Assembly (NCBI RefSeq): GCF_024172085.1
Contig: NZ_JAMZDZ010000001.1
Coordinates: 3,720,001-3,784,000 of the forward strand
Reading direction: 5' to 3'
Origin: Hamadaea flava
Lineage (GTDB): Bacteria > Actinomycetota > Actinomycetes > Mycobacteriales > Micromonosporaceae
DNA: 64,000 nucleotides
In this document: positions 1 to 64,000 of the stretch, piece by piece
How the letters are laid out: each line of letters opens with the position of its first letter
How positions within the stretch are numbered: position 1 is the first letter of the stretch
Program-made: the position numbers and the translations under genes
The notes under the pieces: generated by a model
The model's database searches: none
What the model saw: only the letters and a program-made list of their open reading frames with translations
What the model was told of the DNA's origin: nothing

Positions 1-220
1 TCGGGTCGGGCATGGCGACCATGTCGGACTCGTAGACCCGGGCGAAGCCCTCGATCGCCGAGCCGTCGAAGCCGATGCCCTCGTCGAAGGCGGCCTCCAG
101 CTCGGCCGGCGCGACGCTGACCGACTTCAGGGTGCCTAGCACGTCGGTGAACCACAACCGGACAAATCGGATGTCGCGCTCTTCCAACGTCCGGAGCACG
201 AACTCCTGCTGACGGTCCAC
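1..220 (-). CDS. glnA2: Glutamine synthetase, GlnA2 type, N-terminal part
   Basis: The reverse strand encodes an N-terminus beginning MDRQQEFVLRTLEERDI and continuing through FVRLWFTDVLG and GFDGSAIEGFARVYESDM. This closely matches the beta-grasp N-terminal domain of type I glutamine synthetases of the actinobacterial GlnA2 branch, which make glutamine from glutamate, ammonia and ATP. The GTG start is at 220..218 with a purine-rich GAGGGG about 10 nt upstream. Only about 73 residues are inside the window; the catalytic C-terminal domain lies beyond the left edge. The GlnA2 assignment (rather than GlnA1 or a gamma-glutamylpolyamine synthetase paralogue) rests on recalled similarity of the first 70 residues. 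Confidence 0.9.
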   Translation of the reverse strand, partial: MDRQQEFVLRTLEERDIRFVRLWFTDVLGTLKSVSVAPAELEAAFDEGIGFDGSAIEGFARVYESDMVAMPDP

Positions 221-409
221 GGCGTTACGACCCCTCTTGGCATGACTTTTTTCTGCTTTGTGCTGGCTTCGCTTGCGCTGGCGTGAGGAGGCCGCTGGCG
301 GCCCCATCAGCGCGCGCGAGGCTGACGGTCAGTCAACACCGATCACGTTACGCGGGTGTTACCGGGGCTGCTCACGTCACGCCGGGAAAGCCCAGGCGTT
401 GATCAGCAC

Positions 410-1171
410 GTGGCCAAGCTGTACCTCTCGCCCGCTCGCCGGAACGCCGTGCTCACCGGCATCGCGGTCGGCGGCGCCGCCGTCGTCGCGCTGAGCGTGC
501 TGGCCGTGATCGGGTTGCGGCCGCGCACACCGGTCGCGGACCCGGCCGGTCCCACGTCGGCGGCGCCCAGTCTCCAGACGGCGCTGCTGGAGGCCGGCGA
601 CCTGCCCGCCTCGTTCGAGGTGCGGCCGACGCTCACCCCGAAGGCACATCCGCCGAAGCGTACGGAGCGGTGCCAGAGTCTCGTCGCCGATCCGGCCGCG
701 CTGCTGCGTTCCCTGCTGCCGATGCCGGGTTCCTCGCCGACGCCGGTGACGGCCCGGCACGTCGGGGCCGACTCGGGCGTACTGGATCAGGCGGTGCAGG
801 TCTTCGGCCGGGGTCAGGGAACCGAGGCAGTGGACCTGATCCGCACGACCGCCAAGTCCTGCGGCGCCTTCACGGCTCGCCTCGACGACGGCACCAAGGC
901 GCGCGTCAAGCTCACTTCGACCAGTGTGGAGAGTCTGCTCATCGGCGACGCCTACACGGTCAGCATGACCCTCACGACCAAGTCCGGGCAGCAGACCGGG
1001 TATCTCGCGATCAGCCGGGTCGGCGACACGGTCTCGGTGCTGCGGCGTACTGGGCCGGCCGGTGGACCGGTGCTGGACCGCCAGATCCAGGACCTCGTCG
1101 GCCGGGCGCTCGACAAGCTCGTGGTGCTGGGCGATCCCAGCTTGCTGGGGACCGCCCCGGCGCATCGCTGA
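410..1171 (+). CDS. Membrane-anchored extracytoplasmic protein, function unknown
   Basis: A protein of about 253 residues with one N-terminal membrane segment (AVLTGIAVGGAAVVALSVLA), then a Pro/Thr/Ser-rich linker and an exported domain of about 190 residues. It contains two cysteines (RCQSL, KSCGAF) placed as they could be in a disulfide. The layout resembles PknH-type extracellular sensor or lipoprotein-like actinobacterial domains, but I do not recognise a family. The start is uncertain: GTG 410 gives a normal short cytoplasmic tail, and an in-frame GTG at 356 would add 18 residues; neither has a strong Shine-Dalgarno. The next gene begins 6 nt after the stop, so the three genes from here to 3111 probably form one transcript. 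Confidence 0.6.
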   Translation: MAKLYLSPARRNAVLTGIAVGGAAVVALSVLAVIGLRPRTPVADPAGPTSAAPSLQTALLEAGDLPASFEVRPTLTPKAHPPKRTERCQSLVADPAALLRSLLPMPGSSPTPVTARHVGADSGVLDQAVQVFGRGQGTEAVDLIRTTAKSCGAFTARLDDGTKARVKLTSTSVESLLIGDAYTVSMTLTTKSGQQTGYLAISRVGDTVSVLRRTGPAGGPVLDRQIQDLVGRALDKLVVLGDPSLLGTAPAHR

Positions 1172-1177
1172 TCTACT

Positions 1178-2098
1178 ATGCCGGGGGTGCCCCTCACCCC
1201 CTCCTGGACCCGCAAGCTCGCCGCCATTCTGGTCGGTTCGCTCGTCGTCCCGATCGCCGTCGAGTTCCTGCTCGCGCTGATCAAGGGCGAGTCCTACAAC
1301 CTCAGCCGCGCCGCCACCGTCGTCGGCGTCGTCGGCCTGATCTCCCTGGTGCTCTACCTCAGCCGGCCGTCGGCGGTCACCTTCCGGCTCAGCATGGCGG
1401 TCTTCCTCCTGGCCGCGGGGATCATGCTCGCGCTCTACGGCTTCCTCATCGCCTCGGTCGACGGCATGTTCAACGGCCGCGTCGCCCACGCCGCGGTGGG
1501 TGCGGTCTCGGTCTGCTTCGGGCTGATCGTCGGTTCCATCGGCGTGTACGCCTTCAGCGACGCGTGGCGGCAGCAGCCCGTGACGATCCCGGGGCAGCTG
1601 GACCTGGCCCGGTCGGTCAACGTCAAGCGGTTCGCGAGCTACCGCCCGGAGGCGCATCAGAATCTGGCCGAGCTGTGCCGGAGCCGGTTGTCCGCGGGCG
1701 ACCTGCACTACGTCGCGTACTACGCCGGGCACGACTGCGTCTTCCGGGTCGACATGCTCGACGACCCCGCGCTCGGTTCGTTCCACGGGCTCGTGGAGCC
1801 GCAGGCCCGGCGGGAGGCGTACGACGCGCAGGGTCCGACCGTCGAGGCGGCCCTGGAGAGCTTCAACCGCACCTTCAGCGGCCTGGACGTGGGCGTCATG
1901 ATCCGGCTCGTCCTCGACGTGGAACGGGGCGCGGTCTACTACTTCGCGGTCGACCGGGACACCGGCCGGTACCTCCTGGCGGTCACGCTGGATCAGGAAC
2001 AGGTCCATCGCACGGACACCAAGGTCGCCCGGCTCGTCGACGATCTCCGGCACGCACTCGGCTTCCCGCGGATGACCGAGCTGGAGCGGCACAAGTGA
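1178..2098 (+). CDS. Four-helix membrane protein with cytosolic C-terminal domain
   Basis: A 306-residue protein. Four hydrophobic segments fill the first 130 residues (for example LAAILVGSLVVPIAVEFLLALI and VGVVGLISLVLYL). A soluble C-terminal domain of about 165 residues follows, with the sequence FRVDMLDDPALGSFHGLVEPQ. No enzyme motif was recognised. ATG 1178 follows the preceding stop by 6 nt, and the stop codon overlaps the next GTG start in a GTGA arrangement, so it is probably co-translated with the antiporter-like gene downstream. The function is unknown; a regulatory or accessory role for the transporter is only a guess from context. Confidence 0.65.
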   Translation: MPGVPLTPSWTRKLAAILVGSLVVPIAVEFLLALIKGESYNLSRAATVVGVVGLISLVLYLSRPSAVTFRLSMAVFLLAAGIMLALYGFLIASVDGMFNGRVAHAAVGAVSVCFGLIVGSIGVYAFSDAWRQQPVTIPGQLDLARSVNVKRFASYRPEAHQNLAELCRSRLSAGDLHYVAYYAGHDCVFRVDMLDDPALGSFHGLVEPQARREAYDAQGPTVEAALESFNRTFSGLDVGVMIRLVLDVERGAVYYFAVDRDTGRYLLAVTLDQEQVHRTDTKVARLVDDLRHALGFPRMTELERHK

Positions 2099-3111
2099 AA
2101 CGGGCGGCGCTGCTCCTGGCCACTGCGGCGGCCGGGCTGGCGGTCGCCTGGCTCACCGGAACGCAGCCGACCGAGATCATCGCGTACGCCGCCTATCCGT
2201 ACGTCACGGCGACGCTGCTGGCGGTCGGCCTCTACGGCAGCGCGTACGGGATCGACCTGACCGAGGCACGCCGGGATCGGCGGCTCATCCTGCTCGCCGT
2301 CACGGTGGGCGTACTGGTGAAGGCGACGCTGATCGGGGTCGTGCTCGCCCTCACCTGGCGAGACCCGCTCTTCCTGCTGCTCGGCATCGTCGTGGCGCAG
2401 ATCGACCCCTTGTCGGTCGCGGCGGCCCTCGGCGACGGGCGGATGTCCGGCCGCGCCCGGTCGCTGCTGGCCGCGTGGGCGTCGTTCGACGATCCGCTGA
2501 CCGTCGTGCTCGCCGTCTCCGCCGCGAGCGTGGTCGGCGAGCTGCGCGGGCACCCCGGCGACAGCCTGCTCGCCGGGCTCACGGCGTACGCCGTCGAACT
2601 CGGGGGCAACCTCGCCCTCGCCGCCGGCGCCTTCATCGCGTACCAGTGGGGGCCGAAGCGGAACTGGTGGCGCGTGGGCCTGCTGATCCTCGCGGCGGCC
2701 GTGGCGGTGTGGCAGTTGTGGCTCCTGGCGATCGCATTGGTCGGGTTGTTCCTGCGGCCGCGCCGGCTGGCCGCGGCCCTGCCCGCGCTGGTGAACGCCG
2801 CGCTCGCGGGCGCGGTGCTGCTGCTCGGGGCGTTGCTGATCGGCGGGGTGGACCCGCTGCGCGGGCTGACCTTGGGACTGGCCGCGTTCGCCGCGCAGTG
2901 GGTGGTGGCGGCCTGGCTGACCCGGGGGATGCCCGCGGTCGACCAGGCGCATCTCCGGCTGGCCCAGCAGAACGGGATCACCGCGATCGTGCTGGCCCTG
3001 AAGCTGGAACCGACGTTCCGAGGCGTGGTCGCGGTCGTCGCGCCGGCCATCGTGGTGACGAACGTGACGCACCTCATCGCCAACCAACGGCGGGCGGTAA
3101 AGGCACAATGA
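2095..3111 (+). CDS. Putative monovalent cation/proton antiporter
   Basis: A 338-residue, almost entirely hydrophobic protein with about ten membrane segments. Paired acidic residues lie in a helix (AWASFDDPLTVVLAV), and an earlier IDPLSVAAALGDG motif resembles the DP and DD motifs of CPA-type Na+/H+ or K+/H+ antiporters. That supports exchange of protons for Na+ or K+ across the cytoplasmic membrane, but the family call comes from motif pattern only. The length is slightly short for CPA1/CPA2 proteins, and there is no TrkA-type C-terminal domain. GTG 2095 overlaps the preceding stop by 4 nt. nadE begins 4 nt after its stop, so nadE may be part of the same transcript. Confidence 0.6.
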   Translation: MKRAALLLATAAAGLAVAWLTGTQPTEIIAYAAYPYVTATLLAVGLYGSAYGIDLTEARRDRRLILLAVTVGVLVKATLIGVVLALTWRDPLFLLLGIVVAQIDPLSVAAALGDGRMSGRARSLLAAWASFDDPLTVVLAVSAASVVGELRGHPGDSLLAGLTAYAVELGGNLALAAGAFIAYQWGPKRNWWRVGLLILAAAVAVWQLWLLAIALVGLFLRPRRLAAALPALVNAALAGAVLLLGALLIGGVDPLRGLTLGLAAFAAQWVVAAWLTRGMPAVDQAHLRLAQQNGITAIVLALKLEPTFRGVVAVVAPAIVVTNVTHLIANQRRAVKAQ

Positions 3112-3115
3112 GGGC

Positions 3116-4885
3116 ATGCCGACACTGCGCATCGCTCTGGCCCAGGTCAATTCCACCGTCGGCGACCTGACCGGCAACGCCGCCACCGTGCGCGCCTTCG
3201 CGGCGCGGGCCCACGAGGCCGGCGCCCACCTGGTCGCCTTTCCCGAGATGATGCTGACCGGCTACCCCATCGAGGACCTGACCTTCCGCGAGTCGTTCGT
3301 GCAGGCCTCGAAGGCGGCGCTGGCCAAGCTGGCCGAGGAACTGGCCGCCGACGGGCTCGGCGAGCTGGCCGTGGTGGTCGGCTATCTGGACGCCGACGGG
3401 CCGGCCCGGCTGGGCGCCGACTCGACCGTCCGGCGCGGCCCCCGCGACTCGCTCGCGCTCCTGCACCGGGGTTCCGTCGCGGCCACCTATGACAAGCACC
3501 ACCTGCCCAACTACGGCGTCTTCGACGAAGACCGCTACTTCGTCCCCGGCGACACCCTCACGGTCGTGCGGGCGGTCTGGGCCGACGGAACAGCGGCCGA
3601 CATCGCGCTCAGCGTCTGCGAGGACATCTGGCAGCCGGGCGGCCCGTTCACCGCCGCCGGCGCGGCCCACGCGGCCCTGGTCGTCAACATCAACGCCTCG
3701 CCCTATGAGCGCAACAAGGACGACGTACGCCTCCCGCTGGTGGCGCGGCGAGCCGTCGAGGCGGGCGCGGCGGTGGCCTACGTGAACCTGATCGGCGGGC
3801 AGGACGAGCTGACCTTCGACGGCGACTCGATCATCGTCGGCCCGGCCGGTGAGCTGGTCACCCGCTCGGGCCAGTTCACCGAGGAACTCCTCGTGCACGA
3901 CCTGGACCTGCCCGCGGCCGACCCGGCGTGGACTCCGCCCGGCGCGGCAGCCGGGCTGTCGCTGCGGCTTCAGACGCTGGCGACCTCGTGGACGGAACCG
4001 GCCGGCGACCGAGCCGTGGGCGGCGTCGCCGAGCGGCTGCCGGACGAGGCCGAAGTCTGGAGCGCGCTCGTCCTCGGCCTGCGGGACTACGTCGAGAAGA
4101 ACCGCTTCAAGTCGGTCGTCGTGGCGGTGTCCGGCGGCATCGACTCCGCGGTCGTCGCGGCCATCGCCGTCGACGCGCTCGGGCCGAAGCGGGTCGTCGG
4201 GGTCAGCATGCCGAGCTCGTACTCGTCGGAGCACTCGAAGAGCGACGCGGCGGACCTGGCCGAGCGCACCGGACTGGACTACCGCGTGCAGCCCATCGCG
4301 CCCATGGTGGACGCCTTCCTCGGCAGCCTGACCCTGACCGGGCTGGCGGAGGAGAACCTGCAGGCCCGCGTACGCGGAGTGGTGCTGATGGCGCTGTCCA
4401 ATCAGGAGGGCCACCTCGTGCTGACCACCGGCAACAAGAGCGAGCTGGCGGTCGGCTACTCGACGCTCTACGGCGACTCCGTCGGCGGGTTCAATCCGCT
4501 CAAGGACGTGCCGAAGACGCTGGTCTGGCAGCTCGCCCGGTGGCGCAACACGGTCGAGCTGGGTGGGATCGCCGCTCCGATCCCCGAGAACTCGATCAGC
4601 AAGCCGCCGAGCGCGGAGTTGCGGCCGGGTCAGCTCGACTCGGACAGCCTGCCGGACTACGAATTGCTGGACGCCATCCTGGCCGGGTACGTCGACGGCG
4701 ACCTGGGCCGGGACCAGCTGATCGCGGCCGGGCACGACGTGGCGTTGGTCGACCGGGTCATCCGGATGACGGACGGGGCCGAATACAAGCGCCGCCAGTC
4801 CGCTCCGGGAACGAAAATCAGCTTCAAGGCCTTCGGACGTGACCGTCGCCTGCCGATTACCAATCGGTGGCGCGAAGGGTCCTGA
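3116..4885 (+). CDS. nadE: Glutamine-dependent NAD+ synthetase
   Basis: A 589-residue two-domain enzyme that amidates nicotinic acid adenine dinucleotide to NAD+ using glutamine and ATP, the last step of NAD synthesis. The N-terminal nitrilase-type glutaminase domain shows a Glu-Lys-Cys triad at about E44 (FPEMMLTGY), K127 (YDKHHLP) and C168 (SVCEDIW). The C-terminal synthetase domain carries the PP-loop ATP motif SGGIDS at residues 339-344 and a TTGNKSELAVGYSTLYGD block. Length and domain order match bacterial two-domain NadE. ATG 3116 lies 4 nt after the preceding gene, with a weak AGGGC upstream. Confidence 0.97.
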   Translation: MPTLRIALAQVNSTVGDLTGNAATVRAFAARAHEAGAHLVAFPEMMLTGYPIEDLTFRESFVQASKAALAKLAEELAADGLGELAVVVGYLDADGPARLGADSTVRRGPRDSLALLHRGSVAATYDKHHLPNYGVFDEDRYFVPGDTLTVVRAVWADGTAADIALSVCEDIWQPGGPFTAAGAAHAALVVNINASPYERNKDDVRLPLVARRAVEAGAAVAYVNLIGGQDELTFDGDSIIVGPAGELVTRSGQFTEELLVHDLDLPAADPAWTPPGAAAGLSLRLQTLATSWTEPAGDRAVGGVAERLPDEAEVWSALVLGLRDYVEKNRFKSVVVAVSGGIDSAVVAAIAVDALGPKRVVGVSMPSSYSSEHSKSDAADLAERTGLDYRVQPIAPMVDAFLGSLTLTGLAEENLQARVRGVVLMALSNQEGHLVLTTGNKSELAVGYSTLYGDSVGGFNPLKDVPKTLVWQLARWRNTVELGGIAAPIPENSISKPPSAELRPGQLDSDSLPDYELLDAILAGYVDGDLGRDQLIAAGHDVALVDRVIRMTDGAEYKRRQSAPGTKISFKAFGRDRRLPITNRWREGS

Positions 4886-4969
4886 GCTGCGGGTTTACCC
4901 AGACATGCGTGGGTACAAACGTCGCGTCCGGGAGAAATAGCGCAAGATCGCCACGATAGGATGCAGGTC

Positions 4970-6363
<1,394 letters not shown>

Positions 6364-6364
<1 letters not shown>

Positions 6365-8916
6365 TGAACACAGCACTTTCCATCGCCGCCGCGGAGAACG
6401 TGGTCTCCGCGGACGGCTTCGCCCCCGACCTCCGCCTGGCGGTCACCCGGATCGCCCGGGTGCCGCAGCTGCTTGTCGCCTGCGACTACGACGGCACCCT
6501 CGCGCCGATCGTGGAAGACCCGACCGCGGCCAAACCCCTCCCCGAGGCGGTAGCGGCCATCCGATCCCTCGCCGCCCTCCCGCAGACCACCGTCGCGGTC
6601 GTCTCCGGCCGCGCATTGCGTGACCTCGCCGCCTTGTCGCGGCTGCCCAGTGAGGTCCATCTGGTCGGATCACACGGCTCGGAGTTCGACGTGGGCTTCG
6701 TCCAACGTCTCGCTCCCGAGCTGGTCGCATTGCGTACGCGACTCCAGGCGGAACTCGCCGCCATCTGCGCGCAGTTCCCCGGCGTACGCCTGGAGGCCAA
6801 GCCGGCGTCCATCGCCTTCCACACCCGCGGTGTCGAACCGGCGATCGCGACGGCTGCCGCCGACGCGGTCCGCAGCGGCCCGGCCTCCTGGCCGGATGTG
6901 CATGTGACGCACGGCAAGGAGGTCATCGAGCTGTCGGTGATCTCGACGCACAAGGGCACCGCGATCGACGCTCTGCGTACGCAGTTGTCGGCGAGCGCAG
7001 TGCTCTTCGTGGGCGACGACGTCACCGACGAGAACGCCTTCAAGCAGTTGCACGGGCCCGACGTCGGCATCAAGGTCGGCCCCGGTGAGACGGCGGCGCC
7101 GTATCGCGTCGCCGACCCGTTCCAGGCGGCTCGCGTACTCGGGTTGCTGCTGGAGACGCGGCGGCATTGGCTGTTCGGCGAACGGGCCGTCCCGATCGAG
7201 CGGCATTCGATGCTGGCCGACGGCAACACGGTCGCGCTCGTCACGCCGGACGCCCGGGTCTCCTGGCTCTGCCACCCGCGACCCGACTCCTCCGCGATGT
7301 TCGCCGACCTCGTCGGCGGTTCGCCCGCCGGGCACTTCACGGTCCGGCCGGAACGCGGCGGCACGCCGCTCGGGCAGCGCTACCGGCCCGGCACCATGAC
7401 TGTCGAGACTCGATGGTCGGGGTTGACGGTCACGGATTGGCTGGCCGGGGACTCGCTCGTCCGGCGGATCACCGGAAACGTTCCCGCGATGCTGGAGTTC
7501 GCGCCCCGCCCCGGATTCGGCCAAGTGGCGGTGAGCCTGCAGCCCATCGGCGACGGCGGTGTCCTGGTGCTGGGCTCGAACGAGCCGGCCGCGCTCTGCA
7601 GCGCCGGCGTGGACTGGGAGATCGACACCGACCGCGGGTCCGCCCGGGCCCGCGTCGACCTCGCCGCCCTCGGCGGGGAGCTGACCCTGGACCTCAAGTT
7701 CGGCTCGCACGACGCGACACCGCACCCGATCCCGTCCATCGAACGGCTGGAGTCCGCCGAACGGCCGTGGCGGGACTGGGCGGGCACGCTGAAACTGCCG
7801 GCCAAGCACCGCGAACTGACCCTCCGCAGCGCATTGACCCTGCGCGGGCTGTGCCACCAGCCCACCGGCGGCATCCTCGCGGCGGCCACCACGTCGCTCC
7901 CCGAGGAGTTGGGCGGCGTACGCAACTGGGACTACCGCTACTGCTGGCTCCGTGACGCGGCGATGACGGCTCGCGCATTGGTGGACCTGGGTTCGCTGGA
8001 CGAAGCCGAGGCCTTCCTGCGCTGGGTCGACGGCTGCGTCGAGCGTACGGGCGGGCACCCGGAACGGCTGCACCCGCTCTACGGGATCGACGGCTACCCG
8101 CTCGGCCCTGAGGCGGTCATCGACACCCTCCCCGGGTACGCCGGCTCCCGGCCGGTCCGGGTGGGCAACGCCGCCGACGCCCAGCTCCAGCTCGACGTCT
8201 TCGGCCCGATCGCCGACCTCCTCGCGGCGGTCGTCGAAAAGCGCGGCAAGGTACGCGACGAGGAATGGCGGGTCCTCGAGGCGATGGTGCAGGCGGTCGA
8301 ACGCCGTTGGCACGAACCCGACCACGGCCTCTGGGAAGCCCGCATCGCGCCCCGGCACCACGTGTACTCCAAGGTCATGTGCTGGATGACGGTCGACCGG
8401 GCCATCTCGGTCGCCCGCCACCACAGCACCGCCGACCACAGCGCGTGGATCGCCCTGCGGGACAAGATCGCGGAGAACGTCCTCACCTACGGCTGGAACG
8501 AGGAAGTCCAGGCGTACTCGGTGGCGTACGGCCACCCGGAGATGGACGCGTCGTCGCTCTGGATCGGACTGTCCGGTCTGCTCGCCGACGACGATCCCCG
8601 CTTCCTGTCCACCGTGCTCGCCATCGAAGCCGACCTGCGCAGCGGCCCGGTCGTCTACCGCTACCGGTGGGACGACGGCCTGCCCGGTCGCGAAGGCGGC
8701 TTCCACATCTGCACCGCCTGGCTCATCGAGGCGTACCTGCGGACGGGACGGCGGGCCGACGCCGAGGAACTCTTCGAGCTGATGATCGACACGGCCGGGC
8801 CGACCGGGCTGCTGCCCGAACAGTACGAGCCCGACTCCGAGCGCGGGTTGGGCAACCACCCGCAGGCATACAGCCACCTCGGCCTGATCCGCTGCGCCAC
8901 CCTGCTCGACTCATAA
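6364..8916 (+). CDS. otsB: Trehalose-6-phosphate phosphatase fused to GH15 hydrolase
   Basis: An 850-residue fusion. Residues about 35-265 are an OtsB-type HAD phosphatase, with nucleophile motif DYDGTLAP (D41, D43), SGR and GDDVTDENAFK; it removes phosphate from trehalose-6-phosphate. Residues about 270-850 are a GH15 glucoamylase/trehalase domain with HSMLADGNTVALV, WLCHPRPDSSAMFADLVGG, RNWDYRYCWLRDA and a C-terminal GREGGFHICTAWLIEAYL that carries a likely catalytic glutamate. GH15 proteins of this subgroup include trehalases, so one polypeptide may both finish trehalose synthesis and hydrolyse trehalose or a related glucan. Similar fusions are known in actinobacteria. The sequence is continuous with no frameshift. 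The GH15 substrate is inferred. Confidence 0.92.
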
Positions 8917-8934
8917 ACCGCACCGCGGCGTTTG

Positions 8935-8998
8935 CATGCAGATCACGGTTTTGCAGGCTTCTCCGGCCGGGGAAGCCTGCAAAACCGTGATCTGCATG
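8935..8998. repeat. Perfect 27-bp-arm intergenic palindrome (family member 1)
   Basis: Arms 8935-8961 and 8972-8998 are exact reverse complements over 27 bp, separated by a 10-nt CCGGCCGG-containing loop. The outer part reads GCAGATCACGGTT. It lies 18 nt after the otsB-GH15 stop and 79 nt before the next gene on the same strand. It could act as a transcription terminator, but there is no T-tract, and the outer motif is shared with three other intergenic palindromes in this window (16867, 48516, 60727), which suggests a repeat family. Confidence 0.9.
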
Positions 8999-9076
8999 GT
9001 TGTGCTCGGCGGAAACCCGGTGCCACGCCAGCGAATTGCCACCCCGTAGCCACAAATCGCACATATCGTCACCAGA

Positions 9077-10228
9077 GTGCGTCGATACACCACTCTCCTG
9101 CTGACCTGTGCCCTAGCGCTCCCCGCGGCCTGCGCGGAGAGCCCGAGCAAGGGCACCGCCGACAACGCGGCACCGCCGGCCAGTGCCGCGAGTCCGAGCG
9201 CGAGCCCCACCAGCGGCAAACTCAACGTGTACGCCGACGCAGCGGCCAATCATCTGCGCGCGGATGTCAAGGCGGACAAGTCCTTGGTCTACGTGCCGAA
9301 CACGCAGAGCGACGATGTGGACGTCATCGATCCGGTCACCTACAAAGTGGTCGACCACTTCTACGGTGGTGCGGAACCGCAGCATGTCGTGCCGTCCTAC
9401 GACATGCGTACGCTCTATGTGACGTCGAGCCGGGTGCCGGGCGGGTCGGTGCTGCCGATCGATCCCCGAACGGGCAAGCCCGGGAAGATCATCCCGGTGC
9501 AGGACGTCTACAACCTCTATTTCACCCCAGGTGGCCAATACGCCTGGGTGGTGGCCGAGGCGTACCAACGGATCGACTTCTACGACCCGAAGTCGTGGAA
9601 GCTGGTGAAGTCGGCGAGTTTCCCCCAGTGCGAGGGGATCAACCACATGGACTTCACCGTGGACGGGAAGCTGGCCCTCGCGAGTTGCGAGTTCGCCAAC
9701 CGCATGGTGGTCATCGACGTCGCGACCGGCAAACTGGTCCGGGACCTGCCGCTGGATGTGGTGCCAGAGGGCATGCCGCAGGACACTCGGCTGCTGCCGG
9801 ACGGGTCGGCGTTCTTCACCGCCGACATGCACGCCAACGGGGTCTACGTCTTCGACGCTCAGGCGAATCGACGTACCGGTTTCATCCCCACCGGACAGGG
9901 CGCACACGGGATCTACTTCAGCCGGGACGGCAAGCGTGCCTTCGTCTCCAATCGCGACGAGGGCAGCATCTCGGTGCTCGACGTGGCGACCCGCAAGCCG
10001 ATCACGAAGTGGCACATCCCCGGCGGCGGCAGCCCTGACATGGGCGGGGTCTCGGCCGACGGGAAGACGTTGTGGCTGGCCGGGCGGTACCACAGCGAGG
10101 TGTACGCGATCGACGTGAACACCGGTAAGCTCCGCGCGCGCATCCCGGTGGGATCAGGTCCGCACGGGCTGCTCATCTGGCCGCAGCCAGGTCAGTACTC
10201 CCTGGGCCACACGGGCAACATCCGCTGA
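9077..10228 (+). CDS. YVTN-family beta-propeller lipoprotein
   Basis: A 383-residue exported protein. An N-terminal signal peptide ends at ALPAAC, a probable lipobox with the cysteine near residue 19. A Ser/Ala/Pro-rich linker follows, then a seven-bladed propeller of YVTN type with recurring SLVYVPNTQSDDVDVIDPVTYKVV-like blades, for example RAFVSNRDEGSISVLDVATRK and LWLAGRYHSEVYAIDVNTGK. Such proteins are surface-anchored scaffolds or carriers, and no catalytic residues are visible. The start is GTG 9077. It converges on the deacetylase gene with one base between the two stop codons. Confidence 0.8.
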   Translation: MRRYTTLLLTCALALPAACAESPSKGTADNAAPPASAASPSASPTSGKLNVYADAAANHLRADVKADKSLVYVPNTQSDDVDVIDPVTYKVVDHFYGGAEPQHVVPSYDMRTLYVTSSRVPGGSVLPIDPRTGKPGKIIPVQDVYNLYFTPGGQYAWVVAEAYQRIDFYDPKSWKLVKSASFPQCEGINHMDFTVDGKLALASCEFANRMVVIDVATGKLVRDLPLDVVPEGMPQDTRLLPDGSAFFTADMHANGVYVFDAQANRRTGFIPTGQGAHGIYFSRDGKRAFVSNRDEGSISVLDVATRKPITKWHIPGGGSPDMGGVSADGKTLWLAGRYHSEVYAIDVNTGKLRARIPVGSGPHGLLIWPQPGQYSLGHTGNIR

Positions 10229-10229
10229 G

Positions 10230-11150
10230 CTAGACCTGCCCCGCGTGCAGCGGCTGGCTGACGCCGTACAGCTTCGGCGGGTCGACGCCGGGCGGCAGCG
10301 CCTCCAGATGGAAGCGGGTCACCAGGTTCGGCAGCACCGAGTGCAGGGCGGTGACGGTGTTCTGCCGATTGCCACCACCGTCGTGCATCAACACGATCGA
10401 GCCCGGCCCGGTCTGGGTGATCACCGTCATCGCGATGCTGCGCGACGGTGGCTTCGCCCAGTCTCGCGGGTCCACCTGCCAGTGCAGCGGGCTCATCCCC
10501 AGGCGCGTCGCCGCCGCGACGACCGCCGGGGTCCAGGCTCCGCCCGGTTGGCGGAAGTAGGAGACCTTGGCCGCCGGGACCGCGCGGTGGATCGCCTCGT
10601 TGGTCCGCCTCAGGTCCGCGGTGATCGCGGCCTCGCTCCGCAGGCCCAGGCCCACGTCGTGCTGCCAGCTGTGATTGCACAACGTGTGGCCTTCGGCCAC
10701 GATCTCCCGGACCAATTGCGGGAACTCGGCCGCCATCAGGCCGATCACACAGAAGGTCGCCTTGATGTGGTACGCGCGGAGCAGCGACAGCACCTGTGGC
10801 GTCCATTGGGGGTCGGGCCCGTCGTCGAAGGTCAACGCGATGTCGGGATAGCCGGTGGTGACCCGGCTGCCGAACGGCCCCCGGGCTTCGCGGGGCAGCG
10901 GTGGCCGGCCCGGCCCGGTGATCGGCACCCGCCGGGGTGCGGGCACCGCCGCGAGTGCCGGCCCTTGGGCGACGCCGGCTTCCGTGCCTTCTTTGCTCAG
11001 CTGCTCAGCGGGTGCTGCACTGGAGCTGGGGGCGGCGTGCGGTTTGCTGCCGGTCATCCGGCCGAGGATGTGCCCGGTGCCGAGGAGGACGACGACTATG
11101 CCCGCCAGGCCGACCCACTTGATCGCCCCAAGTTTGCCTGTAGCACTCAC
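10230..11150 (-). CDS. Polysaccharide deacetylase (NodB/CE4), membrane-anchored
   Basis: A 306-residue protein with an N-terminal membrane segment (WVGLAGIVVVLLGTGHIL), a variable linker to about residue 95, then a NodB domain. Metal and catalytic motifs are TFDDGPD (motif 1), NHSWQHD (HxxxH, motif 2), YFRQPGGAW (motif 3) and a late VLMHDGGG (motif 5). CE4 enzymes remove N-acetyl groups from peptidoglycan or chitin-like polymers outside the membrane; the exact substrate cannot be read from sequence. GTG 11150 is the start. It lies 16 nt downstream of the cysG stop, so it could be transcribed with the cob operon, although the function differs. Confidence 0.88.
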   Translation of the reverse strand: MSATGKLGAIKWVGLAGIVVVLLGTGHILGRMTGSKPHAAPSSSAAPAEQLSKEGTEAGVAQGPALAAVPAPRRVPITGPGRPPLPREARGPFGSRVTTGYPDIALTFDDGPDPQWTPQVLSLLRAYHIKATFCVIGLMAAEFPQLVREIVAEGHTLCNHSWQHDVGLGLRSEAAITADLRRTNEAIHRAVPAAKVSYFRQPGGAWTPAVVAAATRLGMSPLHWQVDPRDWAKPPSRSIAMTVITQTGPGSIVLMHDGGGNRQNTVTALHSVLPNLVTRFHLEALPPGVDPPKLYGVSQPLHAGQV

Positions 11151-11166
11151 CCACTAGTTATATCGG

Positions 11167-12378
11167 CTAAATATCACCAAATGGTGTAGTTCCGGACATA
11201 GGCACGGAAACGACCTCACCGATGACGGTGATGACGGGCGTACGCAGATCGGCCGCCGCAGTGGCGATCTCGGCCAGCGGAGCGCGCACGACGACCTGCT
11301 GCGAGGTCGTGCCCTCCTGGATCGCCGCCGCCGGCGTAGCCGGATCACGCCCGGCCGCGATCAGGGTCGACGCGATCTCGGCCAGATGCCGGAGTCCCAT
11401 CAGCACGACGATCGTGCCGCGCGACCGGCCCAGCTCGGTCCAGTCGACGAGCGACTGCGCCGACGACGGGGCCAGGTGTCCGGAGACGACGGTGAACTCG
11501 TGCGTGACCCCGCGATGGGTGACCGGGATCCCGGCGACGGCGGGCACCGAGATCGCGCTGCTGACCCCGGGTACGACGACGACCGGTACGCCCGCCGCCG
11601 CGCAGGCCAGCGCCTCTTCCCCACCCCGGCCGAACACGAACGGGTCGCCGCCCTTGAGGCGTACGACGAATTTGCCGGCGAGCGCGCGATCGACGAGCAG
11701 TTCGTTGATGTGCTCCTGCGCCGCCGCCGCGCCGTAGGGCAGTTTGGCGACGTCGATCACCTCGACCTCAGGGCGCAGCTCGTCCAGCAGTACGCCGGGC
11801 GCGAGCCGGTCGGCGACCACCACGTCGGCCGCGTTGAGCAGCCGCCGTCCCTTGACCGTGATCAGCTCGGCGTCGCCTGGCCCGCCGCCGACGAGGGCCA
11901 CCGTCCCGGGCAGCCGATCGGTGTCCGTCGAGGACGCGAGCAGGGCCGCGATCCGGTCGCGCACGCTCATCGACAGCCGGGGCGAGCCCCCGCCGAGCAC
12001 CGCCACGGTCACCGGCCCGTGCCGGGTCACCGCCGGCGTCCACGCGGTCGCCGCGTGCCGGTCGTCGGCGCGTACGCAGAACACCCGCAAGTCCTCGGCG
12101 GCCGAACTCACCTGGGCGGCGGCCACCGGATCGTCCACGGCGACGTGCACCAGCCAAGCACCGTCCAAATCGGACGGCTCGAAGGCCCGGCCGCGCCACT
12201 CGAACCGGCCCGCGTCCCGCAACCCTTGCAGGGCAGGCGTCAGCTCAGGCGCGACGACGAGCAGATCGGCGCCCGCTTCCAGCAATGCCGGGATGCGACG
12301 GGTCGCGATGGCGCCACCGCCGACGACCACTACCCGGCGGCCGTCCAGCCGCAGGCCGAGGGGATACAACGAGCTCAT
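11167..12378 (-). CDS. cysG: Siroheme synthase / uroporphyrinogen-III C-methyltransferase
   Basis: A 403-residue two-domain protein. Residues 1-150 are a precorrin-2 dehydrogenase/ferrochelatase-type Rossmann domain (VVVVGGGAIATRRIPALLEAG). Residues about 160-400 are a SAM-dependent uroporphyrinogen-III methyltransferase with VALVGGGPGDAELITVKG, VVADRLAP, RLKGGDPFVFGRGGEE and IPVTHRGVTHEFTVVSGH. It supplies precorrin-2 for siroheme and/or cobalamin. The fused arrangement matches CysG; the central phosphoserine-loop region looks short. ATG 12378 overlaps the cobT stop by 4 nt (ATGA). It is the third gene of cobC-cobT-cysG. Confidence 0.93.
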   Translation of the reverse strand: MSSLYPLGLRLDGRRVVVVGGGAIATRRIPALLEAGADLLVVAPELTPALQGLRDAGRFEWRGRAFEPSDLDGAWLVHVAVDDPVAAAQVSSAAEDLRVFCVRADDRHAATAWTPAVTRHGPVTVAVLGGGSPRLSMSVRDRIAALLASSTDTDRLPGTVALVGGGPGDAELITVKGRRLLNAADVVVADRLAPGVLLDELRPEVEVIDVAKLPYGAAAAQEHINELLVDRALAGKFVVRLKGGDPFVFGRGGEEALACAAAGVPVVVVPGVSSAISVPAVAGIPVTHRGVTHEFTVVSGHLAPSSAQSLVDWTELGRSRGTIVVLMGLRHLAEIASTLIAAGRDPATPAAAIQEGTTSQQVVVRAPLAEIATAAADLRTPVITVIGEVVSVPMSGTTPFGDI

Positions 12379-13433
12379 TTCTCCGTGACACCAGCCGAGT
12401 CGAAGGTGGCCACCTCGTGCAGTACGCGTACCGCCGAGGCGACGATGGGCAGCGCGAGCAGGGCGCCGGTCCCCTCGCCGAGCCGCAGGCCGAGATCGAG
12501 CAGCGGATCGAGATCGAGGTGCGCGAGGGCGACCGCCGCCCCCGGCTCGACCGAGAGGTGGCCGGCGATCAGCGCGCTCGCGGCGTCCGGCGCTAGCTCG
12601 ACCGCCGCGACAGCCGCCGAGCAGGCGATGACACCGTCCAGAATCACCGGTACGCGACGCGCCGCCCCGCCGAGGATGAGCCCGGCGAGCGCGGCGTGTT
12701 CGAGGCCGCCCACCGCCGCCAGTACGCCGATCGGGTCGGCCGGATCCGGCCGGTGCAGGTCCAGCGCCTTGCGGATCACGGCGACCTTCTTGGTGTGGGT
12801 GTCGCTGTCGATGCCCGTCCCGAGGCCGGTCACACGGCCGGGGTCGGCGCCCGTGAACGCCGAGATCAGCGCGGCGGCCGGCGTGGTGTTCGCGATGCCC
12901 ATGTCGCCGGTGACGAGCACCCGCGTCCCGCCGTCGACCAGCTGATGCGCGACGGTGATGCCGACCTCGATCGCCCGCTCGGTCTCCTCGCGGGTGAGCG
13001 CGGGCTCGACGGTGAAGTCCCGGGTGCCGGGGCGTACCTTGGCCGCCACGAGCTTGGCCTCGTCCGGCAGCGTCGCCGCGACACCGACGTCCACCACGGT
13101 GACCTGCGCGCCGGTCTGCCGGGCGAACGCGTTGACCACCGCGCCACCGGCGACGAAGTTGGCGACCATCTGGGCCGTGACCTCCTGCGGCCACGGCGTG
13201 ACGCCCTGAGCGTGGACGCCGTGGTCGCCCGCGAAGATCGCGACCGTCGCGGGATCCAGCAACGGTGGCGGGCAGACCCCGGCCAGGCCGCTGAGCCGGA
13301 TCGACAGCTCCTCCAGGGTGCCCAGCGACCCGGTCGGCTTGGTCAGGCGACCGTGGCGGGCCCGGGCGGCGTCCATCGCGGACACGTCGAGCGGTCCGAT
13401 CGCACCGACCGTCCGAGCCAGCAACTCACCCAT
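12375..13433 (-). CDS. cobT: Nicotinate-nucleotide:dimethylbenzimidazole phosphoribosyltransferase
   Basis: A protein of about 352 residues. It transfers phosphoribose from nicotinate mononucleotide to 5,6-dimethylbenzimidazole, making the lower-ligand nucleotide of cobalamin. CobT motifs visible are RLTKPTGSLGTLEELSIRLSGL, VAIFAGDHGVHAQGVTPWPQEVTAQMVANF, TGDMGIANTTPAAALISAF and GLGTGIDSDTHTKK, plus a C-terminal LRLGEGTGALLALPIV with the catalytic-type glutamate. ATG 13433 has AGGAGA at ideal spacing. ATG 13439, two codons earlier, forms an ATGA overlap with the cobC stop and is the alternative start. Both fit a coupled operon. Confidence 0.95.
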   Translation of the reverse strand: MGELLARTVGAIGPLDVSAMDAARARHGRLTKPTGSLGTLEELSIRLSGLAGVCPPPLLDPATVAIFAGDHGVHAQGVTPWPQEVTAQMVANFVAGGAVVNAFARQTGAQVTVVDVGVAATLPDEAKLVAAKVRPGTRDFTVEPALTREETERAIEVGITVAHQLVDGGTRVLVTGDMGIANTTPAAALISAFTGADPGRVTGLGTGIDSDTHTKKVAVIRKALDLHRPDPADPIGVLAAVGGLEHAALAGLILGGAARRVPVILDGVIACSAAVAAVELAPDAASALIAGHLSVEPGAAVALAHLDLDPLLDLGLRLGEGTGALLALPIVASAVRVLHEVATFDSAGVTEK

Positions 13434-13435
13434 AG

Positions 13436-14500
13436 TCATTCTCCTCGATCGACTGACAGGACCGTGCGCAGTTCCTCGACGAACGCGTCGGTGGTCGCCG
13501 TGTCGCGGACGGCGACGCGTAACCAGTCCGGACCCAGCCCGGGGAAAGTATCGCCCCGCCGGACCGCCCAGCCCCGCAGGCGCAGCTGCTCGCGTACGCT
13601 CGCGGCTCCGGCGAGCCGGACGAGCACGAACGAGGCGGCCGGGTCGCCGACCACGGCTACGCCGGGCAGCGTACGCAGGGCGCTCACCAGATGGGCGCGC
13701 TCTTCCACCAAGTGGACAGCGATCTCGTCGGCCGTCTGCCGCGCCTCGTCGCTCGAACAGGCGATCGCGGCGGCCAGCGCCGGTGTGCTCACCGGCCAGA
13801 GTGGTGCGACCGCGCGCAGCGGGGCAAGCAGCTCGGGCGCGCCGAGCAGGTAGCCGATCCGCAGCCCGGCGAGCCCCCAGGTCTTCGTCAAGCTCCGCAA
13901 CACGAGCAATCCGGGCAGGTCGCGCCGGTGGGCCAGGCTCTCCGGCTCGCCCGGCACGGTGTCCGCGAACGCCTCGTCGACCAGCAGCACCCGGCCCGGC
14001 CGGGCCAGTCGCTCCAGGGTTCGGGCGGGATGCAGCACGGACGTGGGATTCGTCGGGTTGCCCACCACCACCAGGTCCGCGTCGTCCGGCACGTCCGCCG
14101 GGTCCAGCACGAACGGCGGCGGCAGCACGAGCCGGCGAACCTCGTGGCCCGCGGCGCGCAGCGCCGCCTCCGGCTCGGTGAACTGTGGATGCACGACCAG
14201 CGGTGTGCGTACCCCTAGGCCATGAGCGACCAGAGTGAAAGCCTGCGCGGCGCCCGCGGTCAGGAGCACCTCGGCGCTCGCGCGGTCGTGCCGGGCCGCG
14301 ACCGCCTCGCGGGCCGAGCGATCGTCCGGATACGCCGAGAGGTGCGCCAGGGATTCGGCGAGCGGCGTCGCGAGCCACCCGGGCATGGGCGCGAGCCGGA
14401 CGTTGACGGCGAGGTCGATGAGGTCGCCGGAGTCCGGGCCGACCTCCACATCGCCGTGATGAAGCAGATCGGGCTCGGGCGTGTTCTCGGGGTGCGGCAC
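13436..14500 (-). CDS. cobC: Threonine-phosphate decarboxylase-like aminotransferase (CobC)
   Basis: A 354-residue fold-type I PLP protein. Features are GGAAQAF-like LLTAGAAQAFTLVAHGL, VGNPTNPTSVLHP, VDEAFADTVPGE and the PLP-lysine region VLRSLTKTWGLAGLRIGYLLG. Actinobacterial CobC/CobD-type enzymes of this kind decarboxylate threonine phosphate to aminopropanol phosphate for the cobalamin nucleotide loop, and the cobT and cysG neighbours support this. A histidinol-phosphate aminotransferase-like role is the main alternative. GTG 14500 has no clear Shine-Dalgarno. It is the first gene of the minus-strand cob operon and is divergent from the PBP gene with a 93-bp gap. Confidence 0.88.
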   Translation of the reverse strand: MPHPENTPEPDLLHHGDVEVGPDSGDLIDLAVNVRLAPMPGWLATPLAESLAHLSAYPDDRSAREAVAARHDRASAEVLLTAGAAQAFTLVAHGLGVRTPLVVHPQFTEPEAALRAAGHEVRRLVLPPPFVLDPADVPDDADLVVVGNPTNPTSVLHPARTLERLARPGRVLLVDEAFADTVPGEPESLAHRRDLPGLLVLRSLTKTWGLAGLRIGYLLGAPELLAPLRAVAPLWPVSTPALAAAIACSSDEARQTADEIAVHLVEERAHLVSALRTLPGVAVVGDPAASFVLVRLAGAASVREQLRLRGWAVRRGDTFPGLGPDWLRVAVRDTATTDAFVEELRTVLSVDRGE

Positions 14501-14593
14501 GTCGTTAGGAGATCACAGGGTGTTGTCGCGAAGGCGACGGAGGGCTGCTTTTCCTCGTGCCGTTTGTCGCTTTCAATCATCTCTAAGCGGGAC

Positions 14594-16843
14594 ATGTCCT
14601 ACCTTGGACTGGTGATAAAGCGCACCCTCGCCGCGACCGGCCGCATGACACCGATTCTGCGAGCCGGGCTCATCTCCGGCGTCATCGTGGCCGCGGTGAC
14701 GTATCCTCTGGCCGCCGTCGGCGGGCTGGGGGTGAAGTCCGGATTCGACTGGTATCAGGCATTGCCCGCGGAGTTGACGGTGCAACCGCCCGCCCAGACC
14801 ACCTACGTCTACGCCAACGATGGCAAGACGCTACTGACCACGTTCTACGAGGAACATCGCAAGTACACGCCGATCAGCGAGATGTCGGAGAACATCCAGC
14901 ACGCCATCGTGGCGAGCGAGGACGCCCGCTTCTACGAGCACAACGGCGTGGACGTCAAAGGCATCGCCCGGGCGTTCGTGGCGAACCACAACTCGGGCCA
15001 GGTGACCCAGGGCGCGTCGACGCTGACCATGCAGTACGTCCGGGCGACCCTGCGCGACGGCGCGCAGACCCCGGCCGAGGTGCAGCAGGCGACCGAGCAG
15101 ACCAGCGGCCGTAAGATCCGCGAGATCCGGCTGGCGATCGCGCTCGAGAAGAAGATGTCCAAGCAGGAGATCCTGGAGCGCTACCTGAACGTGGCCTACT
15201 TCGGGCACCGGGCGTACGGCGTCTTCGCGGCGTCGCAGATCTTCTTCTCGAAGACGCCGAAGACGCTGACCCCGACCGAGGCGGCGACGCTGGCCGGCCT
15301 GGTGCAGGCGCCCTCGCTCTACGATCCGGCGGCCTCCAACCAGCGGGCCGCGACCGAACGCCGCAACTACGTGCTGCAGCGGATGTCCGATCTCGGCTAT
15401 CTGTCCGCGGACGAGGCGAAACAGGCGGCCAGTCAGCCGATCAAGCTGAAGATCACCAACCCGCCGAACGACTGCATCTCGATCGCGCCGAAGCTGAACA
15501 GCATGGGGTACTTCTGCGACTTCTTCAAGTCGTGGTGGATGTCGCAGCCGGCGTTCGGCAACAACCCGGCCGAACGCGAGGCCAAACTGCGTCGCGGCGG
15601 CTACCGCGTGGTGACCTCCATCGATCCCAAGGTGCAGGCGGCGGCACAGAAGAACGTGCTCGCCAACGTCAGCAAGAGCAACCCGTACGCCCACGGCGTC
15701 GTGCTCGTGCAACCGCGTACCGGCATGGTCAAGGCGATGGGCCTGAACCGCACGTACTCCTTGGACCAGAAGAACAACGGCACCAACACCGACTGGAACA
15801 AGGCGGGCAAGATCCCGGGCACCTACCCGAACACGGTGAACCCGCTCAACGGCGGCGGTTTCAACGGCGCGGGCTACCAGGCGGGTTCGACGTTCAAGAT
15901 GTTCACCCTGCTGGCGGCGTTGCAGGCCGGCTTCAAGATGAACCAGTCGTACTACTCACCGCAGCGCCTGGTCTCGAAGTACTGGGCGGGCTGGGGCGAA
16001 CGCGGCTCGTGCGCGGGCGGCCGGTGGTGCCCGACGAACGCCAGCGGCTCGATGACCGGTACGCAGAACATGTGGACCGGCTTCGGGAAGTCCGTGAACA
16101 CGTACTTCGTGCAACTGGAGCAGGCAGTCGGCTCCGACGCGGTCGTACGCATGGCGGAAAGCCTCGGACTGTCCTGGCACAACGACATCGACGACATGAT
16201 GGCGACCTACCCGCGGAGCAAGACGTGGGGCGCGTTCACCCTGGGCGTCGCCGACACCACGCCGCTGGAGATGGCCACGGCGTACGCCGCGGTCGCCGGG
16301 GACGGCCTCTATTGCGAGGCGCTTCCGGTGCAGTCGATCACCAACCCGGACGGGACAGCGACGACCTGGACCAACGAACAGGGCCAGACCGTCGAGGTCG
16401 CCGCACCGCGCTGCAAGCAGGTCGTACGCCCGGAGGTCGCCCACGCGGCCACCGACGCCGCCCGCTGCGTCACCGGATATGGGGCCTCGAAGGGCGGCTG
16501 CGGAAGCTGGAACACCACGGGCGGCAGCGTCTACAACATGATCGGCCGTCCGATCGCGGGCAAGACCGGTACCACCGACGACACCCGCGCGGCCTGGTTC
16601 GTGGGCTTCACGCCCGAGTACGCCGCGGCGAGCTTCATGGCCGACCCGGACAATCCGTTCCACGCCGTCGGCGACTGGAACTACAACATTCCACTTCAGG
16701 CGGTGGCCTGGACGCTGCGGGACGCGTTGAAGGGCCAGCCGATCCGGTACTTCACGCCGCCGCCGACATCGATCCTGGGCAAGGGGACGTACGTGGCCGC
16801 GCCACAGGACTCCGCGCCCAAGAAGAAGAACCGCCGCCGCTAG
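14594..16843 (+). CDS. Class A penicillin-binding protein (transglycosylase/transpeptidase)
   Basis: A 749-residue bifunctional peptidoglycan synthase. It has a short cytoplasmic tail and one membrane segment (AGLISGVIVAAVTYPLAAV). The GT51 domain carries catalytic motifs SEDARFYEHNGVDVKGIARAF and GASTLTMQYVR. The transpeptidase domain has SxxK at GSTFKMF (about residue 437), SxN at GKSVNTYF and KTG at AGKTGTTDD. A short basic tail KKKNRRR ends the protein, with no PASTA repeats. ATG 14594 is chosen; GTG 14612 six codons later is a possible start, and neither has a strong ribosome site. Extracellular cysteines (GSCAGGRWCPT, GGCGSW) may form disulfides. Confidence 0.95.
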   Translation: MSYLGLVIKRTLAATGRMTPILRAGLISGVIVAAVTYPLAAVGGLGVKSGFDWYQALPAELTVQPPAQTTYVYANDGKTLLTTFYEEHRKYTPISEMSENIQHAIVASEDARFYEHNGVDVKGIARAFVANHNSGQVTQGASTLTMQYVRATLRDGAQTPAEVQQATEQTSGRKIREIRLAIALEKKMSKQEILERYLNVAYFGHRAYGVFAASQIFFSKTPKTLTPTEAATLAGLVQAPSLYDPAASNQRAATERRNYVLQRMSDLGYLSADEAKQAASQPIKLKITNPPNDCISIAPKLNSMGYFCDFFKSWWMSQPAFGNNPAEREAKLRRGGYRVVTSIDPKVQAAAQKNVLANVSKSNPYAHGVVLVQPRTGMVKAMGLNRTYSLDQKNNGTNTDWNKAGKIPGTYPNTVNPLNGGGFNGAGYQAGSTFKMFTLLAALQAGFKMNQSYYSPQRLVSKYWAGWGERGSCAGGRWCPTNASGSMTGTQNMWTGFGKSVNTYFVQLEQAVGSDAVVRMAESLGLSWHNDIDDMMATYPRSKTWGAFTLGVADTTPLEMATAYAAVAGDGLYCEALPVQSITNPDGTATTWTNEQGQTVEVAAPRCKQVVRPEVAHAATDAARCVTGYGASKGGCGSWNTTGGSVYNMIGRPIAGKTGTTDDTRAAWFVGFTPEYAAASFMADPDNPFHAVGDWNYNIPLQAVAWTLRDALKGQPIRYFTPPPTSILGKGTYVAAPQDSAPKKKNRRR

Positions 16844-16866
16844 GTTTTCGACGCCTTTGGGCACTG

Positions 16867-16919
16867 GATCAGGGTTCTGGGTCGAATCTTGCACAAAGAT
16901 TCGACCCAGAACCCTGATC
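16867..16919. repeat. Perfect 24-bp-arm intergenic palindrome (family member 2)
   Basis: Arms 16867-16890 and 16896-16919 match perfectly over 24 bp with a 5-nt loop (GCACA); flanking G-T wobble pairs could extend the stem. The outer arm begins GATCAGGGTT. It sits between the convergent PBP (+) and GNAT (-) genes, so it could work as a bidirectional terminator, though it has no T-tract. It belongs to the same family as 8935-8998. Confidence 0.9.
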
Positions 16920-16949
16920 TGCTCGGGAAGCCTGACTTCTCGGTACGCC

Positions 16950-17516
16950 TTACTTGAGGTCGGCGGCGACGAGCGACCAGACCTCGAGGTCGACCCGGCC
17001 GCTGTGCACGAACCCGGCGTTGCGCATGAGGCCCTCGTAGGTGAAGCCGGCCTTCTCCGCCACCCGGCGGGAGGCCAGGTTGCCCGGGGCTACCCGCAGC
17101 TCGACCCGCTGGAAGCCGTGTTCGAGCAGGAGCGCCAGGCTGAGCGCGTCGACGGCCTCGGGGGCGAAGCCGAATCCGCGCATGTCGGAGGCGACGGCGT
17201 AGGAGACTTCGGTCACCCGGGACGCCCAGTCGGTGCGCTTGGTCCACAGCGAGCCGACCAGTGCGCCGTCTTCGCGCCGGACGATCCCGTAGTGATCGCC
17301 CGCACCGCTGTCACGGCGTTCGGTGGCCAACTCGGTACACCAGGCCCGCCCCTCGATCTGCCCGAACTCCTTCGGGAACGGCAGCCACCGCTGAACCAGC
17401 TTGTCGGCGAAGATCTCGCCGACCGGCTTGGCGTCGTCCGCCTCGAGGGGGCGTACGTCGAGCCGGGGGGTGGCTACCGTCAGGGTGGGGAAGCGCCGCA
17501 CCGCAACTTCCGACAT
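16950..17516 (-). CDS. GNAT N-acetyltransferase (RimJ/RimL-like)
   Basis: A 188-residue GNAT protein using acetyl-CoA. It starts with TPRLDVRPLEADDAKPVGEIF, typical of the RimJ/RimL branch (Acetyltransf_3). The acetyl-CoA-binding region is EVSYAVASDMRGFGFAPEAVDALSLALL, followed by RVELRVAPGNLASRRVAEKAGFTYEG. The substrate is not predictable; ribosomal-protein N-termini or small amines are typical for the family. ATG 17516 is the start. It is transcribed towards the PBP gene and separated from it by the hairpin at 16867. Confidence 0.88.
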   Translation of the reverse strand: MSEVAVRRFPTLTVATPRLDVRPLEADDAKPVGEIFADKLVQRWLPFPKEFGQIEGRAWCTELATERRDSGAGDHYGIVRREDGALVGSLWTKRTDWASRVTEVSYAVASDMRGFGFAPEAVDALSLALLLEHGFQRVELRVAPGNLASRRVAEKAGFTYEGLMRNAGFVHSGRVDLEVWSLVAADLK

Positions 17517-17665
17517 GCTGACTCCGATCGCTCGGCGAGCCCGGGTTGCCCAGGGCCAAAGGGCACCTTACCCAATGTTCTGTCGCGATGCCGCTCTTCG
17601 TGCTGGACGCCCGCTGACAAGATGCTCCCAATCGGTGATCGCCCGCACATGGGTACGCTCACCTG

Positions 17666-18469
17666 GTGCGTACTGTGCTGACCGCCCGTTGGCTGGGGCT
17701 CTTCGTCGTGGCGTTGGCCCTGGCCGCGATCATGGTGTTCCTCGGCCGTTGGCAGCTCGACCGCTATGAGCTGCGGTCGGCGGTGAACGATCGCATCGCC
17801 GCGGGTGAATCCGGCGAGCCGGTCCCGGCGACCTCGATCCTGCCGCGTCCCGAAGGCGGCGCCGGCACCGTCGGCGCGCGTACGCCGGACGACGTCACCT
17901 GGCGCCGAGTGTCCGTGACGGGCGTCTACGACAGCTCCCGTGAGCTGCTGGTACGCAACCGCACCGGGCAGGGTCAGGCCGGGTTCGAGGTGGTCACGCC
18001 GCTCGTCCAGGCGGACGGGACGGCCGTGCTGATCGACCGTGGCTGGATTCCGGCCAACCCCAAGGGCCCGACCCTCGCGCCGGACATCCCCGCCGCGCCC
18101 ACCGGCACCGTCACGGTGGTCGGCCGGGTGCATCCCTCCGAGAGTGGCGGGACCGACACGGTCACGGTGGACGGCAAGACGGAGATCCGCCGGATCGCCA
18201 CCGGGCCGATCGCGCGCTACCTCAACCAGTACGCCGTCTACGACGCGTACGTGCTGGCGATTGACGGCACGCCCGGCGTGACGGCCGCCCCGGTCGGGGT
18301 GCCGACACAGAACGCCTGGCAGAACGCGGCGTACGTGGTGCAGTGGTGGCTGTTCGCCGGGCTGACCCTCGTCGGCTTCGTCTACCTGCTGCGCAAGGAG
18401 ATCAGCCAGCCGGCGTCCGGGCCGAGCGATCGGGTGGCGGGCTCCCCGGAGGCTGCACCCGTCCCCTAA
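17666..18469 (+). CDS. SURF1 family protein
   Basis: A 267-residue protein with two membrane helices bracketing an exported domain: N-terminal WLGLFVVALALAAIMVFLGRWQLDRY and C-terminal VVQWWLFAGLTLVGFVYLLRK. The hallmark LGRWQLDR is followed by WRRVSVTGVYD, GFEVVTPLV, LIDRGWIPANP and the late YVVQWW motif, all diagnostic for SURF1/Shy1. Family members help insert heme or assemble aa3-type cytochrome oxidase in the membrane. GTG 17666 is the start. It reads towards the small proline-rich membrane protein gene, 10 nt after its stop. Confidence 0.93.
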   Translation: MRTVLTARWLGLFVVALALAAIMVFLGRWQLDRYELRSAVNDRIAAGESGEPVPATSILPRPEGGAGTVGARTPDDVTWRRVSVTGVYDSSRELLVRNRTGQGQAGFEVVTPLVQADGTAVLIDRGWIPANPKGPTLAPDIPAAPTGTVTVVGRVHPSESGGTDTVTVDGKTEIRRIATGPIARYLNQYAVYDAYVLAIDGTPGVTAAPVGVPTQNAWQNAAYVVQWWLFAGLTLVGFVYLLRKEISQPASGPSDRVAGSPEAAPVP

Positions 18470-18479
18470 CCTGGTGGCC

Positions 18480-19025
18480 ATGACCGTCTCGGAGCCGGAT
18501 CCCACCCCGGTCGACCCCTTCATGACGACGCACGCCATGCCTCCAGCGCTTCCGGCGGAACCCGCGTATCCGGCGTATCCACCTGCGGAGCCGGCGTATC
18601 ACTACGCCGAGCCGGTGTCTCCGGTCGCTCCGCCGCCGATGGAAGCCGCGCCGCCGGCTGTCCCAGCGCCGCCGCTGCCGATCGTGGCCCGGGTCGGCGA
18701 GATCTCGGTCAGCTCCACGACGATCTACACGCCGACGGGCGAGATGCCGCTCCGCGGTTCGCAGTGGGTCGTGACCGACCAGTGGCAGGCGCACTCGAAG
18801 ATCCCGGTCTGGGCCATCGTGCTGTGCATCCTGACGTTCTTCTGCATCCCGATCTTCAACTTCCTGTTCCTGCTGGCCAAGGAGACCTACTACACCGGCA
18901 TGGTGGTGGTCAGCGTGACGAGCGCGGGGCGGCACTACGTGGCCCGCATCCCCGTGAACAGCCAGGTGCAGGTCGCCAACCTGCAGAGCCAGGTGAACTA
19001 CATCCGGTCCCTGGCGGCACTCTGA
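18480..19025 (+). CDS. Proline-rich small membrane protein
   Basis: A protein of about 181 residues. The first 70 residues are rich in Pro, Ala, Tyr and Glu, with short repeats such as PAEPAYPAYP and PPAEPAYHYAEP. A structured segment and a single strong hydrophobic region (IPVWAIVLCILTFFCIPIFNFLFLLAKE) follow, then a C-terminal segment of about 45 residues. I do not recognise the family; the proline-rich head followed by a membrane hairpin is common in actinobacterial surface or trafficking proteins. ATG 18480 is chosen; GTG 18474, two codons earlier, is also possible. A strong hairpin follows the stop. Confidence 0.6.
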   Translation: MTVSEPDPTPVDPFMTTHAMPPALPAEPAYPAYPPAEPAYHYAEPVSPVAPPPMEAAPPAVPAPPLPIVARVGEISVSSTTIYTPTGEMPLRGSQWVVTDQWQAHSKIPVWAIVLCILTFFCIPIFNFLFLLAKETYYTGMVVVSVTSAGRHYVARIPVNSQVQVANLQSQVNYIRSLAAL

Positions 19026-19031
19026 GCGAGT

Positions 19032-19057
19032 GCGGGCGGGCCCGAAGGCCCGCCCGC
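19032..19057. terminator. Bidirectional hairpin terminator between convergent genes
   Basis: Arms 19032-19042 and 19047-19057 are perfectly complementary over 11 GC-rich bp (GCGGGCGGGCC) with a CGAA tetraloop. It lies 7 nt after the 18480 gene and 20 nt from the end of the converging peptidase gene. There is no T-tract, as is common in GC-rich actinomycetes. Confidence 0.8.
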
Positions 19058-19076
19058 GTGGCTCCAGCTCAGTAGC

Positions 19077-20447
19077 TCACAGCGCGGCGACGTTGCGCAG
19101 CAGCAGCGCCTCGGCCAGGCAGACCTTGGCGAACTCGCCCAGGTGGAGGCTCTCGTTCGGGCCATGCGCCTTGGCGTACGGGTCCTCGACGCCGGTGACC
19201 AGCACGGACGCTCCCGGGAACGCCTCGGTGAAGGTGGCGATGAACGGGATCGAGCCGCCGACGCCGATGTCCACCGGCTCGGTGCCGTCCCAGGCCTCCC
19301 GGAACGCGGCGCGGGCGGCGTCGTAGGCCGGGCCCGTCGCGTCGATGACGATCGGGTCGCCGTCGTGCTCGAAGGTCACGTCGACGTGGGCGCCCCACGA
19401 CACGTGCTTCTCCAGGTGCGCCTTCATGATCTCGTACGCCCGTTTGCGGTCGTCGCCCGGCGCGAGCCGAATGCTGATCTTGGCCTTGGCCGTCGGGACG
19501 ATGGCGTTGGGCGCCTCGCCGGTCCGTGGCGCGTCGACACCGAGGATCGCGATGGACGGCTTGGTCCACAGCCGCTCGACGATGCGCCCCGTGCCGATGA
19601 ACTCGACGCCGTCGAGCAGCCCGGTCTCCTCGCGGAACCGGTCCTCCGGGTAGTCCAGCGGCGCGGCGGCGGTCGAGACGAGTCCTTCGACGGCCACGTC
19701 ACCGTTGTCGTCGTGGAGCGTGGTGAGCAGCCGCGACAGCGTCATCAGCGCGTCCGGCACGGCACCGCCGGCCATGCCGGAGTGCACGGCCTGCTTCAGC
19801 ACCTTGACCTCGACGAACATGTTCACGATGCCGCGCAGCGAGGTGGTCAGCGCCGGGACGCCGATGTCCCAGTTGCCCGAGTCGGCGATCACGATGACGT
19901 CGCTGCGCAACGTCTCCTTGTACGCCTCCAGCAGCGCCGGCAGCGAGGCGGAGCCGAACTCCTCCTCACCCTCGACGAAGACGACGACGCCCACCGGCAG
20001 CCGGTCGTCGGCCGTGCCGGAGCCGAACGCCCGCAGCGCCGCGACGTGGGCCAGCACACCCGCCTTGTCGTCGGCGCAGCCGCGGCCATAGAGCCGCCCG
20101 TCCCGCTCCACCGGCTCGAACGGGTCGCTCTCCCAGAGCGACAGGTCGCCGACGGGCTGGACATCGTGGTGGGCGTAGAGCAGGACGGTCGGCGCGCCGG
20201 GCGGGGCCGGCTTGACGCCGATCACGGCCGGGTGCCCGTCGCCGATCCGGGCGATCTGGGTGTCCAGGCCGCAGCCGCGCAGCAGCTCCGCAACCGCCTC
20301 GGCGGAGCGCTCGAGCGGGGTGAAGTCGAATCCGTCGAAGGCGATGCCCGGGATGCGGGCCAGCCGCTCCAGGTCCGCGCGAACACCGGGGAGCTCGCGC
20401 TCCACCGCCGCGCGCAGCTCCTCGACGCTGAGGGTGGGTGTGGTCAT
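19077..20447 (-). CDS. M20 family metallopeptidase (dipeptidase)
   Basis: A 456-residue cytosolic dizinc peptidase of the M20 dipeptidase/ArgE-type group. Zinc-binding signatures are LLYAHHDVQPVGD, GRGCADDKAGVLAHVAAL, the catalytic FVEGEEEFGSASL and ADSGNWDIG, with a C-terminal histidine in GPNESLHLGEF. A dimerisation or lid domain sits between residues about 200 and 320, starting at VKVLKQAVHSGMAGG. The family cleaves dipeptides or N-acyl amino acids; the substrate is not determined. ATG 20447 is the start. The gene ends 20 nt from the terminator hairpin at 19032-19057. Confidence 0.9.
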   Translation of the reverse strand: MTTPTLSVEELRAAVERELPGVRADLERLARIPGIAFDGFDFTPLERSAEAVAELLRGCGLDTQIARIGDGHPAVIGVKPAPPGAPTVLLYAHHDVQPVGDLSLWESDPFEPVERDGRLYGRGCADDKAGVLAHVAALRAFGSGTADDRLPVGVVVFVEGEEEFGSASLPALLEAYKETLRSDVIVIADSGNWDIGVPALTTSLRGIVNMFVEVKVLKQAVHSGMAGGAVPDALMTLSRLLTTLHDDNGDVAVEGLVSTAAAPLDYPEDRFREETGLLDGVEFIGTGRIVERLWTKPSIAILGVDAPRTGEAPNAIVPTAKAKISIRLAPGDDRKRAYEIMKAHLEKHVSWGAHVDVTFEHDGDPIVIDATGPAYDAARAAFREAWDGTEPVDIGVGGSIPFIATFTEAFPGASVLVTGVEDPYAKAHGPNESLHLGEFAKVCLAEALLLRNVAAL

Positions 20448-20468
20448 GGCCTTGATCCTAACGACCCG

Positions 20469-21047
20469 TCAGATCGTGATCAGGACATCCACCAGGTCGG
20501 CCGTCCGGTCCGCGGCGAAGTGACCGGCCTCGCGCGCCTTCCACACGCGCAGGAACGGCATCGCCTCCGCCGGATCCCGGGCTCGCAATCGCTCCCAGGC
20601 CAAATCATCTGGTACGCCGAGGAAAACCGTCAGGTCGGCGAGCTGCCGCATGGCAGCGCGCCCGGTCGAGACGCCTTCGACGAGGACGACGTCGACCGGA
20701 TGCACCACGGTGACCTCGTCGACGAAGCGTTCGTCGATCCAGTCGTACCGGTGATAGCGTCCGGCCTCACCCCGACCCAGCGGCCGGAGCACCTCCCGCT
20801 CCAGCCGTTCCCAGAAGGTGAACTGGTCGTCCCACCCGTCGAGCAGGTCGTCGGTATGCACGAGGTCGACCGAGGCGCCCCGTTCGAGCAGGGCGGTACC
20901 CAGTTCCCCGGCGAACGTCGTCTTGCCCGCGCCGCTCTGCCCGTCGATCGCGACGATCCTCGTCCGCCCCGAGCGGGGTTCCTTGGCCAGGATCTCGTCG
21001 GCGACCTCAGCGGCGGTACGCCGATCGAGGCGGCGTACGTCGCTCAT
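20469..21047 (-). CDS. P-loop kinase of uridine-kinase type, in cob operon
   Basis: A 192-residue P-loop NTPase with Walker [19 protein letters not shown], an aspartate-rich [12 protein letters not shown] segment typical of uridine kinase and related nucleoside kinases, and [11 protein letters not shown] (Walker B-like). It lacks the GGxRSGKS motif of the cobinamide kinase CobU, so it is not an obvious CobU. ATG 21047 overlaps the cobQ stop by 4 nt (ATGA) and has AGGAG 7 nt upstream, so it is translated with cobQ. A nucleoside or small-molecule kinase is the safe call; a link to cobalamin metabolism is inferred from position only. Confidence 0.75.
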
Positions 21048-22573
21048 GGGGTGGCTCCTGATGCCGCGCCGGGGGCAATGGCCGGAAGGCCGGCGGGCGG
21101 CCCCTGCTCGATCAACTGCCAGAGCGCGTCGGTGTCGAGATGCGCCTCGACCAGGTCGCCGAGACGGTCCACAGTGGCCTGCCGGACCGCGGCGAAGTCG
21201 GTGTCCGGGGCGGGTTCGAAGCCGTCCCGGCCGGCCAGCCCGGCCGCCAGCCGCAGGAAGCGCCGGCGGAACTCGTCCGACTCGAACGCGCCGTGCCAAT
21301 GCGTACCGAAGACCGGCCCGTCGCTGACCCCGTCGTCGCCGACGAACGGCGAAAGCCGCCCCATCCGGCTGATCCGGCCGTGGTGGATCTCGTAGCCGCG
21401 TACCTCGGTGTCGAGCGCCGTCCCGACCGGCCGGCCCAGCACCTTGCGGGGAGCGAACTCCACGTCGACGTCGAGCAGCCCCAGCCCGGCGACCTCCCCC
21501 GCCCGGCTCTCGACGTCGTCGCGGATGGTCCGGGCGAGCATCTGGTAGCCGCCGCAGATGCCGAGCACCGGCCGCCCGGCCGCGGCGTGTGCCAGCACCG
21601 CGTCGGCCAGCCCGGTCTCGCGAAGCCAGGCGAGATCGGCGACCGTGGACTTCGAGCCTGGCAGCACGACGAGATCAGCCGCCGCGACCTCGGCCGGTTC
21701 GGCGGTGAACCGGACGGCGACGCCCGGCTCGACGGCCAGCGCCTCGGCGTCGGTGGCGTTGGAGACCCGGGGCAGCCGCACGACCGCCACCCGCAGCCAC
21801 TGCTCCCCGCGCGGCGCGGCCGGACGCCCCAGCACCCGCCCGTACGCGAGCGAGTCTTCGGCGTCCAGCCACAGGTCCAGGTCGAACGGCAGGGTGCCGA
21901 GCACCGGCCGGCCGGTGAGCTGCTCCAGCGTGCGGAGCCCCGGTGCCAGCAGATCGAGTGAGCCCCGGAACTTGTTCACGATGAAACCCGAGAGCAGCGC
22001 CTGGTCGGCCGCGTCCAACAGGGCGAGGGTGCCGTAGAACGACGCGAAGACGCCGCCGCGATCGATGTCGCCGACGACCACGACCGGCAGCCCGGCTTGC
22101 CGGGCCAGACCCATGTTCACGAAATCCGCGTCCCGCAGGTTGATCTCGGCCGGGCTGCCCGCACCTTCGCAGACCACGACCTCGTACTCCGCTCGGAGTT
22201 CGGCCAGCGTGGCGAAGGCGGTCTCGGCCAGTCTCGGCTTGAGGGACCGGAAGTTCTCAGCGGTGATGTGATCGACCGCGTCCCCGAGCAGGACCACCTG
22301 ACTGGACAGGTCGCTGCCCGGCTTCAGCAGGACCGGATTGAACCGGACATCGGGTTCGAGCCCGCACGCGGCGGCCTGCAACGCCTGCGCCCGGCCGATC
22401 TCGCCGCCCGTCCCGTCGGCCCGGATGGCGATCGCCGAGTTGTTCGACATGTTCTGCGCCTTGAACGGGGCGACCTTCACGCCACGCCGGGCCAGCCAGC
22501 GGCAGATCCCGGCGGTGACCACGCTCTTGCCCGCGTCCGACGTCGTGCCGGCGACGAGCAGTCCGTAGCTCAT
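21044..22573 (-). CDS. cobQ: Cobyric acid synthase
   Basis: A 509-residue amidotransferase that amidates four side chains of adenosylcobyrinic acid a,c-diamide using glutamine and ATP. The N-terminal dethiobiotin-synthetase-like domain starts [27 protein letters not shown] and includes [12 protein letters not shown]. The C-terminal class I glutaminase domain has [19 protein letters not shown], the nucleophile region [14 protein letters not shown] and the histidine in [16 protein letters not shown]. Length and motifs match CobQ/CbiP. It overlaps cobD upstream and the kinase gene downstream by 4 nt each. Confidence 0.96.
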
Positions 22574-23535
22574 CGCGCCCGCCGCGCGAGGCGGGTCACG
22601 ACCGCCACGCCGAGCGCGGCCAGCCCCACCACCCCGCTCAGCTTCGCCGCCCGTCGCGCGTCGGCCGCCGCGGGCTTGCCACCGTCGCCGAGCGAGGGGC
22701 GTACCTCGGTCCGTCCGAAGTAGACGTTCTCACCGCCGAGTGTCACGTCGAGGGCGCCCGCGAATGCCGCTTCGCACTGGCCGGAGTTCGGCGACGGGTG
22801 CTTCCCGCCGTCCCGCTGCCAGACCTCCCACGTACGCCGGGTTCCCCCGCCGACGACGGGCGCGGCGATCGAGGTCAGCAGGGCGGTCAAGCGGGACGGA
22901 ATCAGGTTCGCGGCGTCGTCGAGTTTCGCGGCGGCGGTCCCGAAGTCGGCGTACCGCTGAGATTTGTGACCCACCATGGCATCGAGCGTGTTGACGGCGC
23001 GATAGCCGACGAGGCCGGGAAGACCCGCGACCGCACCCCACACGAGTGGGGCGACCACGGCGTCGGAGGTGTTCTCGGCTACCGACTCGACGGTGGCCCG
23101 CGCCAGGTCGCTCTCGTCCAACGCGGCCGGATCGCGACCGCACAGATGGGTGATGCGATCGCGCGAGGCTCCGAGGTCGCCGGCTTCGAGCGAGTCCGCC
23201 ATCGCCGCCGCCTCCCGGCGCAGCGACCGCCCGCCGAGCACCGCCCAGGTGGTCGCCGTGACGAGAGCGAACCGAGCCAGCGGCCGCTTCCGGGTCATCC
23301 GGTTCGCCACGATCGCCGCCACCACCGGTACGCCCACCGCCGCCGCCGTGAAGATCGCCCCGTCGGCGCGGCTGGGCGCGTAGAGCAGGCGCTCCAGGGT
23401 CCCGGCGGCCTTGCCGTACCCGGCCACTGGATGGAACCGGCGTGGATCGCCCACCAGAGCGTCCAACGCGTATCCGGCCGCCATCCCCGCGGCGTCCACC
23501 TCGCGCACCCGAACCTCCTGACCATGGTTTGCCAC
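22570..23535 (-). CDS. cobD: Adenosylcobinamide-phosphate synthase (CobD/CbiB)
   Basis: A 321-residue membrane protein that couples cobyric acid to aminopropanol phosphate. Family markers are [90 protein letters not shown] and [19 protein letters not shown] 23535 is the upstream start; an internal ATG at [13 protein letters not shown] aligns better with the usual N-terminus. The stop overlaps cobQ (ATGA). This operon (cobD-cobQ-kinase) complements the cobC-cobT-cysG operon 6 kb away. Confidence 0.94.
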
Positions 23536-23560
23536 TCGTGATCAGCCTAAAGCCGCCTCC

Positions 23561-23761
23561 AATACGCCCAGCGCCCAGTACGCCCAGCGCTGGTTCGTCC
23601 TGGGCACTCGGCGCTCAGTAACCCGGCGCGCTCAGTACCCCAGCGCTCAGTACCCCAGCGCTCAGTCCCCCAGCGCTCAGTACCCGGCCCTAAGTAACCC
23701 CCGGCGCCCAGCGCTCAGCCTCAGCGCTCAGCCTCAGCGCTCAGCGCTCAGCGCTCAGCGC
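23561..23761. repeat. Degenerate minisatellite built on GCGCTCAG
   Basis: About 200 bp of direct repeats. The motif GCGCTCAG recurs about ten times, first in 14-15 bp units of the form CAGCGCTCAGTACCC and then in tightly packed 7-bp steps near 23735-23760. It lies upstream of cobD (23535), and its right end runs into the stop codon of the minus-strand gene at 23748. Unit length varies, and there are no CRISPR-like constant spacers. The origin is probably replication slippage. Confidence 0.9.
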
Positions 23762-24155
23762 GCCCGAGCGTCCTGATCGTGAACCACGGGGTCGGCCGCG
23801 GTGCCACGACGGTCCCCCGCCGCACCCAGTCGGAGAGCATGCCCATGGTCGTCTCCGGGGCCACCGCCGAAGCCAACGGCCGCTGCCGCCTATGCCACCA
23901 GCGCGTGGGCCGCAGCGTCAGGAAGACGAAGCCGGACGGGCGCCGCAGCGCCACCAGCACCGGTGGCGTCGTGGTGGTGATGAGCCGGGACAACGCCGCC
24001 TCCGCCGGCTCCTGGCTCACCGTGACGATCACGTCGCCGCCACGCCAGCCACCCTTCCGGAGGAACCGGCGGAAGTCCTCGTCGCCGAGTCGCCGGCCGA
24101 GTTCGAGTGCCGCGTCGCGGACGGATGCGGCGATCGCCGCCTCATGCCGGGTCAC
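23748..24155 (-). CDS. Small basic protein, function unknown
   Basis: A 135-residue protein with no recognised family. The N-terminal half (AAIAASVRDAALELGRRLGDEDFRRFLRKGGWRGGDVIVTVSQEPAEAALSRLI) looks helical and then beta-rich. The C-terminal half is rich in Arg, Trp and Pro (LRPTRWWHRRQRP). No signal peptide or membrane segment is visible. The stop codon lies inside the last units of the GCGCTCAG repeat, so the C-terminal residues GRAER are partly repeat-encoded. Moderately well-behaved codon use supports a real gene. Confidence 0.5.
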   Translation of the reverse strand: MTRHEAAIAASVRDAALELGRRLGDEDFRRFLRKGGWRGGDVIVTVSQEPAEAALSRLITTTTPPVLVALRRPSGFVFLTLRPTRWWHRRQRPLASAVAPETTMGMLSDWVRRGTVVAPRPTPWFTIRTLGRAER

Positions 24156-24207
24156 CCTTCCACCTCCTCACATCGAGCTGCCACAAGCGGTTAGGCCCTA
24201 CCGACGG

Positions 24208-24331
24208 CACGAGCCCTCGGTCGCCTCCCACGTGCGGTTGGCCTGCTGGCACGAGCCCTCGGCCGCTTCCGACGTGCGGTTGGCCGCCGGCACGGGCCCT
24301 CGGCCGCTTCGGTGTGCGGTTCGGCCTACGG
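24208..24331. repeat. Three tandem 41-42 bp repeats downstream of ssb
   Basis: Units at 24208-24249, 24250-24290 and 24291-24331 each begin CACGRGCCCTCGG and carry GTGCGGTT about 27 bp in. They diverge at a few positions each. They fall in the 326-bp gene-free stretch between the ssb 3' end (24482) and the start of the small gene at 24155. I see no gene in this stretch. Confidence 0.8.
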
Positions 24332-24365
24332 GCGGCGCGTGCCCCTCAACCGCGCCGCCCGTAGG
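24325..24365. terminator. 15-bp hairpin in ssb downstream region
   Basis: Arms 24325-24339 and 24351-24365 (CCTACGGGCGGCGCG and its complement) pair perfectly with an 11-nt loop. It overlaps the end of the third tandem repeat unit. Together with the hairpin at 24368-24437 it could terminate transcription from ssb on the minus strand; no T-tract is present. Confidence 0.6.
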
Positions 24366-24367
24366 TG

Positions 24368-24437
24368 CGGGCCGGCTTCGACGAACCGTGTCTGGACTGC
24401 GCTCCGCCAAACGCAGCGATCCGTCGAAGCCGGCCCG
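24368..24437. terminator. 16-bp-arm nested hairpin downstream of ssb
   Basis: Arms 24368-24383 and 24422-24437 are perfect complements over 16 bp around a 38-nt interior that holds its own 5-bp stem (CTGCG/CGCAG). It is the first structure transcribed after the ssb stop (45 nt downstream), so termination or 3'-end protection of the ssb transcript is plausible. Confidence 0.6.
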
Positions 24438-24481
24438 GTCCCGTTCGTCGCGTCGGGGAGCCGCGCCGAACGGGGGCTCGG

Positions 24482-25177
24482 TCAGACGGCGGCCAGCGCC
24501 GAGCGACGGTCCGCGACGTCGCCGTCGGCCTCGTCATGGTCGGCGTCGTGGTCGGCGTCGTGATCGGCGTCGTCATCGTCGTCGGCGTCGTCTCCGTCCG
24601 CCGTGGTGGCAGGCGTGCCGAAGTCGGCGATGTCGAATGCCGGCACGGGATCGTCGTAGCCGAACCCGTACGGGCCGAAGCCGGGTTCGTCCACGGCGTT
24701 GAGCGGATCGTCGGCGGACAGGCCGACGGGCTGTTCCGGGGCGGGTTCGGTCGGCTCGCCGCCGAGGCGGACGGGCTCGGTCGGATCGGGCTCGATCTCG
24801 CTGGCGGAGACCGGCTTGTTCCGCGCGAACCGGGCTCGGCCGCGGGCGAGATTGTGGCCGACGGCCAGCGCCTCCATCTCGTAGAGGGTCCGCTTGGTGC
24901 CCTCGGTGTCCACCCAGTCCCGGGTGTAGATCTGGCCGTAGACGATGACGGGATCGCCGACCATGAGGCTGGACGCGACGCCGCTCGCCAGCTCGCGCCA
25001 GCAGGTGACCCGGACGCGCAGGCCGTTGCCGTCGACCCATTGACCGGTCGAGCGCTCCAGCCGCCGAGTGCCCGCCGCGACCTTGAAACTCGTCACCAAC
25101 CGGCCCGAGTTCGAGGTACGCCGCCACTCCGGAGCGGTGAGCAGGTTTCCAACTACCGTGATATGCGTTTCGAACAT
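24482..25177 (-). CDS. ssb: Single-stranded DNA-binding protein paralogue with acidic His/Asp tail
   Basis: A 231-residue protein. Residues 1-120 form an SSB OB-fold: MFETHITVVGNLLTAPEWRRTSNSGRLVTSFKVA, VRVTCWRELASGVASSLMVGDPVIVYGQIYTRDW and a TLYEMEALAVGHNLARGRARF end. The C-terminal 110 residues are disordered and acidic, with runs of D/H such as DHDADHDADHDEADGD near residues 205-220. The canonical C-terminal tip (DDDIPF type), which recruits replication partners, is absent; the protein ends RRSALAAV. It is probably a secondary SSB rather than the replicative one. The divergent region carries DnaA-box-like sites. Confidence 0.88.
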   Translation of the reverse strand: MFETHITVVGNLLTAPEWRRTSNSGRLVTSFKVAAGTRRLERSTGQWVDGNGLRVRVTCWRELASGVASSLMVGDPVIVYGQIYTRDWVDTEGTKRTLYEMEALAVGHNLARGRARFARNKPVSASEIEPDPTEPVRLGGEPTEPAPEQPVGLSADDPLNAVDEPGFGPYGFGYDDPVPAFDIADFGTPATTADGDDADDDDDADHDADHDADHDEADGDVADRRSALAAV

Positions 25178-25232
25178 GCTGAATATCGTGTGGCCTCGCC
25201 GAGCCGAATCGGCAAGTCACGATCATCAATAT

Positions 25233-25258
25233 TGTGGACAGTGTTCGTGTGTGGATAA
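25233..25258. promoter_or_regulatory. Two DnaA-box-like sites between ssb and hydrolase
   Basis: TGTGGATAA at 25250-25258 is a perfect match to the DnaA-box complement (TTATCCACA), and TGTGGACAG at 25233-25241 differs at one position from TGTGGACAA. The starts are 17 bp apart in the same orientation. They lie 56-81 bp upstream of the ssb start, in the divergent intergenic region. Regulation of ssb by DnaA is inferred; a chromosomal origin is unlikely because no dnaA, dnaN or box cluster is present. Confidence 0.5.
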
Positions 25259-25292
25259 CTCGCTAGGACCAACTCACGAGTAACTTGTAATC

Positions 25293-26300
25293 GTGGAGAT
25301 TGACATCCTGGGTGCGCCGTACGAGCGGCACATCATCGACCTGCCGTCCGACGACGAGGGCCCGGTCGTCGCGACGCTGGTCCGGCGGCGGGCCGAGCAG
25401 CCCACCAAGCGCGCCGTCCTCTATCTGCACGGGTTCTGCGACTACTTCTTCCAGACCCACCTCGCCGACTTCTTCGCCGACCGGGGCTGGGACTTCTACG
25501 CCCTCGACCTGCGCAAGTACGGCCGTTCGCTGCTCGGCCACCAGACCCCCAACTTCGTCCGCAGCCTCACCGAGTACTTCCCGGAGATCGACGAGGCGAT
25601 CCGGATCATCCGGGCCGAGGACGGTCACGACACGGTCCTGATCAACGGCCATTCCACCGGCGGCCTGATCGGCTCGCTGTGGGCGGACTCGCGCCGCAAG
25701 GCGAAGTACGTCGACGGCCTGTTCCTCAACAGCCCGTTCCTCGACTTCAACGCGCCGTGGCTGATCCGGCGTCCCCTCGCCCCCATCGTCTCCGGTCTGG
25801 CCTCGCTCGGGCACTACCGGAAAATCACCATGAACGTGTCGGGCACTTACGGCCGCAGCATCCACGCCGACCACAACGGCGAGTGGACCTATGACCTGGC
25901 CTGGAAGCCGGTCGAGAGCTTCCCCGTCCGCCTCGGCTGGCTGCGCGCGATCCGCGAAGGCCATCTACGCGTACGCCGTGGGCTGGCGGTCGACGTTCCG
26001 ATCCTGGTGACGGCGTCCGACGCGTCGTTCAAGAAGCCCAGCTGGGACGAGGTCGCCCACGACATGGACGCGGTCCTCGACGTGGACCACATCGTCCGCT
26101 GGGCGCCCAACCTCGGCGACCAGGTGACGGTGGTCCGAATCCCCGGCGGCAAGCACGATCTCACCCTGTCCCGGCCGCCCGCACGCGAGCGACTGTTCAC
26201 CGAGGTCGACAGTTGGCTGACGGCGAACCTCAATGCGGATGCGGCGGATAGTGCCGCCAAATCTCCCAACCGCGCCGCCACACCAGCAGATCCCGGCTGA
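25293..26300 (+). CDS. Alpha/beta hydrolase (serine hydrolase, S33/monoacylglycerol-lipase-like)
   Basis: A 335-residue alpha/beta hydrolase with oxyanion-hole motif YLHGFCDYFFQ, ALDLRKYGRS, the nucleophile elbow NGHSTGG and a C-terminal catalytic histidine at GGKHDLTLS. The acid residue is probably in the VTASDASFKKPSWDE strand. It resembles lysophospholipase or monoacylglycerol-lipase-like enzymes; no signal peptide is seen, so it is cytoplasmic. GTG 25293 is the start. The last 71 bp overlap the converging gene at 26230, and its C-terminal tail (NADAADSAAKSPNRAA) is low-complexity, as expected for such an overlap. Confidence 0.88.
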   Translation: MEIDILGAPYERHIIDLPSDDEGPVVATLVRRRAEQPTKRAVLYLHGFCDYFFQTHLADFFADRGWDFYALDLRKYGRSLLGHQTPNFVRSLTEYFPEIDEAIRIIRAEDGHDTVLINGHSTGGLIGSLWADSRRKAKYVDGLFLNSPFLDFNAPWLIRRPLAPIVSGLASLGHYRKITMNVSGTYGRSIHADHNGEWTYDLAWKPVESFPVRLGWLRAIREGHLRVRRGLAVDVPILVTASDASFKKPSWDEVAHDMDAVLDVDHIVRWAPNLGDQVTVVRIPGGKHDLTLSRPPARERLFTEVDSWLTANLNADAADSAAKSPNRAATPADPG

Positions 26301-26760
26301 GCAGCCCCCGGCTGCCCGCGAAGAACATCCGGTCGACCGCCCGGCGTACCTTCTCGACGCCGAGCGGCGACCCGGACCCGGTCACCATGACGACATCCCG
26401 CGCCGGTACGCCGATCACCAACTCGCCCGGCACCTGGGCCGCCATTCGCTCCCAGAACTCGTCGAGCAGCACGGCTGACGACTCCCACCCGCCGAATGAC
26501 ACCATCAACACCGGTGGCCGCCCGTCCACCTGAACCTCAGCCGTCCATTTGGTCAGCGATTCAAAGGCGTATCGGCGAAGATCGTGCGGATGCAGCCGGA
26601 TCTGGCGCAGATCTCGCCACGTCACGAGCCCCTGATACGGCGGCCCTGAGGCATAGCCGACCGCGAGTCCGCCCAGGAACTCGTCGAGGACTATGTCCTC
26701 CTCGTCCTGGGGATCCAGCTCGTCGAGCGAGACCAGCACCGGCAGAAATGTGGTGCTCAT
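26230..26760 (-). CDS. Cytosolic protein of unknown function
   Basis: A protein of about 176 residues beginning MSTTFLPVLVSLDELDPQDEEDIVLDEFLGG. It continues with WRDLRQIRLHPHDLRRYAFESLTKWTAEVQVDGRPPVLMVSFGGWESSAVLLDEFWERMAAQVPGELVIGVPARDVVMVTG. This resembles actinobacterial proteins related to the DUF1444 type, but I am not sure of the family. ATG 26760 is chosen over an upstream in-frame start at 26805, because the extra residues look unlike a coding N-terminus. It overlaps the hydrolase 3' end by 71 bp in antisense, an unusually long convergent overlap. Confidence 0.65.
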   Translation of the reverse strand: MSTTFLPVLVSLDELDPQDEEDIVLDEFLGGLAVGYASGPPYQGLVTWRDLRQIRLHPHDLRRYAFESLTKWTAEVQVDGRPPVLMVSFGGWESSAVLLDEFWERMAAQVPGELVIGVPARDVVMVTGSGSPLGVEKVRRAVDRMFFAGSRGLLSRDLLVWRRGWEIWRHYPPHPH

Positions 26761-26860
26761 CACGTCCACGAGCGTTAACCTACTCCCGCGTACGCACACC
26801 TCCAATAGGCCGTCCAGCGGGTGGGTTTCAACATCGCTTTAGGTACCCTGTGATCTGCAC

Positions 26861-26933
26861 GCGCCCGTAGCTCAGCGGATAGAGCAGCTGCCTTCTAAGC
26901 AGTTGGCCGCAGGTTCGAATCCTGCCGGGCGCA
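26861..26933 (+). tRNA. tRNA-Arg (anticodon UCU)
   Basis: A 73-nt cloverleaf. Acceptor stem GCGCCCG pairs with CGGGCGC, and the D-arm reads CTCAGCGGATAGAGC. The anticodon stem GCTGC/GCAGT encloses loop CTTCTAA (anticodon TCT), and the T-arm contains GGTTCGAATCC. The discriminator is A and the CCA end is not encoded. It reads AGA codons, which are rare in this GC-rich genome. It is a potential integration site, but no integrase or direct repeat is seen beside it. Confidence 0.97.
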
Positions 26934-26973
26934 CCTATACGAATGCCCACGCCGGGAACTCCCACAGCCTTAT

Positions 26974-27936
26974 CTACTGGAGAATGTTGACCGCCCGGGC
27001 GACTACCAGGCCGAGGATTGCCAGCGACGTGATCGCCTGCACCGTCATTGCGAGCTTGGCCCACAGCGCGAGCGGCATCACATCCGTGGGACTGAACGCG
27101 GTCGCGTTCGTGAACCCGAGATAGAGGTAGTCGAGGAATTTCGGCCGCCAGCCCGGCCCGGACACCTGGGAGTTCAGGTGCTGAGGAAAGGCCAGGTCCC
27201 GAAGCCGGGCGGGCGAGACCGCGCGAGCGGACGCGCCACCACCGTCGAGCACCCAGTACAGGAACGCGAACACGATCACGGTATAGATCCACACCCCGAA
27301 GCCCACGCCCAGCAGAACCCCGGGCGAGTTCGTCTCCGGGCCGCCGCTGATCAAATCGTCGATGAGGCGGAAGGTCACACCTGCCCCGTTGGCCACGAGT
27401 ATGGTCGCGATCCCGATCGTCAGAATGCGCCCGAGGAGTGCGCGACGCCCGAACCGTACGTGGTCGACGATGACGTGCGCACCGGCAAGAGCCACGAGAA
27501 TCGCCGGTACGATCCAATCCGGCCCGAGGCTGAATCGCGAGGGCAGGGCGAACTGCACGCCGATCGCCACGGCCAGCGTCAACATCATCGGCCACGGACT
27601 TTCCGGCCGCGCGTTCGACCACCACACCCGGATGCTGGTCTCGGCCGGCGAGCCGATTGGGCTCCCATCGGCCGGGTCGGTCCTTGCGACAAGATCGCGC
27701 GCGGCGTTCAGGGTGTCGGAGACCTGCTCCGGACGGCTTATCGCGGGCAGCCGTGCCTCGATCCACGCGCGTTCGTCATCGGTGTGCACGTCCGCCGGTA
27801 CCGCTGCCGCGCGGGCCAACCTCTCGTATTGACGAGCCCACACGCCCGTGACTGGCTGGAGTAGCGGTAGCTCGACGGTCACCCACTCGCCGGTCGTATG
27901 AAGGCTGATCTCGGCGCGCGGATCGAGTGCGGCCAT
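26974..27936 (-). CDS. Membrane protein with ion-channel-like pore segment
   Basis: A 320-residue protein. The first 115 residues are soluble and contain GEWVTVELPLLQPVTGVWARQYERLARAA. About six hydrophobic segments follow, and the last two bracket the re-entrant-like segment YLYLGFTNATAFSPTDVMPLALWAKLAMTVQAITSLAILGLVVARAVN. This resembles the pore-loop helix pair of two-TM ion-channel domains, but with TNATAFSPTD where K+ channels have the TxGYG filter. ATG 27936 has GGAGG about 9 nt upstream. It is 47 nt from the LCP gene stop, on the same strand. The function is unknown. Confidence 0.7.
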   Translation of the reverse strand: MAALDPRAEISLHTTGEWVTVELPLLQPVTGVWARQYERLARAAAVPADVHTDDERAWIEARLPAISRPEQVSDTLNAARDLVARTDPADGSPIGSPAETSIRVWWSNARPESPWPMMLTLAVAIGVQFALPSRFSLGPDWIVPAILVALAGAHVIVDHVRFGRRALLGRILTIGIATILVANGAGVTFRLIDDLISGGPETNSPGVLLGVGFGVWIYTVIVFAFLYWVLDGGGASARAVSPARLRDLAFPQHLNSQVSGPGWRPKFLDYLYLGFTNATAFSPTDVMPLALWAKLAMTVQAITSLAILGLVVARAVNILQ

Positions 27937-27983
27937 ACCAAGATCCCCTCCGTGCACTTGGAACGCCGTCGACGACAAGAAGG

Positions 27984-29060
27984 CTATGGGCTGAGGTACT
28001 CGGGATTGTCCGCGAGGAAAGTGCCCAACGTGTCGTCGCGAGCGGCCTCGAACATCCGCATCGTCCCGGCCGACAACGCCTCTCCCCCGGCGGGGTCTTC
28101 GTTGAAGCTGCCGGCGTTGGTCTTCAGCGTGACGAGGTCCGCCGCGGCGAGCACCTTGAGGTTGAAGAGGAAGTCGGCCGGGTCGTAGCCGCCGGTGTCG
28201 AGCTTGAGCGAGGCGCCCGCCGCCTTGAGCAGCTCGGCGAGTTTGGCCGGGTTGGTGAGCACGCCGGCGCTGGTCGCCTTGGCTCCCATGGCCTTGATGA
28301 GTTCGCGTTGGTGCTTCTGGCGGTCGTAGTCGCCGTTCGGCAGGCCGTAGCGCTGCCGGGAGTAGTCCAGCGCCTCCCAGGCCGCCATGGTCCGGCAGCC
28401 CTTCTTGTGGATCCAGCTGTTCGGGAGTTGTTCCTGCCCGTCGTAGCTGTAGTAGACCGGTTTGCCGTTCTGCTCGATGTAGTGGCTCGACCAGGTGTCG
28501 TGCTCGACGCACAGGTAGACGCCGCCGAGTGCGGCGATGACGTTCTTGAAGCCGTTGAAGTCGATGACGGCGAGGCCGTTGAAGCTGATCCCGGTCAGCT
28601 GTTCCACGGTCTGTTTCATCAGCCCGGCTCCACCCGGCCAGCCTTGGCCTTGCTGGGATCCGAAGAAGTACGCGGCGTTGATCTTGTCGCGGCCGCCGGC
28701 GTACCCCGAGTTGGCCCAGGCAGGTATGTCCACTTTGGTGTCTCGCGGGATCGACATCAGGTACGCCTCGTCGTGGGAGGCGGACACGTGCAGCAGCATG
28801 ATCGTGTCGGCGCGGGACGTGTTCTCCGCCCAGCCTTCCCGAGTGTCCAGGCCCAGCAACAGGAGGTTGATCGCCCCCGACATCGGCCGGCCGTTGGCCC
28901 CACCATGCCCGTCGACGTCGGCGACCTCGATGGAGCTGGTGAGGTCGTTCAGGAAGGACTTGGCCGCCACTATGCCGCCGAACCCCGCGAGGGCCAGCAG
29001 AACACCGAGGACGGCGACGATTCTCGCGCCTAGCGGGCTGCGCACCTTACGAGCGGCCAC
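27984..29060 (-). CDS. LytR-CpsA-Psr (LCP) family protein
   Basis: A 358-residue envelope enzyme with an N-terminal membrane anchor (IVAVLGVLLALAGFGGIVAAK) and an LCP domain. LCP proteins transfer polyprenyl-linked glycopolymers such as teichoic-acid-like chains or arabinogalactan to peptidoglycan. Motifs are INLLLLGLDTREGWAENTSRADTIMLLHV, YLMSIPRDTKVDIP, KINAAYFFG, VIDFNGFKNVIAALGGVYLCVEHD and YDRQKHQRELIKAM. The arginines and aspartates that bind pyrophosphate are present. The C-terminal 60 residues form no recognised domain. The CBM2-like gene lies 27 nt upstream on the same strand. Confidence 0.93.
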   Translation of the reverse strand: MAARKVRSPLGARIVAVLGVLLALAGFGGIVAAKSFLNDLTSSIEVADVDGHGGANGRPMSGAINLLLLGLDTREGWAENTSRADTIMLLHVSASHDEAYLMSIPRDTKVDIPAWANSGYAGGRDKINAAYFFGSQQGQGWPGGAGLMKQTVEQLTGISFNGLAVIDFNGFKNVIAALGGVYLCVEHDTWSSHYIEQNGKPVYYSYDGQEQLPNSWIHKKGCRTMAAWEALDYSRQRYGLPNGDYDRQKHQRELIKAMGAKATSAGVLTNPAKLAELLKAAGASLKLDTGGYDPADFLFNLKVLAAADLVTLKTNAGSFNEDPAGGEALSAGTMRMFEAARDDTLGTFLADNPEYLSP

Positions 29061-29087
29061 GTCCTCACGATAGGCCCATTGAGCTGG

Positions 29088-29669
29088 TCACGCACACGGT
29101 GTGGCGTTGATTGCGCAGCTCAACGGCTGTTGGCTGCCGCGGGCCTGGAAGCCGGCGACGATCTGCGTACCGGCGGCGAGGGTGCGGTTCCAGCTCTTCG
29201 GGGAGAGGGTGACCGTACGCCCGTTCTGCCGGTAGTCGGCTTCCCAGGCGGTCGAGACGTTCACGCCGTCGGGCATCGTGAGCACGATGGTCCAGTCCGC
29301 CGTCGCCCGGATCGCGGTGATCACGATCTCCGCGGAGTATCCACCCGACCAGCTCTCCTTCACCCCGTACCGGGCGGCGACGCCGGCCGTGTCCGATTCG
29401 GCGGACGGGGACGCCGACCGCGAGCGCGACGGCGTACGCAGCGCCGAAGGCGATAGGGAGACCATCGGGAAGGACAGCGAATAGGAGGAGGGCGACGGCG
29501 ACGCCGGCGGAGTGCCGCCCGCGACGGCGTCGGGGTCGGGCGACAGGGGCGCGACCACCGCCAGTACGCCGAACCCGGCGGCCAGGCCTACGATCACGGC
29601 GATCACGGTGTTGCGCAGCCAACCGGGCTGCCGCGGCGTCCACCAGCGAACCGGACCCGGGACATTCAC
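29088..29669 (-). CDS. Membrane-anchored protein with CBM2-like domain
   Basis: A protein of about 193 residues. A short tail and one membrane segment (TVIAVIVGLAAGFGVLAVVAPL) are followed by a Ser/Pro/Arg linker. The C-terminal domain of about 95 residues has KESWSGGYSAEIVITAIRATADWTIVLTMPDGVNVSTAWEADYRQNGRTVTLSPKSWNRTLAAGTQIVAGFQARG. This has the GG.Y..E..I......W.......W pattern of family 2 carbohydrate-binding modules that bind cellulose or chitin. No catalytic domain is attached. GTG 29669 has no good ribosome site. It lies 8 nt downstream of the GlxA-type regulator and 27 nt upstream of the LCP gene; linkage to cell-surface glycans is inferred. Confidence 0.75.
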   Translation of the reverse strand: MNVPGPVRWWTPRQPGWLRNTVIAVIVGLAAGFGVLAVVAPLSPDPDAVAGGTPPASPSPSSYSLSFPMVSLSPSALRTPSRSRSASPSAESDTAGVAARYGVKESWSGGYSAEIVITAIRATADWTIVLTMPDGVNVSTAWEADYRQNGRTVTLSPKSWNRTLAAGTQIVAGFQARGSQQPLSCAINATPCA

Positions 29670-29677
29670 GGAAGGAA

Positions 29678-30640
29678 CTATATGCGGAAGGTCCGCCGAT
29701 AGGCACTCGGTGCGACGCCGATGGTCGCGTGCAGCCGCTGCCGGAGGGAGACCGCGGTGCCGAAGCCGGCCTGCCGGGCGACCGCGTCGATCGGCAGATC
29801 GGTCGTCTCCAAGAGCTTGCGCGCGTGCTCGACCCGTTGGCGGGCAAGCCATTCGGCCGGGCTGACCCCGGTCTCCTCCCGGAATCGGCGGGTGAACGTG
29901 CGTACGCTCATCTTCGCGTGGCGGGCCAGCGTCCGCAGGTCCAGCGGCTCGTGCAGGCTCGCCATCGCCCACGCCCGCGTGGTCGCGGTGCTCGTGTCGG
30001 TCGGCGACGGCACCGGCCGCTCGATGAACTGCGACTGGCCGCCGTCGCGCCACGGCGGGACCACACAGCGCCGGGCGGTGCGGTTGGCGACGTCGCTGCC
30101 GAAGTCCTGGCGTACCGCGTGCAGGCAGAGGTCGATGCCCGCGCCCACGCCCGCCGAGGTCAGGATGTCGCCGTCGTCGACGAACAGCACGTCCGGGCGC
30201 AGCGCGACGCTCGGGAACAACTCGCGGAACGTGTCCGCCCAGAACCAGTGGGTGGTCGCCGGGCGGCCGTCCAGCAGACCGGCGGCGGCCAGCACGAACG
30301 CTCCGGTGCAGATCGACATCAGGCGCGCTCCCGGGCGACGTGCGGCGAGCGCGGCGGTCACGGCCGCGTCGTTCACGCCCGCTGACAACGCTGCGGTTCC
30401 GTGCACCCCCGCCACCACCAAGGTGTCGGCCGTCGGGATCACTTCCGGCCCGTGGTCGGGGACGATCGCGAAGCCTAATTCGGTACGCACAGCGCCGCCG
30501 TCGGGCGTACACACCGTGACCTGGTAGAGCCGGTTTCCAGCGGAGTCCCGGGCGGCCAGGAAGATCTGCGTCGCCGTGCCGAGGTCGAACGGGACGACCC
30601 CGTCGAGGGCCAGGATGACGACGTGATGCCGATCGGTCAT
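29678..30640 (-). CDS. GlxA-type regulator (DJ-1/PfpI plus AraC HTH)
   Basis: A 320-residue transcription factor. Residues 1-190 are a class I glutaminase-like DJ-1/PfpI sensor domain (HHVVILALDGVVPFDLGTATQIFLAARD) with the cysteine elbow MSICTGAFVLAAAGLLDGR. Residues about 225-320 are an AraC HTH with WAMASLHEPLDLRTLARHAKMSVRTFTRRFREETGVSPAEWLARQRVEHARKLLETTDLPIDAVARQAGF. ATG 30640 is divergent from the MFS gene with a 70-bp gap that contains an inverted repeat, so it probably controls the MFS transporter and itself. The inducing ligand is unknown. Confidence 0.92.
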   Translation of the reverse strand: MTDRHHVVILALDGVVPFDLGTATQIFLAARDSAGNRLYQVTVCTPDGGAVRTELGFAIVPDHGPEVIPTADTLVVAGVHGTAALSAGVNDAAVTAALAARRPGARLMSICTGAFVLAAAGLLDGRPATTHWFWADTFRELFPSVALRPDVLFVDDGDILTSAGVGAGIDLCLHAVRQDFGSDVANRTARRCVVPPWRDGGQSQFIERPVPSPTDTSTATTRAWAMASLHEPLDLRTLARHAKMSVRTFTRRFREETGVSPAEWLARQRVEHARKLLETTDLPIDAVARQAGFGTAVSLRQRLHATIGVAPSAYRRTFRI

Positions 30641-30658
30641 GGCCTGATTCTTTCACAC

Positions 30659-30676
30659 AGTGGCTCTCGGGCCACT
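30659..30676. promoter_or_regulatory. Inverted repeat operator candidate (GlxA/MFS)
   Basis: AGTGGC-N6-GCCACT lies in the 70-bp divergent gap between the GlxA-type regulator (start 30640) and the MFS gene (start 30711). The 12-bp centre-to-centre spacing suits a dimeric AraC-type site. This is an inference from position and symmetry; a 6-bp arm could arise by chance. Confidence 0.35.
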
Positions 30677-30710
30677 CCTCTCGTGTCGGCGTACGCCGGA
30701 TCATGGTCAC

Positions 30711-31973
30711 GTGACGACTTCGACCCGCTTCCACCGCGCCTGGTCCGTGGCCGCGATCGCGTTCGTGGCGATCATCGGCGCGGCCGGCTTCCGCGCCACC
30801 CCCGGCGTGATGATCACTCCGTTGCAGGAGGAGTTCGGCTGGGGCCGGGGCTTGATCTCGGCCGCCGTCTCGGTGAACCTCCTGCTGTTCGGGCTCACGG
30901 CGCCGTTCGCGGCAGCCCTCATGGAGCGGTTCGGCATCCGGCGCGTCGTCTCGGTCGCCCTGGCCGTTGTCAGCCTCGGCAGCGGACTGACCGTGTTCAT
31001 GACCGCCAGCTGGCAGCTCGTCCTCTGCTGGGGCGTGCTGGTCGGGGTCGGCACCGGCTCGATGGCGCTGGCCTTCGTCGCGACGATCACCGGCCGCTGG
31101 TTCGTCAAGCATCGCGGCATCGTGACCGGGGTGCTCACCGCCGCCGGGGCGACCGGCCAGCTGATCTTCCTGCCGCTGCTGGCGAACCTCACGGCGACGC
31201 ACGGTTGGCGGACCGCCGCGCTGACCGTCGCCGGGACCGCGCTCGCCGTCGTGCCGCTCGTGGTCTGGCTGCTGCGCGACCACCCGGCCGACGTCGGCAC
31301 CACGGCGTACGGGGCCGATCCGGCGGAGCCGGTCGCCGCTCCCGCGAAGACGGCGAACGCCGCCGCCCGCGCGCTCGGCAGTCTGCGTACGGCAGGCAAG
31401 TCGGGCGCGTTCTGGGCGCTCGTGGTGGGCTTCGCCATCTGCGGTGCGAGCACCAACGGCCTCATCGGTACGCATTTCATCCCGGCGGCGCACGACCACG
31501 GGATGCCTGAGACGACCGCCGCCGGGCTGCTGGCCCTGATCGGGATCTTCGACATCGCCGGGACCGTCGCCTCTGGCTGGCTCACCGACCGGGTGGATCC
31601 CCGACTGCTGCTGGCGGCGTACTACGCGTTGCGCGGCTTCTCGTTGCTGCTGCTGTCGCACCTGCTGGACGCGCAGGCGCATCCGCCGATGCTGTTCTTC
31701 ATCGTGTTCTACGGCCTCGACTGGGTGGCCACGGTCCCGCCGACGATCGCGTTGTGCCGTACGCACTTCGGCGCGGACGGCCCGATCGTCTTCGGCTGGG
31801 TCTTCGCCTCGCATCAGATTGGCGCCGCTGTCGCGGCGACCGGTGCCGGCGTGGTGCGGGACGCACTGGGTTCCTATTCGCTGGCCTGGTACGCCGCCGG
31901 TGCCCTGTGCTTCATCGCGGCGGCGGTCTCGGCCCGCATCGGCGTACGCCGTCTCGCCCCGGCGCCCGTCTGA
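30711..31973 (+). CDS. Major facilitator superfamily transporter
   Basis: A 420-residue MFS permease with about twelve membrane segments. The N-terminal half includes FRATPGVMITPLQEEFGWGRGLISAAVSVNLLLFGLTAPFAAALMERFGIRRVV, the MFS A-motif region. The C-terminal half contains GTVASGWLTDRVDPRLLLAAYYALRGFSLLLL, the repeat of that motif. This resembles the oxalate/formate or monocarboxylate-type MFS subgroup, judged by the early GVMITPLQ.EFGW pattern. GTG 30711 is the start. The substrate is unknown; it is probably regulated by the divergent GlxA-type gene. Confidence 0.88.
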   Translation: MTTSTRFHRAWSVAAIAFVAIIGAAGFRATPGVMITPLQEEFGWGRGLISAAVSVNLLLFGLTAPFAAALMERFGIRRVVSVALAVVSLGSGLTVFMTASWQLVLCWGVLVGVGTGSMALAFVATITGRWFVKHRGIVTGVLTAAGATGQLIFLPLLANLTATHGWRTAALTVAGTALAVVPLVVWLLRDHPADVGTTAYGADPAEPVAAPAKTANAAARALGSLRTAGKSGAFWALVVGFAICGASTNGLIGTHFIPAAHDHGMPETTAAGLLALIGIFDIAGTVASGWLTDRVDPRLLLAAYYALRGFSLLLLSHLLDAQAHPPMLFFIVFYGLDWVATVPPTIALCRTHFGADGPIVFGWVFASHQIGAAVAATGAGVVRDALGSYSLAWYAAGALCFIAAAVSARIGVRRLAPAPV

Positions 31974-31976
31974 CGC

Positions 31977-32600
31977 CTACTGGTACTTCGAGGAGGCATG
32001 CTCCTGGGCGATGCGCCGCAGCGCGACCAGGATCGCCTCGCCCAGGACCGTGCCGGTGATCACCGCTTCGACGGTGCCGGCGCGGTCCGGGCGTTGCATC
32101 ACGACGCCTACCTCCGCCTCGGCGAGCTGTTCCGCGGACTCGGCGTACCTGTCGAGGAGGGTGAGCAGGTCGTCCTGGCCCAGCGCGCGGATGGCGTGCA
32201 CGGCGTCGGCGACCTGATCCACCTCCGGCCGATCGGGATAGACGTGCCAGCCGCGGCGGCGGATCAGATCGAGCACCTCGGCTCGGGCCTGCTCCCATTC
32301 CGGGGCGGAGCGGTCCGCCCGGGTCGGTCGGGTGAGCAGATAGTGGGCCGTGCCGCGGACTTCGTGGCCGAACTGGCGTGGGTCGTCGACCGAGCGCAGC
32401 ACCTCTTTCACCGCCGTGATGCCGAGCCCGCCGACGTCGATCAGCGCCCGGATCAGCCGCAGGCGGCGCAGGTGCTCCGGCCCGTAGTCGGCCTGATTGC
32501 GCCCGGTCGGCGTACCCGCCGGAAGCAGTCCCTCACGGAGGTAGTACTTGATCGTGGGCAGCGGTACGCCACTGCGCTCCACCAGTTCGCCGACCTTCAC
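31977..32600 (-). CDS. MerR family transcriptional regulator
   Basis: A 207-residue regulator. The N-terminal winged HTH MKVGELVERSGVPLPTIKYYLREGLLPAGTPTGRNQADYGPEHLRRLRLIRALIDVGGLGITAVKEVL is classic MerR. The C-terminal domain of about 120 residues has no metal-binding cysteine cluster, so it is not a metal sensor of the usual type. GTG 32600 is divergent from the DUF4188 gene, with the inverted repeat GGATAG-N12-CTATCC between them. MerR/DUF4188 neighbours are common in actinobacteria, so control of the DUF4188 gene is likely; the ligand is unknown. Confidence 0.92.
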   Translation of the reverse strand: MKVGELVERSGVPLPTIKYYLREGLLPAGTPTGRNQADYGPEHLRRLRLIRALIDVGGLGITAVKEVLRSVDDPRQFGHEVRGTAHYLLTRPTRADRSAPEWEQARAEVLDLIRRRGWHVYPDRPEVDQVADAVHAIRALGQDDLLTLLDRYAESAEQLAEAEVGVVMQRPDRAGTVEAVITGTVLGEAILVALRRIAQEHASSKYQ

Positions 32601-32610
32601 CTGTTCCGCC

Positions 32611-32656
32611 TTGACTCCGCGACCGAGCTAATGGATAGTGAGGATATCCGCTATCC
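32611..32656 (+). promoter_or_regulatory. Promoter and inverted-repeat operator for DUF4188 gene
   Basis: TTGACT at 32611-32616 and GATAGT at 32634-32639 form a sigma-70-like promoter with 17-bp spacing, reading towards the DUF4188 gene. An inverted repeat GGATAG-N12-CTATCC (32633-32656) overlaps the -10 and has a central palindrome GGATATCC. It is the likely binding site of the divergent MerR-type regulator. A site overlapping -10 rather than the 35/-10 spacer would suggest repression. Confidence 0.5.
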
Positions 32657-32673
32657 GAAAGGACGTCTCCATC

Positions 32674-33183
32674 ATGGCACACGTGTTTCCGGGCCGCATG
32701 ACCGCGGACATCCAGGGAGACTTCGTGGTCTTCCTCATCGGCATGCGGTTCAACAAGCCGTGGAAGATCCACAAGTGGTGGCACGCGTTCACGGCCATGC
32801 CTCGCATGCTGCGGGAACTGGCCAAGGACCCCGACGCCGGTCTGCTCGGCTACCTGCAGACCATCGGCCCGCGCGGCCCGGTGCTCATCCAGTACTGGCG
32901 GTCGGTGGAACAACTGGAGCGGTTCGCCCGCGACCCGCGATACGCCCACCGCCCAGCCTGGAAGAAGTACAACCGGCTCGTCGGCGGCAGCGGCGACGTC
33001 GGCGTCTGGCACGAGACCTACCAGGTCCAGAACCAGCGATTCGAGAGCGTGTACGCGAACATGCCCCGGTTCGGCCTCGCCAAGGCTCGCGAGGCCGAAC
33101 ACCTTCCGGTGGTCCGTCGCGGCAACACCGCGGCCGAGCGGCGCGGCGCGACGGCCCCGGAGGATCTGCCCGTCTCCTACTGA
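32674..33183 (+). CDS. DUF4188 domain protein
   Basis: A 169-residue soluble protein with the DUF4188 signature: [57 protein letters not shown] near the start, then [34 protein letters not shown] and GVWHETYQV. Members are related to a ferredoxin-like fold seen in heme or small monooxygenase-type proteins, but no reaction is established here. ATG 32674 follows AAAGGA. It is preceded by a clear promoter and operator. The last 7 nt overlap the converging YcnI gene. Confidence 0.85.
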
Positions 33184-33884
33184 GCCCGGCGAGCGGCCTT
33201 CCGGCGGGCCAGCGTGATGCCGAGCGCGAGCGCGACGACGGCCAGCACCGCCAGCAGGATCCAGGCGCCGGCGCCCATCGGGGCCGAGGCCGGCGCCGCT
33301 GCCGTCGTCGCCGTGGCAGTCGCTGCGTCCTGCGTACCAGTCGATGGTGAGGCCGGGTCCGACGGCGAGGGCGAGACCAGCGCAGCCTCGGTGGGCGTCG
33401 CACCGGGAGCCGCAGCCGCGAGCTTCAGCATGGGCGCCGGGTGCTCGGGGTTGGGGTCGCTCGCGGTGGGAATCTCGATCCAGCGGTCGACATTTCCGTT
33501 GCTGTAGGTGACGAGAGTCTTGAAGGCCACGCTCTTGGCGTTGGGGAGCTGCTTGACCTTGATCTTGTACGCGGCGTCGGTCTTGACCTTCAGCGCGGTC
33601 CCGGCGACCGTGTAGCCGTCGGCGGTGGGGGTGAACTTCCAGCCGGCCGGGGCGGAGACGAGGCTGACGTCGGCGGGGGCGATGCCCTGCGGGAGCACGA
33701 CGCGAACCGACGAGATCCCGGCGGAGCCGCTCTCGGCCTCGGCCGAGAAGCTGATCATCGCGTCGGTCGCGAGCGCCTGCGCGGGCTTGGCGCTGACCTC
33801 GACGTGCGCGAACGCCTGACCGGCGAGCGCGAGCGCGCCCAGCGCGACACCGGCGGCGACCGCCGCGAGCCTGCGTGTGAACAC
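33177..33884 (-). CDS. YcnI family copper-binding membrane protein
   Basis: A 235-residue exported protein. A signal peptide ([25 protein letters not shown]) is followed by [10 protein letters not shown]. The N-terminal His directly after the AFA cleavage site is the hallmark of YcnI/DUF1775 domains, which bind Cu2+. The domain runs to about residue 160 ([32 protein letters not shown]). A Ser/Thr/Pro/Ala linker and a C-terminal membrane anchor ([20 protein letters not shown]) with a basic tail follow. GTG 33884 has GAGGGGG 8 nt upstream. No copper genes neighbour it here. Confidence 0.9.
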
Positions 33885-34002
33885 CTGATTCCCCCTCGTT
33901 GACAAGCCGTGCCGACCCTGACGTCCGGCTGACCATGACAGTGGGCTGACCCTGACGTTGGTATGTCGGCGGCTCGGCAAGATTAGTTCCCGGGTTCTCC
34001 GA

Positions 34003-34770
34003 TCACACCGTGACCAGGCTCCAGAGCGTGATGGACACCTCACGGGCGGACGGCCGGTGGGACGGGTTCTTGTCCATGCAGGCCCGGACCAGATCGGTGA
34101 TCCCGCCCGGCAGGCCGGGCACGGCGAGCACCGGCGCGGGCGCCAACGCCTTCGGCCGTACGCCCCGGCGCGGCCGCCCGATGCTGCGAGTCTGATACGG
34201 CGAACTCCCGGTGAGCATGCGATAGACCAGTACGCCCAGCGAGTAGACGTCCTCAGCCCGGCTGAGCCCGTCCTCGGTCGCCTCGGCGAGCCCGTAGTCG
34301 ATGATCTTCACACCGACCGGGGTCAGCATGACGTTGTCCGGGTTGAGGTCGCGATGCGTGACACCGCGCCGATGGGCGACCGCCAGCACGTCGGCGACAC
34401 TTCCGCCGATCCGGGCCACCTCCGGCCACGGCAGCAGCGTCCGGCGGTCCATCCGGGTGGACAGCGACTCGCCCTGGAGCAGCTCCAGGACCATGAAGCC
34501 GATCGTCGACCCGTCCGCGAGCGCGGCGTCGCCATAGTCGTAGAGGCGCGGGACGTTCGGATGACGCAGCCGCGTAGTGATCATGGCCTCGTTCCGGAGC
34601 AGCTCACTCGTCACGGAGTATGCCCGGCCCCGTCCGGACAGACACTTCACCGCCCGGGCTTTGCCTTCGAAGCTGTCGACGGCCCGGTAGACGTGCGAGA
34701 CGCCACCCATCGCGAGGCGGCCGGTGAGGACATATCGTCCACCGAGCGCGGTGCCAACGGGGAGCCACAC
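34003..34770 (-). CDS. Soluble Ser/Thr protein kinase
   Basis: A 255-residue Hanks-type kinase domain without a membrane segment or sensor domain. Visible are the glycine loop LGGRYVLTGRLAMGGVSHVYRAV (partly non-canonical), catalytic lysine ARAVKCLSG, the HRD block GVTHRDLNPDNVML, and DYG (IIDYGLAEAT) in place of DFG. The APE-like region is short and irregular (EDVYSLGVLVYRMLTG). Catalytic Asp and Lys are kept, so activity is plausible. GTG 34770 is the start. It lies about 150 bp upstream of a DUF397 gene on the same strand, near a WhiJ-type regulator, which suggests a link to developmental control. Confidence 0.85.
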   Translation of the reverse strand: MWLPVGTALGGRYVLTGRLAMGGVSHVYRAVDSFEGKARAVKCLSGRGRAYSVTSELLRNEAMITTRLRHPNVPRLYDYGDAALADGSTIGFMVLELLQGESLSTRMDRRTLLPWPEVARIGGSVADVLAVAHRRGVTHRDLNPDNVMLTPVGVKIIDYGLAEATEDGLSRAEDVYSLGVLVYRMLTGSSPYQTRSIGRPRRGVRPKALAPAPVLAVPGLPGGITDLVRACMDKNPSHRPSAREVSITLWSLVTV

Positions 34771-34919
34771 GAGAGAGAAGTTTTCCTCACCGTGCGTACG
34801 CGGAACAACAGTCGGCGTGTTACGAGAAACGAAACTGGCACGCGAGCGACGCTGCGGGAGATCGCCGAGGCCGCGCAGGCGACCGCCGTCGGGCTCCCGC
34901 AGACCTGATCAGCCGTCGA

Positions 34920-35123
34920 TCACTCGGCCCGGGCCGACCGCTCGTCGAAGTCGCCGGCCGCGACTCCGGCCCGGAAGACCCGCCACTCCTCGTCGGTCAA
35001 CCGGACCATCTGGGCCGGAGCCAATGAACTGCGAATCAGGACGTCGTCGCCGTCCCGTCGAACCTCCGCACAGGACGTGGACTCACAGCCGGCCGCCCGA
35101 CGCCACTGTTCCCGATCGGACAT
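34920..35123 (-). CDS. DUF397 protein
   Basis: A 67-residue protein with the DUF397 pattern: WRRAAGCESTSCAEVRRDGDDVLIRSS, then VRLTDEEWRVFRAGVAAGDFD. DUF397 proteins accompany WhiJ-like HTH regulators in streptomycetes and relatives and act with them, apparently as partner or antitoxin-like proteins. ATG 35123 is chosen because it gives the usual length; an in-frame GTG two codons earlier is possible. It sits 97 bp downstream of the WhiJ-type gene on the same strand. Confidence 0.88.
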   Translation of the reverse strand: MSDREQWRRAAGCESTSCAEVRRDGDDVLIRSSLAPAQMVRLTDEEWRVFRAGVAAGDFDERSARAE

Positions 35124-35220
35124 CGACACCCGCCTTTCGCCGTATCCGTCGATGCCTTGAGTGTGCCACGCGTACGCGAGCCGATTTCCGGTCTGACCTG
35201 AACCTGAATCGCGAATGAAT

Positions 35221-36096
35221 TCAGTGGAATCGCTGGGCGCCTTCAGCAATGCGCCGATACGACTCCGCCGAGCTCAGCGACACCGATTCGAGCCACCGGT
35301 ACGCCTTCCAGTAGGCGCTCGCGTCGGCGCTGTCCACGATGGTGGGGAGGGTGAGCGCGCTTTCGGCGTAGACGAGATCCGCGTCGGAGGACGAGGGGAA
35401 CTCCATGATGATGAACGAGCTGGTGATGGCATGAACACCGGCCGAGAACGGCAGGACCCGGATCTGGATCTTGGCGTCGCCCTCGAACCCGGCGAGGTAT
35501 TCCAGCTGTTCGCGCATCACCTCCGGCGAGCCGGCGACGCGGAGCAGCACGGCCTCGTCCAGCACGATGCTGATCTGCGGCCGGGCCTGGGCTTCGACGA
35601 GGTGTTGACGGCGCAACTGACGGACCGTGGCCCGGCGCTCCTGATCCTCGCCGGACAGACCCTCCAGAGTCGCGGTACGCAGGATCGCGCGGGCGTACTC
35701 GGGGGTCTGGAGCAACCCAGGCACGGCCAACGGCTGGAAGAACGAGAGGCTGGAAGCGTCAGACTCCAGTGCCACGTACTCGGCGTACCCGGCGGGCAGC
35801 TGGTCGCGGTACTCCGCCCACCACGAGCGCTGACGCGTGGCCCGCGCGAGATCCACGAACTCCGCGATCTCCGTAGCTTCGGTGACCCCGTAGAGCTGCA
35901 ACAGTGCCTTGACGTCGGTGACCGTCGGCTTGGTCTTGCCGTTCTCGATCCGAATCATCTTCGAGATCGACCAGTCGAGTGCGTCGGCCGCCTGCTCCTG
36001 AGTCCGGCCGGTATCGTCGCGCGCCGCTCGAAGCGCTTGAGACAGCCTTCGGCGCGCGATGGTCGGGCCGTGCAGGCGGCTGGTCGCGGGCTCCAT
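35221..36096 (-). CDS. WhiJ-type HTH regulator (XRE plus DUF5753)
   Basis: A 291-residue regulator. The N-terminal XRE HTH is RRRLSQALRAARDDTGRTQEQAADALDWSISKMIRIENGKTKPTVTDVKALLQLYGV. The DUF5753 domain (residues about 105-285) starts around ALESDASSLSFFQPLAVPGLLQTPEYARAIL and includes RQHLVEAQARPQISIVLDEAVLLR. These proteins form a large actinomycete family that controls sporulation and antibiotic genes together with DUF397 partners. ATG 36096 is the start. Two DUF397 genes flank it, one downstream on the same strand and one divergent. Confidence 0.92.
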   Translation of the reverse strand: MEPATSRLHGPTIARRRLSQALRAARDDTGRTQEQAADALDWSISKMIRIENGKTKPTVTDVKALLQLYGVTEATEIAEFVDLARATRQRSWWAEYRDQLPAGYAEYVALESDASSLSFFQPLAVPGLLQTPEYARAILRTATLEGLSGEDQERRATVRQLRRQHLVEAQARPQISIVLDEAVLLRVAGSPEVMREQLEYLAGFEGDAKIQIRVLPFSAGVHAITSSFIIMEFPSSSDADLVYAESALTLPTIVDSADASAYWKAYRWLESVSLSSAESYRRIAEGAQRFH

Positions 36097-36291
36097 GCCC
36101 TCCTCCGTGCTCGTCCGCTCCCCCGGGCTGGCAATCCGTCAGCGAGCGCTCCGCCACCTGGCTTACCGCCCACCTGGCTGACTGCCAGTAAGGACAAAGG
36201 GTATATCGTCCCTTCCGTCATTGTCACTGCGTGGATCTCCATGATGGACGGCACACCCGCAGTGACCAGCCCTGGCAATCGGGAGTGTCAG

Positions 36292-36492
36292 ATGGTGGAA
36301 CTGCGCGCCGCAGTGTGGCGGCGTAGCACCAAGTGCGAGTCCGGAAGCTGCGTCGAGGTCGCCGACCTGGACGAGAACGTCGGCCTGCGCAACTCGACTC
36401 GTCCGGAGATCGCGATCGCCTTCTCCGTCGAGACCTGGCGCGACTTCATCGCGGGAGTACGCGCTGGGGAGTTCGATCAGCCGTCCGCATGA
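36292..36492 (+). CDS. DUF397 protein, divergent from WhiJ-type gene
   Basis: A 66-residue DUF397 protein, MVELRAAVWRRSTKCESGSCVEVADLDENVGLRNSTRPEIAIAFSVETWRDFIAGVRAGEFD. ATG 36292 is chosen because GGGAG lies 6 nt upstream; ATG 36241 and ATG 36244 are in frame but lack a ribosome site and make the protein too long. It is divergent from the WhiJ-type gene with a 195-bp gap. With the DUF397 at 34920 it makes two candidate partners for one regulator. Confidence 0.88.
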   Translation: MVELRAAVWRRSTKCESGSCVEVADLDENVGLRNSTRPEIAIAFSVETWRDFIAGVRAGEFDQPSA

Positions 36493-36801
36493 GCAGACGG
36501 CACCCGGGCTGTCTCCCGAGTGCCGTAAGACCGACCGAGCCCGCACAGGCACCGCCCGAGTCCACAGTGAACATACCGGCGTCTCCCGCGCCGCCCGCAT
36601 CAGGGCCACCAGCCGTCACCCGTTAGCGTGACAGCCGGTCGTGCCTCTTGACATGAGCCGAGTGGCCAGATCCGGGCACCGCTCAAGATCATTCAGGTTA
36701 GCCGTCTCGGCGTCCGGGTACTTCTTTCGCGCCACACCATGATCAAACGACAACCGATCATGCCCCTGAAGCGTCTCTATATCGCAAGGAGGGGGCGAAA
36801 G
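36493..36801. other. Gene-poor intergenic DNA before the small ORF
   Basis: About 309 bp between the DUF397 stop and the small ORF. A reverse open frame at 36616-36855 exists but has no codon bias, family or ribosome site, so I do not call it. A TTGACA hexamer at 36648-36653 has no clear -10 partner. I see no other feature in this stretch. Confidence 0.5.
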
Positions 36802-36882
36802 ATGAGCGTCGGTGACCGGGATCGCAGCGTCATAGTGACCTGGATCGCTGCTCACCGGCGGTGGATCCGGTGGAATGAATAG
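36802..36882 (+). CDS. Candidate 26-residue small protein upstream of sigma gene
   Basis: ATG 36802 is preceded by AAGGAGGGGG at 36786-36795 with 6-nt spacing, one of the best ribosome sites in the window. The frame encodes 26 residues, starting MSVGDRDRSV and ending HRRWIRWNE, then TAG. The peptide is basic and has three tryptophans. About 70% of third positions are G or C, slightly above random for this region. It could be a small protein or a leader peptide for the sigma gene 215 bp downstream. No homologue is recognised. Confidence 0.4.
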   Translation: MSVGDRDRSVIVTWIAAHRRWIRWNE

Positions 36883-36979
36883 GGCAAACGCGGCGTTGAG
36901 CTGAAGCGCGACGAGGGGGTCGCCGAAAACCGCAGCTTATCGCGCTGATCAGCGAAGTCGCATGTGCCTTTCAGGGGTT

Positions 36980-37050
36980 TCACAGTTAGCTGTGACACTT
37001 TCAGACCGGCGAGAAGGAATCAGCTCCGTTGGTCATCTGTTAAGCAGATG
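36980..37050. promoter_or_regulatory. Two inverted repeats upstream of the sigma gene
   Basis: TCACAG-N4-CTGTGA (36980-36995) and CATCTG-N5-CAGATG (37034-37050) lie 102-47 bp before the sigma start, on either side of a possible promoter. They are short but perfect and could be operator sites for a dimeric regulator. I could not identify convincing -35 and -10 hexamers here. The region 36883-37096 otherwise shows nothing. Confidence 0.4.
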
Positions 37051-37096
37051 TCAGCACCGCACACCGTAGCGGTAATTACGGGGGAGGGACCCGAAC

Positions 37097-38038
37097 GTGG
37101 AGAACATGACGATCCTGCGCACCGACCAGGTGGCCGAGGAGCGTGACCTCGTCGGCGTCTACCTGCACGAGATCTCCCGCACGCCGCTGCTCGACGCGGC
37201 CCAGGAGGTCGAACTCTCCAAGGCTATCGAAGCCGGCCTGCTCTCCGAGCACTGGCTGGACGAAGACCAGATCCCCGAGGGGGTCAGCCGGGAAGAGCTC
37301 GAGCTACTGATCTCGGAGGGCAATCGCGCCAAAGACCTGTTCATCCGGGCCAACCTGCGGCTGGTCGTGTCGATCGCCCGCCGGTACGTCCGGTCCGGCA
37401 TGCCGATGCTCGACCTGATCCAGGAGGGCAACACCGGCCTGGTTCGGGCAGTCGAGAAGTTCGACTACGTCAAGGGCTACAAGTTCTCGACCTACGCCAC
37501 CTGGTGGATCCGGCAGGCGATCAGCCGCGCGATCGCGCAGCAGGAGCGTACGGTCCGGCTTCCGGTGCACCTCGTCGAGGACGTCAACCGGATGCGGAAC
37601 GTCGCCCGGCAGCTCACTCGCGAGCTGGGCTCCGAGCCCGAGCCGGAGCAGATCGCGGCCGCGCTCCAGGTGCCCGTCGAGCGGGTCAACGAGCTGATCC
37701 GCTGGTCGCAGGACACCGTGTCGCTCGACACCCCGGTCGGCGACGACGGCGACACCAACCTGGGTGACCTGGTGGCCGACTCCGACGCCCCGTCGCCGGA
37801 GGAGATCGTCCTCTCGGCCCTGGAGCGTCAGCGGATCGAGGGCCTGCTCAACCACCTCGACGACCGCTCGGCCGGCATCATGCGGGCGCGCTACGGCCTG
37901 GAAGACGGCCGCGAGCACTCGCTCACCGAGGTCGCGTCGCGCTTCTCGCTCTCCCGCGAGCGCATCCGGCAGCTGGAGATCCAGGCGCTGGGCCGGCTCC
38001 GCGAGCTGGCTCGGGCCGAGGGCCTGCAGACCGCCTAA
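37097..38038 (+). CDS. RNA polymerase sigma factor, primary-like (group 1/2)
   Basis: A 313-residue sigma-70 factor with regions 1.2 to 4.2. Region 1.2 is [32 protein letters not shown]. Region 2 includes [51 protein letters not shown]. Region 3 is [14 protein letters not shown]. Region 4.2 carries the [31 protein letters not shown]. It lacks the long N-terminal extension of the vegetative HrdB, so it is more likely a group 2 paralogue (HrdA/HrdD/SigB-like) than the main sigma. GTG 37097 has GGGGGAGGG about 9 nt upstream. A strong terminator follows. Confidence 0.93.
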
Positions 38039-38051
38039 GCCCCAGTTGTAC

Positions 38052-38089
38052 GCAGAAAGCCCCGCCCGACATCGGGCGGGGCTTTCTGC
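38052..38089. terminator. Intrinsic bidirectional terminator
   Basis: Arms 38052-38069 and 38072-38089 pair over 17-18 bp (AAAGCCCCGCCCGA and its complement) with a very small loop. The stem ends in AAAG/CTTT, so both strands have short U-runs. It separates the convergent sigma (ending 38038) and NlpC/P60 (ending 38099) genes, as a bidirectional intrinsic terminator would. Confidence 0.93.
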
Positions 38090-38098
38090 TGTTACTGA

Positions 38099-39067
38099 CT
38101 AGGACTTGACTCGGCCGTAGCCGTACGGCGTCATCATGTCGATGCTGGCGAGTTTGACCGATTCGCCGAAGGTCGGGGCGTGGATGACCTTGCCGCTGCC
38201 GACGTAGATCGCCACGTGCCCGAGATCGGAGTAGAAGACCAGATCCCCTGGTGCCAGCTGGGACCGGCTGATCCGGGCGGTCTCGTCGTACTGGGTGGCG
38301 GCGTGGTGATAGAGGCTCACCCCGGCCGCCTTCCAGGCCGCCATGGTCAGGCCGGAGCAGTCGTAGCTGCTCGGTCCGTCGGCGCCCCAGGCGTACGGCT
38401 TGCCGATCGCGTTGTACGCGTACGTCACGGCGACTCCGGCCTTTCCGGAGACCGCCGGGATCTTCCCGGTGTATCGCCCGGAGGTCTGACTGCTCGTGCC
38501 GTACAGCTGCTTCTTCTGGGCTTCCAGTTTCTTCAGATCACCCTCGATCTGCTTCTTCTGGGCGGCCAGCTTCGCCACGTCCTCCTGGGCCTTGGCCAGG
38601 GCCGTCTGCAGCGCCGACTTCTGCTCGTCGTACTTGTCCCCGGCGTCGCGGGCCGACTCGATCATCGTCGTCTGCGTGTCGGCGAGCTGCTGCAACGTGC
38701 CGAGGCGTTCGACCACGTCCGTCGGTGACGAGGTACCGAGCAAGGCGTTCCAGGTCGCCAGCTGACCGCTTCCGGCGTACGCCGACGCGGCCAGCTTCGC
38801 GACCCGCTGGCGAGCGTCGTCCCGCTGGTGCGCCAGCGGGCCGAGCGACGTCTCCAGTTGCTGGATCTGCGCCTGCACCGACTTGGCCTGCTCGGTGCTC
38901 TTGTTGAACTGCTCGACGAGCTTCTCCAGTTTGGTCGACGCCTCGGTGATCTGTTTGGAGAGCTCGGACTCGGAGGGAGCCGCGTGGGCTGCGCCGGGCG
39001 CCAGGAGCACCGCCAGCGCAGCCACGAGAGGCATGGCGAATCGCCAACCCCGTGGGAGTAGTCGCAA
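38099..39067 (-). CDS. NlpC/P60 peptidoglycan endopeptidase (RipC-like)
   Basis: A 322-residue exported hydrolase. A signal peptide ends near GAAHA. Residues about 30-190 form a long coiled coil (SELSKQITEASTKLEKLVEQFNKSTEQ, KKQIEGDLKKLEAQKKQL). The C-terminal NlpC/P60 domain carries catalytic Cys in YDCSGLTMAAW, His in GHVAIYVG and a third residue at VIHAPTFGE. It cleaves D-glutamyl-meso-diaminopimelate bonds in peptidoglycan. TTG 39067 is the start and lacks a strong ribosome site. The upstream region carries a c-di-AMP riboswitch, the usual control of such genes in actinobacteria. Confidence 0.93.
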   Translation of the reverse strand: MRLLPRGWRFAMPLVAALAVLLAPGAAHAAPSESELSKQITEASTKLEKLVEQFNKSTEQAKSVQAQIQQLETSLGPLAHQRDDARQRVAKLAASAYAGSGQLATWNALLGTSSPTDVVERLGTLQQLADTQTTMIESARDAGDKYDEQKSALQTALAKAQEDVAKLAAQKKQIEGDLKKLEAQKKQLYGTSSQTSGRYTGKIPAVSGKAGVAVTYAYNAIGKPYAWGADGPSSYDCSGLTMAAWKAAGVSLYHHAATQYDETARISRSQLAPGDLVFYSDLGHVAIYVGSGKVIHAPTFGESVKLASIDMMTPYGYGRVKS

Positions 39068-39090
39068 GGGGGTGTGAACCTTTCTTCCGC

Positions 39091-39240
39091 GGCCCGACCT
39101 TCTCCGCAGGTCAGGGCCGGCCGCCTACCGGGTTAGCTGCGACGTTTGGCGTCACGGGCTCGCGCTGGAAGATTCGCGCTACCACGACCGGGGGAACGGC
39201 CGCGGATTCGCCCCACTTACCTGGGTCCCCGGTTCACAAT
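39091..39240 (-). promoter_or_regulatory. ydaO-type c-di-AMP riboswitch
   Basis: Read on the minus strand from about 39240, the leader contains the conserved blocks of the ydaO-yuaA family in order. These are GGGGACCC (39223-39230), GGGGCGAATCC (39204-39214), AGCTAACCCGGTAGGCGG (39121-39138) and GGAGA (39101-39105). It lies 24-173 nt upstream of the NlpC/P60 gene on the same strand. Binding of cyclic di-AMP switches expression of cell-wall hydrolases in actinobacteria. Arms GTGAACC (39231-39237) and GGTTCAC (39074-39080) may form an outer or alternative helix. Confidence 0.82.
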
Positions 39241-39524
39241 CAATCGCTGGTGACTCGACGGCACCGGCCAGGTGTCGGCCTTTTCTGGACGATCGGGGGC
39301 CTGACCAGCTCAGACACCGTAACCCGGGATTCGCGTCGTGCAAAGGGCAAGATGCACCCATCTGCCCATGATGGCCCCGGTTGGGCCGGGAAAGTTCATC
39401 AGCTCAGTCTGCGATCAGCTGGCATAAGAGGTGCCAAGGTGACAGGTGGCAGATTGAAGCACTTCCCAACGATGCCGGTCACTCCGACAATGAGCATACA
39501 AGCGTGTCACACGAGGAGGAGGCC

Positions 39525-40007
39525 ATGCAGCCTACCCGGCGCGCACAGGAGCTGAGCCTGCCCGGCATCCGGGTCACCGACCGGTGGTTCGTGGTGGGTC
39601 AGCGCAAGTTCGACGTCACCGAACTGCAGAACCTGCGGACGGTGCGCGGATCGCATCACCCCCTGGCGGTCCGCGCCGGGATCTGCGCGCTGCTGGCCGT
39701 GGCCGGCATCGGCGTCTTCTTCGACCGGCTGGAGCCCGTCGGCTTCGTCGGCCTGACAGTCGCCGCCCTTCTGCTCGCCGCGACCGCGGTCGCCGTCGCC
39801 TGGCGCAATCCCCGTAGCTACGAGATGTGGGCCGAGTATCGCGGTCTCAGCGTTCAGCTCTACTACTGCGACAACGAACGCCGCTACAACGCCGTCTCCC
39901 GTGCGGTCATCCGCGCCCGCGAGCGCGCGTACCTGGCGGATTCTCCCGTCGCCGACCAGTATCCGGCAGCGGCCGCGCAGGCCGCATGGTTCACGCAAGC
40001 TGCCTGA
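39525..40007 (+). CDS. DUF6232 family small membrane protein
   Basis: A 160-residue protein. The start region has the DUF6232 signature GIRVTDRWFVVGQRKFDVTELQNLRTVRG. Two adjacent membrane segments (VRAGICALLAVAGIGVFFDR, VGFVGLTVAALLLAATAVAVAW) and a basic cytosolic tail with YEMWAEYRGLSVQLYYCDNERRYNAVSRAVIRARE follow. The function is unknown. ATG 39525 has the strong ribosome site GAGGAGGAGG at 39513-39522. Two more genes on the same strand (MHYT, HD) follow it. Confidence 0.8.
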   Translation: MQPTRRAQELSLPGIRVTDRWFVVGQRKFDVTELQNLRTVRGSHHPLAVRAGICALLAVAGIGVFFDRLEPVGFVGLTVAALLLAATAVAVAWRNPRSYEMWAEYRGLSVQLYYCDNERRYNAVSRAVIRARERAYLADSPVADQYPAAAAQAAWFTQAA

Positions 40008-40106
40008 CTCGCACCAAGTGTGCGACATGCGACCCGGACATCTGCCGATAGTGGCAGGACAGTCATCCATCCGATGCTGTGCGGTCAAGGTCCGGGAGCA
40101 CCCCCA

Positions 40107-40937
40107 ATGCCGGAGATCCACCATTTCGCGTACGGCTGGTTCAACCCCGCGCTGGCGTACCTGCTGGCTTTCAGCGGTTGTCTGACCGGCCTGGTCTGCA
40201 CCACTCGCGCCCGTGCCGCCGGCACGCCGGCCCGCCGAGCCCGCTGGCTCATCCTCGGTTCGGTCTCCATCGGCGGCGCAGGCATCTGGCTCATGCACTT
40301 CATGGCGATGATCGGCTTCGACATCCCCGCCAGCCCCATCCGCTACAACCTGACCGCGACCGTGGCCAGCCTGCTGTTCGCGGTCGTGACGGTCGGCCTG
40401 GGCCTGTTCTTCGTCGGCACCGGCCGGCGCGGGATGGGCAAGTTGCTCGTCGGCGGCGTCTTCACCGGCTCCGGCGTGGTCGCGATGCACTACACCGGCA
40501 TGTACGCCATGCGCGTGTCCGGCCAGATCAGCTACGACGAGGGACTCGTCCTCGCCTCGGTGGTGATCGCGATCGTCGCGGCGACCGTCGCCCTGTGGTT
40601 CACCATCTCCGTCCAAGGTGGATGGAAATCGCTGCTGACCGCGGCCGCCGTCATGGCCTTCGCCGTCTGCGGCATGCACTACACCGCGATGGCGGCGTTG
40701 CGCGTACACCTGGAATCGACGGCGGCTCCAGCGACCGGGATCGCGCCGACGCTGCTCATCGTGCCCATCTTCGTCATCGCGGCGGCGACTCTGCTCGGCG
40801 CGTTCGTGAGCGCGTTGCAGGCCATGACGCAGGAGGAATTCGGCAGCGGGCCGATCACCCCGCCGTCCCAGGCCATCGTCCGCGTACCCCGGCCGCGCAC
40901 CACCTCCGGAGTCCACAGTGCACCCGGCCGGGATTGA
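40107..40937 (+). CDS. MHYT-domain membrane sensor without output domain
   Basis: A 276-residue integral membrane protein with about seven helices. It has three MHYT-type motifs: MHFMAM, MHYTGM and MHYTAM. Such repeats are proposed to bind metal, usually copper, to sense oxygen, CO or NO. In most MHYT proteins a GGDEF/EAL or histidine-kinase module follows; here only a 40-residue tail remains (TQEEFGSGPITPPSQAIVRV). ATG 40107 has GGGAG 9 nt upstream. It is followed 22 nt later by the HD-domain gene, so the two may be functionally linked. Confidence 0.9.
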   Translation: MPEIHHFAYGWFNPALAYLLAFSGCLTGLVCTTRARAAGTPARRARWLILGSVSIGGAGIWLMHFMAMIGFDIPASPIRYNLTATVASLLFAVVTVGLGLFFVGTGRRGMGKLLVGGVFTGSGVVAMHYTGMYAMRVSGQISYDEGLVLASVVIAIVAATVALWFTISVQGGWKSLLTAAAVMAFAVCGMHYTAMAALRVHLESTAAPATGIAPTLLIVPIFVIAAATLLGAFVSALQAMTQEEFGSGPITPPSQAIVRVPRPRTTSGVHSAPGRD

Positions 40938-40959
40938 CGGAATCTGCTAGAAACGGCGC

Positions 40960-41673
40960 ATGCTCCGAGACTTCCGGCCGACGTTGGCGATGATGCCCCT
41001 GCACGCGATCACCGAGGTCTACGGGGAGGAGGGGCTGCGAGAGCGGTTCCTCCACGAGATCTCCCGCTTCGGCGAGGCCGACCGCGTACGCCTGGAGCAG
41101 GCCCTCGATCTGGCCGCGGACCTGCACGGCGGGCAACGTCGCGTACGCGAGCCGTATCTGAATCACCTGTTGCGCGTGACGATCCGGATCCTCCACTACT
41201 ACCGGGTCGACGACGTGGACGTCCTCGTCGCCGCTCTGCTGCACGACGCGGCCGAGGATCAGGCGGACAAGCTGGTGGGAAGCGCGGACACGACGGCCGC
41301 GCTGGACCGCTTGGGTGAGTTGTTCGGGCCCCGGGTCCGCCGGCTGATCGCGGCCGTGACCAACCCGGAGTACACCCCGGACCGGCACGAACACGAGCAG
41401 TACCGCGAGCATCTCGCCGAGTCGCTGGACGCGGAGCCGTGGGCGCGGGTGATCAAGATCTCCGACTTCACCGACAACGGCGTGGGCGTCATCCACACCA
41501 CCGGGCCGAAGGTCAGCAGTTCGGCGCGCAAGTACCGGCCCCTCGTGCCGCTGTTCCGGGAGTTGATCCCCCGGGCCGACACGCCGCTGAGCGACGCCGC
41601 CAAAGCGCACATCCTGGACCAGCTCGATCTCGCTGAAGAGCGTTTCGCGGCGATTCTCGACGGCAGAGTTTGA
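40960..41673 (+). CDS. HD-domain hydrolase, SpoT-like hydrolase-only
   Basis: A 237-residue protein with an N-terminal HD domain similar to the hydrolase part of RelA/SpoT: FGEADRVRLEQALDLAADLHGGQRRVREPYLNHLLRV, then DVLVAALLHDAAEDQ (metal HD pair) and a distal WARVIKISDFTDNG aspartate. There is no synthetase, TGS or ACT domain, so a (p)ppGpp hydrolase of the MESH1/small alarmone hydrolase kind is possible, but other nucleotide phosphohydrolases share the fold. ATG 40960 is the start; ATG 40990 is an alternative. It follows the MHYT gene closely. Confidence 0.8.
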   Translation: MLRDFRPTLAMMPLHAITEVYGEEGLRERFLHEISRFGEADRVRLEQALDLAADLHGGQRRVREPYLNHLLRVTIRILHYYRVDDVDVLVAALLHDAAEDQADKLVGSADTTAALDRLGELFGPRVRRLIAAVTNPEYTPDRHEHEQYREHLAESLDAEPWARVIKISDFTDNGVGVIHTTGPKVSSSARKYRPLVPLFRELIPRADTPLSDAAKAHILDQLDLAEERFAAILDGRV

Positions 41674-41694
41674 CGGCCGTCAGCGCGACACGCC

Positions 41695-41743
41695 CGACAT
41701 ATGTTGGGGTTCTTTCTCGCGGCCACCACAACATGTAGGGTGA
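41695..41743. promoter_or_regulatory. Two NrdR-box-like sites upstream of nrdA
   Basis: Two imperfect palindromes with centres about 32 bp apart (near 41701.5 and 41733.5) match the NrdR consensus acaCwAtATaTwGtgt. The second, CACAACATGTAGGGTG, keeps the core CwA.AT.TwG; the first (ACATATGTTG) matches the right half best. About three turns separate them, as in known tandem NrdR sites. They lie 150-200 bp upstream of the nrdA start. NrdR repression of class Ia RNR is known in actinobacteria; binding here is inferred. Confidence 0.65.
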
Positions 41744-41896
41744 TTTCACCGGCTCGCCGCTAACGGCGGGCACGGGTCCGTCCACCGCGCCCACGCGCTG
41801 CCACTGGCTTCGCGTGCGCTGCGCTGTGCCCGCGAACCGTGCCGCGCGGGCGCCCGGCCGGCTGTGGAGGCTTGCGTTCTGGAGGGGGAACTGCCC

Positions 41897-44314
41897 ATGT
41901 CTACCGCGACATTGGGGATCGCACCGCACGAACTCGGTGAGACCCGGCACGCGCTGTTCGGCGAGGTCGAGGCGGCTGCGGCCGGGCTCGCCGAGGTGGA
42001 GCCGAATCGGGTGGCCGAGCCGGTGGTGGCCGGGGTGTGGCCCGGCGCTACCCAGGCTGACCTGCGACTTCGTGCGATCGAGACGGCGGCCGCGCTCGTC
42101 GCGCAGGAGCCGGCGTACTCGCGGCTCGCGGCGCGCCTGCTCGCCCGGCACATCCGCGAGGAGGTCGCCGGCCAGGGCGTACACCGATTCAGCGAATCGG
42201 TCGAGACGGGGCACCGCCTGGGGCTGATCGCCGACGACGTGGCCGAGTTCGTCGCGGCGCACGCCGGTGAGCTCGACGCCCTGGTCGATGACGGCGCCGA
42301 CGACCGCTTCGAGTACTTCGGCCTGCGGACGGTCTACGACCGGTACGTCTACCGGCACCCGACCAACCGGCAGGTCATCGAGACCGCCCAGCACTTCCTG
42401 CTCCGGGTCGCCTGTGGACTCATGGGGCCGGTCGGGGCGGCGGGCACCATCGGCCGGGCGGTGGCCGGCGGCGTGACGGGGGTCGCCGAGTTGTACCGGC
42501 TCATGAGCCGGCTGGCGTACCTGCCCAGCTCGCCGACCCTGTTCAACGCCGGAGCGCGGCGTCCCCAGCTGTCCAGCTGCTTCCTCCTCGACTCCCCCAA
42601 GGACGAGCTGGACTCGATCTACGAGCGCTACACGCAGGCCGCCCGCCTCTCCAAGTACGCCGGCGGCATCGGCATCTCGTGGAGCCGCATCCGCTCCCGG
42701 GGTTCGCTGATCCGGGGCACGAACGGGCTGTCCAACGGCATCGTGCCGTGGCTGCGTACCTTCGACTCCAGTGTGGCCGCGGTGAACCAGGGCGGCCGCC
42801 GCAAGGGCGCCGCCTGCGTCTACCTGGAGCCGTGGCACGCCGACGTCGAGGACTTCCTCCAGCTGCGTGACTCGACCGGCGACGAGAACCGGCGTACGCA
42901 CAACCTCCACCTCGCCAACTGGATCCCGGACGAGTTCATGCGCCGGGTCGAGGCCGACCAGCCGTGGTCGCTGTTCGACCCGAAGGTGGTGCCGCACCTG
43001 GTCGACCTGTGGGGCGGGGACTTCGACGTCGCGTACCGGAAGGCGGAGGCCGAGGGGCTGGCGACCAAGCAGGTCAGCGCCCGCGAGTTGTACGGCCGCA
43101 TGATGCGTACCCTCGCCCAGACCGGCAACGGCTGGATGACCTTCAAGGACCAGGCCAACCGGACCAGCAACCAGACGGCCGTCCCGGAGAACGTCGTCCA
43201 CCTGTCGAACCTGTGCACCGAGATCCTCGAGGTGACCTCGGACGGCGAGACGGCGGTGTGCAACCTCGGCTCGCTCAACCTGGCGGCGCACGTGCGGTTC
43301 GACGAAGCCGGCGGGGAGTTCGACTTCGCCGCCCTCAGCGAGTCGGTACGGATCGCGGTGACCGTGCTCGACCGCACGATCGACCTCTCCTACTACCCGA
43401 CCGCCGAGGCGGCCAAGGCGAACCTGCGCTGGCGGCCCACCGGCCTCGGGGTGATGGGGCTCGCCGACGTCTTCTTCCAGCTGCGGCTGGACTTCGACGC
43501 GCCGGAGGCGCTCGCGCTGTCCACCCGGATCGCGGAGGAGATCGCGCTGTCGGCGTACGAGACGAGCGCGGAACTGGCCGCGACGCTCGGCCGGCACGAG
43601 ACCTACGACCAGACACGGGCGGCGCAGGGCGTACTGCACGTCGACCACTTCCCCGACGCCGCGATCACCCAGGCCGCCCGGTGGGCCGCGCTGCGTACGC
43701 GGGTGGCCGAGGTCGGGCTGCGCAACTCGCTGCTGATCGCGATCGCGCCGACCGCCACGATCGCCTCGATCGCGGGCGCGGCCGAGTGCATCGAGCCGGT
43801 CGTCTCCAACCTCTTCAAGCGCGAGACGCTCTCCGGCGAGTTCCTCCAGGTCAATCGGCACCTGATCCAGGAACTCAAGGAGCACGGGCTGTGGACGGAC
43901 ACGCTCCGCGAGAAGATCGTCGCGACCGAGGGCTCGATCGCCGGGATCGACGAGATCCCGGCCGAGATCCGGTCCCGCTTCCGCACGGCGTGGGAGCTGC
44001 CGCAGCGGGCGCTGATCGACCTGGCCGCCGCGCGTACGCCGTTCATCGACCAGTCGCAGTCGCTGAACCTGTTCATGGCCGCGCCCAACATCGGCAAGCT
44101 CTCCTCGATGTACGCGTACGCCTGGCGCAAGGGTCTGAAGACCACCTATTACCTGCGCTCCCGGCCGGCGACCGCGATCGCCAAGACGACCCTGGCCGCC
44201 CAGCCCGGGTCGATCCGCCCGGTGTCGGCGCAGCCCGCACCGCAGCCGCGCGCGGCGATGTCCCTGATCAACCTGAACCTGGAGAACCCGGAAGTCTGCG
44301 AGGCCTGCCAGTGA
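41897..44314 (+). CDS. nrdA: Ribonucleotide reductase alpha subunit, class Ia
   Basis: An 805-residue large subunit that reduces ribonucleoside diphosphates to deoxy forms using a thiyl radical. Catalytic features are PSSPTLFNAGARRPQLSSCFLL (active-site Cys), NLCTEIL and GIGISWSRIRSRGSLI. The PTATIASIAGAAECIEP region and C-terminal radical-pathway tyrosines KTTYYLRSRP are also present. The end CEAC carries the C-terminal redox cysteines. Residues 1-95 include an ATP-cone-like allosteric domain. ATG 41897 has GGAGGGGG 8 nt upstream. The stop overlaps nrdB by 4 nt (GTGA), so it is coupled. Confidence 0.97.
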   Translation: MSTATLGIAPHELGETRHALFGEVEAAAAGLAEVEPNRVAEPVVAGVWPGATQADLRLRAIETAAALVAQEPAYSRLAARLLARHIREEVAGQGVHRFSESVETGHRLGLIADDVAEFVAAHAGELDALVDDGADDRFEYFGLRTVYDRYVYRHPTNRQVIETAQHFLLRVACGLMGPVGAAGTIGRAVAGGVTGVAELYRLMSRLAYLPSSPTLFNAGARRPQLSSCFLLDSPKDELDSIYERYTQAARLSKYAGGIGISWSRIRSRGSLIRGTNGLSNGIVPWLRTFDSSVAAVNQGGRRKGAACVYLEPWHADVEDFLQLRDSTGDENRRTHNLHLANWIPDEFMRRVEADQPWSLFDPKVVPHLVDLWGGDFDVAYRKAEAEGLATKQVSARELYGRMMRTLAQTGNGWMTFKDQANRTSNQTAVPENVVHLSNLCTEILEVTSDGETAVCNLGSLNLAAHVRFDEAGGEFDFAALSESVRIAVTVLDRTIDLSYYPTAEAAKANLRWRPTGLGVMGLADVFFQLRLDFDAPEALALSTRIAEEIALSAYETSAELAATLGRHETYDQTRAAQGVLHVDHFPDAAITQAARWAALRTRVAEVGLRNSLLIAIAPTATIASIAGAAECIEPVVSNLFKRETLSGEFLQVNRHLIQELKEHGLWTDTLREKIVATEGSIAGIDEIPAEIRSRFRTAWELPQRALIDLAAARTPFIDQSQSLNLFMAAPNIGKLSSMYAYAWRKGLKTTYYLRSRPATAIAKTTLAAQPGSIRPVSAQPAPQPRAAMSLINLNLENPEVCEACQ

Positions 44315-45327
44315 CGACCACCGCCCAGAAGATGCTGCTCGACCCGGGTCTCGACCTGACCCTGCGGCCGATGCGGTACCCGGACTTCTACGAGCGGTAC
44401 CGGGCGGCCATCCGCAACACCTGGACGGTGGAGGAGGTCGACCTCGGCTCGGACCTGCCCGATCTGGAGACCTTCACGCCGGAGGAGCGGCACCTGATCA
44501 ACCGCCTCGTGGCGTTCTTCGCCACCGGGGACACGATCGTGGCCAACAACCTGGTGCTCAACCTCTACCAGCACATCAACGCGCCGGAGGCCCGGCTCTA
44601 CCTGTCCCGCCAGCTGTTCGAGGAGGCCGTGCACGTCCAGTTCTACCTGACGCTGCTCGACACGTACCTCCCGGACGAGGCCGAGCGGGCCAAGGCGTTC
44701 GCCGCGGTGGAGAACATCCCGTCGATCGCCCGCAAGGCCCAGTTCTGCTTCACCTGGATCGACTCGGTCTTCGACGTGCAGCGCCTGGAGACCGTCGAGG
44801 ACCGGCGCAAGTTCCTGCTCAACCTGATCTGCTTCGCCGCCTGCATCGAGGGCCTGTTCTTCTACGGCGCCTTCGCGTACGTCTACTGGCTGCGGTCGCG
44901 CGGGTTGCTGGACGGGCTGGCCGCCGGGACGAACTGGGTGTTCCGCGACGAGTCCATGCACATGGACTTCGCGTTCGCCGTCGTCGACACGGTTCGCGCG
45001 GAGGAGCCCGGCCTCTTCGACGAGGAGCTGGGCAAGACGGTCACCCGGATGCTGGAGGACGCGGTCGACGCCGAGCTCCAGTTCGCCGACGACCTCTGCG
45101 GCGCCGGGCTGCCCGGCATGACCACCGCGGACATGCGCGAGTACCTCCAGTACGTCGCGGACCAGCGGCTGGCCCGGCTCGGCCTGCCGGCCCGGTTCGG
45201 CTCGCGCAACCCGTTCCCGTTCATGGCCCTGCAGGACGTCCAGGAACTCGCCAACTTCTTCGAGCGGCGGGTCACGGCGTACCAGGTCGCGGTGGAGGGG
45301 ACCGTCTCGCTCGACGAGGACTTCTAG
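44311..45327 (+). CDS. nrdB: Ribonucleotide reductase beta subunit, class Ia
   Basis: A 338-residue di-iron radical subunit. Metal ligands are seen at D74 (TGDTIVANN), E105 and H108 (FEEAVHVQFY), E180 (CIEGLFFYG), and E214 and H217 (FRDESMHMDF). The candidate radical tyrosine is Y112, four residues after H108, as in Escherichia coli NrdB. The C-terminus DEDF is suited to bind NrdA. GTG 44311 overlaps the nrdA stop in a GTGA coupling. An intrinsic terminator follows. Streptomyces relatives carry nrdAB alongside the B12-dependent NrdJ. Confidence 0.97.
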   Translation: MTTTAQKMLLDPGLDLTLRPMRYPDFYERYRAAIRNTWTVEEVDLGSDLPDLETFTPEERHLINRLVAFFATGDTIVANNLVLNLYQHINAPEARLYLSRQLFEEAVHVQFYLTLLDTYLPDEAERAKAFAAVENIPSIARKAQFCFTWIDSVFDVQRLETVEDRRKFLLNLICFAACIEGLFFYGAFAYVYWLRSRGLLDGLAAGTNWVFRDESMHMDFAFAVVDTVRAEEPGLFDEELGKTVTRMLEDAVDAELQFADDLCGAGLPGMTTADMREYLQYVADQRLARLGLPARFGSRNPFPFMALQDVQELANFFERRVTAYQVAVEGTVSLDEDF

Positions 45328-45342
45328 TCCTCGCAGACGAAT

Positions 45343-45379
45343 GGGCGCGGGCCGGGGGTCCTCATCCCGGTCCGCGCCC
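45343..45379. terminator. Bidirectional terminator after nrdB
   Basis: Arms 45343-45356 and 45366-45379 (GGGCGCGGGCCGGG and its complement with one G-U pair) form a 14-bp stem with a 9-nt loop. It lies 15 nt after nrdB and 28 nt before the end of the converging M23 gene. No long T-tract follows. Confidence 0.8.
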
Positions 45380-45407
45380 TGTCTTCAGCAGCGTCAGTGG
45401 AACGCCG

Positions 45408-46280
45408 TCAGCCGCAGTGCTCGAAGCCGCTGGTGTAGCTCGAGCCGCCGGTGCTGCCGCCCCACTTCACGCATCCCGGGGCGGTCCGCTTCACCGGCCC
45501 GGCGTAGTAGCTGAAGTTGCCGGAGTCCGTGGTTCTCGTCGAACCCTGCGGCTCCAGGAAGGCGCTCGTCGCCGTGGCCGACCCGACGTTGGCGAACTTG
45601 AGCGTGACCACGCAGTTCTGCCCGGCCGAGCTGCTCCACAGCAGGTTGGTGGTGCCCGCGCTGCCGAGCTTCACCGAGTCGATGTTGTTGTAGCCCGCGC
45701 CGCAGACCTCGCGCGGGTCGTACGGGGTGGCGCAGTTGTTCGAGGTGACCGAGCCCCGGGTGTACGGGAAGGTCACGCCGTTGAACACGGACTTGATGAT
45801 GTGCGACTGCGACCGGTCCGGGTACCGGACCTCGTAGTGCAGGTGCGGCGAGATGCCGTTGCCCGGCTTGGACGTGTTGCCGACGCCGCCGATGACCTGG
45901 CCGCGCAACACCGACTGTCCGATCACGACCGCCATCGTCGTCAGGTGGGCGTAGTACGAGTAGTAGCCGCCGCCGTGGTCGATGACGATCAGGTTGCCGT
46001 ATCCGTTGATACTGCCCTGATTCGTCGCGACGTCGACGGTGCCGGCCGCCGAGGCGAGCACGGTGTCGTTCTCGTCCGCGTACGCGGTCGAGCCGCGGTT
46101 GAAGTCGATCTCCCAGGAGACGTGGGCGGAGCTGTCGTTCGAGTCGCCGGTCCAGGTCTGGCCGCAGGGGAACGGCAGCTGGAAGGACGGCGCGGCGGCG
46201 GCGGGCGACTGGATCGCCAGCACTCCGGCGGCCACGATCGCCAAGGCGACCGCGCCGCGCGCGAGCCTTGAGATTCTCAC
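45408..46280 (-). CDS. M23 family metallopeptidase (lysostaphin/LasA-type)
   Basis: A 290-residue secreted zinc peptidase. The signal peptide ISRLARGAVALAIVAAGVLAIQSPAAAA is followed by the M23 domain with HVSWEIDF and the HxH zinc motif in SPHLHYEVR, preceded by NLIVIDHGGGYYSYYAHLTTMAV. A C-terminal domain of about 110 residues (GYNNIDSVKLGSAGTTNLLWSSSAGQNCVVTLKFA) is not recognised and has several cysteines. It cleaves peptidoglycan cross-links or proteins outside the cell. GTG 46280 is used; an upstream ORF start would disrupt the signal peptide. It is divergent from the SARP gene. Confidence 0.88.
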   Translation of the reverse strand: MRISRLARGAVALAIVAAGVLAIQSPAAAAPSFQLPFPCGQTWTGDSNDSSAHVSWEIDFNRGSTAYADENDTVLASAAGTVDVATNQGSINGYGNLIVIDHGGGYYSYYAHLTTMAVVIGQSVLRGQVIGGVGNTSKPGNGISPHLHYEVRYPDRSQSHIIKSVFNGVTFPYTRGSVTSNNCATPYDPREVCGAGYNNIDSVKLGSAGTTNLLWSSSAGQNCVVTLKFANVGSATATSAFLEPQGSTRTTDSGNFSYYAGPVKRTAPGCVKWGGSTGGSSYTSGFEHCG

Positions 46281-46361
46281 TGTGCTCAGCGTCCTTTCGG
46301 GGGTTGGGGGTAGTCCGGCCCTCCGGTTGCTGCGCGGGGGTGGCGTCAGCGTCACCCGAAG

Positions 46362-46394
46362 GGCTACAGGAGTTCTCCAGTTCGGCTACAGACA
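46362..46394. promoter_or_regulatory. 11-bp phased direct repeats, SARP-site candidate
   Basis: Three consecutive 11-bp units (46362-46372, 46373-46383, 46384-46394) have cores GGCTACAG, TTCTCCAG and GGCTACAG. They lie in the divergent gap between the M23 gene (start 46280) and the SARP gene (start 46460), 66-98 bp from the SARP start. Direct heptamer repeats at 11-bp steps are the known binding pattern of SARP regulators, so autoregulation and/or control of the M23 gene is plausible. Confidence 0.55.
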
Positions 46395-46459
46395 TCACTG
46401 GAAGGTGGATCTATGTCGGCGTACAGTCAGCCGGGTCAGTTCGACGAACGGCGGTGGCC

Positions 46460-48502
46460 ATGGGTCTCGAGTTCCGTCTTCTGGGCCCGTTCGAGGTGCG
46501 CGACGACGACCGGCCGGTGCCGATCAACGGCGTGAAACCCCGGCAGTTGCTGGCGAGCCTGCTCCTGCACCCCGACCGGCCGGTCTCGGTGGACCGCCTG
46601 ATCGAGGTGCTCTGGCCGATCGACCCGCCGCGCTCGGCCGCGGCCAACATCCAGACCTACATCAGCGGGCTGCGGACCTGTCTCGGCGACGACCACGTCG
46701 TGCGCTACCCGCCCGGGTACGCCGTCGTCATCGGACCGGCCGACCTGGACGTGGCGAGCTTCCTCCGGGAGACCGATGAGGCGATCCGGTTGCGCCGCCT
46801 GGGTTATCTGGCCGACGCGCAGCGTACGCTCGAATCCGCGCTCGCCCGCTGGCGTGGTTCCCCGCTGGCCGACCTGCCGCCGAGTCCACTGTGGCAAGTC
46901 GAGCTGGACCAGCTGACCGAGCGCCGTCTCGCCGCTCTCTCCGAGCTGCTGGATCTGCGCATCCGCCTCGGCGACCCGGATCGGGCCGTCGCCGAGTTGC
47001 GGGGTCTGACCGCCGAACACCCGCTGCGGGAAGGTCTGTGGGCGCTACTCATCCGCGCGCTGGTCGCGGCCGGTCGGCGAGCCGACGCCCTCACCGTGTA
47101 CGCCGAAGTCCGCCACACCCTCGCCGAGGAGCTGGGCGTCGGCCCGGGTCCGGAGTTGCAGCGCCTGCACAACGATCTGCTCGCCGCGGACGCCACTCCG
47201 ATCGCGTCCCACCCGGTCGGCCAGCAGCTGCCCGCTGACGCCGCGATCGTGTTGCGCGGGCTGGCCGCGTTCGGCGACGCGACGGTTCCGGCCTGGTTCG
47301 CCGGGGCGCTGCTGGAGGACGGCGAGGAGCAGATGGACCGCCTCGTCTCTGCCCGGCTGGCGGTGGACGCCGGCGTCGACGCGCTCGGGCAACGGCGGTA
47401 TCGCGTACCGGTGCTGGTCCGGATGCTCGCCGACGCCCAGTCCGGCGACTGGCCGCAGCCGGACGAGGCCGGGCTGGTCCGCGTCCTGGGCGGCCTGCTC
47501 AGCCTCGCCGAGGACGCCGGGCACGCGTTGCCGCACAGCCCGTTCGGTCCCGGCCAATCGGTCGCGCCCCGCTGGAAGCCGCCGATGACCGAAGTGGACG
47601 ATCCGGTCGCGTGGTTCGTCACCGAGCAGGACATCCTGCTCACCGCCATCGAGGTCGCCGGTCGGCTCAACCGCCCGGACTTCGCCTGGGAACTGGCCCT
47701 GGCCACCGTCCCGTGGTGTGACCTGGCCGGGCATCCGGAGGTCTGGGAGACCGGGCACCAGACCGCGCTGGCCATCTGCCGTCGCCTCGACGATCAGCTC
47801 GGCGTCGCCGTCACCCTGCGCGGCCTCGGCCAGCTGCATCTCTACCGGGACGAGTACGCCCAGGCCGACGCCGCCTTCGGCCGGGCGAGACTGCTGTTCG
47901 CCCAGCTCGGGCAGCCCGCCGGGGTGGCCGCCGCGCTCTCCGGGCTCGGCGCGGTGCATCGCGTACGCGGGGAGCTGGATCTCGCGGTGGATTACTACAG
48001 CCGTGCGCTGGAGGCGTTCGTGGAATGCGCCGAACCCTCCGGCGAGGCGTACGCCCGCGGCGCGATCGGGCAGGTGTGGCTCGCCCGGGGCAACCTCGAC
48101 CGGGCGCAGGAATGGCTGGAGAGCGCGCTGAACCTCGCCGAGGTGATCGGCGACCGGCATCGCACCGCGCATCTTCGCCAGGCGCTCGGTTCGGTGGCCC
48201 GCCGGGAGGGCCGCGAACAGGATGCCCGGGGACTGCTCGACCAGGCCCTCGCCGGGTTCACGACGATCGGCGACATCCACGGCGAGGCGTACGCCCTGGT
48301 GGAACTGGGCCGATTGGAGCAGACTCCGGCCGAGGCGGCCGACCGGCTGACCCGGGCGCTGCACATCTACCAGCGGCTCGGCGATCGGCGGGCGGAGGCG
48401 GACACGGCCGAACGGCTCGGTCAGCTGCACGGCGCCGCCGGTCAGCGGGAGCTGGCCGCCGCGTACCTCGACGAGGCGCGGCGGCTCCGCGCCCAGCTCT
48501 GA
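46460..48502 (+). CDS. SARP/BTAD-family transcriptional regulator with TPR C-terminus
   Basis: A 680-residue regulator. Residues 1-100 are an OmpR-type winged helix (GLEFRLLGPFEVRDDDRPVPINGVKPRQLLASLLLHPDRPVSVDRLIEVLWP), and 100-250 form the BTAD domain (WRGSPLADLPPSPLWQVELDQL, ADALTVYAEVRHTLAEELGVGPGPELQRLH). There is no P-loop/NB-ARC ATPase such as AfsR has. Residues about 470-680 hold TPR repeats (AVTLRGLGQLHLYRDEYAQADAAFGRARLLFAQLG, YARGAIGQVWLARGNLDRAQEWLESALNLAEVIGD). SARPs activate secondary metabolism or other genes. The start is ATG 46460, with direct repeats upstream. Confidence 0.92.
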   Translation: MGLEFRLLGPFEVRDDDRPVPINGVKPRQLLASLLLHPDRPVSVDRLIEVLWPIDPPRSAAANIQTYISGLRTCLGDDHVVRYPPGYAVVIGPADLDVASFLRETDEAIRLRRLGYLADAQRTLESALARWRGSPLADLPPSPLWQVELDQLTERRLAALSELLDLRIRLGDPDRAVAELRGLTAEHPLREGLWALLIRALVAAGRRADALTVYAEVRHTLAEELGVGPGPELQRLHNDLLAADATPIASHPVGQQLPADAAIVLRGLAAFGDATVPAWFAGALLEDGEEQMDRLVSARLAVDAGVDALGQRRYRVPVLVRMLADAQSGDWPQPDEAGLVRVLGGLLSLAEDAGHALPHSPFGPGQSVAPRWKPPMTEVDDPVAWFVTEQDILLTAIEVAGRLNRPDFAWELALATVPWCDLAGHPEVWETGHQTALAICRRLDDQLGVAVTLRGLGQLHLYRDEYAQADAAFGRARLLFAQLGQPAGVAAALSGLGAVHRVRGELDLAVDYYSRALEAFVECAEPSGEAYARGAIGQVWLARGNLDRAQEWLESALNLAEVIGDRHRTAHLRQALGSVARREGREQDARGLLDQALAGFTTIGDIHGEAYALVELGRLEQTPAEAADRLTRALHIYQRLGDRRAEADTAERLGQLHGAAGQRELAAAYLDEARRLRAQL

Positions 48503-48515
48503 CCCCGCTGATCTC

Positions 48516-48576
48516 TGCGGATCACGGTTACGCAGGGCTAAAACCGCCTCGGAAAGCATGCGTAACCGTGATCCGC
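48516..48576. repeat. Intergenic palindrome (family member 3), 18-bp arms
   Basis: Arms 48517-48534 and 48559-48576 are perfect complements over 18 bp (GCGGATCACGGTTACGCA on the left), with a 24-nt interior. It lies 14 nt after the SARP stop and 22 nt before the end of the converging amidase gene. Family with 60727-60787: the first 20 bases fit GCGGATCAYGGWTACGCAGG in both. Confidence 0.9.
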
Positions 48577-48597
48577 CGGGAAGACGCGGCGGAAGAA

Positions 48598-49698
48598 TCA
48601 GACTTGGGTGATGCGGATGGCGTCGGCGATCACGTAGCCCGTGCCCGAGGTCCACCGGCTCACCGCGACGACGTCCTGTGCTCCCGCCGCGAAGGCGAAG
48701 GTGCCCACGGTGTTCCACTTGCCGCCGTTGGCCTGCTGGTTCACGGTGACCGTCTGGTTGCCCGACGAGCTGAAGACGACGTACGGCGTGGTGGCGTTGT
48801 AGCCCGTGTTCGCCGGGTAGTAGGTCTCGATCTTGTAGTTGCCCGCGCTCGGCAGGGTGGCGCTGTAGTACGCCGCGTCGCTGGCCGCCACCGGGTCGGC
48901 GTACCGATAGTCGGTGCCGTACCGCTGGGTCGAGTAGGTGGAGGTGCCCCAGTTCGCCGAGGCCCGGAACGAGCTGGAGGTGTTGTCGACGGTCACGGTG
49001 AACGCCGGGGTGCTGCCGAGCGCGGCCGCGACGTCGGTCCGCAGCTGCGGGAGCATCGCGTAGAAGGCGTCACCCGGGCATTCGGTCGCGTAGTAGTCGC
49101 GGTGACCGTAGATCTTCGTCGGCGCGATGCCGTACTTGCTGCAGATGTACGCGCACAGCTGCACCAGGTTGGAGTAGAGCGCGGTGGTCGGCGTGACGCT
49201 GGTGTAGGTGCCCTCGTTCTCGATGCCGATCGCCTTGTCGTTCTGCCCCGGGCAGTGCGCGCCGACGACCATGCCGCTGCCGGAGGTCAGGTGGGACAGG
49301 CTGTAGTGCCGGCCCTCCATGATGTAGCCACCCCGGGAGACGGTGAAGTGCTGCCCGGTGTCGGACCAGCCGTTGCTGTCCATGTGGTAGTTCTGGATCG
49401 TCTTCGCCAGCGAGTACGCGTGCGCCTGCGTGTAGTCGGTCGAGTTCGCCGTCGCCGTGTGGTGGATCAGGATCTTGTCCGGGTTGGTGCTGATCTGGGT
49501 CAGCGTCGACGAGGCGGCACGGGCGCCCCAGGTGGCGCAGCTGGCGATGGTGGGCGTGGTGACGGCCAACGCCGGGGTGGCGGAGAGCAGCTCGACTCCG
49601 CCGAGAGCCGCACCGGCTCCGAGCAGGACCGCGCCGCGCATCATCGCGCGCCGGGAGACGGCCGAATCGAAGGGATTCGGTGAGGTGGGGACCGACAT
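48598..49698 (-). CDS. N-acetylmuramoyl-L-alanine amidase (PGRP/amidase_2) with C-terminal domain
   Basis: A 366-residue secreted amidase. The N-terminus has a twin-arginine-like SRRAMMRG followed by a hydrophobic segment ending TPALA. The amidase_2/PGRP domain (residues about 50-220) has zinc-ligand type ILIHHTATAN, a central GIENEGTY and a C-terminal YGHRDYYATECPGD. The C-terminal 130 residues (VTVDNTSSSFRASANWGTSTYSTQRYGTDYRYADP) resemble the golvesin-like or xanthan-lyase-type binding domain found on such enzymes. It cuts the bond between MurNAc and L-Ala. ATG 49698 is the start. The Tat call is moderate. Confidence 0.92.
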   Translation of the reverse strand: MSVPTSPNPFDSAVSRRAMMRGAVLLGAGAALGGVELLSATPALAVTTPTIASCATWGARAASSTLTQISTNPDKILIHHTATANSTDYTQAHAYSLAKTIQNYHMDSNGWSDTGQHFTVSRGGYIMEGRHYSLSHLTSGSGMVVGAHCPGQNDKAIGIENEGTYTSVTPTTALYSNLVQLCAYICSKYGIAPTKIYGHRDYYATECPGDAFYAMLPQLRTDVAAALGSTPAFTVTVDNTSSSFRASANWGTSTYSTQRYGTDYRYADPVAASDAAYYSATLPSAGNYKIETYYPANTGYNATTPYVVFSSSGNQTVTVNQQANGGKWNTVGTFAFAAGAQDVVAVSRWTSGTGYVIADAIRITQV

Positions 49699-49775
49699 CG
49701 TGTTCCTCCGGGGAGGGAGATGGGATGAGGGGTCCCGCGCAGCGATGATTACTAAACACCCGGCCGGCTAGATCG

Positions 49776-50444
49776 TCAATCCATCCATCCCGGCCGGACC
49801 AGTCCCGCCTCGTACGCCGTCACCACGAGCTGGGCGCGATCCCGGGCGCCGAGTTTCACCATCGCCCGGCTGACGTGCGTCTTCGCGGTCAACGGGCTCA
49901 CCACCAGCCGGTTCGCTATCTCCTCGTTGGACATGCCCAGCCCGACGAGGGCGACGACCTCCTTCTCCCGCTCGGTGAGCTGGTCCAGCTGCCCGGTCGG
50001 CGGGGACGGCGCGCGGGAGCGGGTGGCGTACTCGGCGATGAGCCGGCGGGTGACGCCCGGCGACAGCAGGGCCTCACCCGCGGCGACCACTCGCACCGCG
50101 CGTACGAGGTCGGCCGGTTCGGTGTCTTTCACCAGGAATCCGGCCGCCCCGTCGCGCAACGCCGTGAAGACGTACTCGTCCAGCTCGAACGTCGTCAGGA
50201 TGATGACCTTCACGTCGGCCAGCACCGGGTCGCCGGCGATCCGGCGCGTCGCCGCCAGGCCGTCCAGCTCCGGCATCCGGATGTCCATCAGGACCACGTC
50301 CGGCCGCAGCTCACGGACGACGCGTACGGCCTCGGCTCCGTCGTTGGCCTCCCCCACCACCTCGACGTCCGGCTGCACGTCGAGCAGGGCGCGGAAACCC
50401 GCGCGTACCAGGGCCTGGTCGTCGGCCAGCACCACGCGAATCAC
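49776..50444 (-). CDS. NarL/LuxR-type response regulator
   Basis: A 222-residue response regulator. The receiver domain shows ADDQ, phospho-acceptor D54 in VVLMDIRMPE, T84-like LTTF and K106 region FLVKDTEP. The LuxR HTH is LTEREKEVVALVGLGMSNEEIANRLVVSPLTAKTHVSRAMVKLGARDRAQLVVTAYEAGLV. GTG 50444 overlaps the kinase stop by 4 nt (GTGA), so both are translated together. It pairs with the DesK-type kinase upstream; targets are unknown. Confidence 0.96.
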   Translation of the reverse strand: MIRVVLADDQALVRAGFRALLDVQPDVEVVGEANDGAEAVRVVRELRPDVVLMDIRMPELDGLAATRRIAGDPVLADVKVIILTTFELDEYVFTALRDGAAGFLVKDTEPADLVRAVRVVAAGEALLSPGVTRRLIAEYATRSRAPSPPTGQLDQLTEREKEVVALVGLGMSNEEIANRLVVSPLTAKTHVSRAMVKLGARDRAQLVVTAYEAGLVRPGWMD

Positions 50445-51433
50445 CGGGGAAACACCGCCATCACCTCGAAGCCGCCCTGCCCGTCCGGCCGTGCGGTCGC
50501 CACGCCGCCCACCGAGGCGGCTCGTTCCTGGATGCCGACCAGCCCGTGCCCGCCCTCATGCCCCGCGGGCTTCGGGCTCGCCGGTCCGGGATCGGCCACG
50601 CCCACCGTCACCGCGCGAGCCGCGTACTGGATGACCAGGGTCGCGGTCCGCGCGCTGCTGTGGCGCATCACGTTGGTCAGGGCCTCTTGAATGATGCGGT
50701 ACGCCGAAAGCTCCACCGTCGCGGGCAGGTCGGGCCGACGCCCGAGCGTCTCGGTCTCGACCTTCAAGCCGGCCGCTTCGGCCTGCCGAATCAGGTCGTC
50801 CACTCGCGACAGATCCGGGGTGGGTGACCGCGGCGCCCCATCGGGATGAAGGCCGGCCAGCACCGACCGCACCTCGGCCAGTCCGTCCCGGCTCGCCTGC
50901 TTGATCGCTTGCAGCGCTGGGCGTATCTCCTGGGGCTGAACCTCCATGACCTCCAGCGCGACCGACGCGCGGACGTTGATGAGCGACAAGCTGTGGGCGA
51001 GCACGTCGTGGAGTTCGCGCGCGATGCGGACGCGTTCGTCCGCGGCCTCGCGCTTCTCCTCCTCGCTGCGGCGACGCTGCTCCTCGGCCTGATACCGCCG
51101 GTACGCCTCGCGCCGCGCCCGCGCGAACGGGCTGGCGATCGCCGTGAACGTGCTCGGGATGATCGCCGGGAACGGGAAGCCCAGCAACAGGTACGCGACG
51201 TTGATCAAGCCGGTGGCCGTGCTGGCCACGACGGCCCACCGGCGCAGCAGCAGGAGCGCCAACGGCCCGGCGACCAGCAGTCCGAGCTGGACGGTCGTCA
51301 CCGGGACCTGCCGGACGCCGCTGACCGCGAGGGCGATGAAGGTCTGGAGCAGGGCGAGCCCGATCGGCCAGCCTCGTGGCCGCCCGCGCCACCGCTCCGG
51401 ATGCTCCATCGCCCTCATCCTGCCACTGGTCAC
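50441..51433 (-). CDS. DesK/NarX-type sensor histidine kinase
   Basis: A 330-residue kinase. The N-terminal 120 residues have four short membrane segments (PIGLALLQTFIALAVSGV, TTVQLGLLVAGPLALLLL, VASTATGLINVAYLLLGF). The HisKA_3 domain has ERVRIARELHDVLAHSLSLINVRASVAL with phosphoacceptor His in ELHD. The C-terminal HATPase has RIIQEALTNVMRHSSA and GGHGLVGIQERAASVGG. GTG 51433 forms a GTGA overlap with the SHOCT gene and is used; ATG 51418 and ATG 51409 are alternatives, and 51409 has AGG at good spacing. The signal is unknown. Confidence 0.93.
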   Translation of the reverse strand: MTSGRMRAMEHPERWRGRPRGWPIGLALLQTFIALAVSGVRQVPVTTVQLGLLVAGPLALLLLRRWAVVASTATGLINVAYLLLGFPFPAIIPSTFTAIASPFARARREAYRRYQAEEQRRRSEEEKREAADERVRIARELHDVLAHSLSLINVRASVALEVMEVQPQEIRPALQAIKQASRDGLAEVRSVLAGLHPDGAPRSPTPDLSRVDDLIRQAEAAGLKVETETLGRRPDLPATVELSAYRIIQEALTNVMRHSSARTATLVIQYAARAVTVGVADPGPASPKPAGHEGGHGLVGIQERAASVGGVATARPDGQGGFEVMAVFPR

Positions 51434-51699
51434 GAAGTACGCGGCGCGTCCAGGACGGACATGCGCTCCCGATACTCCTGCTCGTTGATCTCACCCCGGG
51501 CGTAGCGCTGGGCGAGGATGACGCGCGGGTCGCTGTCGCCGCCGTAGCGCCAGTGGCCCGGGTAGCCGTGACCGTTGCGCCAGTGCCGCCGCCAGAACAG
51601 ACCGCGGATGACGAAGAAGAGCAGAATCCAGAACGGGATCCAGAGCCACGGCCCGAAGAACCACCAGCCGCCCCAGTAACCGGCGTGTGCGAGAACCAT
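51430..51699 (-). CDS. SHOCT-domain small membrane protein
   Basis: An 89-residue protein. Residues 8-36 are a Trp/Phe-rich membrane segment (YWGGWWFFGPWLWIPFWILLFFVIRGLFW). A basic GHGYPGHWRYGG linker and a C-terminal SHOCT motif follow: DPRVILAQRYARGEINEQEYRERMSVLD. SHOCT domains are oligomerisation modules; here it sits just upstream of, and overlaps, the sensor kinase, so it may be an accessory of the two-component system. ATG 51699 has GGAGGG 5 nt upstream. Confidence 0.88.
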   Translation of the reverse strand: MVLAHAGYWGGWWFFGPWLWIPFWILLFFVIRGLFWRRHWRNGHGYPGHWRYGGDSDPRVILAQRYARGEINEQEYRERMSVLDAPRTS

Positions 51700-51822
51700 T
51701 TTTCCCTCCTCATCTCGTCCTTCGAGGGTGGTTCTTCCGCGCCGGGATTACGTCGTACGCGCAGCGACACTTGCGCCTACTCCCCCGGGAGTACGCACGG
51801 CACGGCGTCTCGCGCGAGCGGC

Positions 51823-52806
51823 TTAGGACGCGACGGTCTGGTCGGTGGAGCGGCGCGGGCGTGGGACGGCCTTCTTCCGGCCCACCGCGCGCGGCTGCTG
51901 CAACAGCGGGGCCAGCCCGGTGATCAGCATGTCGACGACCTCGCGGGCGTACGAGCCCTCCGGGTCGTGATCGGGATCGAAGACCGTCAGCTCCATGCCG
52001 AGGCACTCGGGCGTGCCGACCAGCCCGGCGATCAGCATCTCCAGCTCCGCGAAGGCGATGCCGCCCGGGTCGGGCGCGTCGACCGCCGGCATGACCGCCG
52101 GATCGAGCACGTCCACGTCGACGTGCAGCCAGAAGCCGGCGCAGTGGGTGAGCTGCTCACGGGCCCACTGTGCGCTGCGGGCGGCGCCCGCGGAGCGCAG
52201 CGCGGTCACCGGGCGGACCGAGAAGCCCCCGGCGGCCAGGTCGAGGCGGTACTCGTCGTGCTCCCGGATACCGAGGACGACCACGTCCGTGTCCCGCACG
52301 TAGGGGCGGCGCGCCTCGATCCCGGCCAGCTCGATCTGGCCCCGGCCGGTCACCAGGGCGAGATCCTCGCCGGCGGCCGCGCCGACGTACGGCGCGTTAC
52401 CGGGGTGCCGGAAGTCGGAGTGCCCGTCGACGAAGACGAGCCCGACTCGGCCGTCCACTTCGTCGCCGAGCCGGTGCATGGCCACCATCGAGCCGAGCAG
52501 CACCGAGCAGTCTCCGCCGAGGACGAGCGGAAACTCCCCGGCGTCGACGATCCCGCCGATCCGGTCGGCCAGCCGCTGGGAGTACGCCGAGATCTGCGCC
52601 GCCTGGGCCACCCCGTCACCGGGACGCCAGTCGCCTGGGTCGTACCGCGGCGGCGTGATGCAGCCCGCGTCCCGGGCGCCGAGGCGGTCGACGAGCCCGT
52701 GGTCGCGCAGCGCGCCAGGCGCCTTTCCGCAGCCCGGGACCGAGGTGGCCGTGGGCGGGCGCAGGCCGAGATTGGTCGGTGCGTCCAGCACCGCGATCCG
52801 TCTCAT
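51823..52806 (-). CDS. Arginase/agmatinase-family ureohydrolase
   Basis: A 327-residue enzyme of the ureohydrolase fold. Manganese-binding motifs are GGDCSVLLG, VDGHSDF and the DVDVLDP block (HVDVDVLDPAVMPAVDAPDPGG), followed by a late ELTVFDPDHDPEG. Family members hydrolyse guanidino compounds (arginase, agmatinase, guanidinobutyrase, formiminoglutamase). The substrate cannot be assigned from these motifs, and no neighbours of arginine catabolism are present. The C-terminus is a basic, low-complexity tail (RAVGRKKAVPRPRRS). ATG 52806 is the start. Confidence 0.88.
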   Translation of the reverse strand: MRRIAVLDAPTNLGLRPPTATSVPGCGKAPGALRDHGLVDRLGARDAGCITPPRYDPGDWRPGDGVAQAAQISAYSQRLADRIGGIVDAGEFPLVLGGDCSVLLGSMVAMHRLGDEVDGRVGLVFVDGHSDFRHPGNAPYVGAAAGEDLALVTGRGQIELAGIEARRPYVRDTDVVVLGIREHDEYRLDLAAGGFSVRPVTALRSAGAARSAQWAREQLTHCAGFWLHVDVDVLDPAVMPAVDAPDPGGIAFAELEMLIAGLVGTPECLGMELTVFDPDHDPEGSYAREVVDMLITGLAPLLQQPRAVGRKKAVPRPRRSTDQTVAS

Positions 52807-52893
52807 CCTCGCCCTCCCCCCTCGCGTCCGGCGCGTGAACCCCCTGGTTATGCGACCGATGCCTGCAGGCCGAGGATAGCGATCTATGCCAAC

Positions 52894-53811
52894 CTAATAA
52901 AGAGCGCTGGCCAGAGCCCGCCGAGCGGTGACAACAGCCGGATCGTCCGGTCCGGCGATGGTGAACAAAGAGACGAGGTGCTGACGTACCTTCTCCCGAT
53001 CGTCGCCGAACACCCGTCGGACGAGTCCGATGAGCCGGGCGTACGCGTCCTCGGCCTGGCCGCTCAACGCCTCCAGGTCGGCCGCCAGCAGTTGGGCTTC
53101 GAGGTCGTCCGGGGCGGCCTGGGCGGCGGCCAGCACCGCCTGCGGGTCGTGGCCCTGAATGCGCTTGGCCGCGCCGACCTGGGCGAGCCCGGCCTCGGCG
53201 GCGGCGTCGCGGGGCGTCTCGGACAGGATCTTCTGGTACGCCCGCTCGGCCGCGTCGAGGTCGCCCATCATGAGCATCCCGTCGGCCTCTTCGAGCCGGG
53301 GGTCCTCCGGGATCTCGACCTCGGCCCCGCTTGCCCGGAGCACGGCGTCGAGCCACTGCCGCAGCTGCGCCTCGGGAAGCTGACCGGGCAGGCCGTCGAT
53401 CGGCTGCCCGTCCACGAAGGCGAAGATCGTCGGCAGCGCCTGGATGCGCAGCGCCTGAGCGAGCTGCGGATCGGTACGCACGTCGTTCCGGGCCAGCACG
53501 AAGCTGCCGTCGGCGGCGAACTGCTCCAGCGCGGGGTCGCCGGCGTACTGTCCGCCGGCCACGAACTCCAGGATGACCGGGATCGTCCGGGACTTCTCCA
53601 CGACGTCCCGCTGGAACGTCTGGACGGTCACGTCGATCGGCGCGTTCGCCCCGGCGAATCGCGGAACCCCGGTATCGCCGCCATCGGGTGCGGCTCCGGC
53701 GGGCGGCGCCGTGGCGTCGGGCTGCGGGGCGGTGGACCGCAGCGCGCTGAGGTCCACCGCACCCCGGGTGAAGATCGACTGCCCGCGGCTCGGGTCTCGG
53801 GGATCCGTCAT
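52894..53811 (-). CDS. CnoX/YbbN-like thioredoxin-fold TPR protein
   Basis: A 305-residue protein. An N-terminal extension of about 60 residues is followed by a thioredoxin fold (VTVQTFQRDVVEKSRTIPVILEFVAGGQYAGDPALEQFAADGSFVLARNDV). The usual WCxxC redox motif is replaced by VAGGQYAGDP, so this fold lacks the catalytic disulfide. The C-terminal half has TPR-like helices (DPRLEEADGMLMMGDLDAAERAYQKILSETPRDAAAEAGLAQVGAAK). CnoX/YbbN proteins are co-chaperones that protect proteins from oxidative aggregation. It is encoded 19 nt downstream of the ABC ATPase, on the same strand, but the link may be accidental. Confidence 0.88.
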   Translation of the reverse strand: MTDPRDPSRGQSIFTRGAVDLSALRSTAPQPDATAPPAGAAPDGGDTGVPRFAGANAPIDVTVQTFQRDVVEKSRTIPVILEFVAGGQYAGDPALEQFAADGSFVLARNDVRTDPQLAQALRIQALPTIFAFVDGQPIDGLPGQLPEAQLRQWLDAVLRASGAEVEIPEDPRLEEADGMLMMGDLDAAERAYQKILSETPRDAAAEAGLAQVGAAKRIQGHDPQAVLAAAQAAPDDLEAQLLAADLEALSGQAEDAYARLIGLVRRVFGDDREKVRQHLVSLFTIAGPDDPAVVTARRALASALY

Positions 53812-53830
53812 GCCCTTAGTCTAGGCAGGC

Positions 53831-54673
53831 TCACGACGACCCGACGACGAGCGTCACGCTGCCGTCCTCCGCGTGGTCGATCGTGAACAGCGTGCCGGGC
53901 GGGAACTCCTCCAGTACCTCCGGCGGGAGCTGGACGGTGCCGTCCCCCGCCACCACGGCGAAGTCCTGACCGTTGCGGCCCTCGGCGCCCACTCGGCCGT
54001 CCCGGATGGTGACCACCCGGCCCAGCCGTGTGCCGACCTCGGCGTCGTGTGTGACGACCACCACGGTGGTCCCCCGCTCGGCGTTGATGGTCTCCAGGGC
54101 GGAGATCACCTCGTCGCGACCGGCCGTGTCCAGCTGGCTCGTCGGCTCGTCGACCAGCAGCAGGCCGGGGGACGCGGCGATGCCGACCGCGAGCGCCGCT
54201 CGCTGCCGGGCGCCGGGCGCCAGCTCGTGCAGCCGCGTCTTGCCCTGGCCGGGCAGCCCGACCAGGTCCAGCACGCGCTCGGGGTCCTCCAAGGCGATGC
54301 CGGACGTCGCGGCGGCGCGCCGTTGCGCCAGCCACACGTTGCGGTAGAGCGAGGCGTACGGCAGCAGGTTGCGGGCCGCCCCCTGCAGAACGATGCCGAC
54401 ACGCGTACCGCGCAACCGGGAGATCTCCCGGTCGGTCAGCCGTCCCATGTCGTAGGTCCCGACGGTGACCCGGCCGGCCGACGGCCGCAACAGTCCGCCG
54501 AGCAGCGCGATCAGGGTCGACTTGCCGGAGCCCGAGGGACCGACGAGGGCCACCATCTCACCCGGCGAGATGGTCAGGTCCACGCCGGAGAGAGCGACAA
54601 CGTCACCGCCCTCGCCCCGGTAGATCTGCACGACTCGCCGGCAGGCGACGGCTAGACCAACGTGCTCACTCAC
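53831..54673 (-). CDS. ABC transporter ATP-binding protein (MacB-like)
   Basis: A 280-residue ATPase. Walker A is ALVGPSGSGKSTLIALLGGL, the Q-loop lies near VGIVLQGAARNLLPYASLYRNVWLAQ and Walker B is LLLVDEPTSQLD, with switch histidine VVTHDAEVG. The signature motif, normally LSGGQ, is LAPGARQRAALAVGIA, so the first glycines are lost; activity may be altered. The C-terminal 50 residues form an extra beta-rich extension (DGTVQLPPEVLEEFPPGTLFTIDHAEDGSVTLVVGSS). GTG 54673 overlaps the permease stop by 8 nt. It probably energises the two permeases upstream. Confidence 0.93.
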   Translation of the reverse strand: MSEHVGLAVACRRVVQIYRGEGGDVVALSGVDLTISPGEMVALVGPSGSGKSTLIALLGGLLRPSAGRVTVGTYDMGRLTDREISRLRGTRVGIVLQGAARNLLPYASLYRNVWLAQRRAAATSGIALEDPERVLDLVGLPGQGKTRLHELAPGARQRAALAVGIAASPGLLLVDEPTSQLDTAGRDEVISALETINAERGTTVVVVTHDAEVGTRLGRVVTIRDGRVGAEGRNGQDFAVVAGDGTVQLPPEVLEEFPPGTLFTIDHAEDGSVTLVVGSS

Positions 54674-57536
54674 TCCAGGCTCCTCCCTCTCTCCGATCTC
54701 CCACGAATATCAGGTGTGTCCCCGCGATCAGCAAGACCGCGATCCCCACCACGGCCGCGACCAACGGCACGGGGCCGGGCCACGACGGCGGCGGCAGCCA
54801 AGGATTGCCGTCCACGATGGGCAGCACCGTCCGGGCGGCGGCCCAGGCGACGGCGGCGGCCACGACGCCGATCAGCACACCCAGCACGCTGATCATGACG
54901 TACGTGGCCCGTTTCGCGCGGCGCAGCGTCGTCGCGCGTACGCCGGCCTGGCGCAACCCGGCCAGTTCGGTGGTCCGCCGATCGCCGGACGACACCACCA
55001 GCAGTACGCCGAGGAGCAGCAGCACCCCGGCGGCAGCCGCCCAGAGCTGCATCCGCAGGGTCAGGGCGGACGGTGTCCGGTCGGCCCGCTCGACGGCGTC
55101 GGCCCGGCTCTCCGAACCCACGATCGACAGGCCCGCGTCGGTCAGCTTCTGCTCGACGTCGGCGGGGGCGTCGGCCGTCAGCCAGACCTCGATGTCGCCC
55201 GGCGTACTGGAGCCGAGCGTCGCCCGGAGCAGGGCGGGCATGTCGACCAGCATCGCCTTGTGCCCGACGCGGGGCACGATGTCGGTCGCCACGGTCGCCG
55301 CGAGCGGTGCACGCTGGCTGCCGCGCAGGCTGAAGGCGGCCGCGGTCGGTCCGCCGTCGCCCAGATCCCGGGTGTACGCCATGGGCAGGCGCGGCGCGAC
55401 GTCCGGCGGCAGGAGGTACGAGGGCTGCCCCATCGACATCGCCGGGTCGACCGACCACTGACCGGCGTCGGTGCCGGGCGTGTGCCAGCCGCTCCCGTCC
55501 GAGACGGGCTTGCCGTCGACGGCGATCTGCCGGATGGCGAGGTTGCCGCGTTCGGCCCCGAAGGTCACCAGGCTCAACCCGGCCATCCGGCAGCCCTCGG
55601 CGCACGACGGTGGCAGCGAGACGGCGTACACCTGCGCCCCGGCACGGACGCCCTTGTCGAGGTCCAGCTCCTGGAATTCGCCACCCGGCAGCTCGACGAC
55701 GGCGAACAGCCGCGACGCCGGCACGTACGTCCCAGGTGGCAGCGGTCCGTTGTCCACCGGGGTCACGGCAGAGTCGACGGTGACCTCCAGCTTCCCTGCG
55801 CCGACCTCGATCGGGGCGGGTCCGCCGGGCCGAAGCGACGTCGCCAGCTCGGGCGCCTGCGACCAGCGCATCACCGAGGCCCGGCTCAGGTCGACGGCCA
55901 GCACGGAGGCTCCGGAGACGCTCAGCCGGCCGGCGACGGTCGCGAAGCGGCCGTCGGGGTCGACCTGGCGTACCGCCGTCAATGCCTGGGCCGGGCTGCT
56001 CTCGATCTGAAGCACCCGATCCGCGCCGACCGTCAGGTCGATCTGGGTGTGCCGGGCCGTGCTCGACACGTCCATCGCCCCCACGACCAGCGTGAAGAGG
56101 GCGGCGGCGGCCGAGGTGAGCGCGAGCAGGTGCCGGCCGCTGGGCCGCCGGGTCAGCAGGGCGAGGGCGACGCCTCGCGCGAGCCGGCCACGCTGGATCA
56201 CCCGCCGGGCGGCCGGGCGCAACAGCGTGGGCAGCAGTCGCGCGGCGACGACGGCGACCGCCACGGCGAGCAGGCTCGCGGTGAAGATGCCGAGCCCGGT
56301 GCGGTCGCCCGACTGCATCTGCGCGAAGCTCGCCCCGGCCACGGTCAGCACCGCGATCTCGGTCAGCGGAACCTTGCCGCTGGTCGGCAGCACCCGCCGG
56401 AGCAGGTCCAGCGGCCGCAGCCGCAGTACGCCGAGCGCGGTCACCCCGATGACCAGCAGTTCCACCCCGAGCACCTGGAATCCGGCGGTCATCGAGGAGC
56501 CGTCCGCGCCGGGGGTCAGCAGAGTCACGAGCAGCGCGCCGAGCGGCGTCGCGACGATCGCCAGCAGTCCGGTCGCCCCCGAGGCCAGCAGCCACCGGTA
56601 CGCCAACGGCAGCCCCCGCAGTCCTTGGATGCCGACCTCGGGCCGGTCCCGCTGGAGGCGGCCGGAGATCAGCAGGAACAGGCCCCAGCAGCCGAGGACC
56701 AGCACGGGCAACACGACGGCGGGCGTCATCGTCTCGACGAACTTCCGCTTGGCGGCGATCCGGTCCATCATCCGCTGCACGTCCGGGCTGCTCTTGATGA
56801 TGTTGGGGTCCAGTTTGGACCGGAGGATGGCGCCGTAGTCGCCGCTCATCAACAGGCTCCGGTTCGGGATCGCCGTCACCGTGAGGACTTCGAGGTTGTG
56901 CGGCACCGAGTTCAGCGTCTCCGGCCGGGTGAGCACCACCGACACTCCGGCGGCGTCCTCGGCCGTCCGTACGCCCCAGTAGTCCTCGCCTGGGTCGATC
57001 TGCTGGTAGACGCCGACGACGTCGACGGGAGCCTTGCCCCGGTTGGACGCCTCCCACGGCTTCTTCGGATCCGGCTTGATCGCCTCGACCAGGAGCAGCC
57101 GGCTACCCACGTCGATCTTGCGGATCTGCTGCACCGGACCGGCGGGCACGATGACCTCGCCGGCCCCCAGCGGACACCGGCCGGACAGGAGGCGTACGTG
57201 GGCGCAGGCGTTCTCGCGGTAGACCAGCGCACTGCGCTCGGGGCCGAAGCCCATGACCGAGACGCTGGCGGCGTAGACCGCTGTGTAGTCGGGCAGCCGC
57301 CGGGTCGACTCGGTCACCGCCTGCACCGTCGACGCCGCGTCGTTCCCGCCGGCCAGCGAGAACAGCCGCTCACTCGCGGGCGCCGCCCGGATCTCGTCCT
57401 CGGCGATGCTGTCGGCCACCGACCGGGGGTACGCCGCCCCCAGCGCGGCGAGCACGCCGATCGCCAGACACAGCAGCGCTATCGCGGCGTACGCGCGGCG
57501 GCGTTCCCGCAGAGCCAGCATCAGCAGCGCGATCAC
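54666..57536 (-). CDS. FtsX-like ABC permease with large extracellular domain (1)
   Basis: A 956-residue membrane protein with a MacB/LolC-type layout. It has an N-terminal helix (RAYAAIALLCLAIGVLAALGAAY), a large extracytoplasmic domain to about residue 250, clustered helices around 260-520, a second exported domain to about 800, and C-terminal helices (LWAAAAGVLLLLGVLLVV, VMISVLGVLIGVVAAAVAWAAA). Extracellular Cys pairs (ACAHVRLLSGRC, PPSCAEGCRM) may form disulfides. FtsX-type permeases translocate or release substrates by mechanotransmission. GTG 57536 overlaps the first permease stop (GTGA). The substrate is unknown. Confidence 0.88.
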   Translation of the reverse strand: MIALLMLALRERRRAYAAIALLCLAIGVLAALGAAYPRSVADSIAEDEIRAAPASERLFSLAGGNDAASTVQAVTESTRRLPDYTAVYAASVSVMGFGPERSALVYRENACAHVRLLSGRCPLGAGEVIVPAGPVQQIRKIDVGSRLLLVEAIKPDPKKPWEASNRGKAPVDVVGVYQQIDPGEDYWGVRTAEDAAGVSVVLTRPETLNSVPHNLEVLTVTAIPNRSLLMSGDYGAILRSKLDPNIIKSSPDVQRMMDRIAAKRKFVETMTPAVVLPVLVLGCWGLFLLISGRLQRDRPEVGIQGLRGLPLAYRWLLASGATGLLAIVATPLGALLVTLLTPGADGSSMTAGFQVLGVELLVIGVTALGVLRLRPLDLLRRVLPTSGKVPLTEIAVLTVAGASFAQMQSGDRTGLGIFTASLLAVAVAVVAARLLPTLLRPAARRVIQRGRLARGVALALLTRRPSGRHLLALTSAAAALFTLVVGAMDVSSTARHTQIDLTVGADRVLQIESSPAQALTAVRQVDPDGRFATVAGRLSVSGASVLAVDLSRASVMRWSQAPELATSLRPGGPAPIEVGAGKLEVTVDSAVTPVDNGPLPPGTYVPASRLFAVVELPGGEFQELDLDKGVRAGAQVYAVSLPPSCAEGCRMAGLSLVTFGAERGNLAIRQIAVDGKPVSDGSGWHTPGTDAGQWSVDPAMSMGQPSYLLPPDVAPRLPMAYTRDLGDGGPTAAAFSLRGSQRAPLAATVATDIVPRVGHKAMLVDMPALLRATLGSSTPGDIEVWLTADAPADVEQKLTDAGLSIVGSESRADAVERADRTPSALTLRMQLWAAAAGVLLLLGVLLVVSSGDRRTTELAGLRQAGVRATTLRRAKRATYVMISVLGVLIGVVAAAVAWAAARTVLPIVDGNPWLPPPSWPGPVPLVAAVVGIAVLLIAGTHLIFVGDRREGGAWSE

Positions 57537-60500
57537 CGGGCGCCTCCATCGATCAGGGCCTGGCGGGCCAGGCGGCGAGCCGCGTACACGAGGACGGCGG
57601 CCAGCAGGGCGGCGGCGGCCAACGCGGTGAGGGCGAACGGGATGGTGGACAAGCCGTCCGGCGGGGCGAGCACCTTCCACCCGTCGGAGAACACTTCCGG
57701 TTTCGGCACCGGCAGCCACGCCGTCGCGGCGGCGGCGGCCAGCCCGGCCAGGACGGCGACCGCGGTGGGGACCGCGTACCCGAGCAGGCTGATCCGCCGC
57801 ACCAGCCGGGCGTTCAACCCCTGGCGGCGCAACGCGGCGAGCTCGGCCGACCGCGTACGCCGTTCGACACTGGCCAGCAGCAGCAAGGCGACGGCCGAGA
57901 TCAGCACGCCGAGCCCGAAGACGCCGAGCTGGAAGCGGCGTACGCCGGCCGGCCCCTGCCGGTTCAGCGCGCCCCGTTCGGCGTCCACCGTCGAGCCGCT
58001 CTGGACGTTCACGCCGCGCTGCTTCAGCGCGGCGACGAAGGCGTCGTCCCCGGCGTCGGCCAGCCAGACCTCGAGCTGCTCGTTGGCGACGGACACCCCG
58101 ACGACCCGGTCGAAGTCGGCCAGGTCGACGATCGCGCCGTCCTCCGGGAAGCGCGGCAGTTTCGCCGTCGAGCCGACGATGTCGACGTCCGCCGGATCGG
58201 TCCCGGACAGTTCCAGCTGGGCCCGGTTGTTGCGCCCGTTGCGGCCGACGAGTCCGGTGGTCAACGCGGCGAGCGTCGGCTGAGCCGGGTACGCCCGCAT
58301 CTCGCAGGTGCCGCGGAGGTGGTTGGGGTCGTCGCAGCCGGGCGGCGCGGTCAGCGTCAGGCCCTCGGCCGACCCGTCCAGGATCGGGCCGAGCACGCGG
58401 GTGTTGGAGCTGCCCGTCCAGTGCTGCCGGTCGCCCAGCTTCGCCGCGTCCAGCAGCTCACGACCGTCCTGCCGGACCCCGTGGAGGCTGACTCGCGTAC
58501 CCCAGAGGACGGCCGCCTGAGGGGAACCTTCCCGGGCAGCGGACAGGCCGAGCCACATCAGGCGGCAGCCACCGGCGCACTCACTGACGTCGACCCGATA
58601 GTCGTGCCGCCCCTCCTGCAACGGGCCGAACCGCGCGACGACCCGGCCGCCGGTGGCGGAGACCAGCGCCGCCTGGGCATAGACGTCCCCGGTGATCTCG
58701 GTCGGCGGCGGGACCGGCAGATCGGCCGGCGGGAAGTCCGGGTTCTCCGACTTCACCGACTGCGTCCGGTCGCCGAGGGCGTACACCTTGCGGTCGAAGG
58801 ACGCGGTGAGCTGGAGGGCGCCGTCGGCGACCTGAACCGCATCGTCCACAGCGGACGGTGTACGCGGCAGCGCGCCGTACTCCGGCCGCCAGTCGGCGAC
58901 CTCGGCCAGCCGGGCGGTGTCCACCGCCAGCAGTTGCGGCGAGAAGCCGACCGTGCCGGGGAAGTAGCTGACGGCCATCCCGCGGGTGCCGGCCGGATCG
59001 ATCTCGCGTACGGCGTCGAGCAGGTTCTTCCGGCTGACCCCGTCGACGCGCAGCACCCGGTCCGCGCCGAGCTCCTGTTCGGCTCGGGCGGTGACGGCCT
59101 GCTCACCCCGGACCATGTCGCCCATCGCGGTGGTGAGCCCGGCGACCGCGACCACGAGCAGGGTGACCACCCAGCGCAGGGTCGGCCGCCGCCGCGCGGA
59201 CAGCCCGGCGACCGCAACGGTCAGCCGACCCGAACGCATCGCGGCCGAACCGGCCCGGCCGGAAAGCCACAGGACGAACCGGGCGGCCACCAGACCGACC
59301 GCGATCGCCAGCAGCGCGGGGACCATGGTCGCGGTGACCGACCCGCTCCGCAGCGACTCGACCGTGGTGAGCTGCCAGACGCCGACCGCGAACAACGTGA
59401 CGATGACGAGTTCGGCCGCGTCGACCGCCCGGCCGCGTACGCGCGGCGGCACGTTGCGCAGCAACTCGACGACCGGCGACCGCAGTGACCGGAGTTCGGA
59501 GAGCCAGGCCAACGCGAGAGCGGCCAGCAGCACCCCGCCGAACAGCTCGGCGCTCTGGGTGAGCGCCAGGTCGAGGTCGTCCGGCCAGACGACCGGCCCG
59601 ATGACGGCCCGCACCCAGGCGTACCCGGCGGCCGCGCCCAGCACCGCCCCGCCGAGCATCACGCCGACGGTCTGCCCCATCGTCGCGGTCCACACCCGCC
59701 AGCGGCGTACGCCCCGGAGCTTCACCAAAGCGAGGTCGGTACGCCGGGCGGCGACTGTCTGGCGTACCACGACGAGCAGGGCGAACCAGGCCAGCAGCAC
59801 GAATCGGCCGGTGGCGGCGACGATGCCCGCGCTCATCTCGTTCTGCACCGTGTTGATGACGGCCGGCACCTCACCGGCCGAGGAGATCCACGAAAGCGTC
59901 CAGCTCGACTCGCCGGCGTCCAGCGCGCCCAGGCGACCGCCCAGCCCCGGGGTGTACGCCCCCAGCCCCAGTTCGATGTCGACGGTGGTCGTCGGCCGGG
60001 CGGTCGGCAGGTGGTCGAAGGTCGCCGGCGCGACCAGGAACGGGTCGATGGTCCGGGAGTCGTGGTCCCAGACGCCGGACCAGTAGCGGTCGTCGGCGCG
60101 GACGGGCCGGTAGAGGCCGACGACGGTCAGCTCGGCGACCTCGCTGGAGTCGTCGATCTTCATGGCGAACTTGTCGCCGACGGCCAGGCCCAGCGAACGG
60201 GCGACGCCGTCGCTGATGAGGATCTGGCCCGCCTCGGTCGGGCAGGCGCCCTCGACGACGGCGTGCTCGCAGGCGCCCTGTCGCGTGACGAGCGCGCCCT
60301 TGGCTCCCGCGCCCGACCGCAGGATCGGCCCGGTCAGCCGCAGGCCGGTGATGGGCGCCGTGTGATCGGTGCCGGTCGCCTTCTCGACGACCTTCATCAC
60401 CTTGTCCACCGGCACCCGCCCGTTCGGCAGGTCGGAGCTACGCGGGCTCCCGCTGAGGTGCACCATGCGCTGTTCGGTCGAGGCTCCCGCGACGATGCGC

Positions 60501-60637
60501 GCGGCGAGCTGCTCAGCGGAGGCGAAGACGTACCACGGCGCGGCCGCGGCTGTCCCCACGGCCAACGCGGTCAGGACGCCAACGGTGAGCGCCTGCGCGC
60601 GGCGGCCCCACACCGCGTCCCAGAGGAGTCGGATCAC
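57533..60637 (-). CDS. FtsX-like ABC permease with large extracellular domain (2)
   Basis: A 1034-residue membrane protein similar in layout to its neighbour: an N-terminal helix (RAQALTVGVLTALAVGTAAAAPWYVF), an exported domain, central helices (GRFVLLAWFALLVVVRQTVAARRTDLALVKLRG is the FtsX-type block), another exported domain of about 330 residues and C-terminal helices. Cys pairs GACEHAVVEGAC and SECAGGC occur outside. Paired with the 54666 permease and one ATPase it forms a three-gene system, probably a heterodimer. GTG 60637 is the start. A palindrome family member lies 90 bp upstream, and icmA is divergent. Confidence 0.88.
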   Translation of the reverse strand: MIRLLWDAVWGRRAQALTVGVLTALAVGTAAAAPWYVFASAEQLAARIVAGASTEQRMVHLSGSPRSSDLPNGRVPVDKVMKVVEKATGTDHTAPITGLRLTGPILRSGAGAKGALVTRQGACEHAVVEGACPTEAGQILISDGVARSLGLAVGDKFAMKIDDSSEVAELTVVGLYRPVRADDRYWSGVWDHDSRTIDPFLVAPATFDHLPTARPTTTVDIELGLGAYTPGLGGRLGALDAGESSWTLSWISSAGEVPAVINTVQNEMSAGIVAATGRFVLLAWFALLVVVRQTVAARRTDLALVKLRGVRRWRVWTATMGQTVGVMLGGAVLGAAAGYAWVRAVIGPVVWPDDLDLALTQSAELFGGVLLAALALAWLSELRSLRSPVVELLRNVPPRVRGRAVDAAELVIVTLFAVGVWQLTTVESLRSGSVTATMVPALLAIAVGLVAARFVLWLSGRAGSAAMRSGRLTVAVAGLSARRRPTLRWVVTLLVVAVAGLTTAMGDMVRGEQAVTARAEQELGADRVLRVDGVSRKNLLDAVREIDPAGTRGMAVSYFPGTVGFSPQLLAVDTARLAEVADWRPEYGALPRTPSAVDDAVQVADGALQLTASFDRKVYALGDRTQSVKSENPDFPPADLPVPPPTEITGDVYAQAALVSATGGRVVARFGPLQEGRHDYRVDVSECAGGCRLMWLGLSAAREGSPQAAVLWGTRVSLHGVRQDGRELLDAAKLGDRQHWTGSSNTRVLGPILDGSAEGLTLTAPPGCDDPNHLRGTCEMRAYPAQPTLAALTTGLVGRNGRNNRAQLELSGTDPADVDIVGSTAKLPRFPEDGAIVDLADFDRVVGVSVANEQLEVWLADAGDDAFVAALKQRGVNVQSGSTVDAERGALNRQGPAGVRRFQLGVFGLGVLISAVALLLLASVERRTRSAELAALRRQGLNARLVRRISLLGYAVPTAVAVLAGLAAAAATAWLPVPKPEVFSDGWKVLAPPDGLSTIPFALTALAAAALLAAVLVYAARRLARQALIDGGAR

Positions 60638-60726
60638 GCGGGAAGGACAGCCTTGCCGCGCCGATCCTTTGTCAGCGCGAGGTGATCGTTACCTTTTCGT
60701 GATCCACGTTGGGTGGCCCCGTTACC

Positions 60727-60787
60727 TGCGGATCATGGATACGCAGGTGAAACCGTCCCACGATCGCCGGCAGATCCATGATCCGCA
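60727..60787. repeat. Intergenic palindrome (family member 4), 14-bp arms, between divergent genes
   Basis: Arms 60727-60740 and 60774-60787 pair perfectly over 14 bp (TGCGGATCATGGAT on the left) around a 33-nt interior. It has the same 61-bp length as 48516-48576, and 18 of its first 20 bases from GCGGATCA are shared. Unlike the others it lies between divergent genes (ABC permease start 60637, icmA start 60873), where a terminator would have no use. Confidence 0.85.
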
Positions 60788-60872
60788 CCCTGAACAACAC
60801 CGATCAAGGCGGGTTACCGGCCAGTTCGGGACGACTTAGCGATCGTTCAGGAATGTCGCATACCATCGGGCC

Positions 60873-62549
60873 ATGGACGCAGACGAGATCCGGGCGGGCC
60901 GCGACCGCTGGCAGGCCCGGTACGACGCCGCCAAGACCCGGCACGCCGACTTCACGACCCTCTCGGGGACCGAGGTCGAGCCGGTCTACGGCCCGCCGGC
61001 GGGCGCCACCGTGCCCGGTTTCGAGCGCATCGGCTGGCCCGGCGAGTACCCGTTCACCCGCGGCCTCTACCCCACCGGGTACCGCGGGCGGACCTGGACC
61101 ATCCGCCAGTTCGCCGGGTTCGGCAACGCGGCGCAGACCAACGCGCGCTACCACCAGATCCTCAACGCGGGCGGCGGCGGCCTCTCGGTCGCGTTCGACA
61201 TGCCGACCCTGATGGGCCGCGACTCCGACGACTCCCGCTCGCTGGGCGAGGTCGGCCACTGCGGCGTCGCGATCGACTCGGTCGCCGACATGGAGGTGCT
61301 CTTCTCGGGCATCGACCTGGCGGCGGTCACCACCTCGATGACCATCAGCGGACCGGCTGTCCCGATCTTCTGCATGTACCTGGTCGCGGCCGAGCGGCAG
61401 GGCATCGCCGACACCTCGGTCCTCGACGGCACGCTGCAGACCGACATCTTCAAGGAGTACATCGCCCAGAAGGAGTGGCTGTTCGCCCCCGAACCGCACC
61501 TCCGGCTCATCGGCGATCTCATGGAGTACTGCGCGCAGCGCATCCCCCGCTACAAGCCGCTGTCGGTCTCGGGCTACCACATCCGCGAGGCCGGGGCCAC
61601 GGCCGCGCAGGAGCTGGCGTACACCCTCGCCGACGGCTTCGGCTACGTCGAGCTGGGCTTGGACCGCGGCCTCGACGTCAACACGTTCGCGCCCGGCCTC
61701 AGCTTCTTCTTCGACGCCCACGTCGACTTCTTCGAGGAGATCGCCAAGTTCCGGGCCGCGCGCCGGATCTGGGCCCGCTACCTCCGCGACGTCTACGGCG
61801 CCACCAGCGAGAAAGCGCAATGGCTCCGCTTCCATACCCAGACCGCGGGCGTCTCGCTCGCCGCGCAACAGCCGGTCAACAATGTGGTACGCACAGCGCT
61901 GGAAGCGTTGTCCGCCGTCCTCGGTGGGACGAACTCCTTGCACACCAACGCCCTGGACGAGACCTTGGCGTTGCCGACCGACGAGTCCGCCGAGATCGCC
62001 CTGCGGACGCAGCAGGTGATCATGCACGAGACCGGCGTCGTGAACGTGGCCGACCCGCTCGGCGGTTCGTGGTACGTCGAGGCGTTGACCGACAAGATCG
62101 AGGCCGAGGCGGAGGAGATCTTCACCCGGATCAAGGCGCTCGGAACGGACGGCACGTTCACCGCAGGCATCCTGCGCGGCATCGAGAACGGCTGGTTCAC
62201 CTCGGCCATCGCCGATTCGGCGTACGCCTATCAGCGCGCGCTGGAGGGCGACGTCAAGCACATCGTCGGCGTCACCCGGAACACCGACACCCTCGCCAAG
62301 CCGCTGGAGATCCTGCGGGTCTCCCACGAGGTGGAGACCGAGCAGGTCAAGCTGCTCCAGGAACGGCGGGCCGCACGGGACCAGGCCGCGGTCGACACCG
62401 CGCTCGCGGCCCTGTCCACTGCCGCCCAGAGCACCGACAACCTGGTTCCGGTGCTGCTGGACGCCTGCCGGGCCGAGGCGACGCTCGGCGAGATCTGCGA
62501 CGCCCTCCGCGACGTCTGGGGGGTCTACCGGGAGCCGGCCCGCTTCTGA
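60873..62549 (+). CDS. icmA: Isobutyryl-CoA mutase large subunit (IcmA)
   Basis: A 558-residue acyl-CoA mutase TIM-barrel subunit without a B12-binding domain. The pocket is diagnostic: methylmalonyl-CoA mutase has Tyr89 and Arg207, while here Phe is at residue 80 (IRQFAGF) and Gln at 199 (IAQKEW), as in Streptomyces cinnamonensis IcmA. H236 (SVSGYHIREAG) matches the conserved catalytic His. It interconverts isobutyryl-CoA and n-butyryl-CoA with adenosylcobalamin and needs a separate small IcmB-type subunit not found in this window. ATG 60873 is the start. The cob genes in this window supply the cofactor in principle. Confidence 0.93.
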   Translation: MDADEIRAGRDRWQARYDAAKTRHADFTTLSGTEVEPVYGPPAGATVPGFERIGWPGEYPFTRGLYPTGYRGRTWTIRQFAGFGNAAQTNARYHQILNAGGGGLSVAFDMPTLMGRDSDDSRSLGEVGHCGVAIDSVADMEVLFSGIDLAAVTTSMTISGPAVPIFCMYLVAAERQGIADTSVLDGTLQTDIFKEYIAQKEWLFAPEPHLRLIGDLMEYCAQRIPRYKPLSVSGYHIREAGATAAQELAYTLADGFGYVELGLDRGLDVNTFAPGLSFFFDAHVDFFEEIAKFRAARRIWARYLRDVYGATSEKAQWLRFHTQTAGVSLAAQQPVNNVVRTALEALSAVLGGTNSLHTNALDETLALPTDESAEIALRTQQVIMHETGVVNVADPLGGSWYVEALTDKIEAEAEEIFTRIKALGTDGTFTAGILRGIENGWFTSAIADSAYAYQRALEGDVKHIVGVTRNTDTLAKPLEILRVSHEVETEQVKLLQERRAARDQAAVDTALAALSTAAQSTDNLVPVLLDACRAEATLGEICDALRDVWGVYREPARF

Positions 62550-62558
62550 CGGCTGTCG

Positions 62559-62596
62559 GCGAAAGGGGGCGGTCCGGTCGGACCGCCCCCTTTCGC
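62559..62596. terminator. Bidirectional terminator between icmA and Asp23 genes
   Basis: Arms 62559-62575 and 62580-62596 (GCGAAAGGGGGCGGTCC and its complement) pair over 17 bp with a GGTC loop. A-tract and T-tract lie inside the stem. It sits 9 nt after icmA and 7 nt before the end of the converging Asp23-type gene. Confidence 0.9.
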
Positions 62597-62603
62597 AGCA
62601 GAA

Positions 62604-63233
62604 TCAGGCGACGTAGTCGGCCGCGCGGGCTTCGTCGTTGCCCACCGGGCCGTCGTCGTCCACGTGCACGTCGTCGACGATGACGTCGACTCCGGTGACC
62701 TCCAGGCCGAGCAGGTTCTCCACCGAGTTGATGACCTTGACCCGGACGGTGTCGGTCACCGAGTGCACCACGTAGCCGAACTCGATGACGATCGTGACGT
62801 CGATCTGCGCGTTCCGGCCTTCCAGGGTCACCTTGACGCCCTGGTCGGCGTCGGCGTCGCCGAGACCGATCCGCTCCTTCACCGCGCTGAACATGCGCGC
62901 CACGTCGCCACCGAGGTCGTAGACCCCGGGCACCTCGCGGGCGGCGATACCGGCGATCTTCTCGACGACCTCGTGGCGGATGTGCGTCTTGCCGCGGTCG
63001 GCGGCCAGCTCGGCGTTGTTCCGGATCCGACGGGCGGCGTTGTCGAAGGCGTTGCGGGTGGCGTCGACGGCCCGGTCGGCGGCGTCGCTGACCGCGTCGG
63101 CAGCCACGGCGAACTTGGTCTCGGCCTGCTCGGCGAGGTCGCTCGCGCCGGCCCGAAAGTTATCCATAGTGGACGACGGCTGGACCGGCGCGGTGGCCAC
63201 CACCGGCGCCGGCGCCTCGATATTCTCGCTCAT
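62604..63233 (-). CDS. Asp23/Gls24 family envelope stress protein
   Basis: A 209-residue protein. An N-terminal helical region (DNFRAGASDLAEQAETKFAVAADAVSDAADRAVDATRNAFDNAARRIRNNAELAADRGKT) is unlike short Asp23 proteins and looks like an amphipathic coiled coil. The Asp23 domain is HEVVEKIAGIAAREVPGVYDLGGDVARMFSAVKERIGL, QIDVTIVIEFGYVVHSVTDTVRVKVINSVENLLGLEVTGVDVIVDDVHV. The C-terminal tail is acidic. It is thought to act in cell-envelope homeostasis. It converges on icmA. Confidence 0.92.
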   Translation of the reverse strand: MSENIEAPAPVVATAPVQPSSTMDNFRAGASDLAEQAETKFAVAADAVSDAADRAVDATRNAFDNAARRIRNNAELAADRGKTHIRHEVVEKIAGIAAREVPGVYDLGGDVARMFSAVKERIGLGDADADQGVKVTLEGRNAQIDVTIVIEFGYVVHSVTDTVRVKVINSVENLLGLEVTGVDVIVDDVHVDDDGPVGNDEARAADYVA

Positions 63234-63290
63234 GTCCTGGTGCTCCCCTGGTCACGTCCTGCTCAACGGTCAGACGCGGGCAGCATAACC

Positions 63291-63944
63291 TCAGCGAACC
63301 ACCGTGGCCACGCCGTCGACCAGGTGCACTTCGGCATCACAAGCCGCCGCGGCCTGCGGGTCGTGGGTCGCGAAGACGACGGCCGCGCCCCGGCGGGCCT
63401 CGGCCTGCAACAGATCGAGCACCTTCTGCCGATTGGCCGCGTCGAGCTCGCTCGTCACCTCGTCGGCGAGCAGCACGGTCCCGCGCAACGCCAGGCCCCG
63501 CGCGATCGCCGTACGCTGCTGCTGGCCACCCGACAGCTCCTCGACCAACTGGTCGGCCTGACTGGTCAAGCCCACCTGGTCGAGCGCCTCCGCAGTCCGG
63601 CGGCGCGCCTCGGCCGGAGCCGTCCCGTTGGCGATCAACGCCACCTGCACGTTCTCGCTCGCGGTCAGGATCGCGGCTAGCCCGTTCTCCTGCGGCACCA
63701 GCACGACGCCCCCGGCGACGGCCTGATCCCGGTCGCCGACCTGGCGGCCGTCCACGGTCACCGCGCCGTGCTGCGGCCGCACCAGCCCCGCCATCGCCCA
63801 GAGCAACGTGGTCTTGCCGGCGCCGGACGGACCGGTCACCGCGAGCACCCGCCCTGGCACGGCCATCGCCGACACGTCGCGCAGCGCCGGACGATCCTTG
63901 CCGTACGCCACCGTGATCCGGTCGACCTGCACCGTCGAGCCCAT
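63291..63944 (-). CDS. ABC transporter ATP-binding protein
   Basis: A 217-residue ATPase: Walker A AVTGPSGAGKTTLLWAMAGL, Q-loop region GGVVLVPQENGLAAILTASENVQVALI, signature LSGGQQQRTAIARGLAL, Walker B VLLADEVTSELD and His-switch VVFATHDP. Motifs are all intact, in contrast to the ATPase at 53831. It resembles the lipoprotein/MacB-type small ATPases. ATG 63944 shares one base with the stop of an upstream gene (TGATG), so it is co-translated; the partner permease is probably that gene, outside the window. Confidence 0.95.
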   Translation of the reverse strand: MGSTVQVDRITVAYGKDRPALRDVSAMAVPGRVLAVTGPSGAGKTTLLWAMAGLVRPQHGAVTVDGRQVGDRDQAVAGGVVLVPQENGLAAILTASENVQVALIANGTAPAEARRRTAEALDQVGLTSQADQLVEELSGGQQQRTAIARGLALRGTVLLADEVTSELDAANRQKVLDLLQAEARRGAAVVFATHDPQAAAACDAEVHLVDGVATVVR

Positions 63945-64000
63945 CAGCGATCCTCTCCGTAATAGTCCCCGGGCCTACGACCGAGGTGCACCCCGTCTCC
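63944..64000 (-). CDS. C-terminal end of an upstream gene, partial
   Basis: The reverse strand keeps one frame open up to a TGA at 63946..63944, encoding GDGVHLGRRPGDYYGEDR at the end. It overlaps the ATPase start by one base. It may be a permease or other ABC component, but only 18 residues are visible and no family can be assigned. Confidence 0.45.
   Translation of the reverse strand, partial: GDGVHLGRRPGDYYGEDR

What the first reader, a model, noticed from the sequence alone, without database searches (positions are those of the whole stretch)
8935..60787. Family of four near-perfect ~60-bp intergenic palindromes
Palindromes at 8935-8998 (27-bp arms), 16867-16919 (24), 48516-48576 (18) and 60727-60787 (14) all start with an outer (G/A)GATCA-N-GG motif. 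Inner bases differ between copies but stay paired, which points to compensatory change and selection for the fold. The copies at 48.5 and 60.7 kb are clearly homologous (GCGGATCAYGGWTACGCAGG). Four copies in 64 kb would be dense if the rate holds genome-wide. This suggests a REP/MITE-like repeat or a structured RNA or DNA site. Whether it has been described is unknown to me.
Basis: partly seen in the sequence, partly recalled or inferred. Interest (0 to 1): 0.8.

Follow-up and report, generated by a model that had tools for sequence, protein, structure and literature searches.

The report
GATC-capped palindromic repeats at gene ends
The four palindromes belong to a large family of short mirror-image DNA repeats, hundreds of copies in this genome, that mostly sit just after genes, in places where other species of the genus often have ordinary transcription stop signals.

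Summary
All four palindromes are present and match GATCANGG...CCNTGATC. That pattern occurs 371 times in the 8.86-Mb genome, against 0 for its backward control. The three other genus genomes searched have 211, 323 and 379.

Several unrelated interiors share only the GATCANGG ends. Other genera have their own interiors under the same ends. In a palindrome scan that assumed no sequence, GATCA was the commonest outer 5-mer in four of five genomes.

The elements lie mostly 3' of genes. Convergent gaps are enriched in all five genomes (odds ratio 4.7-10.2; p=0.054 in the smallest sample). Where an element occupies a convergent gap, another strong hairpin is uncommon (16/76 against 77/112). Orthologous gaps exchange elements for canonical hairpins or for elements with another interior.

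A RAYT in the genus, target-site duplications and a sense-strand G·U bias were not found. Compensatory change shows in the outer stem of type A only. In G052 and G034 the motif repeats at 20 and 19 bp.

Best reading: RAYT-less, REP-like dispersed palindromes serving as bidirectional gene-end elements; the end motif may be read as DNA by an unknown protein.

The parts
8935..8998 (.). Copy 1, type A, 64 bp with paired flanks; core 8941-8992. Tandem gap after the gene ending at 8916 (+).
   Evidence: The orthologous gap in G003 and G001 holds no GATC element; both show a GC-rich hairpin there (read by eye from the alignment; the G003 hairpin is also listed).
16867..16919 (.). Copy 2, type B, 53 bp, 24-bp perfect arms. 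Convergent gap between genes ending at 16843 (+) and 16950 (-).
   Evidence: The same gap holds a type-A element in G003 and G002 and a third type in G001 (G003 and G001 also).
48512..48581 (.). Copy 3, type A, core 48520-48573. Convergent gap between genes ending at 48502 (+) and 48598 (-).
   Evidence: Homologous element in G003; G001 has a 13-bp gap with none.
60727..60787 (.). Copy 4, type A-like, core 60731-60783. Divergent gap between starts at 60637 (-) and 60873 (+).
   Evidence: Homologous element in G003, type B in G002 at nearly the same place, none in G001.
62559..62596 (.). Comparison feature: canonical 18-bp GC-rich hairpin in the convergent gap 62550-62603; the same gap holds a 75-bp GATC element in G001 and a GATCATGAACCTAGGG palindrome in G003.

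Best explanation
These are members of a multi-family, apparently non-autonomous palindromic repeat that multiplies within actinomycete lineages and is kept mainly at the 3' ends of genes, where it serves as a two-way gene-end element instead of a canonical hairpin terminator. Shown: copy number, shared GATCANGG ends with interchangeable interiors, two-arm architecture, 3'-end and convergent placement, rarity of a second strong hairpin in the same convergent gap, and empty or differently filled orthologous sites. Inferred: that it ends or blocks transcription, that new copies come from an unidentified trans-acting activity or gene conversion (no RAYT found), and that the ends are read as DNA by a protein.
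For: 371 copies against 0 control; 211-379 in the four genus genomes, 15 of 121 genomes with 40 or more copies, five more with 22-35, the other 101 with 0-18. 89 of 92 family arms in 0.66 Mb of G000 have a TGATC partner. GATCA is in the outer 20 nt of 55/88, 27/41 and 21/22 intergenic palindromes of G000, G034 and G091 found without a sequence assumption; in G001 it is second (14/27) to GATCC (16/27). Gaps with an element, convergent against the rest: G000 38/139 against 42/593, G001 15/48 against 8/187, G091 19/40 against 13/153, G034 8/35 against 13/227, G003 4/17 against 4/65. Tandem copies lie nearer the upstream stop in 31/34 (G000) and 10/11 (G091). Other strong hairpin (-20 kcal/mol or better) in convergent gaps of 25-400 bp: 16/76 with an element, 77/112 without, p=8.5e-11; length-matched backgrounds 0.12 and 0.30. 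Orthologous gaps where one species has the element and others a canonical hairpin: those starting at window positions -1198, 19026 and 62550; copy 1.
Against: No transcript data. Only 7 of 251 3' flanks have four or more T in 8 nt, so the U-tract of an intrinsic terminator is missing. The same placement would result if insertions elsewhere were simply removed by selection, and it is the known placement of REPs (PMC3733652). No significant sense-strand G.U bias. 8 of 80 gaps with elements in G000 are divergent, copy 4 among them. In G034 tandem copies are not nearer the stop (9/15). In a first, smaller count G000 alone had a second strong hairpin in 0.42 of 26 convergent gaps with an element (0.78 of 46 without). 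Joint occupancy of orthologous gaps by G000 and G001 (1 of 103) is about what chance gives. No mobilising protein found.
Confidence: 0.5

Rival explanations
1. Selfish MITE/REPIN-like elements with no host function; placement reflects removal from promoters and genes, and old terminators are lost or overlooked nearby.
For: Lineage-specific interiors and labile copy number within genera (genus g13: 0, 52 and 88; g32: 60 and 727). Type B and G034 arms vary independently of each other. Placement matches REPs in print.
Against: Second strong hairpin near background level in occupied convergent gaps; joined flanks do not reform a hairpin clearly more than shuffled joins (-4.97 against -4.21, sd 0.39); no RAYT in the genus, no target-site duplication detected.
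Confidence: 0.3
2. Binding array for an unknown DNA-binding protein that reads GATCANGG; the bound protein blocks RNA polymerase from both sides or organises the chromosome.
For: Half-sites recur on one strand at 20 bp (18 pairs in 110 kb of G052), 19 bp (42 in 400 kb of G034) and 20 bp (14 in 1.04 Mb of G000); whole-genome forward counts 467 (G034), 67 (G052) and 29 (G000), controls 0 in these three. Spacers mostly differ. No RNA-type wobble bias.
Against: Arrays are common in only two of the 14 genomes searched; G091 has none though it has 83 palindromes. Interiors are palindromic in the families seen, which a pure half-site array does not need. Some arrays have identical spacers, as from tandem duplication. 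No protein known.
Confidence: 0.15
3. Structured RNA elements (3'-UTR stabilisers, RNase III sites or sRNAs) selected for the fold of the transcript.
For: 3'-end placement; pair-coupled outer stem in type A: Cramer V 0.73, 0.43, 0.49, 0.39 and 0.86 at pairs 6, 9, 11, 12 and 15, same-arm values 0.15-0.5.
Against: G.T against A.C 96 to 84 in 71 tandem copies (an earlier count on 36 copies gave 65 to 50); type B and G034 show no coupling; no Rfam match.
Confidence: 0.05

Closest known systems
REPs with GTAG or CGTC tags and REPINs (RAYT-associated)
   Same: High-copy intergenic palindromes, species-specific families, mainly between convergent or unidirectional genes and close to 3' ends (PMC3733652: abstract and sections 6 and 15 seen); REPIN-like two-arm unit (PMC3116915: abstract and outline only).
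   Different: Longer (mostly 50-76 bp), capped by GATCANGG on both arms and paired to the end; GTAG next to an end in 1 of 191 elements; CGTC common only in G034 (35 of 66 ends; 10 of 316 ends in the other four genomes); no RAYT in the genus. The word beginnings actinobacter, Streptomyces, Salinispora, Frankia, Mycobacter and GATC do not occur in the main text of PMC3733652.
Canonical intrinsic terminators of the same genomes
   Same: Same position between convergent genes; alternate with the elements at orthologous gaps.
   Different: No shared sequence, shorter GC-rich stems; the elements share GATCANGG ends and lack a T-run.
MITEs
   Same: Short, dispersed, inverted-repeat ends, lineage-specific amplification.
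   Different: No target-site duplication detected; a parent element was looked for only by a solo-arm scan and none showed.
DNA uptake sequences arranged as inverted terminators (recalled, no call)
   Same: Short motif in high copy, often inverted between convergent genes.
   Different: Here single family arms are rare (3 of 92 without partner).

Membership tests
RAYT-associated REP/REPIN | RAYT (Y1_Tnp, PF01797) gene in the genome | tested here: not met
   0 matches in G000-G003; 10 of 73 genomes have one; of 11 high-copy genomes searched only G011, two short matches. G052, G059, G065 and G071 were not among the 73.
RAYT-associated REP/REPIN | Unpaired GTAG tag at one end | tested here: not met
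   GTAG within 10 nt of an end in 1 of 191 elements.
CGTC-tagged REP | Unpaired CGTC tag, 8-9 bp stem, CCA tail | tested here: not met
   CGTC next to the ends is common only in G034 (35 of 66 ends, 12 of 33 elements on both arms, where it pairs with GACG); stems longer than 8-9 bp. CCA tail not tested.
REP-like repeat (works like) | High copy, intergenic, 3'-end and convergent placement | tested here: met
MITE | Target-site duplication | tested here: not met
   In 79 elements the only excess direct repeats lie in the first few nt outside GATC, in the palindromic flank, when families are pooled (16 against 8.0 expected); within families there is little excess (type A 9 against 5.6). The exact ends of the element are not known.
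MITE | Parent autonomous element with the same ends | tested here: inconclusive
   3 of 92 arms without partner in 0.66 Mb of G000, none looking like one end of a longer element; the rest of the genome was not scanned for this.
Intrinsic terminator | GC-rich hairpin followed by a T-run | tested here: not met
   7 of 251 3' flanks with four or more T in 8 nt.
Intrinsic terminator (works like) | Ends transcription in vivo | not testable with these tools
   No transcript data held.
Known RNA family | Match to an Rfam model | tested here: not met
   At gathering thresholds only a tRNA in the window and none in seven further loci of 140 kb in all.

The most novel reading that the evidence does not exclude
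GATCANGG is the binding site of an unidentified actinomycete protein. Inverted and 19-20-bp-spaced sites form a bidirectional roadblock between convergent genes, a protein-DNA gene-end system that replaces hairpin terminators and spreads as a dispersed palindromic repeat whose interior is free to change between lineages.
Probability: 0.15. Interest if true: 0.88.

Novelty: new variant of a known kind. Interest (0 to 1): 0.62.

Why it matters
The REP families in the survey read here lie mainly in Proteobacteria, and GTAG REPs are tied to RAYT transposases (PMC3733652, abstract). Here is a REP-like system in actinomycetes with no RAYT in the genus, whose constant part is an 8-bp cap and whose interior turns over between species, sometimes at one orthologous place. 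Its complementary occurrence with canonical hairpins offers a direct test of whether a dispersed repeat has taken over transcription end sites across a genome, and the 19-20-bp arrays point to a specific, findable DNA-binding protein.

Tried and rejected
RAYT search: absent from the genus. Target-site duplications: no excess beyond the palindromic flank itself. Insertion into pre-existing hairpins: joined flanks fold slightly better than shuffled joins (-4.97 against -4.21, sd 0.39), with 11 of 78 gaining 12 kcal/mol or more, some of which could be split hairpins; not the rule. RNA-type wobble bias: not significant. Rfam: none at gathering thresholds. Phage or plasmid carriage: three viral-contig patterns (a type-A arm, the type-B core, a G091-like core) gave 0; copy 2 against plasmids and copy 1 against phages gave no match; the other copies were not tried. 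Conservation by interior alone: search too loose, discarded in favour. G001 arm statistics (n=6) too few. Paper searches by words and by motif letters showed, in the titles and abstract beginnings listed, no description of such repeats in actinomycetes; several listings were capped (15 of 209, 20 of 216, 12 of 29), and most subscription journals are not held, so earlier description cannot be excluded. The own gene caller is approximate; 11 of 95 elements in G000 fall inside called genes. Structure prediction was not used. Transposases other than PF01797 were not searched for.

Sampling: the G091 and G052 pieces and 16 of the G000 pieces (L071, L072, L089-L092, L103-L112) were chosen to hold listed elements, so occupancy rates are inflated there; the contrast between gap types is within the same pieces. 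L112 was left out of the counts and later because it overlaps L071. Counts include GATC-ended palindromes that pass a looser rule, not only the strict pattern.
Full report
Observation. The four palindromes were read and measured; they are four of the first five inverted-repeat pairs in the tool's ranking. All four, and nothing else in the window, match GATCANGG...CCNTGATC. The window is bases 3,720,001-3,784,000 of an 8,864,410-base contig, and this pattern occurs 371 times in it, against 0 for the pattern read backwards. Only part of the 371 was listed with sequence; statistics below use the copies read.

Families. In the copies of the own genome read (80 distinct strict elements, 57 of them 53 bp) there are at least four kinds of interior: A (37), B (22), C (13), D (3), with 5 mixed. 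Copies 1, 3 and 4 of the window are type A, copy 2 is type B. The relatives carry other interiors under the same ends: a 75-bp nested form in G001, beside a 66-bp GATCTTGCGCGAATG form that lacks the ANGG, a 57-bp form in G034, a 55-bp form in G091, which lies in another family of the order, and a 54-bp form in G052. To avoid circularity, intergenic palindromes were also collected without any sequence assumption: GATCA was then the commonest 5-mer of their outer 20 nt in G000 (55/88), G003 (7/14), G034 (27/41) and G091 (21/22); in G001 GATCC led (16/27) and GATCA came second (14/27) (some pieces had been chosen because they hold elements). When one arm was fixed and the other placed by inner pairing only, GATCA and GG of the other arm were 1.00 conserved in types A (n=43) and B (n=33) and in G034 (n=33), and 0.95-1.00 in G091 (n=22) (arms whose partner failed the inner-pairing threshold are not counted there, and in G034 several other positions are 1.00 too).

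Range. Of 121 genomes (own and relatives), 15 have 40 or more matches: the four genomes of the genus (211, 323, 371, 379), G034 727, G040 160, G065 142, G012 105, G052 88, G091 83, G011 71, G026 63, G059 60, G071 52 and G030 43; five more have 22-35 and the other 101 have 0-18. In 296 genomes drawn from the class, 11 including G000 have 20 or more. In 24 genomes reached through named loci of the gene at 60873-62549, counts are 2-20. Most of the low-count matches that were listed are of varied length and not palindromic inside, as chance hits would be. One named Micromonospora (L150, M. antibiotica) has a GATCATGG palindrome just after that gene (30 loci looked at). That gene reads like a methylmalonyl-CoA mutase (recognised by eye; no family search was run).

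Placement. With an own gene caller, gaps holding an element are 38/139 convergent, 34/424 tandem and 8/169 divergent in G000; 15/48, 8/134 and 0/53 in G001; 4/17, 3/46 and 1/19 in G003; 8/35, 11/181 and 2/46 in G034; 19/40, 11/111 and 2/42 in G091. Convergent against the rest gives odds ratios of 4.9, 10.2, 4.7, 4.9 and 9.7, with p=5e-10, 9e-7, 0.054, 0.003 and 1e-7. Tandem copies are nearer the upstream stop in 31/34 in G000, 5/8 in G001, 3/3 in G003, 9/15 in G034 and 10/11 in G091. This is the placement reported for REPs (PMC3733652; abstract and sections 6 and 15 seen).

Relation to terminators. In convergent gaps of 25-400 bp, a hairpin of -20 kcal/mol or better outside the element is found in 16/76 gaps with an element and 77/112 without (p=8.5e-11); length-matched pieces of divergent gaps give 0.12 and 0.30. 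At -15 kcal/mol the counts are 21/76 and 97/112, backgrounds 0.25 and 0.60. Gaps with an element are thus near background and gaps without are well above it. Earlier, smaller counts gave 0.24 of 38 against 0.74 of 68 and, for G000 alone without a length limit, 0.42 of 26 against 0.78 of 46. Orthologous gaps show the exchange directly: after window position 19026 G000 and G001 have GC-rich hairpins and G003 a type-B element; after 62550 G000 has a canonical hairpin, G001 a 75-bp GATC element and G003 a GATCATGAACC palindrome; in the gap that starts 1,198 bases left of the window G000 and G003 have hairpins followed by a short T-run on the gene's strand and G001 has an element (hairpins read by eye). 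At the site of copy 1 the G003 and G001 sequences show GC-rich hairpins instead (by eye). At the site of copy 2 three different GATC palindromes occur, in G000, in G003 and G002, and in G001; at copy 4 G000 and G003 have type-A elements and G002 a type-B one. Not every gap without the element has a hairpin: the copy-3 gap of G001 is 13 bp. Counted over comparable gaps, G000 and G001 share 1, with 4 in G000 only, 6 in G001 only and 92 in neither (n=103); G000 and G003 share 4, with 2 and 3 in one only and 82 in neither (n=91). Sharing with G001 is no more than chance would give.

What argues against a plain intrinsic terminator or RNA element: only 7 of 251 downstream flanks are T-rich, and in 71 tandem copies read in the sense strand G.T and A.C mismatches are 96 and 84 (p=0.41). 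An earlier count on 36 tandem copies gave 65 and 50. The Rfam library gives, at gathering thresholds, no match for the palindromes in the window or in seven further loci of 140 kb in all.

Compensation. Pooled over families, arms pair far better than shuffled arms because families differ. Within type B there is no excess (0.744 against 0.748), within type A there is (0.684 against 0.605). In type A the excess sits in the outer stem: paired positions 6, 9, 11, 12 and 15 are coupled across the arms with V of 0.73, 0.43, 0.49, 0.39 and 0.86, while positions within one arm give 0.15-0.5; inner halves combine nearly freely (6 of 44 identical, 3.1 expected). G034 shows no coupling (V 0.31 paired, 0.36 same-arm). 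In G091 paired columns are somewhat more associated than same-arm ones (0.63 against 0.50), but Watson-Crick pairing at variable positions is below shuffled, which an off-centre interior may explain. In the 60 closest comparisons of copies 234 stem differences are one-sided and 23 two-sided. So copies look like decaying descendants of palindromic founders, with maintenance of the outer stem in one family.

Mobility. Copy number differs widely within genera (g13: 0, 88 and 52; g32: 727 and 60). Orthologous empty sites exist. Family arms rarely occur alone (89 of 92 with partner in 0.66 Mb). No target-site duplication is seen, and no RAYT is present in the genus. In G034 copies cluster in twos and threes 194-417 bp apart, as REP clusters do. 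The agent of spread is unknown.

Arrays. In G052 extra GATCAAGG half-sites continue outward from several palindromes with a 20-bp period (8 of the 11 neighbourhoods shown have at least one extra half-site on either side), with spacers that mostly differ from one another. Same-strand spacings peak at 20 bp in G052 (18), 19 bp in G034 (42) and 20 bp in G000 (14, with 12 each at 32 and 52). Whole-genome forward counts of two half-sites 10-14 bp apart are 467 in G034, 67 in G052, 29 in G000, 23 in G003, 16 in G002, 12 in G001 and 0-9 in the other eight genomes, with controls of 0 except 1 on the reverse strand of G001. Some arrays have identical spacers, as from recent duplication. Spacing by about two helical turns with free spacers is what a DNA-binding protein would leave; this is inference.

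Conclusion. No RAYT was found in the genus. The most likely role is a bidirectional gene-end element that takes the place of canonical hairpins; the molecular means (hairpin or bound protein) and the means of spread remain open.

Noticed in passing
G000 contig about 1.68-2.28 Mb: No strict element is listed in about 0.6 Mb, and two 20-kb samples there (1.85 and 2.05 Mb) have none, while flanking regions have many. Possibly a younger or accessory region.
   Followed up: partly
L065:3756-3821 (G001:C9:163756-163821) and others in G001 contig C9: A separate 66-bp GATCTTGCGCGAATG palindrome family in G001, also between genes.
   Followed up: partly
L143, after the stop at about 4689: Micromonospora haikouensis has an AGGAAGGGCCCCTTCCT double palindrome just after the gene whose convergent gap holds a hairpin in G000.
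   Followed up: no
L218, L225, L228, L229, L231, L235: In G034 the 57-bp elements cluster in twos and threes, some as near-identical tandem units with identical flanks.
   Followed up: no
G052:C1:1821544-1821803: GATCACGG/GATCATGG repeats at 18 bp or multiples of it, spacer nearly constant; may be repeats inside a gene rather than the gene-end arrays.
   Followed up: no
Site of window copy 1 in G003 (C121, about 26550-27480): An insertion of roughly 700-850 bp lies between the two genes in G003 but not in G000 or G001.
   Followed up: no
G002 contig C680, first bases: This contig begins next to the copy-3 site, and G002 is in about 830 contigs; the palindromes may break short-read assemblies.
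   Followed up: no
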